In this document: in pieces, positions 1-64,000 of the stretch
Layout: each line of letters starts with the position of its first letter
How positions within the stretch are numbered: the stretch's first letter is position 1
Origin: Favolaschia claudopus
Taxonomy: Eukaryota > Basidiomycota > Agaricomycetes > Agaricales > Mycenaceae
DNA: 64,000 nt
Assembly (NCBI GenBank): GCA_037176885.1
Contig: JAWWNJ010000007.1
Location: forward strand, 2,914,001 to 2,978,000
Direction: 5' to 3'
Made by a program: the position numbers and the translations under genes
The notes under the pieces: generated by a model
The model's input: the letters and a program-made list of their open reading frames with translations, nothing else
Databases searched by the model: none
What the model was told of the DNA's origin: nothing

Positions 1-112
1 GGTGTGGTGGCATTTAAAAGAGTACAACAAAGGTACGTGCCACCTCTTTTGCTTCGTTCTCTTTCCTGTGCTGACACTATCTTGAGATCCTCCCAACGAG
101 ACGAAGATCGGC

Positions 113-1969
113 ATGAGCGAGGCTCACACAATGTATTCCCAGCGGGAGTTCGACAACATCTCGCGAGAATGGACTGCTGCCGACCTCGAGCAGCTTCGAG
201 CAGACTACCTGGCTGCACATCAAGACAAGGAGATTGAACCCCTGTCGGGCGTGGCGGCTGCGAGGGACGCAGCTAAGATTGCGCGGTGGTTTCAAGACGA
301 GGTAAGTTCGGTGGCAGTGGTGGCAGTCTCACAAACTGACATTTCTTTCTCTAGCTCGTCCTACTGGAGCGTCGCACGGGTGCGCGAGGCTTCGTCGTCA
401 TCGCTCCGAGTTCCGTGAGCTCGACGATCCGCGTCCACACCCTCGGCTCCGAAAACAGCATGCGGTTTTTCCCGGAGCAACTGCGAAAGGAGGCCCATGT
501 CTTCGGCAACCAGTTCTCCGTCTGGGCCTGCGCCGACGCCGCCAAGGAAGAAGCCTCGGAGGCAGAGGAGCGCGTGAAGCCGGAGGGGGCAACAGAGCTC
601 AGGAAGGAGGTTTCCAATGAGTTGACTCGGCAACTCAGTGAGTGTCATGGCTTCTGTTGGTTACGTTTTCCTTCTCACCGTTTCTGTACCAGGTGAGATC
701 ACCGGCTTCCACTACACCTCCATGCCGTACTCGACCTTCAAGGCTTCCGTTAGCGCTGCGCGTGGGATCAACGTCCGGGGGTGGCCTGATGAGGTCCAAT
801 GGGGAACCCCTTCCAACTTCAGCGGCCCCGCTACTCAGCAGGTGGGGCGTATCTGGGACCTGCTGTTTAGCGGCGTGATCCACTTCTATCACATGGGGAA
901 GGAGGAGTGGGACGACGTCAAGGCTGAGGTGGCAGAGGAGAAGAAAGAGAAGAAGGCGGCAAAGAAGTTGGCAAAGGAGGAGGGGAAGAAGGAGGAGAAG
1001 AAGACGAAGGGGGGGAAGAAGGCAGCGGGAAAGAAGAAGAAGCAGGAGGAGGAGGAGGAGGAGGAGGAGCCGCCGAAGAAGAAGAAGAAGAAGCAGGCGA
1101 GGTTCAAAGAAGTGGAGGAGGAAGAACCGGAGGCGGAGTCGACGCCCGAGCCCCCTAGCCCCAAGCCGAAGGCCAAAGGCAAGGGGAAGGGCCGGGCCAA
1201 GGGGGGTAAAGAGGCAGAGGAGGAGGAGAGTGCAGAGGAGGAGGAGGAGACCCGTCGTTCCACCAGAGGGGAGAAGCGCAAGCGGGTGCCTGAAGCCCCA
1301 GCGACGGATGACGGGGAGGATGAAGTTGCGGATGAGAGCGACGAAGCACCCCCCAAGAAGTCAAAGACCTCAGCTGCCACCCGTGCCACCGCCGCCCCCG
1401 TCAAAAAATCGAAGTCCAGCTCGTCTGCCACGTCTGCCACCGCCGCTCCCGTCAAAAAGTCCAAGTCCAGCTCTGCCACGCCTGCCACCGAGCCCAAGAA
1501 GAGAAAAGCGCCGACCAAGCCGTTGGAGGATGAGGGGGAGCGGGCTAGGAAGCGGCAGAGGGTGGAGGTCGTCATCAAGAAGCCGGCATTCAAGCACCGG
1601 CGGAAGGAGTTCCCCAGCAACTCCGTGGTTGGTGATACCAGCAGCGAGCAAGAGGATGGTGGCAATGGTGGCAAGGGCGGCGGAAACAGTGGCGGGGGCA
1701 GTACGAGCGGCCCCGTGGCTTCAGGTTCAGGGTCCGGGGGAGGGGATGGCGGTGTGGTGGTGAAGAGCCGCAAGGACATGACCCCAATGGAGAAGCAGGA
1801 TGGGAACAAGAAGATGGCGGCGGAATCCAAGGCTAGGGATGCAGCGAGAAGGGCCAAAGCTGGCAGCTCCAAGGCCCCCGCCGTCGCCAAAACCCCCCGC
1901 AAAAGCCTTGCCGAGATCGATCGTGCCGGCTCGGAGGAGTACGAGGACTCCGACTCCTCCTCCGATTAG
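113..1969 (+). CDS. Lys/Glu-rich protein of unknown function, three exons
   Basis: I do not recognise this protein. The model joins 113-301, 355-637 and 693-1969; both introns are about 54 nt with clean GT-AG ends, giving about 582 residues. Start at 113; an in-frame Met at 131 is the alternative. The first 270 residues look globular and include the stretches ARGFVVIAPSS and GRIWDLLFSGVIHFYH. After that the chain is low complexity: long runs of Glu and Lys (about 900-1300), Ala/Thr/Ser repeats with KKSKSS motifs, then a Gly/Ser stretch. The composition suggests a charged nuclear protein, but that is inference. It lies just outside the gypsy-1 nest, followed by a minisatellite. It could be cargo of another mobile element. 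Confidence 0.65.
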
Positions 1970-2184
1970 AAGACCTTCCTCCTGCTCGTTGTCTGCTGCT
2001 CCCCGCCCCTGCCTCGCCTTTTTGCTTGCTTTGAGAATCGTCCCGAGGCCGGGGGGTTTTTTTTAACTGAATTACATATATGCTGTATCACTAGTACTAC
2101 TGACGCGTGCGCAAACGGCGCAAAATAAAAAAAAATATCTTGCTGTTTTGAAATAACGTTAGAGGTCAAAATAAAAAAGAGTCC

Positions 2185-2770
2185 GTGGCAGGGATGGCAC
2201 AGGACACCTCGGAGCAAGGCCCACACCTTCCTTTTTAGGAAGTGGCAACGGTGGCAGGACGGTTTTCTGAGGGTCACCACTCACTTTCACTTCCATGGCA
2301 GTGGTGGCACAGGATACCCCAGCCCAAGGCCCACACCTTCCTTTTTAGGAAGTGGCAACGGTGGCAGGACGGTTTTCTGAGGGTCGCCACCCACTTCCAC
2401 TTACGTGGCAGGGATGGCACAGTGAAGCCCCCCATCCACCCTAAAAATGTTTCCGTGGCAGAGGTGGATGGCTTCAGCCCCATATTCCACTACAAAACAA
2501 ATACGTGGCAGGAATGGCACCACTTTCTACCCCACAAAAATATGGTGGCAGAGGTGGACGCATTCAAGCCTAAATTTCACTACAAAACAGTATTGTGGCA
2601 GGAATGGCACATTTTTTGCGTCCAAAACAATATGGTGGCAGAGGTGGATGAATACAACCCTAAATGTGACTACAGTTACTATATATGGCAGGTGTGGCTA
2701 CCAAAAGCACCCCAGGACATTGCCGTGGCAGCCCCTCCATGGCAGGTATGGCACCAAAATGGTGGCAGAC
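2185..2770. repeat. GTGGCA-rich minisatellite
   Basis: About 14 copies of a degenerate unit resembling GTGGCAGNNRTGGCAC recur every 40-60 bases. Near its left end a longer unit of about 109 bp is repeated twice (2217-2276 and 2326-2385 are almost identical). No convincing gene crosses it; the open frames here simply reflect the repeat. It ends about 80 bases before the LTR at 2848. Confidence 0.75.
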
Positions 2771-2847
2771 ACGTCCCTGGAATTGCTGCCTATAAAGAGA
2801 AATGTTTAACCTTAGTACTTTTAGTATTGTGGTGGGTAATACAGGTG

Positions 2848-3184
2848 GGAGTAGCGCTCAGGAGTATGAGTAGAAGGCGAACGCTTGTAGAAGCGTTCGC
2901 CGCTGTTGTAACCCTTCAGCCAGGGGCAATGTGACCCTTTGCAGGGGCTCAGAAGCACCGTAGCCGTGGAGCAGTTGTACGCGTGCTCAGGCAGGCAGGG
3001 GGGCGTAAGGGTTGACCTTGATACCTGTTTGAGGCTCACGATAACATGGTAGTAGTTGCAAAGATAAGATGATTGATATCAAGTGATCGCAGATCACTAA
3101 GTACATCAGAGTAAGTAAGTAAAGTAAATAAGAAATAGATTGTGGCCTCTGGCCGCGTACTACATATAATATACACATATCACA
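2848..3184 (-). repeat. Gypsy-1 LTR (3' copy)
   Basis: A 337-bp copy nearly identical to 48918-49254 (one noticed difference, A versus C, at about 2953). On the minus strand it begins TGTGATATGTG directly after a purine-rich GTGGGGGG tract, which fits a polypurine tract and a 3' LTR. It ends CTACTCC. The bases outside are GGCAC and CACCT, so there is no target duplication around this copy alone. Confidence 0.8.
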
Positions 3185-3214
3185 GTGCCCCCCACGCGGG
3201 ACGAGGCCTCATCG

Positions 3215-6200
3215 TCATTCCATTCGCGGTCCCATGCGATCGTCGTCCTCATCACCCCAACCTTCCGGAATCTCTCCGTCCTCCATGTCCTCCTCCAGCC
3301 AAGGCGGTGCATTCGCTGAAAGCATGCCCGACAGCCAAGACGTGCCCGCAGCTCTCGACGTAGTTGCCCCCGACGCCGGCGTCGCAGTGGAGGGGCCTTC
3401 CTCCTTATCCTGCGTCGTTGCTACGCGTGCCCTCTTGGAGGGACGCGCATTCGCCAGCCCCAGCGCCTCACGCTCTTCCATTTCATGCTTGAAGACCTTA
3501 TTCGCCTGAATGGTCTTCCCCGCCCTATTGCCTCGTCTTGTCTTTTTGTAGGCAATAACAATGGGCGGTGGCGGAAGGGGCGCTGGCGAAGGTGAGCGTT
3601 TGCGTTTGCGAGACTTGCTCTTCGGCGTCGTCCCCAAGCGCTCTATTAATTGAACCCCCATCCGCGTAGTCAGACTTGGAGGAGCTGACGGACGGTGGGG
3701 ACGAGCAGCCTTCCCAATTCGATGGGCTAAAGGGATCGGAGGCGGCGACTGCAAGCGACTTTCGAGGGGCAAGCGGGATGGGCCGGCAACGGGCGGAAGC
3801 GCTATAGGCGCAGAAGGCGGCGGTGCCGGCGGTGCAGAAGATGGTGGCGCTGGCGGCGCAGAGGGCGGTTGTGATGGCAGTGCAGAGGGCGGTCGTACTG
3901 GCGGTGCAGAGGACGTAGCTGCCGTCTGAGAGGAACTAGAGGGCACCGTTGTTGACGGGAGCTGGACGGAAACCGCAGGCGGATCTACGCGGGCGAGAGG
4001 AGGCGCCGCTTGAGCTGGAGGCGCGGATGCGAGGGGCCCGGAAGGAGCGGGCGCTCTGAAAGTGAAGGGCGTTGAAGGCGGATGCGACGAGAGCGACCGC
4101 GGACCGGTTGGAGGCGTCCAAGTTGATGCCGCGGGAGTCCATGTGCTGGACGGCGAGGCGGGGATCGTTGGCGGCTCCGGAAGCGCAGCCTGTGCAGGCG
4201 CGACGTTCCTTACAGGAGCTCCCTGCGCTGGTTCCTCGTCAAACGTCTGCAACGTCCAGATATCCTGCGTGTACTGAGCGGCGTCGCTAAACTCCGCGTC
4301 CTCACCCTGGTGAAATGCTATTTCCGCATAGGGGAAAACGAAAGGTATGACGCCGCGGGCTCTGACTGCTTCGTCGACCGTTGCGAAACGCACCCATATA
4401 GCACCTCGAGCTCGCATGATCGCCAGGGGCGCTGCTCGCGCTCGGAAGAACTCATCGTTGAAGCGCTGCTGGAATTGGAGCGCGCTGAGTTCCGAGCCCG
4501 TACTCGTCACGGTGAGGACGTTCGTCGGGGGAATCCTTTCGCTTTCATCCTCGTCGTCCACATCCATTGCATCCTCCGCCTCACTATCGTCTTCCTCCTC
4601 GTCCTCCTCCGTCGACCTCGACGCCTTCCCCTTTCCCTTGGTGGCGGCGGAACGGAGAGGCAGCTCACTCGCTTTTGGTGTCCGAGCCTTCCTCCCTTGG
4701 TCGCCTTTAGCTGGCTCCATCTTCTCGTACACCCAGACGGAAGCCTTCTGAGGGAAGCTGCGGTCGTTGTCGAGGATGAGGTAGGGGTAGCGAGGGGCCG
4801 GGGCGCCAAAGCGTGCAAAGTCTACGACGCCGGGAGGGGGAATGTAGCTGCCAATGAACAAACGGCGCTTCAACACACGGTCGTAGAGGACCTTCTTCCC
4901 CGTCGTCTTATGACCGCTCCCTCGGCGAATGAAGGCCTTGGATCCATCCGGCGCTGGCCCCAGCTGGTACTTCTCCCATCCTTTACCCTTGGCGCTTTGG
5001 ATTGGCGGAGGTACGATGTATGGAATCCGGTCGGGGGCGATCACTCGCGTCTCAGGCTCCTGAGCTGCGTAGGAACTCGCGCTCGGGGCCTGTTTGCTCG
5101 ACGCGTGTGATAGCGGAGTCGACGCTGTGACCGGAGTAGCTGCAGGCGGAATGCGGACGGCGGACGCCAAGGGAGCGGAGGGCGAGGCCGTAGCGACGGG
5201 CGCTCTTATAGCGGTGTTAGACTCGTGCGGCGGCGGATTCGGTTCGCGCACGGGAGAACGGGAGACCAGCGAGAAGAGATTGAAGCGAAGCACCGTTTCC
5301 GCTAGCTCTCCATCCGACACCGTTGTCTGGTGGATCGGAAGCTCCTGTAGGAGGAGCGAGGAGGAGCGAGCCTCGGCGGCGCCGTCTCTCTGCTGATGCA
5401 CGCCCATCCCTTCCTCGCTACGGGAACCCAAGTTCTGCAAATTCGACTCACGCGCTATCATCTGATACGGGTTCTCGTACAGTAGACGCGCGAGGTTGGT
5501 TCCTTCAACGAAGTCGGTGAAGACGCGGGTGTTGGTATCGATTATTCCTCGGTGAACCGCATCCCGAGGGTACTCGTGCGCGATAAAACACGGTATTCCC
5601 GCGTACATGTAGTTGAGGACGGCGGGTTCCCCTAACCCGTTAACCCATAGGCCTATGAAGCGGTCGTCGGCGAGGGGCATATCCGCGTTCCGGAGATCGT
5701 TCATGGTGAGAGGCTGCAGACACCTCCGCGCCTCCACCATGGTGATCCAAGCCTCCATCTCGCGCAAACCCCTTTGGACGGCCACCCCTTCATCCACGGC
5801 ATCCTGCCAGCTGTGCACACTCGACAACATCGAGACTTGCAGCGTTGAGGCGTATCGCGGGCGACTAGCCCAGGTGCCGGAGTTCAGCGCGAAACGCGGG
5901 CGCAGAGTCTCGATCCGAACGGCGAGAGCGCTCTGAAGAGCGCTCAATCTCCGTAGGAAATCGGTCGAGAACTCGCCGCGCCGGGCGTCCGTCGGGTTCA
6001 CTATCCAGCCTTCCGACAGAGGCTGGTAAGCGACGTAAGCAGGGTCGTTGGTCCAGACGAGGGCTTGATGCCGCATGAACGGCCAGTGGGAAAGCGCCGA
6101 CACCCAGTATTGCGGAGTGTAGAGACAATCGAAACGGCCCAAATGACCGTCGTAGCGTCGGTCCTCCAATATTCGCGGGGCCTGAGCGATGAAGCCAGGA

Positions 6201-6475
6201 CGGCGTTCTCCCGGGAGGAACGGTAGCTGCGTCGAGTTGGGAGACCATAGTTCGAAGACTCGGTTCTCGAGTCTTACGATGCGAGAGGTGACCCGGGGTA
6301 GTTGGCGGAGCTCGAAGGTCATCGACGTGTCGTAGGTGGCGAGGAAGTAGTAACCTGCCGCGCAATTCTGACGCGCGGAGGTATAGCGAGGGGTCAAGGA
6401 GGAGCTTTTCGTAGGGTCCATGGGTGAGTTCGCAGAGTAAGTAGGACACTCAAGGGCTGCGTCAGACGCGCTCAC
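3215..6475 (-). CDS. Extra 1086-aa ORF between integrase and 3' LTR of gypsy-1
   Basis: An uninterrupted 1086-codon frame that starts about 470 bases after the chromodomain stop and ends about 30 bases before the 3' LTR. Its position makes it part of gypsy-1. The first 370 residues look globular, with many Trp, Tyr and Arg and the segment FIGLWVNGLGEPAVLNY. Next come a Pro/Ala/Ser-rich linker, a second folded-looking segment around YLILDNDRSFPQKASVWVY, an acidic run, another Pro-rich stretch, and a basic C terminus with likely nuclear localisation signals such as KSKSRKRKRS. I recognise no catalytic motif. It is not an envelope protein by any feature I can see: there is no signal peptide and no membrane segment. 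The intact frame is notable because Gag and Pol of the same element are broken. Confidence 0.7.
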   Translation of the reverse strand: MSASDAALECPTYSANSPMDPTKSSSLTPRYTSARQNCAAGYYFLATYDTSMTFELRQLPRVTSRIVRLENRVFELWSPNSTQLPFLPGERRPGFIAQAPRILEDRRYDGHLGRFDCLYTPQYWVSALSHWPFMRHQALVWTNDPAYVAYQPLSEGWIVNPTDARRGEFSTDFLRRLSALQSALAVRIETLRPRFALNSGTWASRPRYASTLQVSMLSSVHSWQDAVDEGVAVQRGLREMEAWITMVEARRCLQPLTMNDLRNADMPLADDRFIGLWVNGLGEPAVLNYMYAGIPCFIAHEYPRDAVHRGIIDTNTRVFTDFVEGTNLARLLYENPYQMIARESNLQNLGSRSEEGMGVHQQRDGAAEARSSSLLLQELPIHQTTVSDGELAETVLRFNLFSLVSRSPVREPNPPPHESNTAIRAPVATASPSAPLASAVRIPPAATPVTASTPLSHASSKQAPSASSYAAQEPETRVIAPDRIPYIVPPPIQSAKGKGWEKYQLGPAPDGSKAFIRRGSGHKTTGKKVLYDRVLKRRLFIGSYIPPPGVVDFARFGAPAPRYPYLILDNDRSFPQKASVWVYEKMEPAKGDQGRKARTPKASELPLRSAATKGKGKASRSTEEDEEEDDSEAEDAMDVDDEDESERIPPTNVLTVTSTGSELSALQFQQRFNDEFFRARAAPLAIMRARGAIWVRFATVDEAVRARGVIPFVFPYAEIAFHQGEDAEFSDAAQYTQDIWTLQTFDEEPAQGAPVRNVAPAQAALPEPPTIPASPSSTWTPAASTWTPPTGPRSLSSHPPSTPFTFRAPAPSGPLASAPPAQAAPPLARVDPPAVSVQLPSTTVPSSSSQTAATSSAPPVRPPSALPSQPPSAPPAPPSSAPPAPPPSAPIALPPVAGPSRLPLESRLQSPPPIPLAHRIGKAARPHRPSAPPSLTTRMGVQLIERLGTTPKSKSRKRKRSPSPAPLPPPPIVIAYKKTRRGNRAGKTIQANKVFKHEMEEREALGLANARPSKRARVATTQDKEEGPSTATPASGATTSRAAGTSWLSGMLSANAPPWLEEDMEDGEIPEGWGDEDDDRMGPRME

Positions 6476-6945
6476 TTGGTCGAGGTAGAAGGAGAGAGTG
6501 TCAAGTCAAAAAATTACGCGAAGATCTTCCCACAAAAGTGCACGGGTACGACACGGTCACGTGAGAACTAACTAATACGCTTTCGTGTACGCTATCTCGC
6601 TTTCGGCACCATCTTTCGTGTAAGTAGCGCGCCAGTGGGAACGGGGGGAACGGAAGGAACAGCGAGTAGCCGCTCCTTCCTAAAATCTCAGCAGTCAGGG
6701 ATTTCTCCGAGAGTGCGTCCTAGATTTCCGACAAGTCGCGTTCGCTCCGCTAGGAGCCGCGTCCCATGGGCGCTCAGGTACTAAGCGCCGCTTATCCGCG
6801 AAGACAAGAGTTAGCGCCGACCAGCTGCAGCCTTCAGGACTGTACAGACTTCCGGAGAGGTTTTCGCGACTCGTGAGTCTCAGCAATTCTGTCTCCAGAG
6901 GTGCGTCATCGACTCTTTTCCAGCACTCCTTCCGAGGACACTGAT
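6476..6945 (-). other. Spacer between chromodomain ORF and extra ORF
   Basis: About 470 bases of gypsy-1 interior. An 84-codon minus frame at 6695-6949 has no recognisable motif. I see no promoter or repeat that I can defend. Confidence 0.4.
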
Positions 6946-7411
6946 TCACCGCAAATGATGCAGGCTTAGGTATTCTCGTTTGAGGGCGGGAGCATTACGC
7001 AGGTCGCCTTCGGAGACCCAAGAGTCATCCGCAGGCCCATAGCCTTGCCATCGCACTCGGAACATGCGTTGATTCCCTTTCTTCTTCGGCTTGACCGTAT
7101 GCCCGAGAATGGCCTCGACCACATACTCCTCCGAGGCGGCTAGGTAATCCCGCGTCTCAGGGAGCTTCGTGCGATTCCCAAACTCCGCCTTGGATGAATG
7201 GTACTTGCGTAGGTGCTCCAAGTTGAGGACGGGATGCATGGGGTAGTTGCTGGGTAGACGCAGTCGATAGACTACGGGGTTAACCTTTTCCAGCACCTCA
7301 AACGGCCCCATCGTCCGCTGAATCAACTTCCTCCCCGTGCCTTGAACGTCGACTAGTTCTAGGGAATGAGGGTTGACCAGTACAAGGTCACCTTCCTCAA
7401 TCTCTTCTACC
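6946..7411 (-). pseudogene. Gypsy-1 integrase C-terminus with chromodomain
   Basis: This is the 3' end of the gypsy-1 pol gene, cut off from the rest by the KDZ element at 7412. It begins at codons Val-Glu-Glu, followed by EEGDLVLVNPHSL and GPFEVLEKVNPVVYRLRLP (the GPF/Y region of gypsy integrases). A chromodomain follows: EEYVVEAILGHTV then FRVRWQGYGPADDSWVSEGDL, with the usual aromatic residues. Chromodomains steer integration toward marked chromatin. The upstream portion of the same gene stops at 31625, and both broken ends carry the octamer CTTCTACC (plus strand), so they were once continuous. The open frame continues to 7491 only by reading into the KDZ terminal repeat. Confidence 0.9.
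7404..7411. repeat. Target-site duplication of the 24-kb KDZ element (left)
   Basis: CTTCTACC, repeated at 31617-31624. An 8-bp duplication is the size expected for Zisupton/KDZ elements. Deleting one copy plus the insert rejoins the gypsy-1 integrase in frame. Confidence 0.9.
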
Positions 7412-7523
7412 ACCAATGGCTGTTCCCAAAATGCATTGTACCCTGCCATGGCAGGGGGGTACATTGCTTTAAAGGTACCTCTGGGCAGCACAGCCAGCGG
7501 TTCCTTTAATGCAATGTACCCCG
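7412..7523 (+). repeat. Left terminal inverted repeat, outer KDZ element
   Basis: About 110 bp matching the reverse complement of 31504-31616 with a one-base length offset over the first 57 bases. Shared blocks include GTACCC near base 28, GCTTTAAAGGTAC, TCTGGG and CCTTTAATGCA. Within the repeat, bases 7459-7480 and 7499-7520 form an imperfect 22-bp palindrome with a loop of about 18 bases. Confidence 0.88.
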
Positions 7524-7691
7524 CCGGGGTGCCGCCCCCTCCCGGCGCACTGTATTGATGAAAACAACAGCTTTCTATCCGCCTTTTCTTGCCTTTGATT
7601 CACCTTTGATCCAATCGCTTTTCCGCGCCCGGCATCATCGCGGCATCAGTGACCTCGGCCCAAAACGGCGCATTGTTTGTATTCAAAGCCT

Positions 7692-9221
7692 TTACACATC
7701 ATCCCCCTCATCCTCAACGCCCTCCAGCCTCGCCTCCTCCTCTTCCACGCCCAATTCATCCCCCAAATTCACATCCACAAGCACTATACCGTCCACCGAT
7801 GCCTCAGCTGCTCCGCCGCTGCGTAGATACGCGTCTGCCTTAGCGAGGATCGGGCGCCACCGTTTTTCCAAATCCGCGCAGCGCGCACACTCGGTAGCCG
7901 CTTGCTCCGCAGCGTACGCTCGGCGGCCCTCCGTCAGCTCCTCCGTAGCTCCGGGCCACTCTCCCGCAGCGAGACTGTCCCATTTTCCGGCTGCAGTCTG
8001 CCCGTACGCAATGGTACGGCGCATTTCCTCACGCAGCAACCGGACTTCCTCCTCGTACCGGGTACACCGCGCGCGTGCTTTGCACCACTCCACTCGTAGT
8101 GCTGTTAAAATGTTTATCAGAGCCTGTATCATTCGCTGTAAAATAAAATTCTTACCTTCCTCCAAACGGTCATCTGTTTCCACCTCACCTGCGCTCGTCG
8201 TATACCATATCCAGGACAGGGTATGGGACCCCTCTCCCCTCGCGACGCCCGCCGCCCGCTCGATTCCACCCTCGATGATCGCGCCGCCGATTTCAGCCCA
8301 ATGCTCGTTTTGAGCTTTCTCCTCCGCCGTCAGCGCTCTCTCATTCAACGCCCTCACATCATCATCTGCCAATACCCGCAGCTTCTCCTCCCAGGCCCCA
8401 TGCCCGCGAAGAGCCAGATGTGCCACCCGCGCGTACCGGTAGCGGAGTTTGGCGCTATGGATCCGCACGTTGATCTGCCTCAGAATTCCTTGGCCCCTCG
8501 TCAGCAGTGCTTGACCCGTGTAGTGGCGTAACTTGTAGCGATTCGTCATCGTACGCGTCCGAAGTCCTTTCCTCACCCCCTCCAAAGCCTCAATTGCCTC
8601 GCCTTCCCGCATACGACCCTCAATCTCAGGTAGGCCCACAGCACAAGCGCCGGCACGCAAGCGCTTGTCCTCAATTTCAGACGGCATAAACAGCCATGTC
8701 GCTTCTGGCAGCTCGTCTGCAATGCCATCGAAGCTCGCCCGCTGCCCATCCGAGAGAACGCCGCGAACGGACGGCATATAAATCCGCTGTATCTCGCGGA
8801 ACTTCTTGATGCGCCTACGAAGAACCGTACACCGCTTTGTAAAGTCAAGCTTCTGTGTTGGGGTCGGGTCTTTGGCGGCGTGGACGTCAACGGTAAGTTT
8901 TCGCCTGCAAACGGTCAGCGTCACCATCATCACACGAAGCCCGCAAAACGTACTGCACTTCCTCAATCCCCAACCCCGTCGAAACAAAACTCCCTGGGGT
9001 GTGCTCTCGCTCGACCTCGGCGCCGCCTCCGGTGCTCATGAACTCTTCCGTAGCGATTTGGAGCTGAATATCTCGAAGTGTTTTCTCTACGAACGGCGTC
9101 AGCGAATCCCTCAAAGATTCAGAAACAGGCAATCAATCCCACCTTCGTCCTTGGTTTCAAACGGAGAGTCTTCAGCCGTTGTATGCTGCTTTGACTCCCA
9201 TCTTGCGACCCACTCCTCCCA
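7692..9221 (-). pseudogene. KDZ transposase, C-terminal part (outer element)
   Basis: The C-terminal third of the outer element's transposase. It starts with the codons for WEEWVARWE at the edge of the inner element and continues through spliced exons into a long frame, 8987-7692. Recognisable family features are the helical region after TKRCTVLRRRIKKFREIQR, LRHYTGQALLTRGQGILRQ, SWIWY, and RVEWCKARARCTRYEEEVRLL, followed by an acidic tail. The same order of motifs occurs in the inner element's transposase (SWIWTM, RIEWTKARARSRRWAEEVLLL). The N-terminal and catalytic parts are at 21521-23462. It ends about 170 bp from the left terminal repeat. Confidence 0.82.
9213..9221. repeat. Target-site duplication of the inner KDZ element (left)
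   Basis: CTCCTCCCA, repeated at 21521-21529. On the minus strand this is the Trp-Glu-Glu codons of the outer transposase, present at both broken ends. Eight or nine bases; one may be chance identity. Confidence 0.88.
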
Positions 9222-9295
9222 ACCCATATAGTTGAATCTTTACAAAATATACTTGGCCCACCCAAACGTCTTTTGCAAAAACATCTGAACCTTCC
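9222..9295 (+). repeat. Left terminal inverted repeat, inner KDZ element
   Basis: Starts ACCCATATAGTTG and contains ACTTGG, ACCCAAACGTC and TTTTGCAAAAA. It aligns with the reverse complement of 21446-21520 over about 70 bases. Confidence 0.85.
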
Positions 9296-9768
9296 CAGCC
9301 ATCACTCACCTAAGGGTATGTAAGCGTATGGCACACCGGCATGGGTTGATGGGCCTTGAAAACTTTGATGTTGATGGCAAATGATGCCCTGATGGCGTCG
9401 GCGCCGCCAAAATCAGTCCGTTGCCCTCGGACTTTGTTGTTTGACGCTCGGAAATGCCTTCCGAGCGGATTGACGGCATCAAATCAAGAAAACATATCAT
9501 CAGCACAAAATGATGGGCCTCTTTTTCACTTCCCCCCACGCGGCTGGGCCGTTTACACGCAAGAAAAGCAAGATATACTGTATATACACCCCCTCCTCGC
9601 CTCCTCGCCGCCTCCTCGACCTATTTTCGCTTCAAAAGCCCTCCTCACGGGCTGGCGCTGGCGCTGGCGCTCCCGCTTCCTTCCTTCGGCCCTCCGGCGC
9701 TTCCTTCGCTCCGCCTTGGGGGGTGCAGTTAACATGGTACGTCGCAGTGAGCATAGGGTCGAATAGAA
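9296..9768. other. Subterminal region of inner KDZ element
   Basis: No convincing separate gene. A short palindromic tract around 9410-9470 (CCGTTGCCCTCGG, then CGGAAATGCCTTCCG) may be subterminal binding sequence. A minus frame at 9553-9735 rich in Arg/Glu could be a last exon of the D-type gene upstream. Confidence 0.4.
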
Positions 9769-12279
9769 CTCACGACATCTCGTTTAGGACCCAATTTACC
9801 TCCTCCACTGCCTCCGCCCATTCCTTCAGCTCCCTCTGGTCGGCATTTCCCCCCAGCACATCCCGCCACCAGCGTAAACAAATTAGAGCGTTGAGCAGGC
9901 CGTTGGGACCCGTCTGACTCGCCATCACCTTCCACTCGCCTTCCCCCGCCTGGACCAACCGCCGCCCATCATGCACCTTCTCCCGCCAGCTGGGATTCAG
10001 CTTCATCCACCACATCCACCACGTTGCGCTGAAGGTGAAGAGTTCTTTGATTGGGGGCTGAGGCCCACCAGTACGCGCTCGGGCGATCCATCCTTTGATC
10101 TCCCCTGGTCTCTCCTTCACTGCAGCCCCGTTTTTCTGTTTTTGAGGTCAGTTTCACCGCGCACGCATGCGATTTCATTTCACTTACCGGCCCTTTGAAT
10201 GCAGCCCTTTCCTCCCGCTTCCACCATGCTTCCACCACCTTATTCCACATCTCTCCCCCTTCGCCCGTCTCGAGAAGCATGCGTGAGTGCGGAGCCCACT
10301 TAGGAACCTCGACAAGCGCTGGGGCTGATTTCGGAGGCTCGACAACCGCAGGGGTTGACTTGGGAGGCTCGACAACCGCCAAGACCGACTCGGGGGCGCC
10401 GACAACCGCTGGGGCTGGGGGTGGGGACGCCGTGGCGGGTGCGCTGTCCGCAGGCGCTTCCGGGGAGGGCTTTGCACGAGCGCGGGTGACGGGTCGCGGC
10501 CGGGGACGATCCTGTGTAGGCGTTGGCGCCCGGTCTTCCTCGTCGTCATCCTCGCCGCTGCTGTCGTAGTCGTCGTCGTCGTCGGGGGATGCCGCGGCCT
10601 TCGTCTTTGTCTTTGCTCGCTTGGCGCGCGGCCCTTCGTCGCCGGACGCTGGCCGCTTATTCGCTGCTCGAATCTCCGCCATCATCCCTTGTACATCCTT
10701 CCTTATCCCCAACGCATCCAGCTTCTCCAACGCCATCGCCTTATTGTTCTCGCGGTTACGATAGAATTCGTTCATGTGGGTCAGCTCGAAGATGCGTTCA
10801 GTGCGCGAATTCGGCGTCATCGCCCGTACACCACGCAGCAGCGGCTCGCCCACCCCCGCCAATCGACCGAGCTTAGCAATCTCCTCGCTCTCCTCCCTAG
10901 CATCATCGTCGCCCCCCACCGATCGTCCTGCATCTTCGCCTTCTGCAGCTGCAGCAGCCACACCTTCCATTGGAGCTGCGGGCGCCTCATCGCTGGTCGG
11001 CGCCCGCGACTCATTATCGACGACAGTGTTATCGACGACAGTGGTACCGGCGTCGTTGAGTTGGGCAGCGGCGGGTAGGGGTGGGTCTGGCTTCTCTGCG
11101 CCGTCGGCGTCGCTGGGCTGTTCTTCGGCGGGAGCACGATTCACCGGCGTCGTCGGTCCTGTTGCGTGTGGTTCCGCAGCTAAGGAAACGCGTTAACAGC
11201 TTGGATGGAGAACGGAGGCTCAGGATGCTTACCTGCCGCGATGAGATATCGCATCCAATGGTCCATAATAACGCCTTTATAGCCGTGCGGGTCCCAAGAC
11301 GTGAAATCTAACCCTTCTTGCAGGCCATGGTCGCCCCTCAGCTTCCCATGGAGGGTGCGAACGTCGAAGCGTCCTTCAACGACCGTGCCGGTAACAAGCA
11401 GCACCTGGGAGCCCGTGATAGCGCGGATGGAATCGAGCAGGGGCTGCACCGTGACCGCAAGGCGGGTCCGAGCTCTGGATCCCTGTGAGTCTTCGTTCAC
11501 AACAGCCTCGAATTGCCACTTACTCTAGACGCGCGTCAGCGTCCTCTTCAGCCTCCGCGTCCGCACCCTCCCCATCCTTGAACTCCTCCATGGCTTCTTG
11601 ATACTCCTCCTCACCTCTCGCCCGATACTCCTCCCTTATCTCCTCTGGCTCTGCCTCCAACAGCTCACGCGCGATTATCGTGCGCTCCTTGATGGAATTT
11701 TGTCGACCCACAAGCTCGGGAAAGCGCTCCTTCAAAAGCCGGTTAATTTCTTTGTTTTTCTCGTCGTCCTGCATGTAGACTTGGTGCAGGGCAAGCCTTT
11801 TGGGGGCGCGCTCGTCGACGCGGCGTAGCTGCGAGAGCCACTTGCCAAAGGGGTTGACGCCGCCTTTGCCAGAGTGCCGCGCGTACGAAAACCAACGCTT
11901 TATTTTCTACGGTGCGTCAGCCAGCCATCCGATTTATCTCAACGCCAAAATCACTTACAGGATCCATCTTATCCTTGATGGCATTTTTCTCCGCCAACTC
12001 CTCCGGATTCAACTCTGAGTCCGCTCTCCCAAGACCCTCCAAGTCAGCCGGTGGGTCCTCGTTCATAGGCAGGTCCCACGGAAACTCAGCCCAATACTCC
12101 GCTAACAACTTCTTCCAGAAAGTGCGCGTCGTGCGATCGTCCGAAGCTTTGCAGTAGTCGGCTACTCGGCTTTGGAGCCACTCTCGTCGAGCACCACGGA
12201 AATCTCCTGGGTTTCCCCTCTTTTGGGGAGCGTCGTCGCCGTCTTTCTGGTTTTTTTTCTTCCTGGACGCTTGAGCCAT
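9769..12279 (-). CDS. Cassette gene D type (inner element): Trp-rich WWxWW-domain protein
   Basis: Spliced minus-strand gene; the start is the ATG at 12279. Apparent exons are about 12279-11957, 11908-11526, 11469-11231, 11179-10193 and 10133-9769, with short GT-AG introns. The first exons encode charged helices, including KIKRWFSYAR and APKRLALHQVYMQ, a pattern I associate with KDZ-linked hypothetical proteins of mushrooms. A compact segment LLVTGTVVEGRFDVRTLHG follows. The large exon holds a Pro/Ala linker with three VVEPPKS-like repeats and a basic KRAKTKTK motif. The C terminus has RPGEIKGWIARA, TWWMWWMKLNPSWR, and GPNGLLNALICLRWWRD. That last block also ends genes D at 28317 and 52519 and the fragment at 63283. 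Function unknown. Confidence 0.78.
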
Positions 12280-12867
12280 GGTAGGGGTGTAGGGTGGACG
12301 GGTCGCGAGTCAGCGAGGCAGAGGGTGAGCCGATTACGCCCGCCGCCACTTACATTTAGCTTCACTACTCTTACCTACAAATTTGTAACGCGCTCGCTTC
12401 AAATGTACCAAGTCCGTTTGAGCGTTTCTCAAATTTTCGACCAAGTCCACTTAAATCACGCTTGAGTTATGTACACGAAATGAATATATTTACGAGCAAC
12501 AAAAACACAATACATGAAATGTAACAAATCAGCAGAGACATAGATAGCGTAGCGGTAGTTGGGATACAAGAAGGGGGATAGGCGTCGCGGGAGTTGGGAT
12601 ACAAGAAGGTGAGATAGGCGTCGAGAAACAATGAAGAGGCTACAATGATAGAGGTGTGGGCAGGATGGAGAAGGGGCGAGGATAGAACAGGGGAATGCAA
12701 GATAGAGAAGAAGTGCGCGAGGAGAGGAGAGAACGGTGCGTAGCGATAGTCCAAGAGAACAGCAGGAGCAAGTAGCAACATGGATAGGAATGGGGGGGCA
12801 AGACGTAGCAGACGGCAACTAATTTACATACAGATTGTTCATGGTCCAAGGGGGCGCGGTGCTCCAC
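12280..12867. other. Intergenic spacer in inner KDZ element
   Basis: Between the D-type and C-type genes. Bases 12456-12818 give hydrophobic-looking minus frames only because of a purine-rich plus strand; I see no gene. Two copies of TTGGGATACAAGAAGG lie near 12558 and 12593. Confidence 0.5.
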
Positions 12868-13851
12868 CTACGCACGCCTCGACGGCCCCGCCGCAGGCTG
12901 CGAACGCTGCGAGTTGACGGGCTGCGAGGCCGGCGAGGGGGCCTCCAGCTCATGCATGCCCTCCAGGCTCATCTCGTCCACCGCCGACATGAGAATCATC
13001 ATGGGGCCGACGTTGGCCGAGACGGCGGCGCGGATGGCGGGGAGAGGGTGGTCGTAGATGCGGCGGCGCATGCCCATGATCCCCCAGCACAAGGGGCCGA
13101 ACTCGTTAGGCAAGCCGTTGTCGAGAGAGTCGAAGTCGAAGTCGGTGGAGACGTATTCAGCGTCGGGATCGCTGTCGATTTCGATGGGGCTGCGGGGAGA
13201 GCGAGGAGAGGAGGCCGCGGTGGACGTGAGGGAGGATTCAGTAGCGGCGGAGCTGGCCGGGTAGCCCGGGAAGATTGGACTGTGGGGAACAATGCGCAAA
13301 GGGGCGCGGGGCATGACGTAGGGCGGCAATGGTTCCGGCGACACCGACGAGGGGACCACGAAAGGGGAGCCGAGTTGAGGGCCAGCCGTGCGGGGTCGCT
13401 GCGGCGTTCGCGGGGGGTTGGGCACGCGATGCGCGTCAGGAACTCGCGCCGAGCGGCGGGACCCATGCCGCCAAACGGGGGTCGAAGCGGTGAAACCGTC
13501 GGGGAGAGTCGGGGTCGGGCAGCCGCCGCGATGATTCTCCTCGCAGTAGCGGTCCCAGAGGATCTCAACGCTGTTGGGTCCTTCCCAGGTCTTCGCGGCG
13601 CGCTGGTATTGACCCGAGTAGCCGTTCGTCTGTGCATTGGCATCCAACCTACCATTTACTGAGTTAGCAAAGAAAAAAACAAAAGCGACGACAGAGAAAA
13701 CTTACGGATTGGGGTAGACGCCTGTTGCGCGTCCCTCGAAGACGACGTGGTAGCGTTCGTTGGTCATGCGGTCGACCTGAACGGTGTCCTCGAAACCAGG
13801 GCGGGGGTAGTACGCAGGGCGACAACGCGTTGAAGCAGCCGAGGAAGCCAT
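12868..13851 (-). CDS. Cassette gene C type (inner element): RNase H1 N-terminal-like domain protein
   Basis: Two exons: ATG at 13851, donor GTAAGT near 13706, acceptor near 13648, stop at 12868. The first 80 residues contain YHVVFEGRATGVYPN, then NGYSGQYQRAAKTWEG and VEILWDRYC. This matches the layout of the RNase H1 N-terminal (caulimovirus viroplasmin-like) domain: a Tyr/Val-rich strand, GR..GVY, a GY(S/P) turn and a conserved Trp near the end. In RNase H1 that domain binds RNA:DNA hybrids. No RNase H catalytic domain follows; the rest is a Pro/Ser-rich linker and a helical tail. Parallel genes at 27150 and 51395 sit in the same relative place. Hybrid binding here is inference. Confidence 0.75.
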
Positions 13852-14051
13852 TTTGTTTTGCAAAAAGGTGCAAGAAAAGATTTTGGATTGTGGGGGGCGT
13901 TTTTTGGGAGGCAAAAGGATTGGGGCGAAGAGGAGTTGGCCGCCAGCGAAGCTATATAGTCCAGCACGCCACATTCCCGCGGTCTGGCCGCAGATATTAC
14001 TCAAGTGACAGGTTACCTTTACTCTTTACACTCACCACGCCTGAATCTTCC

Positions 14052-14721
14052 ATGGACGGGGAAAAGCGCGTCAAAAACGAAGAGCGGATGGTGGAGACAA
14101 GGTAGGATGGAGAGAAAATAACGGTGATCGATTGATTGATGTTTTTTTTTTAGCGAGATCACCGAAAACACACAAAATTCGGCCGACGTTGGCTTCGGCG
14201 ACCACGTCTTGACCTTCCCTCCTCCCCGTCCCATCCGTGAATTGCAGGACGCCCGCGACGTCACCCTCACCTTCCGTCCCATCCGTGAGATGTCCGCCGG
14301 CGTCCGTCAAGACCACCTCGAACCCTTCTTCCTCACCGGCCCCGACGAACACGAAAGTCTCGTTACCAACGAACGCCAAAATCCTCTCCAGCTCCAACCT
14401 TTCTTGAACCCAGCTCAGCGTGCGCTAGAAGCTGCTCGCCCTCGCCCTCGCGCCGACGGTGGCGACCCTCTCGCGCTGCTCGAAGAACTTTCCGGCGCAC
14501 TTCACGAATTTCTAGTCCCTCGAAGCGACCCGCTTGACCGCGTGGAAGCCGCCCTGGACCAATTGGCGGATCATGGGGAATTGACAGACGAGGAGCACGC
14601 AGCCTTGGTGAATCCCGACGCCATGTTCGCCGAAATTGACGAAGCCGAGCGTTCGTGGCAGCGCCTGCAGGCCGTTCTTCAGACTATTTGTGACGGGGCC
14701 CGCGTGCGTCGAAATGCGTAG
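14052..14721 (+). CDS. Cassette gene B type (inner element): small protein of unknown function
   Basis: Exons 14052-14101 and 14154-14721 with a 52-nt intron, about 205 residues. It is Pro-rich near the N terminus (LTFPPPRPIREL), with a helical C-terminal half (DPLALLEELSGALHEFL, DRVEAALDQLADHGELT, DEAERSWQRLQAVL) that could form a coiled coil. No known domain recognised. It is transcribed opposite to its neighbours, as the B-position genes are in the other two cassettes, although I cannot see clear sequence similarity between them. Confidence 0.65.
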
Positions 14722-15060
14722 ATTTACAGAGTACTATTACGCCGTATTGCGATAAATTGTTCTTGCTTTTGGAGTATATGAATTTGAAAAGAAATTGATT
14801 CGTTGTGTTACAACAGAGTATTTGAAATCAAGAATCGAGATACCAAGAAACCGTACATGAATACCAGGACATTAGTGCTAGGTTGGGAGTAGCCGCGGGG
14901 GGGGTAACTCAAGAAGCAGGCGTAGCGTCGCCGGGAGCCCTGAGATGAGCGAAATAAATCTCCGCTGCAAACGGTAGTGAAGGGGGTACGCACCTCGCAC
15001 GCCGCCTCAGCGCCTGACGCTTGCGCAGTAGTGCGCTGGCACTTCCCTGCCGGTCCAGTG

Positions 15061-15101
15061 CATCCTCCTCCTCCTCCTCCTCCTCCTCCTCCTCCTCATC
15101 T
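15061..15101. repeat. (CCT)n microsatellite
   Basis: An almost perfect run of about 12-13 CCT triplets immediately downstream of the A-type gene's stop. Confidence 0.9.
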
Positions 15102-15645
15102 CCCGGTTGTTCGCCGTCCCTCCTCCGCAGCCACGCATCGCACCCATGCTTTGAAATATAGCTCCTGTAAAAAATGAGTGCGACCCCTCTGTTGAGCGAC
15201 GCGTACGTACATCGCTCGACGATCCGTCTGGCGACTCGCTAAAGTCGACGCATGACGCCGTCGATAGCGCGCGTCAGAGGCGCGAGCGTTCCGACGATGA
15301 GCTTGACGCTCTTCGTCGGGCAGATCGGCGACGAGTGCGCGACGACTACTACGGATTGAGCGTACTGACGGCGCATAGGTAAGCAAAGAGACCTACCGCG
15401 CCATGCGTTCACGAGCTTTGGCTTGAAGAGCCGACTTGTTCTTTTCACGATATCGCGCCGCAGCATTGAGCTGAGCGACGGAAGATTTGCGGGCGGCGAT
15501 GCGGTCAGCGTTGACCAAATCTGACAGTCGGGAGCTGGGAAGGGTCAGCCGTGAATGTGAGGAGAGGGCAGGAGAGAGTAGAAGCTTACCTAGAGGTCGG
15601 ATGGGTGCCATCAGAATGAAATGAGGCTGGAATTGTCGGCGACAT
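15096..15645 (-). CDS. Cassette gene A type (inner element): small basic protein
   Basis: Start ATG at 15645; about four short exons with introns near 15590-15540, 15395-15365 and 15213-15165; stop just before the CCT microsatellite. About 150 residues, very Arg/Ala-rich. Key segments are AARYREKNKSALQAKARERM and DEERQAHRRNARASDARYRR. A bZIP-like basic helix is possible, but there is no regular leucine zipper. The same RERM/RYRER style occurs at the C-terminal ends of the genes at 24353 and 50244, which occupy the same cassette position. Likely nuclear and nucleic-acid binding (inference). Confidence 0.65.
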
Positions 15646-16063
15646 TGTGGACGTATTAGACGACTTGTAAAGCTAGCAGCGACATAAACGAGCGTTGGGA
15701 TATGTAGGAATGGTTTGGCGTCGAAACGGCGAAGATTGAGAGAGGTCGAGTTTTGAAGGTAGTGGTCGGGTCAGGAATCCATGTGTGGATGCAAGTCTTC
15801 GAGCCATTTCTCGACCAGACCATAAACTCGCACTTTATTTCTATAAAAATCCACAAAAATTCTGAGACCTACCAGGAGCACCCTCACCTCCACCTCAGGC
15901 AAGAGTTTGCATAATTGAGTTCGTCGCCGAGAGGTAGCTCGGTGTCCGCAGCGTTCGGCCTCTTTCGAGTTCGTCATACCATAACAAGTTCATCATATCA
16001 CAAATGCTATTATGTTAAGATTCAAAACGCAACGGCTAGTGAAAAGTATTGTGCGAGCGTATC
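15646..16063. other. Intergenic spacer in inner KDZ element
   Basis: Between the A-type gene and the TET/JBP gene. Only short minus frames of fewer than 70 codons; nothing recognised. Confidence 0.4.
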
Positions 16064-17908
16064 CTAAATTATCGAAACGGGTCCCTTCCAAGTAGTGTAC
16101 ATCTTAACACCTTCATCCCAGCGCCTCGCTCGATCCCGCTTCCTCCGTTCATGCTCCGCCGGCGATGTCGACTTTGACCTGTCAATGTCGGCGTCGGTCC
16201 GGAACTTGTTATAGACCCATCGAAAAAGTCCCGCTGGCGTGTATTGGGTGAAAGAGAAGCGCGTCTCATTGGGGCGAATCTTGGTGTTGGAATGGCGAAG
16301 GATGGCGGAGGGGATAAGGATTGTGGAGCCGGGCGGGAAGCGAATAACGAGCTTCAAATCCCATAGAACGAGGTGGCCGCCGAGGTCTGGATTATAATTG
16401 CCAAGCGCTGTGATGGCGCACCACCCCCACGCTAAATTGCGATAGTCGATGTGGGGGAAGGTGACCGTGGCGGGCCCAAAGTTGAAGGTGGCTGTGGAAA
16501 AGACGGACAGGCGCGGGAGGAAGTTGCGGGTGGTGCGTGGGTCGTGCTCACAAACGGCGCGGAGCTCCTTTTCGTAGAAACCGTGGAGCTGTTTGGCGAA
16601 AGCCATGAAAAGCACTGTCGGTCGTCAGGGAACGATGGGGGGCCTGGGTGGCGGGACTTACTGTTTGTCCAACCGGCGATGCGCTGAATCGACTGCAGCG
16701 CAAACAGGCTGCTCAAGATGAGCTGAATGCGGGCGCTGTGTGCAACATTTTGAGGGTGAGTTTGGCCGCCGCCCATGGAGATTCCAGCGGATTTGGCGGC
16801 GTGCGGACCTCGGCGTGGTACTGTTTCACCGCTGCGGGCGCGCCGCTTGCGAAGCCAGCGCGGTTCCGTGTAGATTTCGACGGCTGCAGCTTGTAGGTGC
16901 TGAGCGGCGTCTTGCGCAACCTCCTCATCCCAACTGCGCCCCGGCTGATCGTCGGGAAAGCCGCCGAGGCAGAGAAGAACACGGTTGTCGGCGTCGACGA
17001 CGGGGGTGGGCGCCCTTGGCTTACGATGAGCGGTTGTTGCAGTAGAAGAGCCGTGCGTACGTACCCCTGCCAATCCAGAACGTGCATGTCGGGCTCCGCC
17101 GCCATTAGCTCCTCCAGAGTATGCGCGCGGGGGTTCTCCTCAGTCTGGCGTACGGCTTGCCACCCCGACGACGCCACCGGCGCATGGAAAACGTCGCCAA
17201 GGCCTAGATTGAGGAATAAGGGAGCGGCGCGGCGGACTCGCACCTTGGCGATGTGCTTGAGTCGGGTACCAGCCTCCACGCACCGGCGTTGACGCTCCTC
17301 TCGCCGCGCCGCCCGCTGCTTGTCGTGTTTTTTCGCCAGGCGCCGAGCTTTGCCGTCGGGCGTTACGGCGGGAGGCCGCGGAGGGCGAGCGCAGCGGATT
17401 ATGGAGCCGGGCATGGCGCCGTCGTTTGTGGGAGGGGATGCGGTGGCTGCGGACGAAGTTGAGGCCGTCGATTTGACGCTGGTGCCTGGGCGTGCACAAC
17501 GGATGACGGAGCCGCGCATAGGGCCGTCGGATGTGGAGGAGGTCGAATTGAGGGAGGTATTCGCGGGCGGCGGGGGCTTGTGGGTTGGGCGGGGGAACAC
17601 GGGGGGTTGGGGCCGGGGACGGGGCGCGGGAACGGGGGTTTCCTCTTCGTCGCTATCTTCATCCGACTCGGCGTCAGAGTCCGCGGAGTCCTCACGGCGA
17701 GCAAGAAGTTCCCGCAGGCGGATGTGCGGTAGTTGAAGGGCGACTGCTTCAGAGAACGGGCTATATTCGGCTCCCGATCTCGTGCGCCCTGTGAGAATGG
17801 TGTCAGAAACGGCGCGACGTTGGTAGGTAGGGATTCGGTGATCCGCAGCTCCAGGGTCGGAGCCACAGAACGCCGAGAGGCAGAAAAAGACGTACTGGGT
17901 AGGGACAT
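16064..17908 (-). CDS. TET/JBP-family 2-oxoglutarate/Fe(II) dioxygenase
   Basis: Spliced minus-strand gene. The most plausible start is the ATG at 17908, with a tiny first exon spliced to GRTRSGAEYSPFSEA; stop at 16064. The N-terminal half is disordered and acidic (about 17700-17640) with Pro-rich repeats. The conserved middle includes FLNLGLGDVFHAPV, DWQG, PTPVVDADNRVLLCLGG and GISMGGGQ. The catalytic part shows the double-stranded beta-helix signature: FPHIDYRN (HxD iron ligands, about 16465), GWCAITALG, GGHLVLWDL, FPPGSTILIPSA, the distal His in LRHSNT, and the Arg of ETRFSFTQ that should bind 2-oxoglutarate. The family oxidises 5-methylcytosine or thymine in DNA, and in basidiomycetes it is known to be expanded with KDZ transposons. 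All expected ligands are present. Activity and substrate are not shown by sequence. Confidence 0.9.
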
Positions 17909-18396
17909 TTCTGAGGACGGGCGGGGGCAGAGGGAGGTAGGATTCGCGTTCCACAAAATGCAATGCTGTTTTTTTTGAAGGCTGGGGCCAAGACGTGAAG
18001 CAAGCGACGGGGAGATCCTTGAAGCAGGAGACGCATGGCCGTTGTGCGGATCCTGATAGTCGACGGGTGGAAATCAAGAGTAAATCAAGTGGAAATCAAG
18101 TGGATTCAAGTGGATTCTAAGCAAGCTCGCGAAACTGGACCGGGGTTTGCTGTGCCGTTGCTGTAGATTCAAACTTGCTTTCAGAACCAGATGTCCTTGC
18201 TGAGCGCATTTGGGTAGGTAATTGAGGATTAATGGTACTTAGACAGGGATAGAGGGAGGATCACAAGGAAGACGGGTACTTCGGTAGATTTCTGAGGCCG
18301 ATGTAACGCGTGACATCACACGGTCCAGAGCGCTGATCGACTCGTTCTAGCCCATCCGAATTCCCACCTCCAGCCGTCCGCCAAAATTTTGCGCGT
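17909..18396. promoter_or_regulatory. Divergent intergenic region between TET/JBP and KDZ transposase
   Basis: About 490 bases between two divergently transcribed genes, so it must hold both promoters. The direct repeat TCAAGTGGA occurs three times at about 18085-18115. No TATA box or operator that I can defend. Confidence 0.5.
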
Positions 18397-21149
18397 ATGG
18401 CAGAATCGCGCCCCCCGACCAAGCGTCGCGTCCCCACAACTAAACGTCCCGTCTTACGCGGAGCAAAGCGCGCCGCTGATGAATATGTGGTCAATACCTC
18501 CGTGGCCGACTTCATCACTCCTGCAATCGACGCGCCTATCAGGGCAATGGTGGAACGGCCGACGGCTGATCGTCGTCGGGTACAGTCAGAGATTGTTTCC
18601 ATTGAACCGCCATCTCCGGTAAAACGTGCCCGTATCCAAGCAGCAGCACCTCCCGATCCTCCCCCGTTCGTCAATGACGATTTTACTTCCGAGTCTGAAC
18701 CCCAAGGCATCAATGGCGAATTGTACGATATGGACTTGGGAGGGTTTTTTCTACGCCCACAATCTCCTACACCCCAAGCTCGGCAAAAGAAACTCTTTAA
18801 ACCCTCCGTATGTCATCTCATAATGCTGACTTGTGCTTCGTTTGACATGAAACCGCAGGATAAATCTCTCTATCATCTGCGTTCCCTGCGCGATGAGTAC
18901 CTTCGCGAATTTTTACGGCTGGATGGGTGCGGCGACGCCTCGGAAGACCTCTGCCCTCACTGCGGGATCCGTACCCCCTTCTTCCGCTGCCGCGATTGCC
19001 ACGACGGTCTTCTGTATTGCAAAGAGTGCTGTCTTGAGCTTCACGCCAGAAATCCACTGCACATCATAGACGTACGTTTGAGTGTTGGATCCCTCCACTG
19101 CTGCCCACTAATCCTCCTGTAGTCTTGGGACGGCAAACTCTTCACACGCACCTCACTGAAACACCTGGGCCTGCGAGTTCAGTTCGGGCATGCAGGCTGT
19201 GGCCGCCCGCGCGCAGGGCACGAGAGTTTTGTCGTCGTGGATGTCGATTACATCCACGAAGTGGCGGTGGATTTCTGTGGCTGCGAGCGGCAACTCGAAT
19301 CTGGCCATGAGCGCATCCAGCTCCTCCGCTACCGGTGGTTCCCCGCCACCCACGACCTCCCTCGAACGGCTTTTACATTCCGAGTCCTCGCATCGGTGGG
19401 GTCGCGTCGAGTACGCGTGAGATGGGGCCGGGCTCGCGAGCCGACGTTTTGGACGACCATTGGGCGTTCTGGAATTGGTGCAAGCTGATCACTTTAGGTA
19501 AGTATTCTTCTTGAAAGCGAATCGCAGGTCACTGACCATCTTTCACAGGGGAATTGCTCCGGAAACGGCTGGACAAGGCCAAGCGCGAGCGAGACATTCA
19601 GAAGGAGGCGTTTGAGGCTTTCACAGCGGAGCAACGTGAGCGAGTCGCGGGTTGGGAGAAGATGGCGCAGGAATATGAGGCGGACCCTTCCAATGCGAAG
19701 AATCCGTACGAGGTGACGACGAGCGGTATGTTGTTATCCTTTGTTCTCATGTGCAGATCTAACACATTCTTAGCCTTGAAAGAATCGGATGTGAGGCTGA
19801 AGCTGGCGGAGGAAGAGGCCGCTGACGCAGCGAGGGGCGTTCCGTCTCTGCACGACGTGAGCCCTAGCTCGTTCGTCCATAACGGCTTGGAGCTGGAAGA
19901 TCAGCAGTGCGTTTACTGAGTTTCTTTTTGCGGCTGCTTGCTGACTTCATTTTTTCCAAGGCGGCGCTTACGCATCCAGATTGAGCTCAAGAAGGCCGGT
20001 ACTACCACCCAGCAGATCGATATAATCGCGCTGCGACGAACCCTCAGCCGCGGGATCGTCCGTTTTCGCAAGTTGCAAGCCACATATTCGCCCGGGGCTC
20101 TTCAAGCTTTAGCGCGGCGCAGAGGCGAGGCCGAGGAGCTTCCCGAGACAACGCCGTTGATGCTGCCCTCTGCGTTGACGCCCGAGGAGCGGGAGGTGGG
20201 GTGTGTGGCAGGGGTGCAGCACATTGAGCAGCTCCTTCGAGACGCTCAATGTTCTGAGGCCCTGATGCGTCTTCGCAATCAACTTCACATCAAAAGCCGG
20301 TATTTCGACTATAAAGCCCTCCACGCACGCCATCAAGGGGCGAACACTCGAACTCGGACCCTGGTCGCTAGAAACGAAAGCAAGATTCGCCTCCATTCGG
20401 AGAAGTACCAGGCGGCGTGGGAGGCGCTGCGTCTGCTGGCCGGAGGGGATGTTTCGAAGGTTGGATGGAGGAGATTGCGGAAGGAAGACGTGAGGACCAT
20501 GGAGGACCCGGAAGAGCTGACGAAGCGCCAGGCGCTGCGTGCTCGGCAGGACGCGACGCGTCAGGAGCGGATCAGGCGTTTGCAAGAGGAAGGGGAGGAT
20601 GTCCGAATGCACGAGGAGGAAGAAGGCAATCAGGGCGAGGAAGCGGAGGTATCTGCCAACCCAGCGGAGAACAGAAGGGAGGTGTCGTGGATTTGGACGA
20701 TGGCTGGTTCCACGGGGTCGGACGCCGAGCTGGAGGATGCGCTGCGCATCGAGTGGACGAAGGCGCGCGCTCGAAGCCGGCGTTGGGCGGAGGAAGTGCT
20801 GCTCTTGAACGAAGAGCACCGCCGTGCTCTGGTTTCTTTCGAGCATGAGGCTGTCAGGTGGGAGGCAAGGGCAAAGGAGGTGCCGGTCGGGAGCGTGGAG
20901 GTCGGGTTTGCCCAGGGCGCCATTGCGTACGCCCTGAGGCAGGCGGCAATGTTCCGAACGCTGGCGGCTAGGCTGGAGGTCAGCATGACTGAAATCCACC
21001 GCGGCCGCGGTCGCAAGCGTATGGCTGCATTGCCATCAGCAGCGGAGGGGGAGGAGGAGGAGGCGGGCAGCGACGACGACGACGACGAAGGCGCCGGCGG
21101 GGTAGCGAGCGACGAAGAGTTCTTCATGGGGGGCGAGGCTGAGGAGTAG
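18397..21149 (+). pseudogene. KDZ transposase with deleted catalytic core (inner element)
   Basis: The N-terminal part reads from ATG 18397: a disordered region, then the CxC2-type cysteine cluster (CPHCGIRTPFFRCRDC, YCKECCLELHARNPLHII), then WDGKLFTRTSLKHLGLRVQ, GHESFVVVDVDYIHEVAV and LLRYRWFPATHD, ending near FTFRVL at about 19390. The sequence then jumps to the C-terminal part, STREMGPGSRADVLDDHW, in a different frame. The region with the catalytic DANF, YDIAC and GExxExxW motifs (about 1.2 kb in the outer element) is missing. The C-terminal part runs through several exons to 21149 with an acidic tail. The deletion is out of frame, so this copy cannot make an active enzyme. Confidence 0.85.
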
Positions 21150-21445
21150 CGTGCGTGGCTGGGGAGGCGGGCGGGCGGCGGGATACGGCGGGATGAGTGG
21201 CGGCTAAATAGCCGCCTATAGCGCTTATTAAATATATAAACATTTTCGGTATCATTTTTTGACCGTAAGCGCCGTACGCGCTTCTTTCTCAACGCATCAT
21301 TTTTGATGCCCACCTCGGCATACTGAGCCATTTGATCTGAAATAAAATCTGATTGACTTGCCGGCGGCTACATGGTGTGTACAAGATGCCGGAGAAGCCG
21401 GACATACGCTATAACAGTAAACAAGGACAGCTTTCCACTATATAT
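21150..21445. other. Spacer between transposase and right terminal repeat, inner element
   Basis: Nothing coding recognised. It includes a GGCGGCTAAATAGCCGCC palindrome at about 21200 that could form a hairpin, perhaps a transcript end or subterminal site. Confidence 0.45.
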
Positions 21446-21520
21446 AGGTACCGGCATATTTTTGCAAAAGACGTTTGGGTTGCCCAAGTACATTTTGCAA
21501 AAACGCCACCAAATGGGGTG
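21446..21520 (-). repeat. Right terminal inverted repeat, inner KDZ element
   Basis: Reverse-complement partner of 9222-9295. The core TTTTGCAAAAGACGTTTGGG is at about 21460-21479. The target duplication CTCCTCCCA follows. Confidence 0.85.
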
Positions 21521-23462
21521 CTCCTCCCACTCATTCACTTGTTCTGGGCGTGCCTCCTTCAACCCCCGCGTGAAGGCGTCAAACGCCGCTTTGTGCTGAA
21601 TTCCTTCCTTGATGGCTACCGCCAGCCGCCGCAATAACACACGCGCTAAATCCGTCGCATATTAACTCAAAGCACCAGACATTTGAGAAATTGACTGCGA
21701 CTCACGCAGCGCCAAAACCCTCGCATAATTCTGCGCTCCGAAGATGTCCTCCAAGGTAATTTGACGACTCGCCGACGACATGAGTCGCGTCGATTTGGCG
21801 GCGCCGTTGGAAAGGGACCAGTTCTCCTCGATACCTTCCCCGTGCGATCTCCCCGCCCCCTTCATCCAATGAAATGAGTATGGTGAGTGGCACTTGCGTT
21901 TGTGGGCAGGTAAGTGGAAATATGGTATTTTCCACCATACGTCGTCCTCGCCCAGCTGCAAATGTAGTCTCTCCGGCAGCCCCTGCATGCGCTGCCAAAA
22001 CTTCACGGAGTATTGACAAGCGATGTCGTACGATACTATCAAGAGCAATAAAGCAAATGACACTACCGCCGACAGAAGTACATAATCGACATTACATTGC
22101 CTGCCGTTTCATGTCAATACCGCGCTCAATGTTCTTCAGAAAGAAAGTAAAAACACACCGCTCGCCGACCTGCAGATCCCCCAATCCGTTCGGTCGCCAC
22201 ATATTATGCCTTCCGCAGATGACTCCTACGACCCCCGTCGCTCGCAACCCCTTAGTGCGCTTGGAATTCGCCTGGAACATAGCTTGAAAGCCTGAGCAGT
22301 TCGAGAGTTCTTCCTCGTTCGCGTGTTTTGCAACATGAGTGTTGTAACCGTCTTCCCCGTGTCGCTTGCAGAAGTATCCCCAGCCGTCGCCCATTAAGGG
22401 ATCCGCCGCTTCCGAAGAAACATCGTGGTTTGACAGCCGGAAATTCGCGTCGACCGCGAGAAACATGCAATAGAGATATCTGTAAACTTGTATGAGACCA
22501 ATTTCACGAACACCCAGAGAAAGTGAAACCCACCGAAAGAAAGGATCAATATTTTCCCAGCCCTCTGGCAGGTTCCACCCTGGCTGAGGGCATGCTCTAC
22601 ATTGCAACGCGAGCTCGCCCTGACCCGTCGCGAAGACGCCGCCCTCATGATGCCCCCGCTTCGCCCGCTTGTGCCGTTTGACCTCGCGCCACTGCCGCAC
22701 AACATACATGAACAGTCGGCGTCTATCCTACAAACAGAAAACAAGTTAATCATCAATTAGAACGTAGAACGACGAGTTGACTCACCGGCGGCGGATCCAA
22801 CCCGTCGTTGTTAGTAAATAGCTCCAGCCCGCGCAAGAAATCATACGCAGACAACTTCCCCATACAGTTGAGCAACTGGAACAACCGCAGCGCGCCGAAG
22901 GTAACGCACGTATTGGGCAGATGTACCGTCGCCGGCCACCAACAGGCCCTCAATAACTGAACTCTTCTCTCTATCTTCTCGCCCGTCGCCCTCGTCCGAC
23001 ACCCGCAGAACCGCACGGAAAGCTCGTGGACCCCGGACAAGTCGTATAACACAAAGTCGTGTGCCGCCGACTCTCCGTACGGACACACAACACCCGGCGG
23101 GTGCCCGAGCTGCACCACAAGTCCAAGCTGTTGCAGCCACGACCGCTTGCGAACGAAATGCGTGCCGTCCCATTTCTTATAAACACCTTAGCACACTCTT
23201 GCGCATAACCAGAATAAAAAGAAGCACGCACCTCCACGAAATGCGTTGGATGTAGCTTGTGCATCTCGACAATGCATTGCGAGCAGTAGAGCTGCTCGCC
23301 AAAGCATGCCTGATCCACGCACCGCCATTCGGGCGCTCCGTCGCACCCGACGTGACGACCGTGACAAGACGCGTCGACGCGATCACCTGACCCCCTCCTT
23401 CCACCACAACAACTTGTTGAACAACCCTCCGGTTTTCGGTAGCACCCGATTATGTTTCCCAA
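21521..23462 (-). pseudogene. KDZ transposase, N-terminal and catalytic part (outer element)
   Basis: Spliced minus-strand exons. In order: CxC2 cysteine cluster (CHGRHVGCDGAPEWRC, YCSQCIVEMHKLHPTHFVEV); GLVVQLGHPPGVVCP; FVLYDLSGVHELSVRFCGC; RACWWPATVHLPNTCVTF. Catalytic core: VDANFRLSN (first Asp at about 22450), VSYDIACQYSVKFW (Asp at about 22026) and GEGIEENW (Glu at about 21838), the three acidic positions of the KDZ RNase H-like fold. It is cut at the Trp-Glu-Glu codons by the inner element and resumes at 9221. Introns are about 55 nt. The N-terminal region before the cysteine cluster is short compared with the inner copy, so the start is unclear. Before the inner insertion this gene may have been functional. 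Confidence 0.85.
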
Positions 23463-23678
23463 AGTCCTGCGTTTTCATTTTTTGATTTCCTTCCAAGCAA
23501 ATACCAGAGCAAACTCGCATGACATTGACTCAATCGCGTACAAAAAACAACTCAAAGTAAACAAAGGGTAAACTGCGCGACGGTGCCGCAGACGAAGCCA
23601 CGCGCAGAGAAATCTTGACGCGAGAGCTGCATGAAGGGCGGCTCTCACACGCTGGCGCGGCGACGCGCTTTCTCCTCC

Positions 23679-24249
23679 TCAGTGCGGCGCACCGGACGGG
23701 TTCTGGCGGACGAAAACAAGTCCAGTGTCGTCTGGAGACGCGGAGGCGGAACGATGTTGGTGTAGGGAGCATAATGGCGAGCGATCCCCGCCAGCCTGGG
23801 GCGGTACGCCGGGCGGGAGCTCTGGGTACTTCGACTTGACGACAGGACGGGGCGGTCGACCATATGGAAGCATGCGCGCAGTCTTCCTCGCCGCACGGTT
23901 GGACGTGCTCGCCGCCGCATTCTGTTCGGCGTCCATGTTGCGGAGGGCGGTGAGGACGCGGGATGAGCGCACATTGGGGGGAGAGCCGGGGGGAGAACCA
24001 GCAATCGTTTTCATCCCTGTCCCTGACGACGCTGTCAGCACGCATCAAAAACGACCACATTGCACAACGCACCGTTCGCGTGGCTCAAAACGAGCTCCCC
24101 GCGATCGTCCAGAATCCAAGGATTCTTCACTGAAGAGCCCTCGAACTCGGTCATAGAGGCGCGCTCTGCACAATCGGTCTGAGTAAAGAAAGAGAGAGAA
24201 ACGACGGGGAGATCTTACCGAAAACGTTTTCTTTCTTCGCCGAGGTCAT
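23679..24249 (-). CDS. Small Pro/Ser-rich protein (outer element), unknown function
   Basis: Start ATG at 24249 (MTSAKKENVF), spliced to exon 2 with FEGSSVKNPWILDDRGELVL, and again to a last exon with NMDAEQNAAASTSNRAARKT and a Pro-rich tail ending about 23679. GT-AG introns fit at about 24219-24175 and 24077-24035. About 165 residues, no known domain. It lies between the transposase and cassette gene A, the position held by TET/JBP in the inner element, but shows none of the dioxygenase motifs. Confidence 0.5.
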
Positions 24250-24352
24250 GGGGGAAGAGAACAAGATGTGTTACGCCTAGTCACACTGTCTTTCGGTATC
24301 ACATGCCAACAAACCTCTTTCAGCCTCTTTCCCCTCGCCCGCACTTTCCGCG

Positions 24353-26227
24353 ATGCCAGCCGACTTCGAGACGGGCGAGCGATACATCCGCCAAATGCAC
24401 GCTGGACAGCGTCATGACGTGTTTGCCCCTGCATCCTATGATCTCCATCCAAACGCTCGCCGTCGCGCCGTCATCGAGGCCGAGATGTCTGAAGGAATAG
24501 CATACGCACAGTACTTTAAGTGCGTAGCCTCTTTCCCATCTTTCCCAACGAAAGCGGACGAAAATCTGATCCCAATGCCAGACGCGAGCAGCCCACGTCG
24601 ACCGCCGCGGCTGCGAGATTGATTCGCTACTACCGCCGCCACATTCAATTAATGATTTTGTTGAGGACTTTGGCTTAACCTACCGAAGTCGCTGTGTATC
24701 TCTTCGATATTTCTTCGATTTATTACTTCTGTCCCAAACCTCCGCGCTCGATTATTCCCGCGTCGTGCTTCCAACCGGCCGATGTGATTTTGGGTGAAGA
24801 TTGGGCTGAGATTGTCCGAAACAACAATGAGATTTGTGAATTGTGAGCTGCAAACATACTCACCCCCTCGTAAATTCAGTCCACGACACATTAAAGGTGT
24901 AGTTGGCGTATTTGAAGCGAACGAAGGGATTTCGGGGATTGTTTTGATGTGTTTATATCATAACGACGACGGGATTTGTGCAGTCTGCGGTGGAGTTTAT
25001 AGTATCATTGGACTGAGCGAGGGCTTGAGATACTCACGATGCAGTATTGATTCGCTTGTGCAGTCGCCAGAAGCTCCTTTACAGCCTAAGGACAGACATT
25101 TGTCAAACAGGGCTATGTCAGATGGGAGGGCGTCGTTTTTGTAGACGATTTGCGGAAGTTCTGCGCAAACTGGTGGCCTGGGGGTGCAAGGAAAGCTAGA
25201 CGAGAGCTTCCTGCATCATTCCCTAGCAAAAAATCGCTCATCATTTGAGGGAGGAGCCGAGGAGGCGTTATTCAAAATAGAGTGGCGCACTCACCGGTTA
25301 GTTTCCGATTCTGAAATCTCTTCCTCTTCTCGTCAAACGTCCCGTGGAGACCCTCCATATGAAGTACTAGCTTTGTATAGTCTACTAGTTCTTGCTGACT
25401 CGAAATGGCAGGCAATTTCGCGATGAGATGTTGAAGCTGCGTCGACAGTCGAGGAGTTCTACGAGAGGATAGAGCGTCCATTGGTGAAACTGGGGATGAA
25501 ATTTGACATGATGTTTTTTCGACTCAGAATGCTCGAAAGGAGTTGTGAGATCATATCGCGAACAGTCGAACCCTCGCTGAGGTGAGTAGGACGCCAGAAA
25601 AGAGGAAGAAAGGGACACCGAAATGACACAACGTAAGGTGATTAGGCCGAAAGAGGCAGTTTGAGATAGACGCCTAAACCGATAAGAGCAAGCGCCCAAC
25701 TGATTTGCCTTTTGTGGCCACGGTCTAGAAGGGCCGATGGTCGGCCGACCAATCAGTCAAGTCCTCTTATGCCCGCGTCTGCCATCGAGCGCTGCGTCGA
25801 TGACGAGCATCGTCGGGACCCGCCGCCTCATCTCTTATTTAAGATATCGGCGCCGGTATGTGTTATCCAATTGGAGATTGTATCATTCTTAGGGAATCCC
25901 GAAGCAATGCTGAGGAGAGGCGTCGAAAAAACCGGGAGAGGATGGCAGAGTCACGAAAACAGCAGAGCGATGAGCAGCGGCGTAGACATCGCGAGGCGCA
26001 AAGTCGGTATCGAGAACGGTGGGTTTTGGTCTCGCATGCTGTTGCACTGATTTAGAGTGATTTCCAGATTCAGGGAGACCATCGCGCATCGAGCGAGGCT
26101 CGCGAATATCAGAAAAAATGCATTGAAGGGTCGGGCGACGAAATTGCGCCCCAAAGCGCGTCAGTATTGGTCTGACCCCGAGTTGCAGAGCTCCGAGGAG
26201 GAGGAGGATGAAGATTGCGATTGGTAG
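24353..26227 (+). CDS. Cassette gene A (outer element): basic protein, exon structure uncertain
   Basis: A first exon at 24353-24522 encodes ETGERYIRQMHAGQRHDVFA and RRRAVIEAEMSEG, ending at a GT donor. The last two exons are clear: about 25895-26017 (NAEERRRKNRERMAESRKQQ, then QRRRHREAQSRYRER) and about 26068-26227, ending in an acidic tail. Exon-like pieces also exist at about 24830 and 25184-25292 (EWRTHR before a donor; the same ACTCACCGGTTAGT motif recurs at 49.7 kb). I cannot connect these confidently, and this stretch may contain two genes or a decayed one. The basic C terminus resembles the A genes at 15096 and 50244. Confidence 0.5.
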
Positions 26228-26266
26228 TAGCCGAGAGTACATTCTGAATTGAAATAAAATGCACTC

Positions 26267-27079
26267 CTAGCAGCATTCTGGAGTGGGATACTTGTCCAGA
26301 TACGCCTCCAACGCAATCCTAGCGTTCCGCTGGACTGCCTTCGTCACTTCGGCAGCCTTGGCTGCCCGCAGCGCCGCTGCCGCTGCCTCTGCCGCCCGCT
26401 TGGCTGCCTTGCGCTGCCGCTGGCGCTTCTTCTTGCCCCGACTCTTCGGGACACGCGCAATTCCGTCCCAGTCCAAATTCCGCCAAGTTATCCACCCATA
26501 CGACGTGAGCGAGCGGCAGCGGCGCCAATCCCCCCCGCCATCTGGAGCTTCCTCGTAGCTCCATCCTCCCCCGCCGCCCCATACTGCCCCTCCCCATCCG
26601 CCGTCCCAGGTTGAGCTCACCCCCCATCCTTCGCCGTCCGACCCGTCTCCTTCGCCGTCCGACCCGTCTCCCGCTCCCCATCCTCCTCCTCCTGCACTGG
26701 AGGATTCCCAGTCCTCAAGAGTTGGACGGGGAATGACGGGCTTCGCCGCTGTGCCGCGCAACCAACACTCAAAGATGTAGGGCTCGGCAATTGCGGTGCG
26801 ACGCACTGCGATGGCCTTTGAGCATGCTAATGGGCGGGAATGCGATGAGTGATATGAGTGGACGCCGAATGACATTGTACTCACCGTATCCGCCCTCTCT
26901 GAAAACCCAGAGAGCCCGGTAATCAGCCCAAAGAGTGACGCCTGGCCGTTTGCGCGCGAATCGATGATGAATCGCGTAGAGTTCACTGTCGCAGTCCGAT
27001 GCTGCGAGGACGGTGAGTGTTGAACCATACGGTGTGTGCAGCGCCAGAACTCACAATGGAGGGGGAGCATGAAAGGCAT
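26267..27079 (-). CDS. Cassette gene B (outer element), minus strand, unknown function
   Basis: The last exon is clear: about 26827-26267, with CWLRGTAAKPVIPRPTLEDW, a Gly/Trp/Asp repeat region (GDGSDGEGDGSDGEG, GGWGG), SYGWITWRNLDWDG and an Ala/Arg helix ending in CC. GT-AG introns are likely at about 26884-26828 and 27054-27003, with an upstream exon read in another frame (YAIHHRFARKRPG, DYRALWVF). The start is uncertain, perhaps at 27079. No known domain. It is transcribed head to head with gene C. Confidence 0.55.
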   Translation of the reverse strand: MPFMLPLHCEFWRCTHRMVQHSPSSQHRTATVNSTRFIIDSRANGQASLFGLITGLSGFSERADTVSTMSFGVHSYHSSHSRPLACSKAIAVRRTAIAEPYIFECWLRGTAAKPVIPRPTLEDWESSSAGGGGWGAGDGSDGEGDGSDGEGWGVSSTWDGGWGGAVWGGGGGWSYEEAPDGGGDWRRCRSLTSYGWITWRNLDWDGIARVPKSRGKKKRQRQRKAAKRAAEAAAAALRAAKAAEVTKAVQRNARIALEAYLDKYPTPECC

Positions 27080-27149
27080 GGTGGAATGGGGGGACGAGGT
27101 GAGACGGCGAGGCGTGGGAAACTAAGAAGATCTTGTCTTGCACACCATC

Positions 27150-28024
27150 ATGGCGACTGCGTCCACACTCGTCAAGACCAACATGGCCCCCGGGGAGTGC
27201 ATTCGCGACGTCCGCGGTGGAGGTCGTGATCCCAACTTCTACTGTCTTCCTCCCTCTTTCTTCAAAGAGGATGGGAAGCGTCGCCTCAAAGCGAAGCATC
27301 GCTTTTATCTGGTAACGCAGGGGCATCGAGTGGGGGTGTACGACGAATGGTGAGTGTAGCCAGCTGCTGCTGGTGCTAAGATCCATAAATCTCATGAAAC
27401 TTTAGGCTGCTTGCGAAAGCTAGTATCTCAGGTTATCCAGACGCCAGCTACCGTGGATGTGACTCCATCGAGGAGTGCGTCGAAGCCTGGCAAGCACTGT
27501 GCCCATTGGGGGTCCATCCCCACCCCGTTGATCCTCACGCGGGAGTGCCCATCGATGGCTCCGCGAGTGAAGTCCTTCCTGCCGCCGCCCCGAAAGTCGC
27601 CCGACCTGCGTCTCAGCGTCGGGCAGTGAAGGAAGAAGGCACGTCCGCTCGGTGCGCAGGAGTCATATCCTTTTGCCCTGACATTCAAACTGATCTGGGA
27701 CGTCTGACAGAACTAAGGCGCGGGGGGCAGGCTCTGCCCCGCCTAGCCCCGAGAAACGCGCGCGCAGCGGCGGCAAGGGTCCGCTGATGAATTTCGCGAT
27801 CCGCGGGGACGGGGTCGTTTCAAGCAGCGCGTGAGTGGTGCTTCGTCCACGGTAAACGTGCTCTGACGAATGACTGCATTTGCTCTAGCGCACGCTCGCA
27901 CCAGCGTTATCGGGAGTTGCAGAGCGCTGGCGAGGAACCGGATCTCTTGATCACGCGGGACCTGCTTGAAGCTTCTTTCTTCGCGGTGGAGGACGACGAC
28001 GACGAGTCGTCAGTGTCCGCCTAG
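27150..28024 (+). CDS. Cassette gene C (outer element): RNase H1 N-terminal-like domain protein
   Basis: Start ATG 27150; first intron at about 27351-27403. Exon 1 ends in KHRFYLVTQGHRVGVYDEW and exon 2 continues LLAKASISGYPDASYRGC and IEECVEAWQALC. Together these show the RNase H1 N-terminal (viroplasmin-like) pattern: Y.V..G..VGVY..W, SGYP.A.Y..C, and a terminal EA(W) helix. After a linker, later exons give MNFAIRGDGVVSSS and RYRELQSAGEEPDLLITRDL with an acidic end at 28024. No RNase H catalytic motif. The paralogue at 51395 keeps the same blocks. Confidence 0.72.
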
Positions 28025-28316
28025 CTTCGCGGTGGATAGCGACGATGATGTCGGTGGTCCTGTTGCGAGAACGGACTTCGTGTGATTTTGCGTATTCTTT
28101 GTTGGACGGAAGTTGTTTTGTGTTTTCTTTGATAGAATGAATTTTTTATTTGTGGAAACATGGTTTTTCATTGAGGACGGGAAGTGAGATACACTGTATG
28201 CGAAGGTTTCAGGGAAGTGCGGAGAATTTGTTTACATATGATGGCTGGAAAACACGTGAGCAAAAACCCTGATTTTCGCGAGACCTTGACATACCTTTGG
28301 ATCTTGTCTCAATTCG

Positions 28317-31153
28317 ATGCCTCGCGAGGGAACAGCTGCAAGAAAACGCGCTCGTGAAGGCTTGCCCGACGTCAAGCCCGGTAAACCGGGATGGGTGCGC
28401 GGAACGAAAATCAAGTTTTTTGAGAATCTTATCCCGGCCTTTCTGGCGGCGGCGGAGACGAAAAAGACGAGCGGCTTCTACGATACTGCCGCTCAGGCGT
28501 ACTTGGCCAAATATGGGTACAACACTCCGTGGGATGGGGACTTGGAGGAGGGAGAAGACGTCGCAGATGACGTGGACCCAGACGAGAACTTCGACACTAT
28601 GGACCCCGTGGAGGCGACCTCACGCCGCGCGTATTACAAGGAGTTGCGCGCGAGGATTTCAGTACACTTTAACTCCAAGTGCAGGAATACGAAGCCCAAC
28701 AAGAAGAAGTCATTCAAGCAGCTCTTCGATAAGAAAGAGATGGAGCCCCCAGCTCCCGTCAAACCGCGCGTCCTCGACTTCTACTCCCACCATTTCTACC
28801 ACGAGCGCATCAAGCCGCGCGTGACGACGCGCTGGGCCGCCGTGTCGCGCTTGGAAAACCCTCCAGCTCTCATCACCGTGCGTAATGCGGTGACGAAGGA
28901 GGCGTGGTTGGCTGAGACTGAGGAGTTCCGAGCCGAAGTCATACAGTCGCTGGGGAAGGAGCACGAGGCGGCTTTGGAAGCCTACAAGATCGCGTTGGCC
29001 AATGACACGCCTTCTACGGCGCAGGAATATAATGTGTCAGTGGGTTCTGGAAATTCTTGACATGCAAGCTAAATGATGGTTTTGCAGGGCCTTGAACAAC
29101 GCAGCGTTCTATTTGCAGCCCTTCGCGGACGCAGCGCACGCTCAGTTTGGGATGAACGTTGCGATACTGCTCTGCGGTCCGATTCCGGACTTGGGCGGCC
29201 GTATCGAGATGCGGAGGTGAGCAATGGACTTGATAGATTCGGTACAGGAGCTGACCGCCGTACGCAGCGTGCATGCAGGGTTGTCAAACGACTTGGTGCC
29301 GAGGTCGTGGAACGAATTTGACCGCGGAGGCTTCGACGCAGCCCAGCGTAGCTTCGTGGGATTCACGCGCCATTGTTACAGTAAGAGAATCTCTGATTTT
29401 GAGTGACGAGGGCTGACAGCTATGTGAAACACAGCTGAAGAGGAGTGCCGAAGGCGTGCTGTCAACCCGTCGTCGTCGTCTGGTGCTAGGGAGGGTGTCA
29501 GCAACGAGAACGAGATGGGCGGGGAAGAGAGGAACCCACCCAGCGACTCTCCCGCGCCACCACTTCCACTACCTCCTCCTCCTCCTCGAACTTCTTCCAC
29601 ACCTCCACCTCCGCCACCTCCTCCACCACCACCTCCTCCTCGAGCCTCTCCTACACCTCCACCTCCACCACCTCCTCCGCCTCCGCCGCCTCCTCCTCCT
29701 CGCGCATCTACCGCGTCGCCTCCACCCCCTCCCCCTTCCCTTCTCCTGGATCTTACCAGCGGGGATACTACGCCCGGTTCGCAGCCGCGTAGCGAGGAGG
29801 AGGACATAGATGAACCTCTCTGTCTACTCCGCGACAAAAGCGCGAAGGCGCTGCTGGAAGGCGGAGGTGTTAACACCGATGGAGACATCTTCCGCGGTCT
29901 TAATGGCGGACTGGACGGATTTGGAGATCTTGGATTGAAAGATCTGCTTGGCGGCAGTGCAGGAGACTCGGACGTCTTCGCCGGTATGGACTACACCGGG
30001 CCTAGAATGGGAGATGCCCTGGGGGCGGAGATTACAGCGATGCCGGTTGTAGAGGGTCTTGATTGGTTGGAGGCATTGGGGAGGATGACGAAGGAGGAGT
30101 TAGAGATGGAGAATGCGAGGGCAGATGCTCGTGCGCTCGCGAGAACTGATGGCGCGTCGAACGGGACCATACAGCAGGTGCGACCGACGCCTAAACCAGC
30201 GTGGCGTGGAGCTGGAGGTGGTGCGGCGCCGGAGGAAAGTGGGGAAGCGGGAGAAAAGGCGGGGGGCGATAACGCGGGCACCGGGGGTATTGAAAAGCCA
30301 AACGAGGGGGACGGAGCGACGTGGTTAGAGGAGGAGGACGTCGACAGGTGGCCGGGAGAGCTGAGAGCGGCCTACACGGCATTTAGACGAGGTATACCAT
30401 TCGGGGGGGAAGAATGGCGTACCTGCGTGCAACAATTCATCCGTCTTGAACGGGCATGCGGATTTGTGACGAAGGGCTCGCTCGTAGCTCCCACGGGCGA
30501 CGACAAAGTCCGGCCAGGGGAGATTCCAAGCTTCATGCAAAGCCGGCGCAAGTGGGATAAAAGAGTGTCGTTGACGTCCGCGGCAGGTCCCGCCAAAGAG
30601 GATGGATCGTTTGGTGATCGCTGGTGGAGGTGGTGGAGACGGGGTCAGCCCGACGCCCGGTCAGGTCAAGACGAGACTCTACGCTCACCCGACGTCGTGG
30701 CGTCGAGTGAGTGGGAGGATTTGGCAAAGATGGTGGGAATGAATGGTGTTTTGTTGTACATGGGGGCGTTGTTGTGGTGGGGCGAGGCAGCAGCGGAGAG
30801 CGAGTGCACTGAAGACTTGCTGAAAGACTGGCTGGAGGCGGTTGTGGACGTGAGGAAGGTGTTGGAGAAGGTCGCAAGTGTTGCCGAGTCCAGGTGCGCG
30901 TTATTGCCTTGACGTGTGAAATATCGGCCTTCAGCGCGTATTTAGCAGCAACGTGGCAGCGCATGCCGCGGACATACCTTCAACTCGTCCCAAGCGCAAG
31001 AGGACCGTGTTGGGAGACGAAGAACACGACAAGGAGAACGCGTCCAAGTGAGTCTTCCGTTTAGCTACTTTAGCGAGCGGAGGCAAATCTGAAATGATGC
31101 AATGTCTCCGTTTCAGGAAACCGCGCCGGTCTACGCGAGGCGCTGACGTTTGA
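28317..31153 (+). CDS. Cassette gene D (outer element): conserved KDZ-linked protein with WWxWW domain
   Basis: Spliced plus-strand gene. Exon 1 from 28317 begins MPREGTAARKRAREGLP, then PGWVRGTKIKFFE, YLAKYGYNTPW, and an acidic DVADDVDPDE. Next is a conserved APVKPRVLDFYSHHFYHERI block. After an intron near 29036-29087: NNAAFYLQPFADA, FGMNVAILLCGP and IEMR; then GLSNDLVPRSWNEFDRGGFD. The large exon (about 29434-30893) opens with a very long polyproline tract and ends with the Trp-rich domain (RWWRWWRRGQPDAR, GMNGVLLYMGALLWWGEAAA). Two small basic exons close the gene at 31153. I know this only as a recurrent hypothetical protein of mushroom genomes. No enzyme motif is visible. Confidence 0.78.
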
Positions 31154-31503
31154 CAGCTTGACATCTTACCTCACCCTCACCGTCTGTCGTGCCTTTAAAT
31201 TCTTTATCACTCAATTCCCACCAAGTGCCGGGGGCGCTGTATTTATTGCGGCTCTGTTTTCATCCGCGCGCACATGCCTTATGTCTTATATGCCGAATAT
31301 ATGTATTATGCTTCACTTTTTTTTGAATTGTATGTCACCCCGGCTGGAACGGCATGCGGGAAAGTCCGTGACGCATATGATTTGTGATTTACTGATGATG
31401 CGGCAGGCTTCGGCTGGTTTCTGTGGCAGCCAGCTCACGGCAAATGCTCGGCTGACGGGTTTTGACAGGCTTTGACAGCAGGAACCCAAATGGGGTGTGA
31501 TGG
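31154..31503. other. Spacer between gene D and right terminal repeat, outer element
   Basis: No gene recognised. GGCAGGCTTCGGC and related GGC/GCC tracts occur, and a TTTGACAGGCTTTGACAG direct repeat lies at about 31461-31478. Confidence 0.45.
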
Positions 31504-31616
31504 GGGGTACAATGCATTAAAGGTACACTTTGGCTGGCCTACCCAGATGTACCTTTAAAGCATTGTACCCCTCTATCAGGGCTGGGTACTTTACATTAAA
31601 GGTACCTATATACCTC
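31504..31616 (-). repeat. Right terminal inverted repeat, outer KDZ element
   Basis: Reverse-complement partner of 7412-7523. It contains GTACCTTTAAAGCATTGTAC and a nested palindrome between 31507 and 31568. CTTCTACC (31617-31624) follows as the target duplication. Confidence 0.88.
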
Positions 31617-31624
31617 CTTCTACC
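31617..31624. repeat. Target-site duplication of the 24-kb KDZ element (right)
   Basis: CTTCTACC, identical to 7404-7411. Confidence 0.9.
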
Positions 31625-32839
31625 GGTCGACGACCTTTGTTGTAGGCCTTGGCTTGGCGCTCTTGAGCGAGCGTCACCGCGTCGCGAGCTGCCTCCCTGT
31701 GGAACTTGAGGGCATCCACGAAGTCTTCTCCCTTTTGGCTGGGAAGGAAGGGGCGTGCTACTGGATCACCGGAGGGCGTAATGAGGCCAGCGGCACCTCG
31801 AGGATGGTATCCGAATAGTAGAAGGTTGGGAGAATACCCAGTAGAAGAATGTACATTGGAATTATAAGCAAACGAGATTTCTCCCAGCCACCGGGACCAG
31901 GAGGCGATCTGCAGCGACATACGCGCGCAGCATCTGCTCAATGGTAGCGTTAAGGATTTCTGTCTGCCCGTCGGTCTGAGGGTGATGTGCTGAGGACAAA
32001 GCCATGACACTCCCATATTGCAAGACCACCGAGCGCCAGAAAGCGGTCGACCAACGCTTGTCTCTGTTGGCGATGATGCGCTCGGGCATCCCGAAGACGT
32101 TGACAACGCGGTCCACGAAGAATTTCGCGAATCCTTCCTGCGAGAGGTTGGAATGCGTTGGAATCATGAGGGCAAAGCGAGTAAGTTTGTCGACGATCAC
32201 TAAGATCGCTGTAAATTTCTCTTCCCCAGACGGGGGTAGACCTGTTATGAGATCCAAGGAAACCGTGGCGAACGGGCGGGCTGGTACGTGCGCTGGGCGC
32301 AGCCCTCCCATCTTGCGACGATGGTCCACCTTCTGACAAACGTCACACGAGGTAGCGAATTCCTCCGCGTCCTTGTTCAACGTCGTCCAGAAGAATAGTT
32401 CCCTCAAGCGGTTAACGAATTTGAAGGGACCGGCGTGAGCGCTCTCATGCGGGGACTCGTGGATCCATTTCAGGATGAACCTAACTCGGTTACGAGGAAC
32501 GCACAGTCGGGTTTTCCAATCGGCATCCACGAAGTATAGAAGTCCATCCTTTCCCTTCTGGAAACGAGAAGGGGTGAGGATCTTATCCGGGCTGTGGGCC
32601 TCTTCCACGTATCGCGAGCGGAAGTAGGGGTCCAGCTTGTAGCCCTGAATGAACTTCTTCTTCACTGAAGGCGACACTGAGATGAGTAAATGGGATCTTT
32701 TGTTCCAATCCTCCTCATCCTTATCGGGCTTCACCCCCGCGGGGTAGGTCCAATGATCGCCCTGAGCGAAGGGCAGATCATCCGTCTCGGCGGCGTCTAA
32801 GACGCGCTCAATCGACGGTTCCTCTATGTCCTCAGGCAA
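31625..32839 (-). pseudogene. Gypsy-1 integrase (zinc-binding and catalytic core)
   Basis: The integrase zinc-binding end is visible as FATSCDVCQKVDHRR. The core follows: SLDLITGLPPSG (first Asp), NRDKRW (second Asp), HHPQTDGQTE and the catalytic Glu of TIEQ. A frameshift near 31862-31900 moves the reading to the frame that ends GEISFAYNSNVHSSTGYSPN and KAYNKGRRPVE at the KDZ insertion. The remaining C-terminal domain and chromodomain are at 6946-7411. Integrase inserts the retrotransposon cDNA into chromosomal DNA. Confidence 0.88.
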
Positions 32840-32993
32840 ATCCTCCTTCTGAGGCGCGCTAGGGGAGGGATCTATTTCCTCTTCCTTGCGCTGCCTCCTC
32901 GTCTTGACGGGTAACGCGTAATTCTCTACCGCATCTTCCCACCACCATAGAGCAAATGCAGCCTCTTAGCCGGCGCAAAGGCTTCTCGGTCTT

Positions 32994-35399
32994 CTAGGCG
33001 CTGAGCTTCCTCCCTCTTCTCCACGTCCTGCACATACTAAGTGATTCGTCGAGAACGGGAGATTCGTGCGGCGGCGTCCTAGGTAGTCGTGAAAGGGGAT
33101 CTACGTTCGAATGAATTCGGCCAGGACGATGAATAATCTTGAGCCCCGGGTAAGCGGCGAACACCGCCCCCCACGCCGCCAAGCGTCTGTTAGCGTTCTC
33201 GTAGACACGAGCCCACTGCAGCGCGGCGTGGTCAGTGACGAGGATTATTTCCTCGCCTTCAATGAAGGGCTGGAAGCGCACAAGCGCCTCCTTAGCTCCC
33301 AGAGCTTCGCGTTCCGTCGCGCTATAATTCCGCTCAGCGGATTTTAAGCTGCGACTCCAGTACGCGATAACACGTTCAACGTGCACCGTCGTTTCATCTA
33401 ACGACGCCCCCCACTCGTCTTCACGTTCCATCTCCTTCACCTCCTTCGTAAGCGTCGTGAACAGCTTTGGGACTGGGGCCTTCAGGTCCCACGCCGCCTT
33501 CAGCTTGTCGTAGCTCGCAGTACCTTTCAAGTCACCGACCTGAATGGGCTGTACCTGCTGCAAGCTGGAGCCCAAGGCATAGTCCGACGCGTCTGTATAA
33601 AGGCGGTACGGAGATCCCTGTATCGGATGCCCCAGTATAGGAGCGGCCGATAGAGCGTCCTTCGCTTTGAGAAAAGCGATCTCATGCTCGGCTCGCCATT
33701 CCCACTTTACTCCTTTCGCCAGAAGAGTGAATAGTGGTTTGGCGATATACGCATAGTACGGTATGTACGACGCGAAGTAATTGACCATACCCAGAAATTT
33801 CTGGAGGTCATGCACGGAGGAGGGTCGCGCCAATTCCTGTATGGCAGCAACTTTCTCCTTGTGCGTCGACAGACCCAGTCTGGAGACCTTCTGACCGAGC
33901 AGAAGGATTGAGGAGTACCCAACAAAGCACTTCTTGGGCTCCAACGTTATCCCGGCTGCCGCAATGGCGCCTAGGACTTTGTCCAGATGAACGAGATGAT
34001 CCTTCCAGGACTTGGAGTAGATCACAATGTCGTCTATGTAGACGAGGGTGAATAGCCATAAGTAAGGGGCTAGGACTCCCTGCATGATGCGCTGGAAGAT
34101 GGACGGTCCGTTGCGCAAACCGAAAGGCATTCGTTTGAATTGCCACAGTCCTCGGTGTGAGCGGAAGGCCGTTTTCTCCTTTGCGTCATCATCCATCTCT
34201 ACTTGATTGAAGCCCGCTAGAGCATCGAAAGAAGAGAGGACTTGAGCGCCAGATAGGGACTGTATGATTTCCGATTGACGAGGAATGGGAAACTCATCCG
34301 CCACTGTCTGAGCATTCAGCTTACGGTAGTCGACAGCTAGACGAGGCTTCCCGTTGCGGAAGACTACCACGCAAGGAGCACCCCATGGACTGGTTGAAGG
34401 CTCTATGACATCCCGTTCAAACCATAGATCCATCTGCTTGTCTATGACATCCCGTTTCGCTGGAGAGGCTGAATACATGGGCATTGACACCGGCTGCGTG
34501 CCTGGCTTGACAGGGATAGGTGCTTTCTCCTTGACATGTCCCAGCCGACCTCCGACTCCGAACGCAGCCGCATTGCGGCGCAGAACATCGTCCAGTTGCG
34601 GTCGAACGTCCAGAGGTATGTCCGGGCCGAGGTTGACCATCTGCGCGACGTCGCTTCCTGTATTTTCGTCAAATTCACCAGGAAGAGCTGTCGTCTTCGG
34701 GCCCCAGTTCTGGTCGTCCTCGAGCTGGTCGTCGGAGGTTCCCGGTTCCGTAGAAAGACTGTCCGGGTCTTGCGCGCGCAGCGTCTCCTGAATGACGCGC
34801 GCTAACGCTTCCGCCGAAGCAGCCATTTTCTCCGCTTCTTCTTCGGATTTCGGAGAGTCCGCGTACTCTGCTGGGTCGTGCAGTTTCCCTACCACATCTC
34901 CCTTCCTTATGTACCATGGACGAGTGCTGGGATTGGCGATGGGTAAGTATGGGAAGTCTGAGCGAATGAGAGTGGTCGGCGCCGCCATCACTGAGGAATC
35001 GTCGTTCGCGATGACGACCTTCTCTACTAGCCATTCTTCCTTCCCCTCAAACGGCGCCGAAACCTTCACATTGTGTACGGATCCAGCGGCGACTAGGACG
35101 TCGCTATCGGCGAGTACAGGAGGAGCTTCAAACTTTCCCTCCCGTCTCTTACGCGCCTTGGAACGTTGGTACGTTTTCCGCCATATCCCTGGCAAGAGGC
35201 GTCGACGGGTCTTGGCGACGCTGGCTTGCCTGATTTCGAAGCCCAGGTCGACAGAATGAGCGGAGGAGGCAGCTATAACGTGTCGTGAGCGCCCAACGGT
35301 CACGTCGCAGTGACCAGTTCCCCAGCGCTGTACTCCTAGTTCATAGGAAGTCTGAAAGTCCTCTCCGAGTAGCAAGGGAACTTTCATGTTGCGGACCAC
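32994..35399 (-). pseudogene. Gypsy-1 reverse transcriptase and RNase H
   Basis: A continuous 801-codon frame. Reverse transcriptase motifs are RLAVDYRKLNAQTVADEFP, FDALAGFNQVEM, KRMPFGLRNGPSIFQRIM and the YIDD catalytic box in FTLVYIDDIVIYSKSW. RNase H follows with LYTDASDYALGSSL, EREALGAKEAL and LVTDHAALQW, ending IHRPGRIHSNVDPLSRLPR. The core motifs look intact. The frame is broken from the integrase by a stop between 32840 and 32993, and from the protease ORF by a small gap at 35400-35419. Confidence 0.9.
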
Positions 35400-35419
35400 G
35401 TATGCTTCGAGCTCGAAGG

Positions 35420-36019
35420 TTATGATCTCCCCTCCTTAGAGGTCATGAAGAGGGGAATCTTAACGTAACTCATAACCTTGGCCTGACCCGTAAGATGATA
35501 AAGAGTCATTCGTATCCCTTCCTTGGGTTTAGGCAGTCCGGGGATAGATTCCCAGAACTCCTCAGACATCAAAGTAATGTCCGCCCCGGAGTCCAAACGA
35601 CCTTTAATCTCAGGCTCATCCAAAGAATTCACTCGCACTTTGACGTGCAGAGCTCGAGCTCCAAGAGATCCCAAGCCGTCGGGAAGCTGACGAACTTTCC
35701 GCGCGACATGTATCTCCGTGCCATCCTCGTGCTTAAGCAAAGGTAGCTCAGCTATGCGGGCAGCCTTGCGGCGCTCTCGCCGAGGTAAGACGGTAGCGGT
35801 TTCTTCTTCTGAAGATCCCTTCCCCTTATCCTTCCATATTTGCGGCTTGGTCAAAGCTTCCCTACGCCGCCTATTGCGAGAGGGCGGCCCTTCACTTACA
35901 AGATGGGCTACCTTGGCTTCCCCAGTAGAGGATTCCACAAACATTACTTGCCTAGTGGGCTCAGACGACTCAGAGTTCACACCGGTATAAGCAGAAGAGC
36001 TCTTAGATTTAACGAGCAT
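35420..36019 (-). pseudogene. Gypsy-1 aspartic protease region
   Basis: The frame contains KGRLDSGADITLMSEEFW, with the DSG(A) active-site triad of retropepsin-like proteases, which cut the Gag-Pol polyprotein. It lies directly upstream of reverse transcriptase in the same orientation. The N-terminal part is charged and probably belongs to the Gag-protease linker. Confidence 0.82.
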
Positions 36020-36059
36020 AGCTACGTATTCGGTTAACTCCTGCCTCTCCTGCTCTTCG

Positions 36060-37045
36060 TCAATCTCTACGTCTATCTGGTGTACACTTCGTAGAGCAGT
36101 CCAACGACCCCAATGGGAACATTCCCATAGCTATGTGCTTGGGGCTCGTGCATATGTAGCACTCTCCGTTAGGAGGACGCGCACTAACGACGGAGTCATC
36201 CCTTTTGAAGGAGTACCCGTTGATGGTGCGCCCCCCAGGCCATTCAGAGGAAGTAGCCTTCGGCCCTCCTCCTCTGTTCTGGCGGCGCTGGTTAGCAGCG
36301 CTCGAGCGGTACCCCCCATTAGCGCGCTGGTCAGCAGCCATAGCCGTGCGTTCCTCCTCCTCTTCTTCGTCCGATTGATCTTCTTCGTCCTCACACCTCT
36401 GTCACATGAGCTCTCCGAAAGTGGCGAGGACCTTGCGAGATGGAAGGACGGCTCATCAGCGTTCGGAGCTGATGAGCAATCTTCCAGCTCGAGACCAAGC
36501 TGTCTCGCTGATCCTCCGCAGCCGCCATAAGTTCTTGAATCGTCGGGAACTTGCGTTCGTTGATATCCTTATTCCACTCAACCGGCTGAGTACGAAGGAT
36601 GCGGTCGATGACGGAAGGGACCGTCGTCAGCGTCTGCGTACAGGAAGCTATGGTAATGGATGCGCCTCTGAAAGAAGTCGAGAGGCCATTCCGACTCATA
36701 GCCCTTCTGGCGGAACTCCATCTCTTCGAACTCTCTGCTGCGATCCTTGAGCCATTGTGGCGTGAGGAATTGCAAGCGGATAGCTTCGAGGAGGTGGTCC
36801 CCAGTCCTTGCAGATCTCCGCGCGACGGGGCAAGGGGACGGTGTTCCACCAACTTTGCGCTCGCCCAGTGAACTTGGACGGAGCCATTTGGGCGATGTCC
36901 TGATGCATCCGCGGGCTGAGGAGGGCTAGGAAGGCGACTTTCATGACGTAGTCAATGAGAGTCTCGCCTGTCCCGTCCCATTCGGGTACGATGGCGATAT
37001 TCAGCTTGTTGTTCAGCTGCCATTGCTCCGGAGCGCTCGCGGGAT
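36060..37045 (-). pseudogene. Gypsy-1 Gag, C-terminal part with zinc knuckle
   Basis: The upstream half has typical Gag capsid text (NNKLNIAIVPEWDG, LIDYVMKVAFLALLSP, FTGRAQSWW). Near 36150 is a CCHC knuckle, CYICTSPKHIA followed by a shifted frame that supplies the last Cys; one extra base breaks it. Several frame changes occur between 36391 and 37076. The N-terminal part of Gag continues at 43885 beyond the MITE and gypsy-2. Confidence 0.8.
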
Positions 37046-37046
37046 A

Positions 37047-37557
37047 CTGTATAGTTTCGCTCAATTCGTATGTCACGCGTCACAGGCCCGAGAATTTACG
37101 AATTTTTTCGTACCTGTCACAGGTCACTGAGGGTTCTTATGAATAGCGAAAATCAGTCACAAATTTTGCCAAAAGGCGCCGAAAAACCAAAAAATGTTTC
37201 CGGCGCGGCCCTGGTTGTGCCGCGCCAGGCCGTGCGTTTGTACAACTTGATTTTGGCATCGGCTGCGCGTGCCATCTTCAAAACCGCAGCCTTGATTTGA
37301 TTGACGCTCATTTGGGCAAGAAAACAGCGCGTTTTGTGCTCATTGCTGAAATACCAAGAAAATTTGTGATAGAGTGCAAAAAATAGAGGTGCGTACCTGT
37401 GCATACACAGTCATTTCCCACTATGTTTCCCTGCCAGAATATATGAATTTAAGAACTTTTTTCCCTGTCACGCGCCGGCCCAAGCATTTACGAATATCGA
37501 AGTTCGAATCGCGATGTCACAGGTCACAGGCCAGGAGAATTGACCGAAACTATACAG
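37047..37557. mobile_element. 511-bp MITE with Tc1/mariner-like ends
   Basis: The ends CTGTATAGTTTCGCTCAATTC (left, 21 bases, last base at 37067) and its near-perfect inverse at 37537-37557 differ at one position, and TA flanks both sides (37045-37046, 37558-37559). The interior repeats TGTCAC/GTGACA motifs and has no real ORF. It sits in gypsy-1 Gag, 9 bp from the left LTR of gypsy-2. Confidence 0.88.
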
Positions 37558-37566
37558 TAGTATCCC

Positions 37567-37998
37567 TGTCACAAACTGGCCAGTTTGTGGGTGTGTGTGG
37601 GTGTCCTGGTAAGATGTGGACAAAGGGAAGAGGATGGAGACTGGCTGGTGAAGATGATGGAATAAAAAGGCTAAGGTAGATGAGTGGAGAAGAGCCTCCT
37701 TATATACTAACTACCTGAGTCAGTAAGAGTCACAACAAGTCAGAATGGAAATGAGTCAAGTGGAGTCATGCACAGCTGTAAAGCTGTTCAAGGCTATGTT
37801 CCTGCACTGTCTCCAAGGCTATGCTATATGCTGTACAATAAAGCTATTCCAGAGGCTGTTCCCAGGGCTGTGGAGGATGGTGTTTCAGTATGCTGTGCAA
37901 TGGCTGTGGGTCAGGATCCAGAGGTTGCAGTGCATCCTCAGTCACATGGTGATCAGCTGACAGGTCACATGATGGAAACAACAAACCAAGTTGTGACA
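37567..37998 (-). repeat. Gypsy-2 3' LTR
   Basis: 432 bp, TG...CA on the minus strand, with AACTGGCCAGTT palindrome near its end. It has TATATA-type and AATAAA-like sequences inside. Partner of 43447-43884. Confidence 0.93.
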
Positions 37999-38963
37999 TT
38001 ACCCCCTCCTTATGGTCGATGTCCTCATTGACCAAAGGACGACAAATTATGTTGAATTTTCCTGTGACTGGGTCAAACAGCTTCTGAGTTGGGTAAGGAA
38101 GAGATTGTTGGGTAGGAGTGAAGCGTTTGATGAGGTAGTTCCAATGCCCAGCTTTTAGGATGGGGAGGGCTCGAGTCTTGATGTTGTGTTGTTTATTGAA
38201 TGCATCCAGCAATTTCTCGGCATGAGTGAGATTCCGTGCTGGCTCCCAAGTGTTTCCGCTGTTTGGAAAGCCTTTCCACTTGATGAGGTATTGATGGCCC
38301 TTCCCTTTCTTTCGTGATTTCAAAACTTCCTCCACCTCGTACTCTTCATAACCAGAGATGATCTCTGGTGGAGGACGTGGATCTCTACGGTGAGGTGGTG
38401 GTTCGGCATAGGGTGTCAGAAGAGATTCGTTGTAAACAGGATATCGGCGGCCATTTCCAGGGATTTTGAGCTTGTAGGCAGATGCTCCGACCTTTTTCAA
38501 GATTTCATATGGCCCCAATCGTAAGTCAGAGAATTTCTCTGTAGGGCGATCTTGTGGATATCGGTGGCCTCTACCCATACCTTTTGTCCAACCTGGAACT
38601 CTGAGTAGGGGTGCGTTTGGCGTCAAAGTATTTCTTCATCCGTGTTTGTGCCTTTGCAAGCGCAGCTGCGGCTTCATCACGAACCTGTTTCATTCGCTGG
38701 GCAAACTCCTTTGCTGATTCAGATTTGGACTCCATACGACCCTCTACACCCTTCCAAGGATGATACCCATGATCAGCATAGAATGGGGTCATCTTGGTGG
38801 AGGAGCTGATCTTGTCGTTATGAGCAAATTCCGCAAGTGCCAGCCACTCAGCCCAATCTGACTGATGGAAATTGACGTAAATCCGGAGATAGTGTTCAAT
38901 CTCCTGATTCATTCGTTCTGTCTGTCCATCAGTGATGGGGTGATAGGCAGTGCTTGGGTTCAT
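37999..38963 (-). pseudogene. Gypsy-2 integrase C-terminal half with chromodomain
   Basis: Two overlapping frames joined by a shift near 38600. The first has [17 protein letters not shown] (integrase core third motif) and LAEFAHNDK. The second has LGPYEILKKVGASAYKLKIP (GPF/Y motif) and a chromodomain EYEVEEVLKSRKKGKGHQYL with IKWKGFPNSGNTWEPARNL. The last conserved residues come before the polypurine tract. Confidence 0.88.
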
Positions 38964-39449
38964 TTCCCGTGCCGAGAAGACGATTCAGCTCCCGTGAGAA
39001 GGCAGAAACATAGCGGGTGTCACGGTCACTGATAATCTTCCGTGGAATCCCATGATAACGAATGATCCGATCTCGAGTGAGCCGAGCAACACCTTCACTT
39101 GTCATCTCCATGTTGGTTGGTTCTGCGTGAATGGTCTTTGTGAAGGTGTCAACCCAAACTTGGATTGCGTCAAAGCCGTTGCTAGATGGAAGAGGTCCAA
39201 TGAGGTCCATGGATATAATTTCCCAAGTCCACCTGCTATCTTGTGTGGGTGGAGGCTACCTGTTGTTTTGCGTCTCGACCGAGTGCGTTGGCAAACTTCA
39301 CATTTCCAGATGTAATCTTTGATCTGGTTTCCCATCCGAGGCCACCAGAAGTTCCGTTCCACAAGTTCTCGTGTTCGGTTTTCTCCAGGGTGCCCCAATA
39401 GAACAGGATCATGGTGCAGTCGAATTGATGTCATCTCGCAACTTCTCAT
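38929..39449 (-). pseudogene. Gypsy-2 integrase N-terminal half
   Basis: Frames at 39449-39102 and 39210-38929 overlap through a shift. They give the HHCC zinc finger (HHDPVLLGHPG, CEVCQRTRSRR) and the core start (DLIGPLPSSNGFDAIQVWVD, ISDRDTRYVSAF), with the two catalytic Asp residues. Confidence 0.88.
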
Positions 39450-39494
39450 CCCGTGGAAACATATATCAAGTTGCGATGTAGGATGAAATCTCCA

Positions 39495-40277
39495 TCACGT
39501 TCCCAATCGGGCGAGTGACTTTTGTAGAGCCGTCTTAACACTGGTGTCAAGGGATTTCACTGCCTTGATTCGAGTCATGAGTTGCTCGTTAACGCCTTCA
39601 ATCTGGAATTCCGTCATGCGGAACAATTCTGGTTTGAGCAGAGTGACATCCTTATTGTCATTCTTCCCTTGATCATGATCGGCACGACGGGAAAGAAGAT
39701 CTGCTTTGCGATTCAGTGCTCCAGGGCGGTGATGAAGGGTAAAGTCAAACTGGGAGAGCTCTGTGATCCACCGTGCCTGGCGGCGATTCAGCTTCTGAGG
39801 CTTCTTGAAATATTCAAGATTCTGATGATCCGTGAATATCTCGAATGTTTCTGCAGCACCCATGAGCAGCTGTCTCCACTCCTCCAGAGAGAGCATAATT
39901 GCAAGCATCTCTTTGTCGTAAATTTCGTAGTTCCGCTCAGTTTCGGTTAAGCCATGAGACATAAAGGCGATTGGGCGGCCATACATCATCCTGTTTCTGA
40001 CTGAGTACGGCACCAGTGGCTCCATCCGAGGAATCTGCTTCAAGCCGGAACTGACCTGTATCATTTGGAAGTGCAAGAACAGCGTCCTCCGCAATACGAT
40101 CTTTGATTTTCTGGAATGCTGTTTTTTGGTCATCACCCCAGACCCATCCTGCCTTTTCCCCGTAAGTCTAGTCAGAGCCTTGGCAATGTCACTGTAGCCA
40201 CGAACGAACCTGCGGTAGAAGTTCGTAAAACCCAAGAAGGGCTTGAACCTGTTTTGACTGTTTTTGGTTCTGGCCAC
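39495..40277 (-). pseudogene. Gypsy-2 RT end and RNase H
   Basis: FLGFTNFYRRFVRGYSDIAK is the reverse transcriptase thumb. RNase H motifs follow (YDKEMLAIMLSLEEWR, IFTDHQNLEYF) and HHRPGALNRKADLLSRR closes the region. Frameshifts separate it from both neighbours. Confidence 0.88.
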
Positions 40278-42084
40278 TCCATGACACCCTTGATCTTTAC
40301 TGGGTCCATCCGCATAGAATTGTGACCGATGATGACTCCAAGGTACTCAATCTCAGTGAGCTCGAATTCGCACTTTTCTGGCTTGAGATAGAGTTTGTGC
40401 TCCTCCAGAACCTTCAGTACTCTCTGAACAACTGACGATGCTCGTCAAGTGATTCTGTAAAGATCAAGATGTCATCCAGATAGACAACAACCTTCCTTCA
40501 TTTGATGAGTTCACGGAGGATGTCATTCATCATGGTTTGAAATGTGGCAGGAGAGTTGGTGAGCCCGAAGAACATCACAAGTGGTTCGAAAAGTCCACGA
40601 TTGGTACGGAAAGCAGCCTTCCACTCGTCTCCCTCCTTGATGCGAACATTATTATAGCCCCATCGGATGTCAAGCTTCGTGAAGTACTTGGCACCACGGA
40701 GTTGATTGACCAATTCGGAAATGAGAGGAAGGGGATACCGGTTCTTTATTGTCATCTCGTTGAGTTTACGGTAGTCCTGCACAGGTCGCAATGTACCATC
40801 CTTCTTCTTCACAAAGAAGAATGCTGATGCCATCGGTGATTTTGAGGGTTGTATCCGACCGCTCCGGAGATTCTCATCCAGGAACTCATCCAGCTTCTGC
40901 TGTTCATTTCGGGACAGAGGGTAGATTTTGCAGTCAACAGATTTGGCCTCTGGCTTGAGCTCTATAGCATGATCCCAAGGACGTCGTTCAGGAAGAGCAT
41001 CAAACGACTCCTTTGCAAAGACCTTCATGAAGTCCCGGTATTGTTCGGGAACATTCTGCTCTGTGTGCTTTTCCTTCGATTTTGCAGCTTCCTCGGCAAA
41101 CCGTTGAGCAGGTGTTTCCTTGGATCGCAGATCAATAGCATGAGCAAAGTCGACAAGGAGGATAGATTCATCCTCTTCAAGCCTGCCTTCTGCTGGAAAC
41201 CCTGTACGGAATTCGGTGCCCTCCATGTTGCATTCAGGTGGGCATCGGCTGAATAGAATCTTCTGTGATCGCCAGTCGACTTCGGGATTGTGTTTGAATA
41301 GCCAGTCATAGCCAATGAAGATCCTAGCCTTCCCAAGGCCAGTGACAAGAAAGCGCTGCTTCTCCTGGTGGGGGCCAACCATCATGATCAACTCAACGTA
41401 GTGTGTGATCTTTCCTCTAGAGTTCTCCGTGCCATCGGCATTCTGTGCGATGATATGCACCTCCAACTCTTTCATCTCAAAACCTTCTGCCTTTGCATAG
41501 TCCCTATCAATGCAAGTGGTGGTGCAGCCATTATCAAGTAAGGCCTTGACTGAACGTGTCCTTCCGGTGTCCAAGGCAGTGAGCATGACGGGGACAAGCA
41601 TCTCGTGATGTCTGCGTTGTTGTTGAAACTCCTTTAACTCCTGAGTGAGCCTATCCGGCTTTGCACCTTTCTGTCGTTGGGCTGCCCCTCGTATCCGAAT
41701 GTTGTCTGGGACACGAGTCTGTTTGGGAGGGACTACCTCCTTTTTCAAGGATGCAGTCTTCGAAGCAGAGTTCCCTCTTTTACCTGTAGTTGTTGTATGT
41801 TGAGCCATTTCCTTTCTGAAAGCACCCCAGCGCTTGTTTGCCTCGTCTTGTTTGCGATTCCTGATACGTCGTAGACGGTTCTTGTTTTCCACAATTCTGA
41901 GGTTATGTTTCTCCTCCATATGAGTGGTCAAGAACGTTGGTGTATTGTCATGCAAACAAGAGTTGGTGTCGGTATATGTACATTCCTCCTCAGGTTCAAC
42001 CTGAAGAGTTCCAAGTACCGTATAGCGTCCGTGCTTCCCGTGTTCCTGCTCCACCTCCCTGGCTCTAGGAGTGGAGCGCATCAA
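40278..42084 (-). pseudogene. Gypsy-2 protease and reverse transcriptase
   Basis: A long frame, 42084-40498, contains KALLDNGCTTTCIDRDYA, where the protease motif is DNG instead of DSG/DTG. Reverse transcriptase motifs follow (PVQDYRKLNEMTIKNRYP, FTKLDIRWGYNNVRI, FGLTNSPATFQ). The YLDDILIF box is just downstream at about 40480 after a frameshift. The Asn at the second protease position deserves note, but similar variants are found in active fungal elements. Confidence 0.87.
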
Positions 42085-43010
42085 AAACCCTTCCCACGCA
42101 ATGCCTCTGCAAGATCCTTCAACACCTCGCTGTCCGGCTCTTCCTCTTTGATTTGCGAGACAAGCGAGCGTAAGTTGAATCTGTTCTTGGGAGGGTCAGG
42201 GCAGTTTCGCTTGATATGACCAAACTTGTTGCAATTATAGCAGCGGGGAGCGCGCCCACGCTGTCCTTGTTTGTCAACATCCATGGGAACTGGTCCATCT
42301 GCCAGTGTCTTGGTCAGATTTGGAACAGTGCTTTGGGAGACAGCGGGCAGAGATCGAGGGGTAGAAGTTGCAATTGGAGGATGGTGGGTATGATGGGTAC
42401 GAAAGGGTTGGTGATGGTTCCGAAGCTTCCCCCGCTGCCTGTTGGCATCAATTTGAATCAAGCGTGCCTTGAAATCCTTGTATGTCGTGGGCAACACTGC
42501 CCCTCCAATATACATCTGTGAAACAATGTCTGGATTGACCAAACCCTCCAACAGTTCGATGAGGAAGGCATTATAGGCGGTGTCGGTAGAGTTGGGGGAG
42601 TACCCTGCTTGCTCGGCAAGCAGTTCAAACTGCTGGAAGAATTCGGTGAGAGAGGATTTGCCCTGGTGCGTGTTCGTAAGTCTGGCGTGTGCAATCTGGG
42701 GGGCGTTTTGATCCTTGAACTCTGATTTGAGTTCAGTGATCAAACCCTTGAATGTATAGGAAGAGGGGAGAGCGTCATCAGCAAGAGTACGTTGTTTCCA
42801 ATTACGTACCCAGTCTGATGCAGTGCAGTCGGCGCCATGCTCCTTTCGAAGGAACGATAGCGTAAACCAGATCTTCTTTCCATCTGTATCAAAATCTGGT
42901 TTGTATGCAGCAAGGTATGTTGTGAGTGAGTCGTAGAAGTTGTTCCACTTTGATTTGTCACCATCAAAGTAGGGTGGCTGGGTAGCCAGGATGACTTTGG
43001 AAGATGTCAT
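42081..43010 (-). CDS. Gypsy-2 Gag with CCHC zinc knuckle
   Basis: 309 residues, intact. Capsid-like N terminus (PYFDGDKSKWNNFYDSL, LTEFFQQFELLAEQAGY), then a His/Pro-rich linker and CYNCNKFGHIKRNC, a clean C-x2-C-x4-H-x4-C knuckle for RNA packaging. Its end overlaps the start of the pol frame by 4 bases, as is usual where Pol is made by frameshift or re-initiation. Confidence 0.9.
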   Translation of the reverse strand: MTSSKVILATQPPYFDGDKSKWNNFYDSLTTYLAAYKPDFDTDGKKIWFTLSFLRKEHGADCTASDWVRNWKQRTLADDALPSSYTFKGLITELKSEFKDQNAPQIAHARLTNTHQGKSSLTEFFQQFELLAEQAGYSPNSTDTAYNAFLIELLEGLVNPDIVSQMYIGGAVLPTTYKDFKARLIQIDANRQRGKLRNHHQPFRTHHTHHPPIATSTPRSLPAVSQSTVPNLTKTLADGPVPMDVDKQGQRGRAPRCYNCNKFGHIKRNCPDPPKNRFNLRSLVSQIKEEEPDSEVLKDLAEALRGKGF

Positions 43011-43446
43011 GATGTTGGTAAGAAGAGGTGTGTTGTCCAGTGGGCTAAGAGGGGTAAGGTCGGAAGGAGATAGGGAGGCAGTGGTAGGAGGTGAGATACT
43101 GATATGGAGAGGATCACGGGGTTGATCCCAGTTAGAATCCAGTGCGGTAGGAGATATGGGAAGATACCAGAGTAAGGTCTCGTAGGCAAGACTTTACCAC
43201 GGTGTTACGTGGAGAAGCGCAAGTCTGCTACAAAGAACGCACACTCGGGTGAGGATATAGGTGTAAAGTTTCGTATGCAAAACTTTACCCGATGGCAGGG
43301 GCTCCAGGGAGGAGCAATTGGGGATAGTGGTAGGTTGAAGGTAGGAAGTAGTCACAGGAGGGTGTGACTAGGGTTTGGTGAACTGGGGGGGAAAGAGGAT
43401 ATGGTAGGAGTATTGGTATGAGGGTATGAAGGGAGCCTTTTTATTA
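43011..43446 (-). other. Gypsy-2 leader between 5' LTR and Gag
   Basis: No ORF of note. Two GTAAAGTYTYGTATGCAAGAC-like segments (about 43175-43195 and 43262-43285) are near repeats. I see no clear tRNA primer site beside the LTR. Confidence 0.5.
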
Positions 43447-43884
43447 TGTCACAAACTGGCCAGTTTGTGGGTGGTGTGTGTGGGTGTCCCTGGGTAAGAT
43501 GTGGACAAAGGGAAGAGGATGGAGACTGGCTGGTGAAGATGATGGAATAAAAAGGCTAAGGTAGATGAGTGGAGAAGAGCCTCCTTATATACTAACTACC
43601 TGAGTCAGTAAGAGTCACAACAAGTCAGAATGGAAATGAGTCAAGTGGAGTCATGCACAGCTGTAAAGCTGTTCAAGGCTATGTTCCTGCACTGTCTCCA
43701 AGGCTATGCTATATGCTGTACAATAAAGCTATTCCAGAGGCTGTTCCCAGGGCTGTGGAGGATGGTGTTTCAGTATGCTGTGCAATGGCTGTGGGTCAGG
43801 ATCCAGAGGTTGCAGTGCATCCCTCAGTCACATGGTGATCAGCTGACAGGTCACATGATGGAAACAACAAACCAAGTTGTGACA
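43447..43884 (-). repeat. Gypsy-2 5' LTR
   Basis: 438 bp; partner of 37567-37998 with six extra single bases in G, T and C runs. Confidence 0.93.
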
Positions 43885-45489
43885 ATCCCTGAGGCAGCTC
43901 CCATTACAGGAGGTTCGCCACCATCTCCTCCTCCAAAGCCACGCCGGAACCCGTTCCCTCTATATCCAGTTGGCCCGTCACCTCCATTACCTCCGTCGCC
44001 ACCTCCGCCTTGATCGTCATTCCCATCTCCATTTCCACGGGCAGGTATGGGAACTCGACCTACCCATCCCGGAGGCACACCGCCGCTAGGCGTCCCATTA
44101 GGCGCCGGGGCTGGGTTACCAGGAGGAGGGACAGTCGCTTTGGGCGAGGCTGGCGGGAAACTCCCCGTAGCGTAACGCTGCGTCGCGTTCTGATGCCCGG
44201 CAACTTCCCGTACAACTTGGGAAGGGACTAGTCCCGGAGTAGGCCGGGAGACTCGCAAGAACGATGGCCCCCATTCCCGAAAGCGGGAGCGCCAGCGTCG
44301 GGGTCCTCGTAAGCGTCCATGCCCGGGTAAGAACGTGATTGCGGAAGTACGTGGAGGAGGAGAACGGATGCGGGAGCAAAGCGTACGCTCGGTCCCACGG
44401 GAGCGGCGCTCATAGGCGCGCTCGGTCGCGGGTGGATAAGGGCGGTAGCTTCTCTCCGAGTCCTCCTTGATAGTGGGCACTCCTTCAGCAGGGCGGCGTC
44501 TGTAATACGTAGCCCTCGGCTGTTCTCCCAGCTGCGATAGGAACTCGTCCCTAGCTCCTTCGTCTATTCTGCCGGCTCGCTCGTAGTACGAGTCTCTCAG
44601 CAGCAGAACGTCTCAGCTCTTTCGACGGGTGCTGCGTCCCGAAATCGACGCGCACTTCGGGAAAGAGTTGAGTCCGCTGAGCTAACGTAGTCACGCGGCC
44701 TCGCGGCCGGTTGAGGGTAGCTTGGATGCGCTGGAAAGTACGAGCGAATTATGGCGGTCGGCGCCTTCCAGACGCATTTGTAGGGTCATGAGGAGGAAGC
44801 GAGCTTCCGGGGCGGAATCACTATATTCCAGCTGTAGAAGGAACTGGAAGTCCGGGTCGATGGTGAAGCTGGTGGAGGGGTTTTTGACGGAGGAACGCCG
44901 ATAACGCCTCAAGAATCTGCTGAGACGCCACCACCGCGTGTCCCACTCGCGCGAGTTCGCTGAGGTTCAGACAGTAGAACGTCTTCGGCGAATCTGCCTG
45001 TCTAGTGACGAGCAGGGGCACATCCGCGGGGTTGCATTGCAGCACCCTCTCTATGAGGCTGGGTATGCTGCTCCAGGATAGCGTCCGCGATTCGTGGAAG
45101 TAGCGGATATGGGCATCCCTGAGCGCCAAGGCTTGCGACGAGTCACAGCCAGGCAGCTCTCCGCCCACAGCACCGTAATACATCAGCGGGTCCTCAAACG
45201 ACGAGGTGTTGGGGTCGTACGCCCCGTGATATCTCTCCACAGCAGCCACCAGCGGCTCTTCAAAGAGGTCAATGATTCTTCCCGGTCCTTTGAAGAACCG
45301 GGGCGTCTCTTCCGGGGATCGCAATCCTCGCGCACCTGGGAGGGCTGAGGAAATGCTTTCCGCGCGCGGAGTAGCGGCTGGCGCCACCGGAGGAAGGCTG
45401 CTATCCGGCATCGAGCGGAGGTGCGATACCTCGGATAACGGAGAGGAGGTAGCTGTGTGGACGGAGGGGGCACGGGAGCTCTCCCGGTA
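43885..45489 (-). pseudogene. Gypsy-1 Gag, middle part
   Basis: Frames at 45528-44821, 44912-44691 and 44480-43851 hold the middle of Gag. They include RIIDLFEEPLVAAVERYHG, FLLQLEYSDSAPEARFLLM and a Gly/Asn/Asp-rich tail. Small shifts separate them. The left boundary is the gypsy-2 duplication ATCCC; the right boundary is the TA target of the element at 45490. Confidence 0.7.
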
Positions 45490-47845
45490 CACACAAAACA
45501 ATGTGCACTGGATAATCCAGCAGTGCACGTAGCATTGTCACCAATGCTCTTCCAGGCATGGTGCACATTGCAATGCGCACCTGCCTAGAAAACCAGTACA
45601 CCCTTGATCTCTGATGTCCGGCATCAGCGGCAAACCCATTGCCATCAAATCATATACTTTTTGACAGGACACATCACCCCGAGATCAATTCTTGATTTCA
45701 GGCATCATCCCATCACAATACAATGTGCACCATGATATAAAACAATGCAATATGTACAATTGGCACATGACCAGTGCATTCAAAACCACCGGCTTTACGA
45801 AAACATTTTGCATTTTACAGGTCAACAAGGCCATCAATCTACAAGTGTTGTATACAAATGTTATAGAGATTGAGTCGCTCTATCAGATGCATATAGACAT
45901 CAGATATGTTTGCCTGATTTCCATTTTGGGAACACCAACACTTTGCAACCCAAAAAGGAAATTTTGGGGCTTCTTGCTGCTTTTGGCCTCTGTTTAGACT
46001 GATCCCTGTACATAATTGTTAGTAGATATACCTATATACCTGGCAAGCTTGTCCAGACCTATAGACAGTCTGTATAACTATCTCTCAAGACATTTCCTGC
46101 TCTATTTCTATAATGATTGATCCTTCCACCTAGCCTTCATATACCATTGTATATCTGAGGATGTAGTCTCATATGAAAAAATTGTTAATGAACAGCAGAA
46201 ACACACTTTATGTTCATAATCTTCTGCCTGTTGAAGATTTGGAAAACAGGATAATTATATCTGGGATGTTTGGGTTCCTGGGAAGCAACAGAAAGAGATG
46301 ACACGGGTTGAAGTCAATAAAAGTAAAGGATTATGCCTGAATGTTTTTTAAATGAATTTTCCAGTCTTCATTGTAGCTTCAATACTCTGTTCAGGAATTA
46401 ACACTGCTGATGGTGAACTTGTTACCAATTATGGTGCACTCGTTACTCTCACTCAAAGATGATTATTAGATCTTCTACTTCTACAACCATGTGTCCAAAT
46501 CTGAATAGTAAAATCTGTTCTATTCTTATTTGTGAAGTGAAATAAATTTTCAGGGATTTTTCAGTGGATGCAATGAGGTGAGCCAGAGTGAAGATTAGTT
46601 GCCCAACCAAGTCTTTAGAGCAGTATTCAATCCCAAGGTCCGGAAACACATTTCATCCAGATCATGGTCAAAATTGATGAATAAGTACTCAAAACAATGT
46701 GTTTCCCTTGTGGGATCTCATTTCTAAAATCCAATTTGCAGTATTGAGCCATCCCAGGCCACAATTGCCAAGATGATCCCAAAATCTCATGTGTTGTTTA
46801 ACCTCAATCTGCATAGATATACAGTTCAAATTTTGACTTGAATTGTTCAAAGAGTTGGAGAATTGGTTTTGAATTGCTAACTGGGCTGATTTGAGGTTGC
46901 CAGCTTTCTGGATACTGCAAATATAGTAAATGTTCTTTACAATCACTAAACAGGACATATGCAGTATCTATGTGCCGTCATTGATACATGGACAGCATTA
47001 TGAGTTGGTCTGAGAAAAACCCAGGCTTGGATTCCTCCCCAGAGCCCTGCCTAGGGTCAAGATCAGTAAAATACCAGATCCATCAAATGTACTCAATTTC
47101 AAGATTGCCAGACAATAAAGGTGGGTAAACGGCCAAGAAACATTTCAGTGTATGGAAACAATATCCCTATAGCATTCAATACACTTTCCAATGAGTTTAG
47201 ATGCCACCTATATCATCTATGATGGAACCAATCTCTTGAAGCAGTTTTGAAGTGCTCTAGAAGGTATCTGGCATTCCTCTAGCCTCAGAACTCTCTGTAT
47301 GGGATCATATAGTCATGTTATATATACTACATGTACATGGAATGCAATAGCTGTGGTGTAAAAGGAGATCACTAGAAAATTTCCTTTTTGGGTTGCAAAG
47401 CGTTAGTGTTCCTAAAAGGGAAATGTCTCCAATGTAGCTGATGTCTATATGCATCTGATAGAGCTTTTCGATCTCTACAACCTTCGTATACAACTCTTGT
47501 TGATTGATGGCCTTGTTGACCTGTGAATAGCAAAATATTTTTGAAAAGCCGGCAATTATGTATTACGAAATGACAAATTGTGTGCATTGTATTGTTGTAC
47601 ATATGTGGTGCATATTGCATTGTGATGGGTCAATGCTGCCCATCAAAAATTGATCCTCAGTGATGTGCCGTGTCAAAAATACATGATTTGATGGCAATGG
47701 ATTTGCCGCTGATGGCAGACATCAGAGATCAATGCTGCATTGATTTTATGCCAGGTGTGCATTGCAATGTGCACCATGCCTGGAAGAGCAGTGGTGACAA
47801 TGCTACGTGCACTGCTGGATTATCCAGTGCACATTGTTTTGTGCA
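45490..47845. mobile_element. 2.36-kb element with ~500-bp inverted termini, TA target
   Basis: The ends CACACAAAACAATGTGCACT (45490) and inverse TGCACAAAACAATGTG (to 47845) extend as inverted repeats for roughly 500 bp on each side (about 45490-46000 and 47340-47845). TA lies on both sides; removing the insert and one TA restores the gypsy-1 Gag codons Arg-Tyr-Arg in frame. The interior is AT-rich with no credible ORF, so the element is non-autonomous. TA duplication suggests Tc1/mariner mobilisation (inference). Confidence 0.85.
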
Positions 47846-48426
47846 TACCTCAACTGTTGGGCACGGCGAGCCGGCCCTTCGTGCGGCCCAAAGGCGCTCG
47901 CAGGACCGACTTCGCCTCCAAAGGGAGGTCCAGACGTAGCGGATAGGAACAGCTCGTTGTCAGAGCGTCCCGACTGACTGACGTCGGTTCTAGCCGCCGG
48001 CGGCCCTCTCGTTTGTTGGTCGAACATATGCGAAGGCAACCTAGGCGCGGCGGTGCCGAACGGCGCTAGTCGAGGGGCAGGGGCATGCACGTCGCGAGCA
48101 GCCGATGCCGTCGTCGGACTCGCGACGCGTGAGCCTAGGGTTTGAGAAGTCGCCGCTGGAGAGGGTCGAGGTGACGCTGCCGCTTGAGAAGGTGGTTTCC
48201 TCCCAGGGGCAGCCGGTTTAGGCGCTCCGCTGGAGGTTTTAGACGTAGAAGGGACGGCGGTAGTGTTCCTCTTGGTCGTATTGGAGGGCGGTTGAGAAGC
48301 GTCGCCGCTCCTCGTGGAATTCTTGCGGTTAATGACGGGGTGGGGGTTAGAAGCGTCGTAGACAGGGTCTGGCATGGTGGTAAGAGGAAGAGGTGAAGTT
48401 TTCTTCACTCTGAAACGCGAGTCCAT
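47846..48426 (-). pseudogene. Gypsy-1 Gag, N-terminal part
   Basis: The frame starts at 48426, with a better Met at about 48372 (MPDPVYDASNPHPV). Ser/Pro/Ala-rich and disordered, ending PARRAQQLR at the inserted element. It continues in frame as YRESSRAPSV at 45489 once the insert and one TA are removed. Confidence 0.65.
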
Positions 48427-48917
48427 ATGGCGACGCTTACGCTAGTCGCTAACCGACGCTTCCGTCTTCTTCCGCCGTGGTATCCCGCGCGCTCACCACG
48501 GAGTGGCAGCTGCGCTCTCGAAGAACAGACGTCGACCCAGAACATATCCGTAAGGGCGGCATCCAAAGTCCAGCGTTGGCGACGAGGAAGGAGACGACGA
48601 GCGACGTGAGCTGGCAGACTGAGTGACGTGACAGTCACGCTTTCTCCATCAGGAGACTAAAGGCGTCTGCCAGCAATACTCGCTCAATCTCTCCACGTCC
48701 GCTCAAGCAACGCTGTAGAGGGTTGGAGGAAGACTCCCCAGGGAGAGAAAGGAGCTGCTCGTCTCAGACTGAGCGCTCACTCTCTTCCCGGCGGCGAAGT
48801 GCCCAGCACTTCGCATTCTAAGGTTCTTCCTACTTGAAACCCTCGCGGTGGGCTCCATTGTGATGCGAGTCGTTTAGGTTTCTTGTAGGAAGACCTCAGA
48901 AGGACTCCGAGCAGCTT
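48427..48917 (-). other. Gypsy-1 5' leader region
   Basis: About 490 bases between the LTR and Gag. No recognisable tRNA primer-binding site next to the LTR; a self-priming mechanism is possible but not shown. Confidence 0.45.
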
Positions 48918-49254
48918 GGAGTAGCGCTCAGGAGTATGAGTAGAAGGCGAACGCTTGTAGAAGCGTTCGCCGCTGTTGTAACCCTTCAGCCAGGGGCAAT
49001 GTGACCCTTTGCAGGGGCTCAGCAGCACCGTAGCCGTGGAGCAGTTGTACGCGTGCTCAGGCAGGCAGGGGGGCGTAAGGGTTGACCTTGATACCTGTTT
49101 GAGGCTCACGATAACATGGTAGTAGTTGCAAAGATAAGATGATTGATATCAAGTGATCGCAGATCACTAAGTACATCAGAGTAAGTAAGTAAAGTAAATA
49201 AGAAATAGATTGTGGCCTCTGGCCGCGTACTACATATAATATACACATATCACA
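48918..49254 (-). repeat. Gypsy-1 LTR (5' copy or solo LTR)
   Basis: 337 bp, nearly identical to 2848-3184. Its position, 490 bp upstream of Gag, fits a 5' LTR. On the minus strand it is preceded by AAGCT and followed by AAGCT, which is the mark of a solo LTR. Both readings are possible. Confidence 0.8.
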
Positions 49255-49451
49255 AGCTTTGGTCTAAACCGGTCCTGCGAAACGTCCTACACACCACATT
49301 CGCTCAACGTATGCGTAAAATCGTATTATACTGCCTTCCTCACCTTCTTACTGCGACTCTACCTGCGAAACAGGACGAGTATACGACTTCTTTCATCAAT
49401 TTAACGCAACAAACCCAAGTTAAGGTAAGATCCAGAAGTGAAATCCCAGCC

Positions 49452-50580
49452 ATGAGCGAATTCGGCCACCGTAATTGTTGTCTCACCACAATCCGCACCG
49501 CTATCAGCAAGATCTGTCCTTACAGAGTCAAGATTCCCTCCCGTGGCGCACTCACCGGTCAGTGTGTTTCCTCGCCGTTCCGCCGATTCTGAGCGCGCAA
49601 TCACTCGACTTCCAGTATAAACTGTGCTTCTCCACTCAACAAATTATTCCTCAAGTGCTGGAGCAGGATGGGCCTAGGACCCCGGGGGATCTGCGATATT
49701 CGATGGCGTGGCGCACTCACCGGTTAGTGAATCTGAGAATATTTCGTTGATTTTGAGCTCTAACTTGACCTGTGTTGACTACAGGGATGACAGCAGTTCG
49801 TGGGGGACCTAAGAATTCGTATAGATTTACAAATTCTGTGAGGTGTTCACCCGAAACTAGATTTACTCAGTCATGCGCACTTCAGGCCCTACCGAAACTT
49901 AGCACTTCAAGAGGACCCAATACTTGCACCACTTTAAATTCTGAATTCGCTTTCAATTAATTTATATCACGTCTAGGAACGTATCTAAACATCATAGGAG
50001 GCTCGTAGTGGGTTGCTCTGAAATCCAGGACTTGTCAAGGCCATCGCAAGACATGCTCTCGCAAGGTCGGAAGCAGCGGCCCGGCCATCAATATCACCTC
50101 TGGGCGATTCAGCACAATGGATCAATTGAGTGCTCGGAAACAGCGCTTGAAATACCTGCTGCGGACCACAAGATATCGCAGGTATCGCATGCGGTCTGTA
50201 CCGAGATTTCTTCCGTTTTGACGACGAATTCTGACTGGTTTGTAGCAATGAGGAAAAGCGGCAAAAGCAGACTCGCGAGCGAATGGCTCGCATACGTGCC
50301 AATGCCACGGAGGAACAGCGAGCTCGTCACAGGGAGACCCAAGCTCGATACAGAGAAAGGTGGTGTGAAAGACGAGGAATGGTCCGCTTACATTGCTGAT
50401 CTTGACCTGACAAGGCATAGGGAACTAATCGCACAACGAGATCGTCGAGCTGCCATTGAGAAGAATTCACAGCAGGGCAGGAGCACCAAGCCCCGTCCTG
50501 GAGGTCGTAGATATGCGTCGCCTGCTATACACGCCGTGGAAGGAGAGGAAAATGACGAGGATGACGATTATATAGACTAG
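49452..50580 (+). CDS. Cassette gene A' (third KDZ element), start uncertain
   Basis: The last two exons are clear: about 50243-50367 encodes NEEKRQKQTRERMARIRANA and EEQRARHRETQARYRER, and about 50415-50580 encodes HRELIAQRDRRAAIEK and an acidic end. This matches the A-gene basic region. Upstream pieces share WRTHR before a GT donor (49708-49730) with the outer element. An exon set from about 49452 is only a guess. Confidence 0.5.
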
Positions 50581-50654
50581 ATACATTTGAGTGTATCTAG
50601 CTACATTCCTCTAATGTCCAATTGTTGCTCGCCATCTGCCGCTCCCATTTCTCT

Positions 50655-51207
50655 TTATTCCGCCGCGCAACAAGAGCTCTCTCTTCCATTTCCCGCACCA
50701 TTGCCTTCCGGATCCGTCGTCGTTTCGCCTTTCCTGGAATTTTGGGATAACGAAGTGGGGGCCGCCCAGTCGCCGCTCGGAGAACCCCATGCGAGGCTGG
50801 TGGAGGAGGGGTTGGAATAGGAAGTGGTGGACCAGACGTGGGTGGTCAGCTCGGGGCTGAAAGGTGCGTCATTCCAGTCCGTGGAGCCCCAACCTCCATC
50901 GTCGTCGGCAGTGCCCCATCCCCCCGCACTGAAACATTTCCTCTGCTGTTCCCCCACCCTGCGCCACTGCCCCACTCCAGCTCCGTACCGGGAGGCTGCA
51001 CCGCGAGTGCATGTCGATGAAGCCATTCCTCGTATTCGCGCTGCTGGCGAGTGGCGCGGCGAATGGAGGCGACGGCGGCGGCAGCGGCGAGACGTCCGCG
51101 CCAGAAATTGCGCTGCGCGACAGCCTCGGCGTGACTGGAGACCTGACTTCGATCGCGATAGGGCCAGAGGCGGTGGGTCTCCGCTTGCTCAGCCTGAGCC
51201 TCCACAA
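50655..51207 (-). CDS. Cassette gene B' (third KDZ element)
   Basis: Minus frames at 51205-50846 and 51026-50655 overlap. They give FWRGRLAAAAAVASI, then after a shift GWGTADDDGGWGSTDWND and FSPELTTHVWSTTSYS. The Gly/Trp/Asp repeats resemble gene B at 26267, and orientation and place agree. Intron positions or a frameshift between the two frames could not be decided. Function unknown. Confidence 0.5.
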
Positions 51208-51394
51208 CTATCGCAGTCAGTGAGGCGAGCGCAGGATTTTGAAGGTGTAGATACCTTCGGGACTTGACGTCTCACAAAACGTGAGATGGCGACGCTGATA
51301 ATTGAAGGTACGCCACTTGAAGGGAGGAAGAGACATGGGCACTCACGTGATGGCGCCATCGATCATTCCCTTTTGCCTCTTACCCTCGTCTCCC

Positions 51395-52316
51395 ATGGCT
51401 CCTTCCTCCAGCGAACTCACGCAAATCAACCTCTCGGCGGAGGACATGCGCCTCGACGATCGTGGGGTGAAGGATCCAGCCTTTTATTGCCTCCCACCGC
51501 ACCATTTCGACGGCCCCCCACCTCTCGCTCGAGGAGGAAGATACCCTCTTCACCTCGTCACGCAGGGGCATCGTGTGGGCATCTTCAACAACTGGTATGT
51601 GTGTGAGTTCCCCAGCGGAGATTCAGCTGATTGGGGAGGGGAATAGGCCAGAAGCGAAGCTGAGTGTGACGGGCTACCCCGACAACAGTCATCAAGGATG
51701 CTACACCGAGGAGGAATGTGTCAACCTCTGGCAGCGTCTCTGCGTCTTGGGGGTGCACCCACACCCCGTGGATCCCGCCTTCTTTCGTCCCCCGACCGCC
51801 AGCGCCTCGGGATTCGTCCATACGTCGCCTCGCAAATCCGCTCGGCCGGCCTTCAAGCAAGATGAGACGGGGGGAGCATCTCCAGAGCTGCTGGCGGATC
51901 TGTGAGTCCCCTAGCCCCGGTATTAAAGCTGTGGATGACACATTATTCAGGAAAAAATTTTGCCGGCCGATTCTGCCCTCACCCACCCGCCCCTCCTCGT
52001 CGGTAGCTCCCACTGCGCCCTTTGCTCCACGTCCAGCGGCGTCGCCGGCGCGTAAGAGGCATGTTAACTATGCGATCCGCGGAATGGGTATGTGTCTAGT
52101 AGCGCGTAAGTGTTCTTATTCTTGCTGTGCATTGTGTTTCTCATCAAACTTCGAGTCAACGAACAGCTGAGAGGTACGAGGAGTTGCAGAGCCGGGGGGA
52201 GGAGCCCGACCTCCTCATCACCCGCGACCTTGCCAGCGCGACTTTTTTTTGCTGTTGAGGAAGAGGAGGTCGTCGAGGAAGAGGATGTCGTGTCGGGGAA
52301 GCGGCGTGCGGTGTGA
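51395..52316 (+). pseudogene. Cassette gene C' (third KDZ element): RNase H1 N-terminal-like domain
   Basis: Start ATG 51395; exon 1 ends PLHLVTQGHRVGIFNNW, exon 2 (from about 51650) has KLSVTGYPDNSHQGCY and EECVNLWQRLC. These are the RNase H1 N-terminal-like blocks seen in gene C. Later exons give RHVNYAIRGMG and RYEELQSRGEEPDLLITRDL. In the last exon a run of eight T at about 52242-52249 shifts the frame; seven would keep FFAVEEEE in line with gene C. This may be a true defect or a homopolymer read error. Confidence 0.68.
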
Positions 52317-52518
52317 GCGTGGTTGTTCGTGGACGGGCGTCGGACTCATGTTCACTACAATTATTTCATCTGTACTCATGCGAAATTTATTGGATTTTTG
52401 TGCTGTCTTTGCTTTAATGCGACGTCTGCCTGGCTGAAGCATATGATTATTGTTTGGAGGCACGTGAGGTGAAGGTGTACGAACAACTTAAACAAATACA
52501 CCCTTCAATCCACCAACA

Positions 52519-55366
52519 ATGCCTCGCGCCGGTTATGCAGCACGCAAGAGACAACGCCTTGGCCTCCCGCCCGCCAAACCTGGTCGCGTTCCTTGGGTCC
52601 GTGGTTCCAAGGTCAAGTTCTTCGAGTCAGCAAAGGACGACTACCTAGCAGCAGCAGAGATCAAGGGGACGGGCGCTTTTTACGAGAAAATGGCGCAACG
52701 GTACTTGAAGAAATACGGATACAAGCTACGCCTGGAGGATGATTTGGAGGAGGGCGTGGACGTTGCGAGCGACGTCGACTCGGATGAAGATACTGACGCG
52801 TTGCCTGCAGCAGAGTCGAAGTCGCGGTCGGTCCTTTTCAAAAAATTGAAGGGGGTGAGTTTGCACGTTGCTGTTAGAAGAGTGAGAGGCTTACATTGAA
52901 CGTCGCGTCAGAAAATAGGGTCTTGGTACAACACTCGCTATGGAGGGTCCGTCGAAGGGAAAAAAAAGAAGACGACCTCTTTCAAGAAGGTTTTCGACAA
53001 GCCTGAGCTCGACCCGCCCGCGCCCGTGAAACCCCGGCTGATCAACCATTACACGCATCGTTTCTATAACCAACGCATCAAGGCCCATGTGGAAGCAAGA
53101 TGGGCAGTAGAGTCGCGTCGCCCGGACCCACCCAAATTGATTGTGTTCCGCAATAAGGTGATAAGGGAGTGTTGGGAGGCCGAGAGCGAGGCCTTCAAGG
53201 CGGAAGTGACGGAATCGCTCGAAAAAGAGCACAAGGCGGCAATGGAGGCATATGCTGTGGCGTCTGCCGCTGAGGCACCGACAACTCCAGAAGAATATAA
53301 CATGTTCGTTACCCTTGGTTTGGAGGCGACTTGAGAAGCTAATGATGTTATTACAGCGCGCTTAACAATGCTGGGTACTATCTCCAGCCCTTCGCCGACG
53401 CCATCGCCGAGCGATTCGGGATGAACGTAGCAGTTTTGCTGTGCGGACCGGTGGCCGACCGCGGCGGGAACATTGAGATGAGAAGGTGAGGTTTTCAACA
53501 AAATTATGTGCACCCATTTGCTCACTTAAGAGAATAGTGTGCACTCGGGGATGAGCGGCGGACTGGTGCCGCGTATCTGGAGTGATTACGACCGGGCTGG
53601 GTTCGACGCGTGTCAGAGGAGCTTCGTCAACTTCTCGCACGAATGTTTCAGTAAGTTCTTTATAATTTATGAGAGAACGAGAAATTTACAACGGGGTACA
53701 TTGAAGGTGAGGAACAATGCCGTGCTCGGAGCCTGACTGAGAAAACACCGACGGCACCGTCGTCTGGAGCGATGGGGGACGGTATTCCCGCAGATGCCTC
53801 TTCCTCTTCATCCGCCCCGCCGAACGCCACCGTTGTACCGGCAGCCTCCGCATCCGCGCCGCCGAACGCGACGGCTGTAACACCACCTGCTACATCGACG
53901 CCGCCGACCGGGCCCGCTGTAACACCACCTTCTACATCCACGCCGCCGACGGCTGTAACGCCACCTTCTATATCCACGGCGCCGACGGGGACCGAGGCGA
54001 CACCTGAATCGGGATCTGCACCGCCGCTGACGTCCTTCAACGACCCCAGCTTCGGTGACGGCGACGAGGGCAGAATGCTGCGGGGCGACGAGTACGACTT
54101 CAGTCAAATGATGCCGCCTGACCTATGGTTCTCTGCCGAGGACGTTGACAAAAGAGTTGGGCGTGCTTTGAGGGCCGAGCTGAAGAAGCTGGATGTGCTG
54201 GACTACGCGCGAGAAGTAGGGGACCTGTCCAAGATGTCGGACGAAGAAGTGGACCGCGCAAACGATCGCGCGCGCGATCAACTTTTCTTCGATCGTTTAG
54301 CGCGAAATATACCAGCGACGAAGGCCATGGAGCTTTCTTCTGATCCAGAGGACAACGGCGACGAGCGGCCGACAGTGCCTACGGGAACGACTGGGGCTGC
54401 CGCTGGAAGAATGCGAGCTACGAGATCGGATACCGTGCTAAGCGGCGGTGGGGATGGCAGCGACGGCCCGCGAAGCACAGATGGACGCGACGAAGTAAAC
54501 AACGACGAGGAGAGAGGGGGAGAAGGTGACGTGTCAGGGAAGGAGAGTTGGTGGGACGTCCAAACGAAAGACTCGTGGCCGGAGGAGCTGGTGAATGCGT
54601 TCGGAGGATTCTCCCGAGGCCGTGTGTGGGGAGGAGAAAGCTGGCAGACTTGCATCAGTTTGCTGCTCGAGATGCAGAAAATCAACGGCTATCAGGAGAA
54701 GGGAGCGTTGAATGTGCCGACGAAGAAGGACGAGCGACCGGTGGAAGTCGGGGACTTCATGCAGCGACATCGGGTGTGGGGGTCGTCGTTCCCGATTAAG
54801 GGTGTTACCGGTCCGAGGGACGTGGACAAAAGCTTCGCGAGTCGATGGTGGACGTGGTGGGAGGTGGGGCAACCGCAGAGCCGAGTCGGCGAGGATGGAT
54901 GGGCTAGTCCGGCGAACGTCGATTCAGACGATTGGTCAGAGATGAGGCTGCGTTACGGCCGTAATGGAATGCTGCTGTACATTGGAGGATTATTGTGGTG
55001 GGGCGAGGCAGCGGCAAGCAAGGAAGGAGCAGAGAAAGAGATTCTGTTGGCGGACTGGCGTCTGGCGGTGGAGGACGTGAAGGAAGTGTTGAGTGAAGTC
55101 GTGAAGCCCGTGGGTGAAAGGTACGTGAAGATGGCTTCTGCCTACACGAGTCTGACGAGAATCTGATATATTAATATCAAAGCCGCGCGCCCAGCGGAGA
55201 CGGTGAGACGCCGCGAGTACAGGTGTCCAAGATCAGGTCGTCGACAAAGCGGAAGGCAGGAGGCAAGGACAAGGAGAATGTGGTCCCCAAGTGAGTATCA
55301 GATTCCTTAATAAGTCACCATTGAAGTCGCTGATGTGTTATCAGGCGTCGGCGCGTCAAGCAGTAG
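52519..55366 (+). CDS. Cassette gene D' (third KDZ element): WWxWW-domain protein
   Basis: Paralogue of the gene at 28317. Exon 1 (52519-52854): MPRAGYAARKRQRLGLP, WVRGSKVKFFE, YLKKYGYKL and acidic DVASDVDSDED. It has an extra intron (to about 52911) absent from the outer copy. Then PPAPVKPRLINHYTHRFYNQ, NNAGYYLQPFADA, FGMNVAVLLCGP and GLVPRIWSDYDRAGFD. The linker is Ala/Pro/Thr repeats (TPPTGPAVTPPST) instead of polyproline. The C terminus has RWWTWWEVGQPQSR and GRNGMLLYIGGLLWWGEAAA, then two small basic exons ending at 55366. No enzyme motif. Confidence 0.8.
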
Positions 55367-55613
55367 TGGTATAGGTGGTAGATGCAAGTTGGGGCTGGCT
55401 TCAGGTGGCGCGCGATTCGTACAATGTGTGGACTTTGTCGTTTCGTCGGACTTTGTCGTTTCGTAGAAATATGTCAGAAATATGCCGAATATATGCCGAT
55501 TATGTCTTAGTGATTTCACGAGTATGGGTTTATGAGAAAAGGCTTTTGATAAATCGTGCTATAGTGGTAGGGTACATGGGAAGAGGTGAGCGAAGGGGCT
55601 TAACCCTACTATT

Positions 55614-56241
55614 CTAACCTAGTCTGTGAAGCGAAGATATTGAGAGAATGAAATAAAGGAAGAAATCAGCGACATACCACTTTTGAGGGACGGCCAGAGC
55701 GGTGATCCTCAAACTCTGCGGCGTCCTCGACGCGACGGCGCTTGGGGAGAGAGCCCGTAGAGGCATACGACACAGGCGGTGGTGGGCGCGAAGCAAGGGC
55801 GCGGAGGAGGGGTGCCCGTAAGCGAGTAATTTCGAGGAGGCCGCTGGCGTTGCGCAGCATGAATTGGAGCCGGTGAATCTTGAGTATGTTCCAGTTATTA
55901 ACGTGCTCGTCAAGGGCCGGTCGTCGCGAGCCGACGCCCATTTGGTGAGGGGTGGGGGGAAGAGGATTGCTGGCAGCCCAAGCAGCGCAAATGGGCTCGC
56001 TGTGAGTGACGAAAGTGCCGGGGGGGATGGTAAGAGTGTGCCGCCGGTCTGTGGTATCGTCCGAGCGGTCCTGGGGGGCAGCGGTTATGAGCCGCATCGC
56101 TGGGGAGCGGGAGGGGGAGCGGGAGGGAGGGAAATAAACAAGGAACAACAACGTACCGGTTTGATCAGTGCCACCGGCAGGCTGCGGCACCGTCCAGCTA
56201 CCGGCAAAATGCGCAACCTGATGCCGGGGCGCCAAAATCAA
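55614..56241 (-). CDS. Possible small gene near right end of third KDZ element
   Basis: A 191-codon minus frame (56241-55666) with GVGSRRPALDEHVNNW, RLQFMLRNASGLLEITRLRA and a basic KRRRVED motif; a last exon to about 55614 is possible. No domain recognised, and the outer element has no equivalent here. It could be chance. Confidence 0.3.
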
Positions 56242-56275
56242 TCATTTTCGGTTGTTCTGCCAAATTGGGTAAGTC

Positions 56276-56381
56276 CGAGGGTACATATATATAAGGTACA
56301 TATTGGTTGGACTACCGGTATGTTCCTTTATTCCAATGTTCCCCCTTATTATAGTAGGGTCTATTGATATAAAGGTACATC
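56276..56381 (-). repeat. Right terminal repeat of third KDZ element (diverged)
   Basis: Aligns with the outer element's right end (31504-31616): GGGTACA start, TAAGGTACA, a GGACTACC block, GTTCCTTTA, then GATATAAAGGTACAT at the end. It is diverged but keeps spacing and the internal palindrome pattern. The other end is not in view, so no target duplication can be checked. Confidence 0.65.
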
Positions 56382-56390
56382 CAGTGCTGA

Positions 56391-58948
56391 ACGAGTCTGG
56401 GACGAGCTCAGCCCCAAGAAGGTGAAAAAGTGGCTCTCACCAAGGAAAAAGCAAAAAGAGAATATGGTGGTAAGTGCGGAGCATTCTGTCAAATTTCTTG
56501 CATGGAATTGTCTTCCAGACCAATGAAAATGCGGAGAGGGAGAGCATGGTAGTCGAAGACGCGTCCATTACTGCTCTTGACGCGTCCGACGCGTCTGATC
56601 CATTTAGCGTGTCAGACGCGTCAGATCCATTTGTCGCGTCGATGCAATCGTTCCAGCTGGCCGGATCAACAGAGCCTGTGTCTAGTGCGCCCGCTGCGCG
56701 TGATTTTGTCTGGAAATTACCCAAGCTACGGAAGCCAACGGTCGAGGAGGTTGATGATGAAGATGACCGGCAATCGACGAATTCATTTCCTCCGCAGCCT
56801 GAGCCATGTCAGGCTCCTCTTGCTCGTGATTCTTGCCGGCCCCCTCGTCCTGATCCTTGCTGTCCTCCTCCGCCCACCCGAAGCCCATTTGCGGATTGTG
56901 ATGATGATCCCGAAGACTTTCTTGATCTTCCCGAGGGTGATGATGACCTTTTCGCAACTTCACCCGGCTACGATGATGAATATCCTCGCCCTTGTGCACC
57001 CCGCTCTTTTGTGGAGAAAATGAATGAGCAAGCGACGCGCCCGGGATCATGCCGACAAGCACCCAATTTAGCAGAGGCAAGGGCGGCTCTTGAATGTGTT
57101 GAGAAGTTTCTGCGCGGAGAATTGCGCGGTACAGATCTGTTTGGACTGCATGGTGTCGGTTACAAGGACCCGAAAGTCAGCGCCTTCACACGTAATCGGC
57201 TGAATGGTATCCGGAGCATGCTGAATTTTTACCTGACCCCCGAGCTTCATACCTACGGTCACTGGGGTGATTCAGCTCGCTTAGCAGCCTATGGTGTTGG
57301 TCGTGGGCCTCACTTTGCGCGTGTTCTAGCATCTCTGGCTAGGCAATTCATCTTGAATCGTGACGTGAAGGATGTGAATCCTTACGGTGAATGAAATGAA
57401 AGCATGCTGGCTGACGAGGACCTCGCGAATGACATTCGGCTTCATCTACAGTCCCTCGGGAATGAGATAACAGCGGAAAAGCTCGTCAAATACCTCAATG
57501 ATCCTGCTGTTTGCCTCGAGCATGGCATTGACAAGCCGGTGTCATTAGCAACAGCGCGCAAGTATCTTGACGAGCTAGGATACAGGTCAGGAAAAGTATC
57601 ACAATCATTCTTGCATTATTCTCAATCACTTAAATCAGATTTGGGTGCGCCAAGAAAGGTCAATATGTTGACGGCCACGAGCGGCCTGATGTTGTCTACT
57701 ACCGGGACAAGGTCTACCTGCCGCGCTTTTTCCGGCTTCAGAACAGAGTGCAGGTCTTTGACAATGATGGGAATCCCATCCCCGGTGCATTTTCTGAGTC
57801 GGGTCGTCGGGTTATCATCTGGTACCACGATGAAAGTGTTTTTTATGCCCATGATCGACGACGTGAGACTTGGTACCATAAGGATTCCCCGGCAAAGCCG
57901 TATCAAAAAGGGGAGGGCCACTCCTTCATGGTGGCCGACTTCTTCTCGTCAGATTTTGGCTGGCTCCGTGATCCAAACAACCCAACCCGGAATGCGCGCC
58001 GGAGTATGCGACCGGGGAAAGGGCGTGATGGATACCTCACATCCGACGAGATTCTTGCACAAGCTGCTTCAGCTCGCGCGCTTGTCAAGGAACTCTGGCC
58101 GGAGTTTGATCACGTCTTTGTCTACGACAATGCCACCATTCACAAGAAACGTGCCGAGGGTTCACTGTCAGCGCGTAACATGCCAAAAGGTCCTTCGGGA
58201 ACACGTGCGGGGAAAGCATCGGCAAACTTTCTCGTCGAGGTCAATAAACGAGATGGGCAGGGGAAGCCGGTCTATGATCCCAAGGGTAATTTGGTGAAGG
58301 TGAAGATTAGAATGACAGGGGCACATTTCGATGGAAAAGAGCAGGATCTTTATTTCCCGGATGATCACCCTGTCCACCCTGGTAAGTTCAAAGGCATGAA
58401 ACAGATTCTGGTGGAGCGGGGACTGCAGAAATACGGTGATTTACGAACAGAATGCCCGGGATTCAAATGCCCGGATCCGGGTGATACATCAACTTGTTGC
58501 TGTCGGCGGGTGGTGTACAATCTGCCAGATTTTGCAGCTGCTAAGTCTCTGCTTGAGGACGAGTGCGAACGTGATGGAGTGGAGGTTCTATTCCTCCCTA
58601 AATTCCATTGCGAGCTCAACCCAATTGAAATGGTATGGGGCTACGCAAAACGGCTTTATCGGCTGAAACCGGAGTCTTCTCGTGAAGATGTGTTGGAGAA
58701 AAACACAATAGACTCGTTGGATGGGGTTCCTCTGCTCCTCATGAGGCGGTAAGTGTTTATTAAATAACGCTGGAGCTGGCATTCTATGATTCCGCAGATA
58801 TGTCAACCGTTGTCACCGGTTCGGTGACGCATATTTCAACCACAAGCTTACAGGACCCCAAGCTGCATGGATTGCAAAGAGATATCCTGGTCACAGAACT
58901 TATCCGGAGAGTATCATGCAAGAACTTGACGAGGCGGGCCTTCATTGA
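56391..58948 (+). pseudogene. Tc1/mariner-like DDE transposase, 5' end cut
   Basis: Plus-strand spliced gene. The visible start, AERVWDELSPKKVKKWLSP, lies directly against the KDZ terminal repeat, so the true 5' end was probably separated. After an intron (about 56470-56518) come DASDASDP-type acidic repeats and Pro/Asp-rich text, then LRGTDLFGLHG. Exon 57404-57581 has an N-terminal helix-turn-helix-like SLATARKYLDELGYR. The catalytic domain begins GQYVDGHERPDVVYYRDKVY, with YHDESVFYAHDRR (first Asp), FVYDNATIHKKRA (second Asp) and FHCELNPIEMVWGYAK (Glu): the DDE triad. The last exon (about 58798-58948) ends RTYPESIMQELDEAGLH. The catalytic part looks intact. Confidence 0.85.
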
Positions 58949-61900
58949 TCATTCAGAACCTAATTTGTACATACTTTCGGTTATTCACTGACGTAGTCAT
59001 ATTCTAGAGCTCTAATTTTTTGTATACAGCATTATAGTGTATATACCCGTAATCTGGTCGAACCGATTTGTGCAGAGTTCCTTGGTTGTCTCATAAGTCC
59101 TTGACTTGTCGTCGTTCGCCCAAGATGGAAATGTGACCGTCACAGCACGTGACGTTCGTCGAGGGTGGACTGCGGCTACCTTATAATATAGAACCTGTCC
59201 AGATCAAATCGAAATCAATCAATATCATTGTTGCCCGGAGAGGCACCGAAATAGGCAAGGAAAGGCCGCCTGATCCCGGCCCCGGACCCCAAAAAAGATG
59301 AGCTGAAAAGCCTTTGATTTGTGGCAACAGCCAGGCCCTGGATGTACACAAGTAAGAAGACAATTTTTACAACTGGCTGTGTCCAGTACATTTAGTCTTT
59401 ATCTTACAGAGTGGGCTCTTCAGACTGCTCAACAAACTCCAGGATCTTTGCGAGGCTGTAGTCGACAACTGCAGCTGGTACAGGAGCACCGCCACGGGCG
59501 AGAAGGGAGACGCTCCACGCCGTTTCAACCCCCAATACGCCTTCGCTGCGCACCGTTTTGAGATCGAAACTCGCGAGGCTATTCATGAGTTGACTCTCGC
59601 CATTCTGAGCTGCATGGGTTTTCTCGCCTGGGTTTTGTCGTTCAACACCGCTTCTCACCTCAGCCCCCAGCCACAAACAGGAACAGAGCGGCCGCTTCAC
59701 ACGAAGCACACAAGCTGTCGGGCGGAACTTCCGCATTCACCGCTGCCTCGCCTCAATGACTAACGCTGCGCGTCGAAGCATCGACTCCAATCCCGAGCAG
59801 ACGACGCTTGACCCGACAGTCTCGCCGAAGCCAGGCAGTGTTCGTAGGAGGCCAAAGAGAGAATGAGGTGCCGGGTGCGGCAGTGGGAGGGGCGAGAGAT
59901 AGAAAGAAGAAGAAAAGATCGGCGCCAAGTACAAGGCGAGCGCTCGAACCGCAGGGAAAGAAAAACGAGGAAGTAGAGAGAAGGAAGTCTCGCGGTGCGT
60001 GCGCATCGGAAAAACCCGTGGGCGAGCACAGACGAAAACGTCGTTGATGCGCGACGCCCCACGCAGAGGTACCCCGAAAAGGAACAAGAGAACGCAGAGG
60101 GAGAATAAAAAGATACGCACCAACCCGTCGAGTGCTATTGGTGCGCCAGCTGCTGTTCTTGTCTTGCAGACCGACATCAAGCGGGCTTGCTGACTGCAAA
60201 GCGAGGGGTCCATTTTCGTTGACAAATTCGTCGGGACACGCGTCCACCAGTGAAGGTAAAGAATGTCGACATCAAAGCAGACGGCAAGCATACAGTCGGG
60301 GCTTGTCGCAGGCCGCAGCGTGGCTGACATGGATGTTGCTCGTACGAAAAGCGTTTGAGAACCTGGCGATAACGACGAGGTGAGTACAGGGGTCACCGAA
60401 GTAAGAAGGAGAGGAAATGCAATGGCGGAGCAGGAGGAGATAAGGAAGGGGGCAAACAGACAGAGCCCCACCTATGGCACTTAGACATACGGAGAATGCC
60501 AACTGCCTCAACTGAGAGGCCTGGAGGATGTCGAGGGCACGACAGATAAGAGTCTTGAGAGCGAGTAGTTGACACAGCCCACGCAAAGCTCAAGTAGTGC
60601 CAGCATTTGTAGGCAGTCGATTCATAGCAGGTCTGGTAGCAGGGCGACGGGAGACGGCTCTCAATTGATACAAACTCGAAAGCCGATGGCGCGGAGCGGG
60701 GCGGCGCCTCGGCGCCTCAGGGGCGCACAGTTTGTAACGTCTTAAGTGGACGAGACTGCTTTGTTATAACGGAGCGGGTCTGAGAGAAGCGAGACAACGA
60801 AAAAGACGAGCTATCTGCTGAGCACCCACAAAGAAAGTGAATAGATCATAACACTTCAAGAGCACGCGTAACGCACCTTGTGGTCTTTAAAGATGGTTAG
60901 TTTTCTACTCGTCAGGTCCGTCGCGGTACTGTTGTCGAAAGTCGATGTCGCGAAAAGACGGAAATCTCCGGTATCCCAAACGATTGGAACAATGTATTAG
61001 AAGGAATCGACGTCGATGGTGAGTCGTAATCTCAGCGGGGATTCCCTAGAGCATGGTAGGAGTGTAGTGTGTGTTCGACGATGAGGACGACGCAAGAAAG
61101 ACGGTTTGGATTGGTGCGTGGGAAGCGCATCAATTCTGATCCGCCGGTTTTTTGTAGAGCTCAATTTCTATGTTTTCTCGCCGCCCAAAGGAAATTGGCA
61201 AATTGCAAGCGAAAAAACTGACTACGACAGGACCCGTACTACTTGATCTACATGAAGTTCCAATTCTCCCTAGTTCAAGAAAAATTTCCAACAATGCCGA
61301 TTTACTTACACCAAGTTCCAACCAACCTCGAAGTTTGGTTCTTGAATTGAACCTGGAGATCGCGCGGAAGAGCTGTGAGTGAGAACCATCTGATCCACCA
61401 AAGGCAATGATGAGCAAAGCGAAAAGAAATTGATTTTATTCACCACGAGATTTAATCATTTAAATAACTTCTGGCTTCGAAAGAAATACATCTGGCGTCG
61501 CAGGATCCGCGTCGACAACGACGTAGGAACGTTGACAACAACTTCACCGCGACTTGAGTTGCTGATATGCGGCTGAAACTGCAATATAAAGACAAAGCAC
61601 CATTCGTGCGTCGTCTAATTGACATCTCGCCGCCGCCGGCGCCAAATCTTCTCATCGAAGGTGGGATATATTCGCGCGAAAACAAAATGCTTTCACACTC
61701 GTATGCTGTGAATCTGCCTAGCATAAACATTGGCAGGGAGGAAGTGAAAACATGTAAACCATGGCCAATGGGAACGCTTTCACTGGTTCCTGGAGAGTTT
61801 CACAGAAGACTGACGGTATGGCGTAAACCAGGCAAGGCGTCAATGGTGAAACGAGGAGAGGCACGGGAATGAGAAGGAAAGGTACGCAGAACGGGGGTAG

Positions 61901-62906
61901 GGACACAAGACATGGGCTGGAGGAACGAGAAGAAATCGGGTGGGCGATGCCACCCTGAACTATTTGAGTCCGCGATAGTCCATCGGTACCCCTGACGTTT
62001 ATCGTCCTTGCCTCCGCGACAATGCAGTTCACAAGGAAACGATGAACGACGGCACGATGCTGCGGGAACGTTTACCGCTAAGCATCGCCTCGCACCATAC
62101 CACGGCAATACTCCGGCCATCCACATAGACGAGGAGAACCGAGCGCCTGAAACACCACCGCACCACCTCCCTTATTCCACAGTCCAGCGCAACGACCGGC
62201 GAATCGGCCTCCACATCCACATCCGTCGCTGCCGCGTCTCCTCTCGGTTCCTCCCACAAACGACAGCATTTGTTCCAACGTTGACCACCCTGGTCAGCCA
62301 AACCAGAGTGAGCAACGGCTCGAGGCCGTCCCCTCGATGTGCAGGGCTGAAGGTAGGTAGAGTTGTTCCTTCCTTGCTCCCTGGTGGCTCCCATCCATCT
62401 CGCCGATCTCAGGTATCCACGGCTTGGCGCCCACACAGCCCCGCAATCCGCGCGGTACTTGTAGCCAGCCAATGGACCTACCACCCTGGGTCCCCACTCT
62501 CCTCCCGCGCACGATCTCCGCCCTCGCCCTCACCTCTCCTGTCCCTCCATCCCCCTCCCGACCCACGCGTTTATCTGTGTAATCTCGTGCAGTGCGCGTT
62601 GTGCATGTCGACACCCTGACGCCGGTAGTATGCACATTAGAAGAGCGTTGGGTGCTAGAAGAATCAAGGCATCAGCGTTGGGAGTGGGGGAACAGGAAGA
62701 GAGGAAAGAAGAAGAGAAGAAAGGGTATGAAGAAGGGGGCGGTGGTAGAAGAGATCAGATCGAGAAGAAATCCAGGTGAGCAAAGGTCATCCCAAAAACT
62801 CAATTTCACGAGAGATCAGCCCGTGTAGGTGCTTGCCCTTTGCTCCTGCAGATCCGGATCGACCACCATACCACGGCCCTACTCCGACCATCTACGCACA
62901 GTTCAT
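58949..62906. other. Region with no recognised feature
   Basis: About 4 kb where I see no gene. Open frames such as 60471-59737 on the minus strand are Ser/Leu/Phe-rich and lack any motif, consistent with reading the antisense of purine-rich sequence. Lys/Arg/Glu-rich plus-strand stretches at 59840-60120 are low complexity. The end of the Tc1-like element should lie near 59.0-59.1 kb but I could not identify a matching terminal repeat. Confidence 0.5.
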
Positions 62907-64000
62907 ATACCTATAATAATGCAATATAACCCGGGGAGACCCCGCAGGGTTAATGCATTATATTCAGGGGAAGCCCTGCTGCATCAACTGCTTACATACA
63001 GTGTTCTGCGGCAGTTTCGGCATCAAAGATTTTGATGTTTGATGCTCTACATCATTGCCGTCGGACCTTGAAATGTGGGTCCCGTGGGAATTTGGCTGAA
63101 TTGGGTTGTGCCGGGGGCGAAAAATGCATTTTGGGATGCATTTTTGCCCGTTTTCCCTGTGGTTTGGGTTGTGTAGTATAGCAGGCATAATGTATCTTAA
63201 TTTCGCGCACTTTCTACACATTAACAGCACTGCAGGACGGCTCCTCGGCACTTTTGATGGGAAACATCCCAGCCCCGCCCGCCTATTCGTTCCCGTCCAA
63301 ATCCGCCTGGCTGTCGGCTTCCATCTCGTCTAGCTCCTCCTGTGACAATACATATCCACCCACAGTCCTCCCTACCCCCTCCTCGCGCTGTAATTCACGA
63401 ATTTCTGGTATTTCCGCATTGGGCTTCGGACTTCCGTTGGTACGGGCTGGGGGTTGAATCTCAGCTGGTGGTGGATTCGTGGGTGTCGGGGGTGATTCGC
63501 TATCCAGTACCGCGCTGGTTGCAACATTAATGCAGGCAGGAGGCAGAGACAAAAGATCTTACCGCTCCATTGATGACAATGCCCAGGTTACGTCACCCAC
63601 GGCGTCTTCCCAATCCGGCGACGCGTCGCTCATTGCGTCGCGCCACCATTTCAGTGCCATCAAGACGTTCAAGAACGCGTTATGCCCGTACAGATCAAGG
63701 GTCTCCCATCCACCTCCTGCCTCACGGCTCAGCGGACGCTCGCTACCCGCCAGGATGGATTGATATCAATCCACCACGCCCACCACGTTTCTCCAAAGGA
63801 CTCTGCGTTTGCGATCTTGGGCTTGTGATTCCGTGCTCTTCCTACCCAATCCCCTACTTCCTTTGGCCTTTTCTTCGCCGAGTGACTCTTACCCTGTCCT
63901 CCATATTAGCTGTCAGGATCGTGGGTTGACGGCAATGCTTTACTCACGGTACCCACGAAGTCTACTCTTGCTTCTCTCTTCCACCACACCCCCAACAGCG
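62907..64000. mobile_element. Left end of a fourth KDZ-type element (continues out of window)
   Basis: A hairpin at about 62913-62955 (AATGCAATATAACCC and GGGTTAATGCATTATATT) resembles the palindromes in the outer KDZ ends. The next bases, CATCAAAGATTTTGATG..GCCGTCGG, recall the subterminal region of the inner element. The D-type gene at 63283 follows in the orientation and spacing expected for a left end. No target duplication can be checked. Confidence 0.5.
63283..64000 (-). pseudogene. Cassette gene D type fragment (fourth KDZ element)
   Basis: Partial minus-strand gene entering from the right edge. The first visible exon ends WWKREARVDF, matching WWKREERAAF of the inner D gene just before the same intron. 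The next exon has RPKEVGDWVGRARNHKP, ETWWAWWIDINPSWR, then after one frameshift GHNAFLNVLMALKWWRDAM and WALSSM. A last exon, 63552-63283, ends in an acidic tail. This is the same Trp-rich C-terminal domain, and closer to the inner (9769) than the outer (28317) type. Confidence 0.7.

What the first reader, a model, noticed from the sequence alone, without database searches (positions are those of the whole stretch)
9222..56381. A conserved ordered cassette (A-B-C-D) is carried by three KDZ elements
In the outer element the order from the transposase outward is: variable gene, A (basic), B (opposite strand), C (RNase H1 N-terminal-like), D (WWxWW). The inner element has the same order in mirror image, and the third element (49.4-55.4 kb) repeats it. 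A, C and D are related by sequence blocks; B by position and orientation. This suggests the genes are element functions kept by selection, not random host cargo. It is my best candidate for an undescribed system.
Basis: partly seen in the sequence, partly recalled or inferred. Interest (0 to 1): 0.9.

Follow-up and report, generated by a model that had tools for sequence, protein, structure and literature searches.

The report
Mushroom transposons sharing an accessory gene cassette
Three related jumping-DNA elements in a small mushroom carry four extra genes at the same places and in the same order, three of the four recognisably alike, and the longest shows signs of selection, so they look like working equipment of the element, perhaps for dodging the fungus's silencing of foreign DNA, and not random passengers.

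Summary
The window is from Favolaschia claudopus (Mycenaceae). Two nested KDZ elements have exact boundaries: outer 7412-31616 (inverted ends, 8-bp TSD) inside a gypsy pol gene, inner 9222-21520 (inverted ends, 8-9-bp TSD) inside the outer transposase; both empty sites restore the interrupted frame. The third copy (about 50.2-56.4 kb) shares the outer right terminus; no left end or transposase was found. Each carries A (basic), B (opposite strand), C (RNase H1 hybrid-binding domain) and D. D is one gene of about 840 aa; the WWxWW stretch is its C-terminal part. D relatives were found in 21 Mycena species; 16 of 84 D models carry C directly upstream and one also carries A before C. D shows purifying selection between outer and third; B is not conserved in sequence; the inner transposase lacks its core. 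Genome-wide linkage to KDZ could not be tested (genome search did not complete). Best reading: accessory genes of a large Zisupton-like transposon lineage. A role against RNA- or methylation-based silencing is plausible but inferred. KDZ elements with extra genes are known; I found no description of this module in few searches.

The parts
7412..31616 (.). Outer KDZ element, 24,205 bp including the inner one (11,897 bp without it and one TSD copy)
   Evidence: 94-bp inverted match of the ends, 8-bp TSD, gypsy ORF restored across the empty site
7404..7411 (.). Outer TSD, left copy (CTTCTACC)
31617..31624 (.). Outer TSD, right copy (CTTCTACC)
7430..7522 (+). Outer left terminal inverted repeat, 81% to the right end; begins 18 bp inside the TSD; holds the 16-bp unit GGTACAWTGCWTTAAA as an inverted pair
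31504..31597 (-). Outer right terminal inverted repeat, begins 19 bp inside the TSD; same inverted pair of units
9222..21520 (.). Inner KDZ element (12,299 bp), inserted in the outer transposase gene
   Evidence: Inverted ends 9220-9284 / 21456-21520, TSD CTCCTCCCA at 9213-9221 and 21521-21529; transposase frame open across the empty site
21530..23478 (-). Outer transposase, N-terminal part: CxC2 (22756-23187) and KDZ core (21665-22727)
   Evidence: Pfam
7692..9221 (-). Outer transposase, C-terminal part beyond the inner insertion
   Evidence: similar to inner 19920-21146 (29%, E 5e-18); open across the junction
18337..21149 (+). Inner transposase remnant: CxC2 at 19123-19485 directly followed by the C-terminal region; KDZ core missing
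16067..18095 (-). Inner variable gene (extent uncertain); 16067-16624 looks like a 2-oxoglutarate dioxygenase (HxD...H...R read by eye; TET/JBP-like, below threshold)
   Evidence: Pfam Tet_JBP E 0.11, 2OG-FeII_Oxy_3 E 0.04, both below cut-off; single-sequence model uninformative
25843..26224 (+). Outer A, basic protein, two exons (partial model)
   Evidence: matches third A, E 9e-8 and 1e-7; alignment
26267..27070 (-). Outer B, opposite strand, W/GW-rich with basic C-terminus (model uncertain)
   Evidence: model; composition
27183..28187 (+). Outer C, RNase H1 N-terminal (hybrid-binding) domain protein
   Evidence: PF01693 E 1.5e-7, 32 bits against cut-off 21
28317..31051 (+). Outer D, about 840 aa, 5 exons, no stops
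14909..15611 (-). Inner A, basic protein (model uncertain)
14052..14721 (+). Inner B position: open frame on the opposite strand, not similar to the other B genes
12868..13851 (-). Inner C, diverged hybrid-binding domain
   Evidence: PF01693 19 bits, just below cut-off 21
9770..12279 (-). Inner D, 760 aa, 5 exons, 23% to the other two D proteins
50235..50577 (+). Third A, two exons (partial model)
50597..51336 (-). Third B, opposite strand, GW/WG-rich, basic C-terminus (model uncertain)
51395..52255 (+). Third C, hybrid-binding domain protein (model partial)
   Evidence: 56% over 66 aa to outer C, E 2e-21
52519..55294 (+). Third D = public protein R3P38DRAFT_2763051 (P0001, 837 aa); its last residues lie beyond 55294
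56227..56386 (-). Right terminus of the third element, homologous to the outer right end (about 70% over 102-121 bp)

Best explanation
A-B-C-D is the inherited accessory gene set of a lineage of large (about 12 kb) cut-and-paste KDZ transposons with inverted ends and 8-bp TSDs, in these features closest to Zisupton. The CxC2/KDZ transposase at one end moves the element (insertion shown by inverted ends, TSDs and restored empty sites); the cassette sits between the transposase and the far terminus and travels with it (shown for two elements). D, and probably A and C, are kept because elements that carry them spread better (selection shown for D between outer and third, inferred for A and C). 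Most likely mode of action, inferred: C uses its RNase H1-type domain to bind RNA:DNA hybrids or dsRNA from the element and, with D as a large helical partner encoded next to it and A as a basic nucleic-acid binder, keeps the element expressed against RNA- and methylation-based silencing; some elements add a TET-like dioxygenase for the same end.
Against: No genome-wide test of linkage to KDZ transposases (genome search did not complete). The outer ends match only from 18-19 bp inside the TSD. The anti-silencing role is shown by no result: D has no recognised family or fold, B is not conserved in sequence, and the lysine pair of the human hybrid-binding domain (recalled) reads mostly Arg-Gly in C. 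Foldseek E-values for C are weak (0.27 at best; the domain is only about 50 of 1106 residues). dS between outer and third is saturated, so no ratio could be given; for the inner pairs NG86 gives dN 1.05 and 1.01 with dS 2.2 and 3.6, near saturation and unreliable. The outer and inner D are not themselves among the public proteins found.
Confidence: 0.62

Rival explanations
1. The cassette proteins are parts of the transposition machinery itself (end binding, synapsis, target choice), as TnpA is in En/Spm (recalled), and not anti-silencing factors.
For: Each outer end holds an inverted pair of a 16-bp unit found at no other place in the 64 kb (4 of 4 hits at 7458, 7505, 31506, 31554; the pattern was written from these sites), the kind of site an extra DNA-binding protein could use; A is strongly basic; divergence of ends and D goes together.
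Against: No DNA-binding domain is recognised in A or D; a hybrid-binding domain in C fits RNA or hybrids better than duplex ends. The transposase alone could bind the units.
Confidence: 0.27
2. Passive cargo: host or foreign genes captured once by an ancestral element and merely carried.
For: B is not conserved in sequence and the gene next to the transposase differs between elements; related genes in Pleurotus were published as captured genes (PMC4289320, passages and section 14 seen).
Against: Outer and third D open at 47% identity, 0 of 500 random runs without stops; same order in other species.
Confidence: 0.08
3. Only C and D matter: a two-gene unit, in some species perhaps one protein; A and B are neighbours of little importance (not exclusive with the best explanation).
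For: 16 of 84 models join C to D in frame; only 1 clear and 1 doubtful model includes A; B is not alignable with confidence.
Against: A is recognisable in all three copies and in M. galericulata at the same place; fused models may be annotation read-through.
Confidence: 0.2

Closest known systems
Zisupton / KDZ (Kyakuja-Dileera-Zisupton) DNA transposons
   Same: KDZ transposase core, CxC2 cluster, inverted ends, 8-bp TSDs (Zisupton: TIRs and 8-bp TSDs, PMC12730594, passage)
   Different: Carries an ordered A-B-C-D set; that paper treats TET/JBP as the accessory gene and 'RNase H' occurs 0 times in its main text. Tree position of the transposase not tested
TET+ Kyakuja of Agaricomycetes (Kojima 2025, PMC12730594)
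   Same: KDZ element with an added gene; a TET-like dioxygenase is perhaps present in the inner element
   Different: Two Kyakuja families characterised there have 7-bp TSDs and no TIRs; here inverted ends and 8-9 bp
helpo1.3 long copy of Pleurotus ostreatus (Castanera 2014, PMC4289320)
   Same: 10.7-kb insert with TIRs flanking capD and capF; capE carries PF01693 and capF an RNase H-fold domain called a putative transposase
RNase H1 hybrid-binding domain / caulimovirus transactivator-viroplasmin
   Same: PF01693 and fold in C
   Different: No RNase H catalytic domain reported by Pfam; own conserved C-terminal motif NFAIRGGG...RYLELQRRGEEPD
VANC-type anti-silencing proteins of VANDAL elements (recalled, from no call; the search failed)
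   Same: Works-like comparison only: transposon-encoded accessory protein against silencing
   Different: No sequence relation tested

Membership tests
KDZ DNA transposon | KDZ transposase domain PF18758 | tested here: met
   Outer element, E 7e-20 and 1.5e-32, above cut-off. Not found in the inner pieces scanned (19536-19916 not scanned); no transposase-like frame seen by blast near the third copy
KDZ DNA transposon | CxC cysteine cluster with the transposase | tested here: met
   CxC2 in outer and inner; intact P. ostreatus KDZ are also preceded by CxC2 (PMC7641404, passages)
Zisupton | Terminal inverted repeats | tested here: met
   Outer (match starts 18-19 bp inside the TSD) and inner; third only one end
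Zisupton | 8-bp TSD | tested here: met
   Outer 8 bp; inner 9 identical bases, so 8 or 9
Zisupton | Transposase falls in the Zisupton clade | not tested
   No reference transposases at hand
Kyakuja | 7-bp TSD, CA..TG ends, no TIRs | tested here: not met
   features from PMC12730594 section 3.2
TET/JBP dioxygenase (inner variable gene) | Tet_JBP domain above cut-off | tested here: inconclusive
   12.1 bits against cut-off 34.9, E 0.11; no dioxygenase among PDB sequence matches up to E 1
RNase H1 hybrid-binding domain (C) | PF01693 sequence and fold | tested here: met
   Outer C 32 bits, cut-off 21; inner C 19 bits, below; fold match of P0014's C to 3bsu
RNase H1 hybrid-binding domain (C) | Binds RNA:DNA hybrid or dsRNA | not testable with these tools
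   Needs a binding assay
Argonaute-hook (GW/WG) proteins (B) | Excess of GW/WG dipeptides | tested here: inconclusive
   Outer 9, shuffle mean 4.3, p 0.013; third 5, mean 1.0, p 0.002; inner 0. My splice models keep the W-rich exons; a second count, W between small or polar residues, is not significant (p 0.30, 0.18); an antisense frame elsewhere also reaches 5

The most novel reading that the evidence does not exclude
The cassette is a multi-protein counter-silencing island of a eukaryotic transposon: C masks RNA:DNA hybrids or dsRNA, B is an Argonaute decoy by GW/WG hooks, a TET-like enzyme rewrites 5-methylcytosine, and A and D tether the complex to the element, so that one element attacks several steps of RNA-directed DNA silencing at once, much as anti-CRISPR islands do in phages.
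Probability: 0.15. Interest if true: 0.9.

Novelty: new variant of a known kind. Interest (0 to 1): 0.62.

Why it matters
KDZ elements are common in mushrooms (36 truncated or seemingly intact in one Pleurotus genome, PMC7641404), and the D relatives found here are all named only 'hypothetical' or 'uncharacterized' in what I saw, apart from a few labels such as 'Ribonuclease H1 N-terminal domain'. A conserved gene order with a hybrid-binding protein and a selected 840-aa partner gives these proteins a common context and a testable role, and may help explain how large DNA transposons persist in genomes with RNA interference and cytosine methylation. It also suggests that some published 'captured genes' of fungal helitrons may be parts of inserted KDZ elements.

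Tried and rejected

Dropped or limited: the profile search scored only the 7,993 candidates sharing most words, so its restriction to Mycena and Favolaschia is no proof of absence elsewhere; P0002 was found but is not in that list, hence 84 in all. Pfam was run on 81 of these 84 as alignments (P0002, P0003 and P0004 left out, though P0002 was scanned). 79 of the 84 went into the structure alignment (P0003, P0004, P0050, P0068 and P0074 left out). Not all 16 C-D models hold the whole of C: P0075 has mainly its C-terminal motif and P0032 only its first part.

Literature: some searches answered; others failed, so 'no description found' rests on few searches. Iyer et al. 2014 (PNAS), which defined KDZ, is not held and is recalled only; it may mention such genes.
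Full report
Source. A protein encoded at 52519-55294 and a little beyond matches R3P38DRAFT_2763051 of Favolaschia claudopus at 100%, family Mycenaceae. The window is fungal DNA rich in transposons.

Element boundaries. The outer element runs from 7412 to 31616. Its ends share 94 bp at 81% in inverted orientation, beginning 18-19 bp inside the target duplication, with CTTCTACC directly repeated at 7404-7411 and 31617-31624. Taking out the element and one copy of the repeat restores a gypsy pol reading frame (RQAKAYNKGRRPVEEIEEGDLVLVNPHSLEL), which shows a precise insertion. The inner element runs from 9222 to 21520, with 65-bp ends at 82% and CTCCTCCCA repeated at 9213-9221 and 21521-21529; without it the outer transposase frame is open across the site. 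A shared word of 8 or more bases between random 50-base stretches is not rare (52 of 2000; 9 or more, 16 of 2000), so the proof is the restored frames, not the repeats alone. The terminal unit GGTACAWTGCWTTAAA, a pattern written from these ends, occurs four times in the window, all at the outer ends, as an inverted pair in each. The third copy ends near 56386 with about 70% similarity to the outer right end; its left end and a transposase were not found.

Transposases. The outer gene has CxC2 and both halves of the KDZ core and a C-terminal part beyond the inner element. The inner gene has CxC2 followed within about 60 bases by the C-terminal region, without the core, so the inner copy cannot move by itself now.

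Cassette. Outer, left to right: A+, B-, C+, D+. Third: the same. Inner, mirrored: D-, C-, B+, A-. D is one gene: 5 exons in my outer and inner models, and the public 837-aa model for the third (none of 12 models reproduced the public one at its very end). The inner D aligns along its length at 23%. A shares the blocks RERMA..R and ARYRER. C has the RNase H1 N-terminal domain in outer (32 bits, cut-off 21) and, just below cut-off, in inner (19 bits), with a second short conserved motif. B is W-rich with a basic tail in outer and third; the inner B is not similar to them. Beside the inner transposase lies a gene with a 2-oxoglutarate dioxygenase look, TET/JBP-like but below threshold; its H, D, H and R residues were read by eye.

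Other species. The profile search gave 83 proteins, all Mycena or Favolaschia (capped candidates); with P0002 they make 84 from 21 Mycena species and F. claudopus (species counted from the names). F. claudopus has four more D proteins, on contigs of other lengths (P0007, P0016, P0017, P0025); the outer and inner D are not among the listed proteins (best match of outer D 62%). 16 of the 84 carry C, or part of it, directly before D, from 9 Mycena species; PF01693 is found in 13 of 81. P0045 of M. galericulata carries A (TKLRPKTRQY block), then C, then D; P0030 of M. crocata may too, weakly. These joined models may be annotation read-through, but they show adjacency and strand. A possible case outside the family is the 10.7-kb insert of Pleurotus ostreatus with capD, capE (PF01693) and capF (RNase H fold) and TIRs flanking capD and capF (PMC4289320, section 14 and passages read); that this is a KDZ element is my inference.

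Selection. Third against outer D, 751 codons: divergence 0.41, 0.37 and 0.65 at codon positions 1-3, amino-acid identity 47%; random change at half that divergence gives 18.1 stops on average, and none of 500 runs is free of stops. Against the inner D all positions are nearly saturated (0.58, 0.55, 0.67 and 0.58, 0.53, 0.70), so the inner copy adds no clear selection signal beyond its open frame. My outer and inner exon models were built to be open, which helps them; the third follows the public model except for its last exon, which the comparison leaves out. Saturation prevents a dN/dS value for the outer-third pair; for the inner pairs the values (dN about 1.0, dS 2.2 and 3.6) are unreliable.

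Mechanism. Shown: the elements inserted precisely and carry the cassette. Supported: D is kept by selection and is linked to C. Inferred: C binds hybrids or dsRNA; the set protects the element from silencing. The second most likely reading is a direct role in transposition. B as an Argonaute hook is the boldest part: GW/WG excess has p 0.013 and 0.002 in two copies and is absent in the third, a stricter count is not significant, and the B homologue search could not be made.

Novelty. KDZ elements, CxC clusters and TET-bearing KDZ are published (PMC12730594: abstract, section 3.2, part 1 of section 4, figure legends and passages read; PMC7641404: passages). I found no description of the A-B-C-D module in searches; four more searches failed. 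Verdict: new variant of a known kind.

Noticed in passing
19123-21149: Inner KDZ transposase has lost its catalytic core between CxC2 and the C-terminal region; the copy is now non-autonomous.
   Followed up: yes
2842-3141 and 48912-49211: A 300-base direct repeat, 99% identical, 46 kb apart; one copy abuts the left side of the third cassette. Perhaps two copies of one LTR or short element.
   Followed up: partly
37591-43775: Probable LTR retrotransposon with 98% identical long repeats; reverse transcriptase in 40501-42195.
   Followed up: no
31609-35435 and 6949-7599: Gypsy-like pol with a chromodomain end, split by the outer KDZ element: a triple nest (gypsy, KDZ, KDZ).
   Followed up: yes
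45486-47849: Long inverted repeats (arms 188, 98 and 73 nt) around about 1.4 kb; looks like a fold-back or TIR element.
   Followed up: no
57395-58749: DDE_3 transposase piece, Tc1/mariner-like, just right of the third element.
   Followed up: no
3218-6505: A 1096-aa open frame on the minus strand without a Pfam match up to E 0.1.
   Followed up: no
2182-2724: Tandem repeats of 110 bp (2 copies) and 90 bp (3 copies), the latter within an open frame.
   Followed up: no
23500-25800: Stretch between outer transposase and A: only low-scoring gene models; perhaps transposase N-terminal exons.
   Followed up: partly
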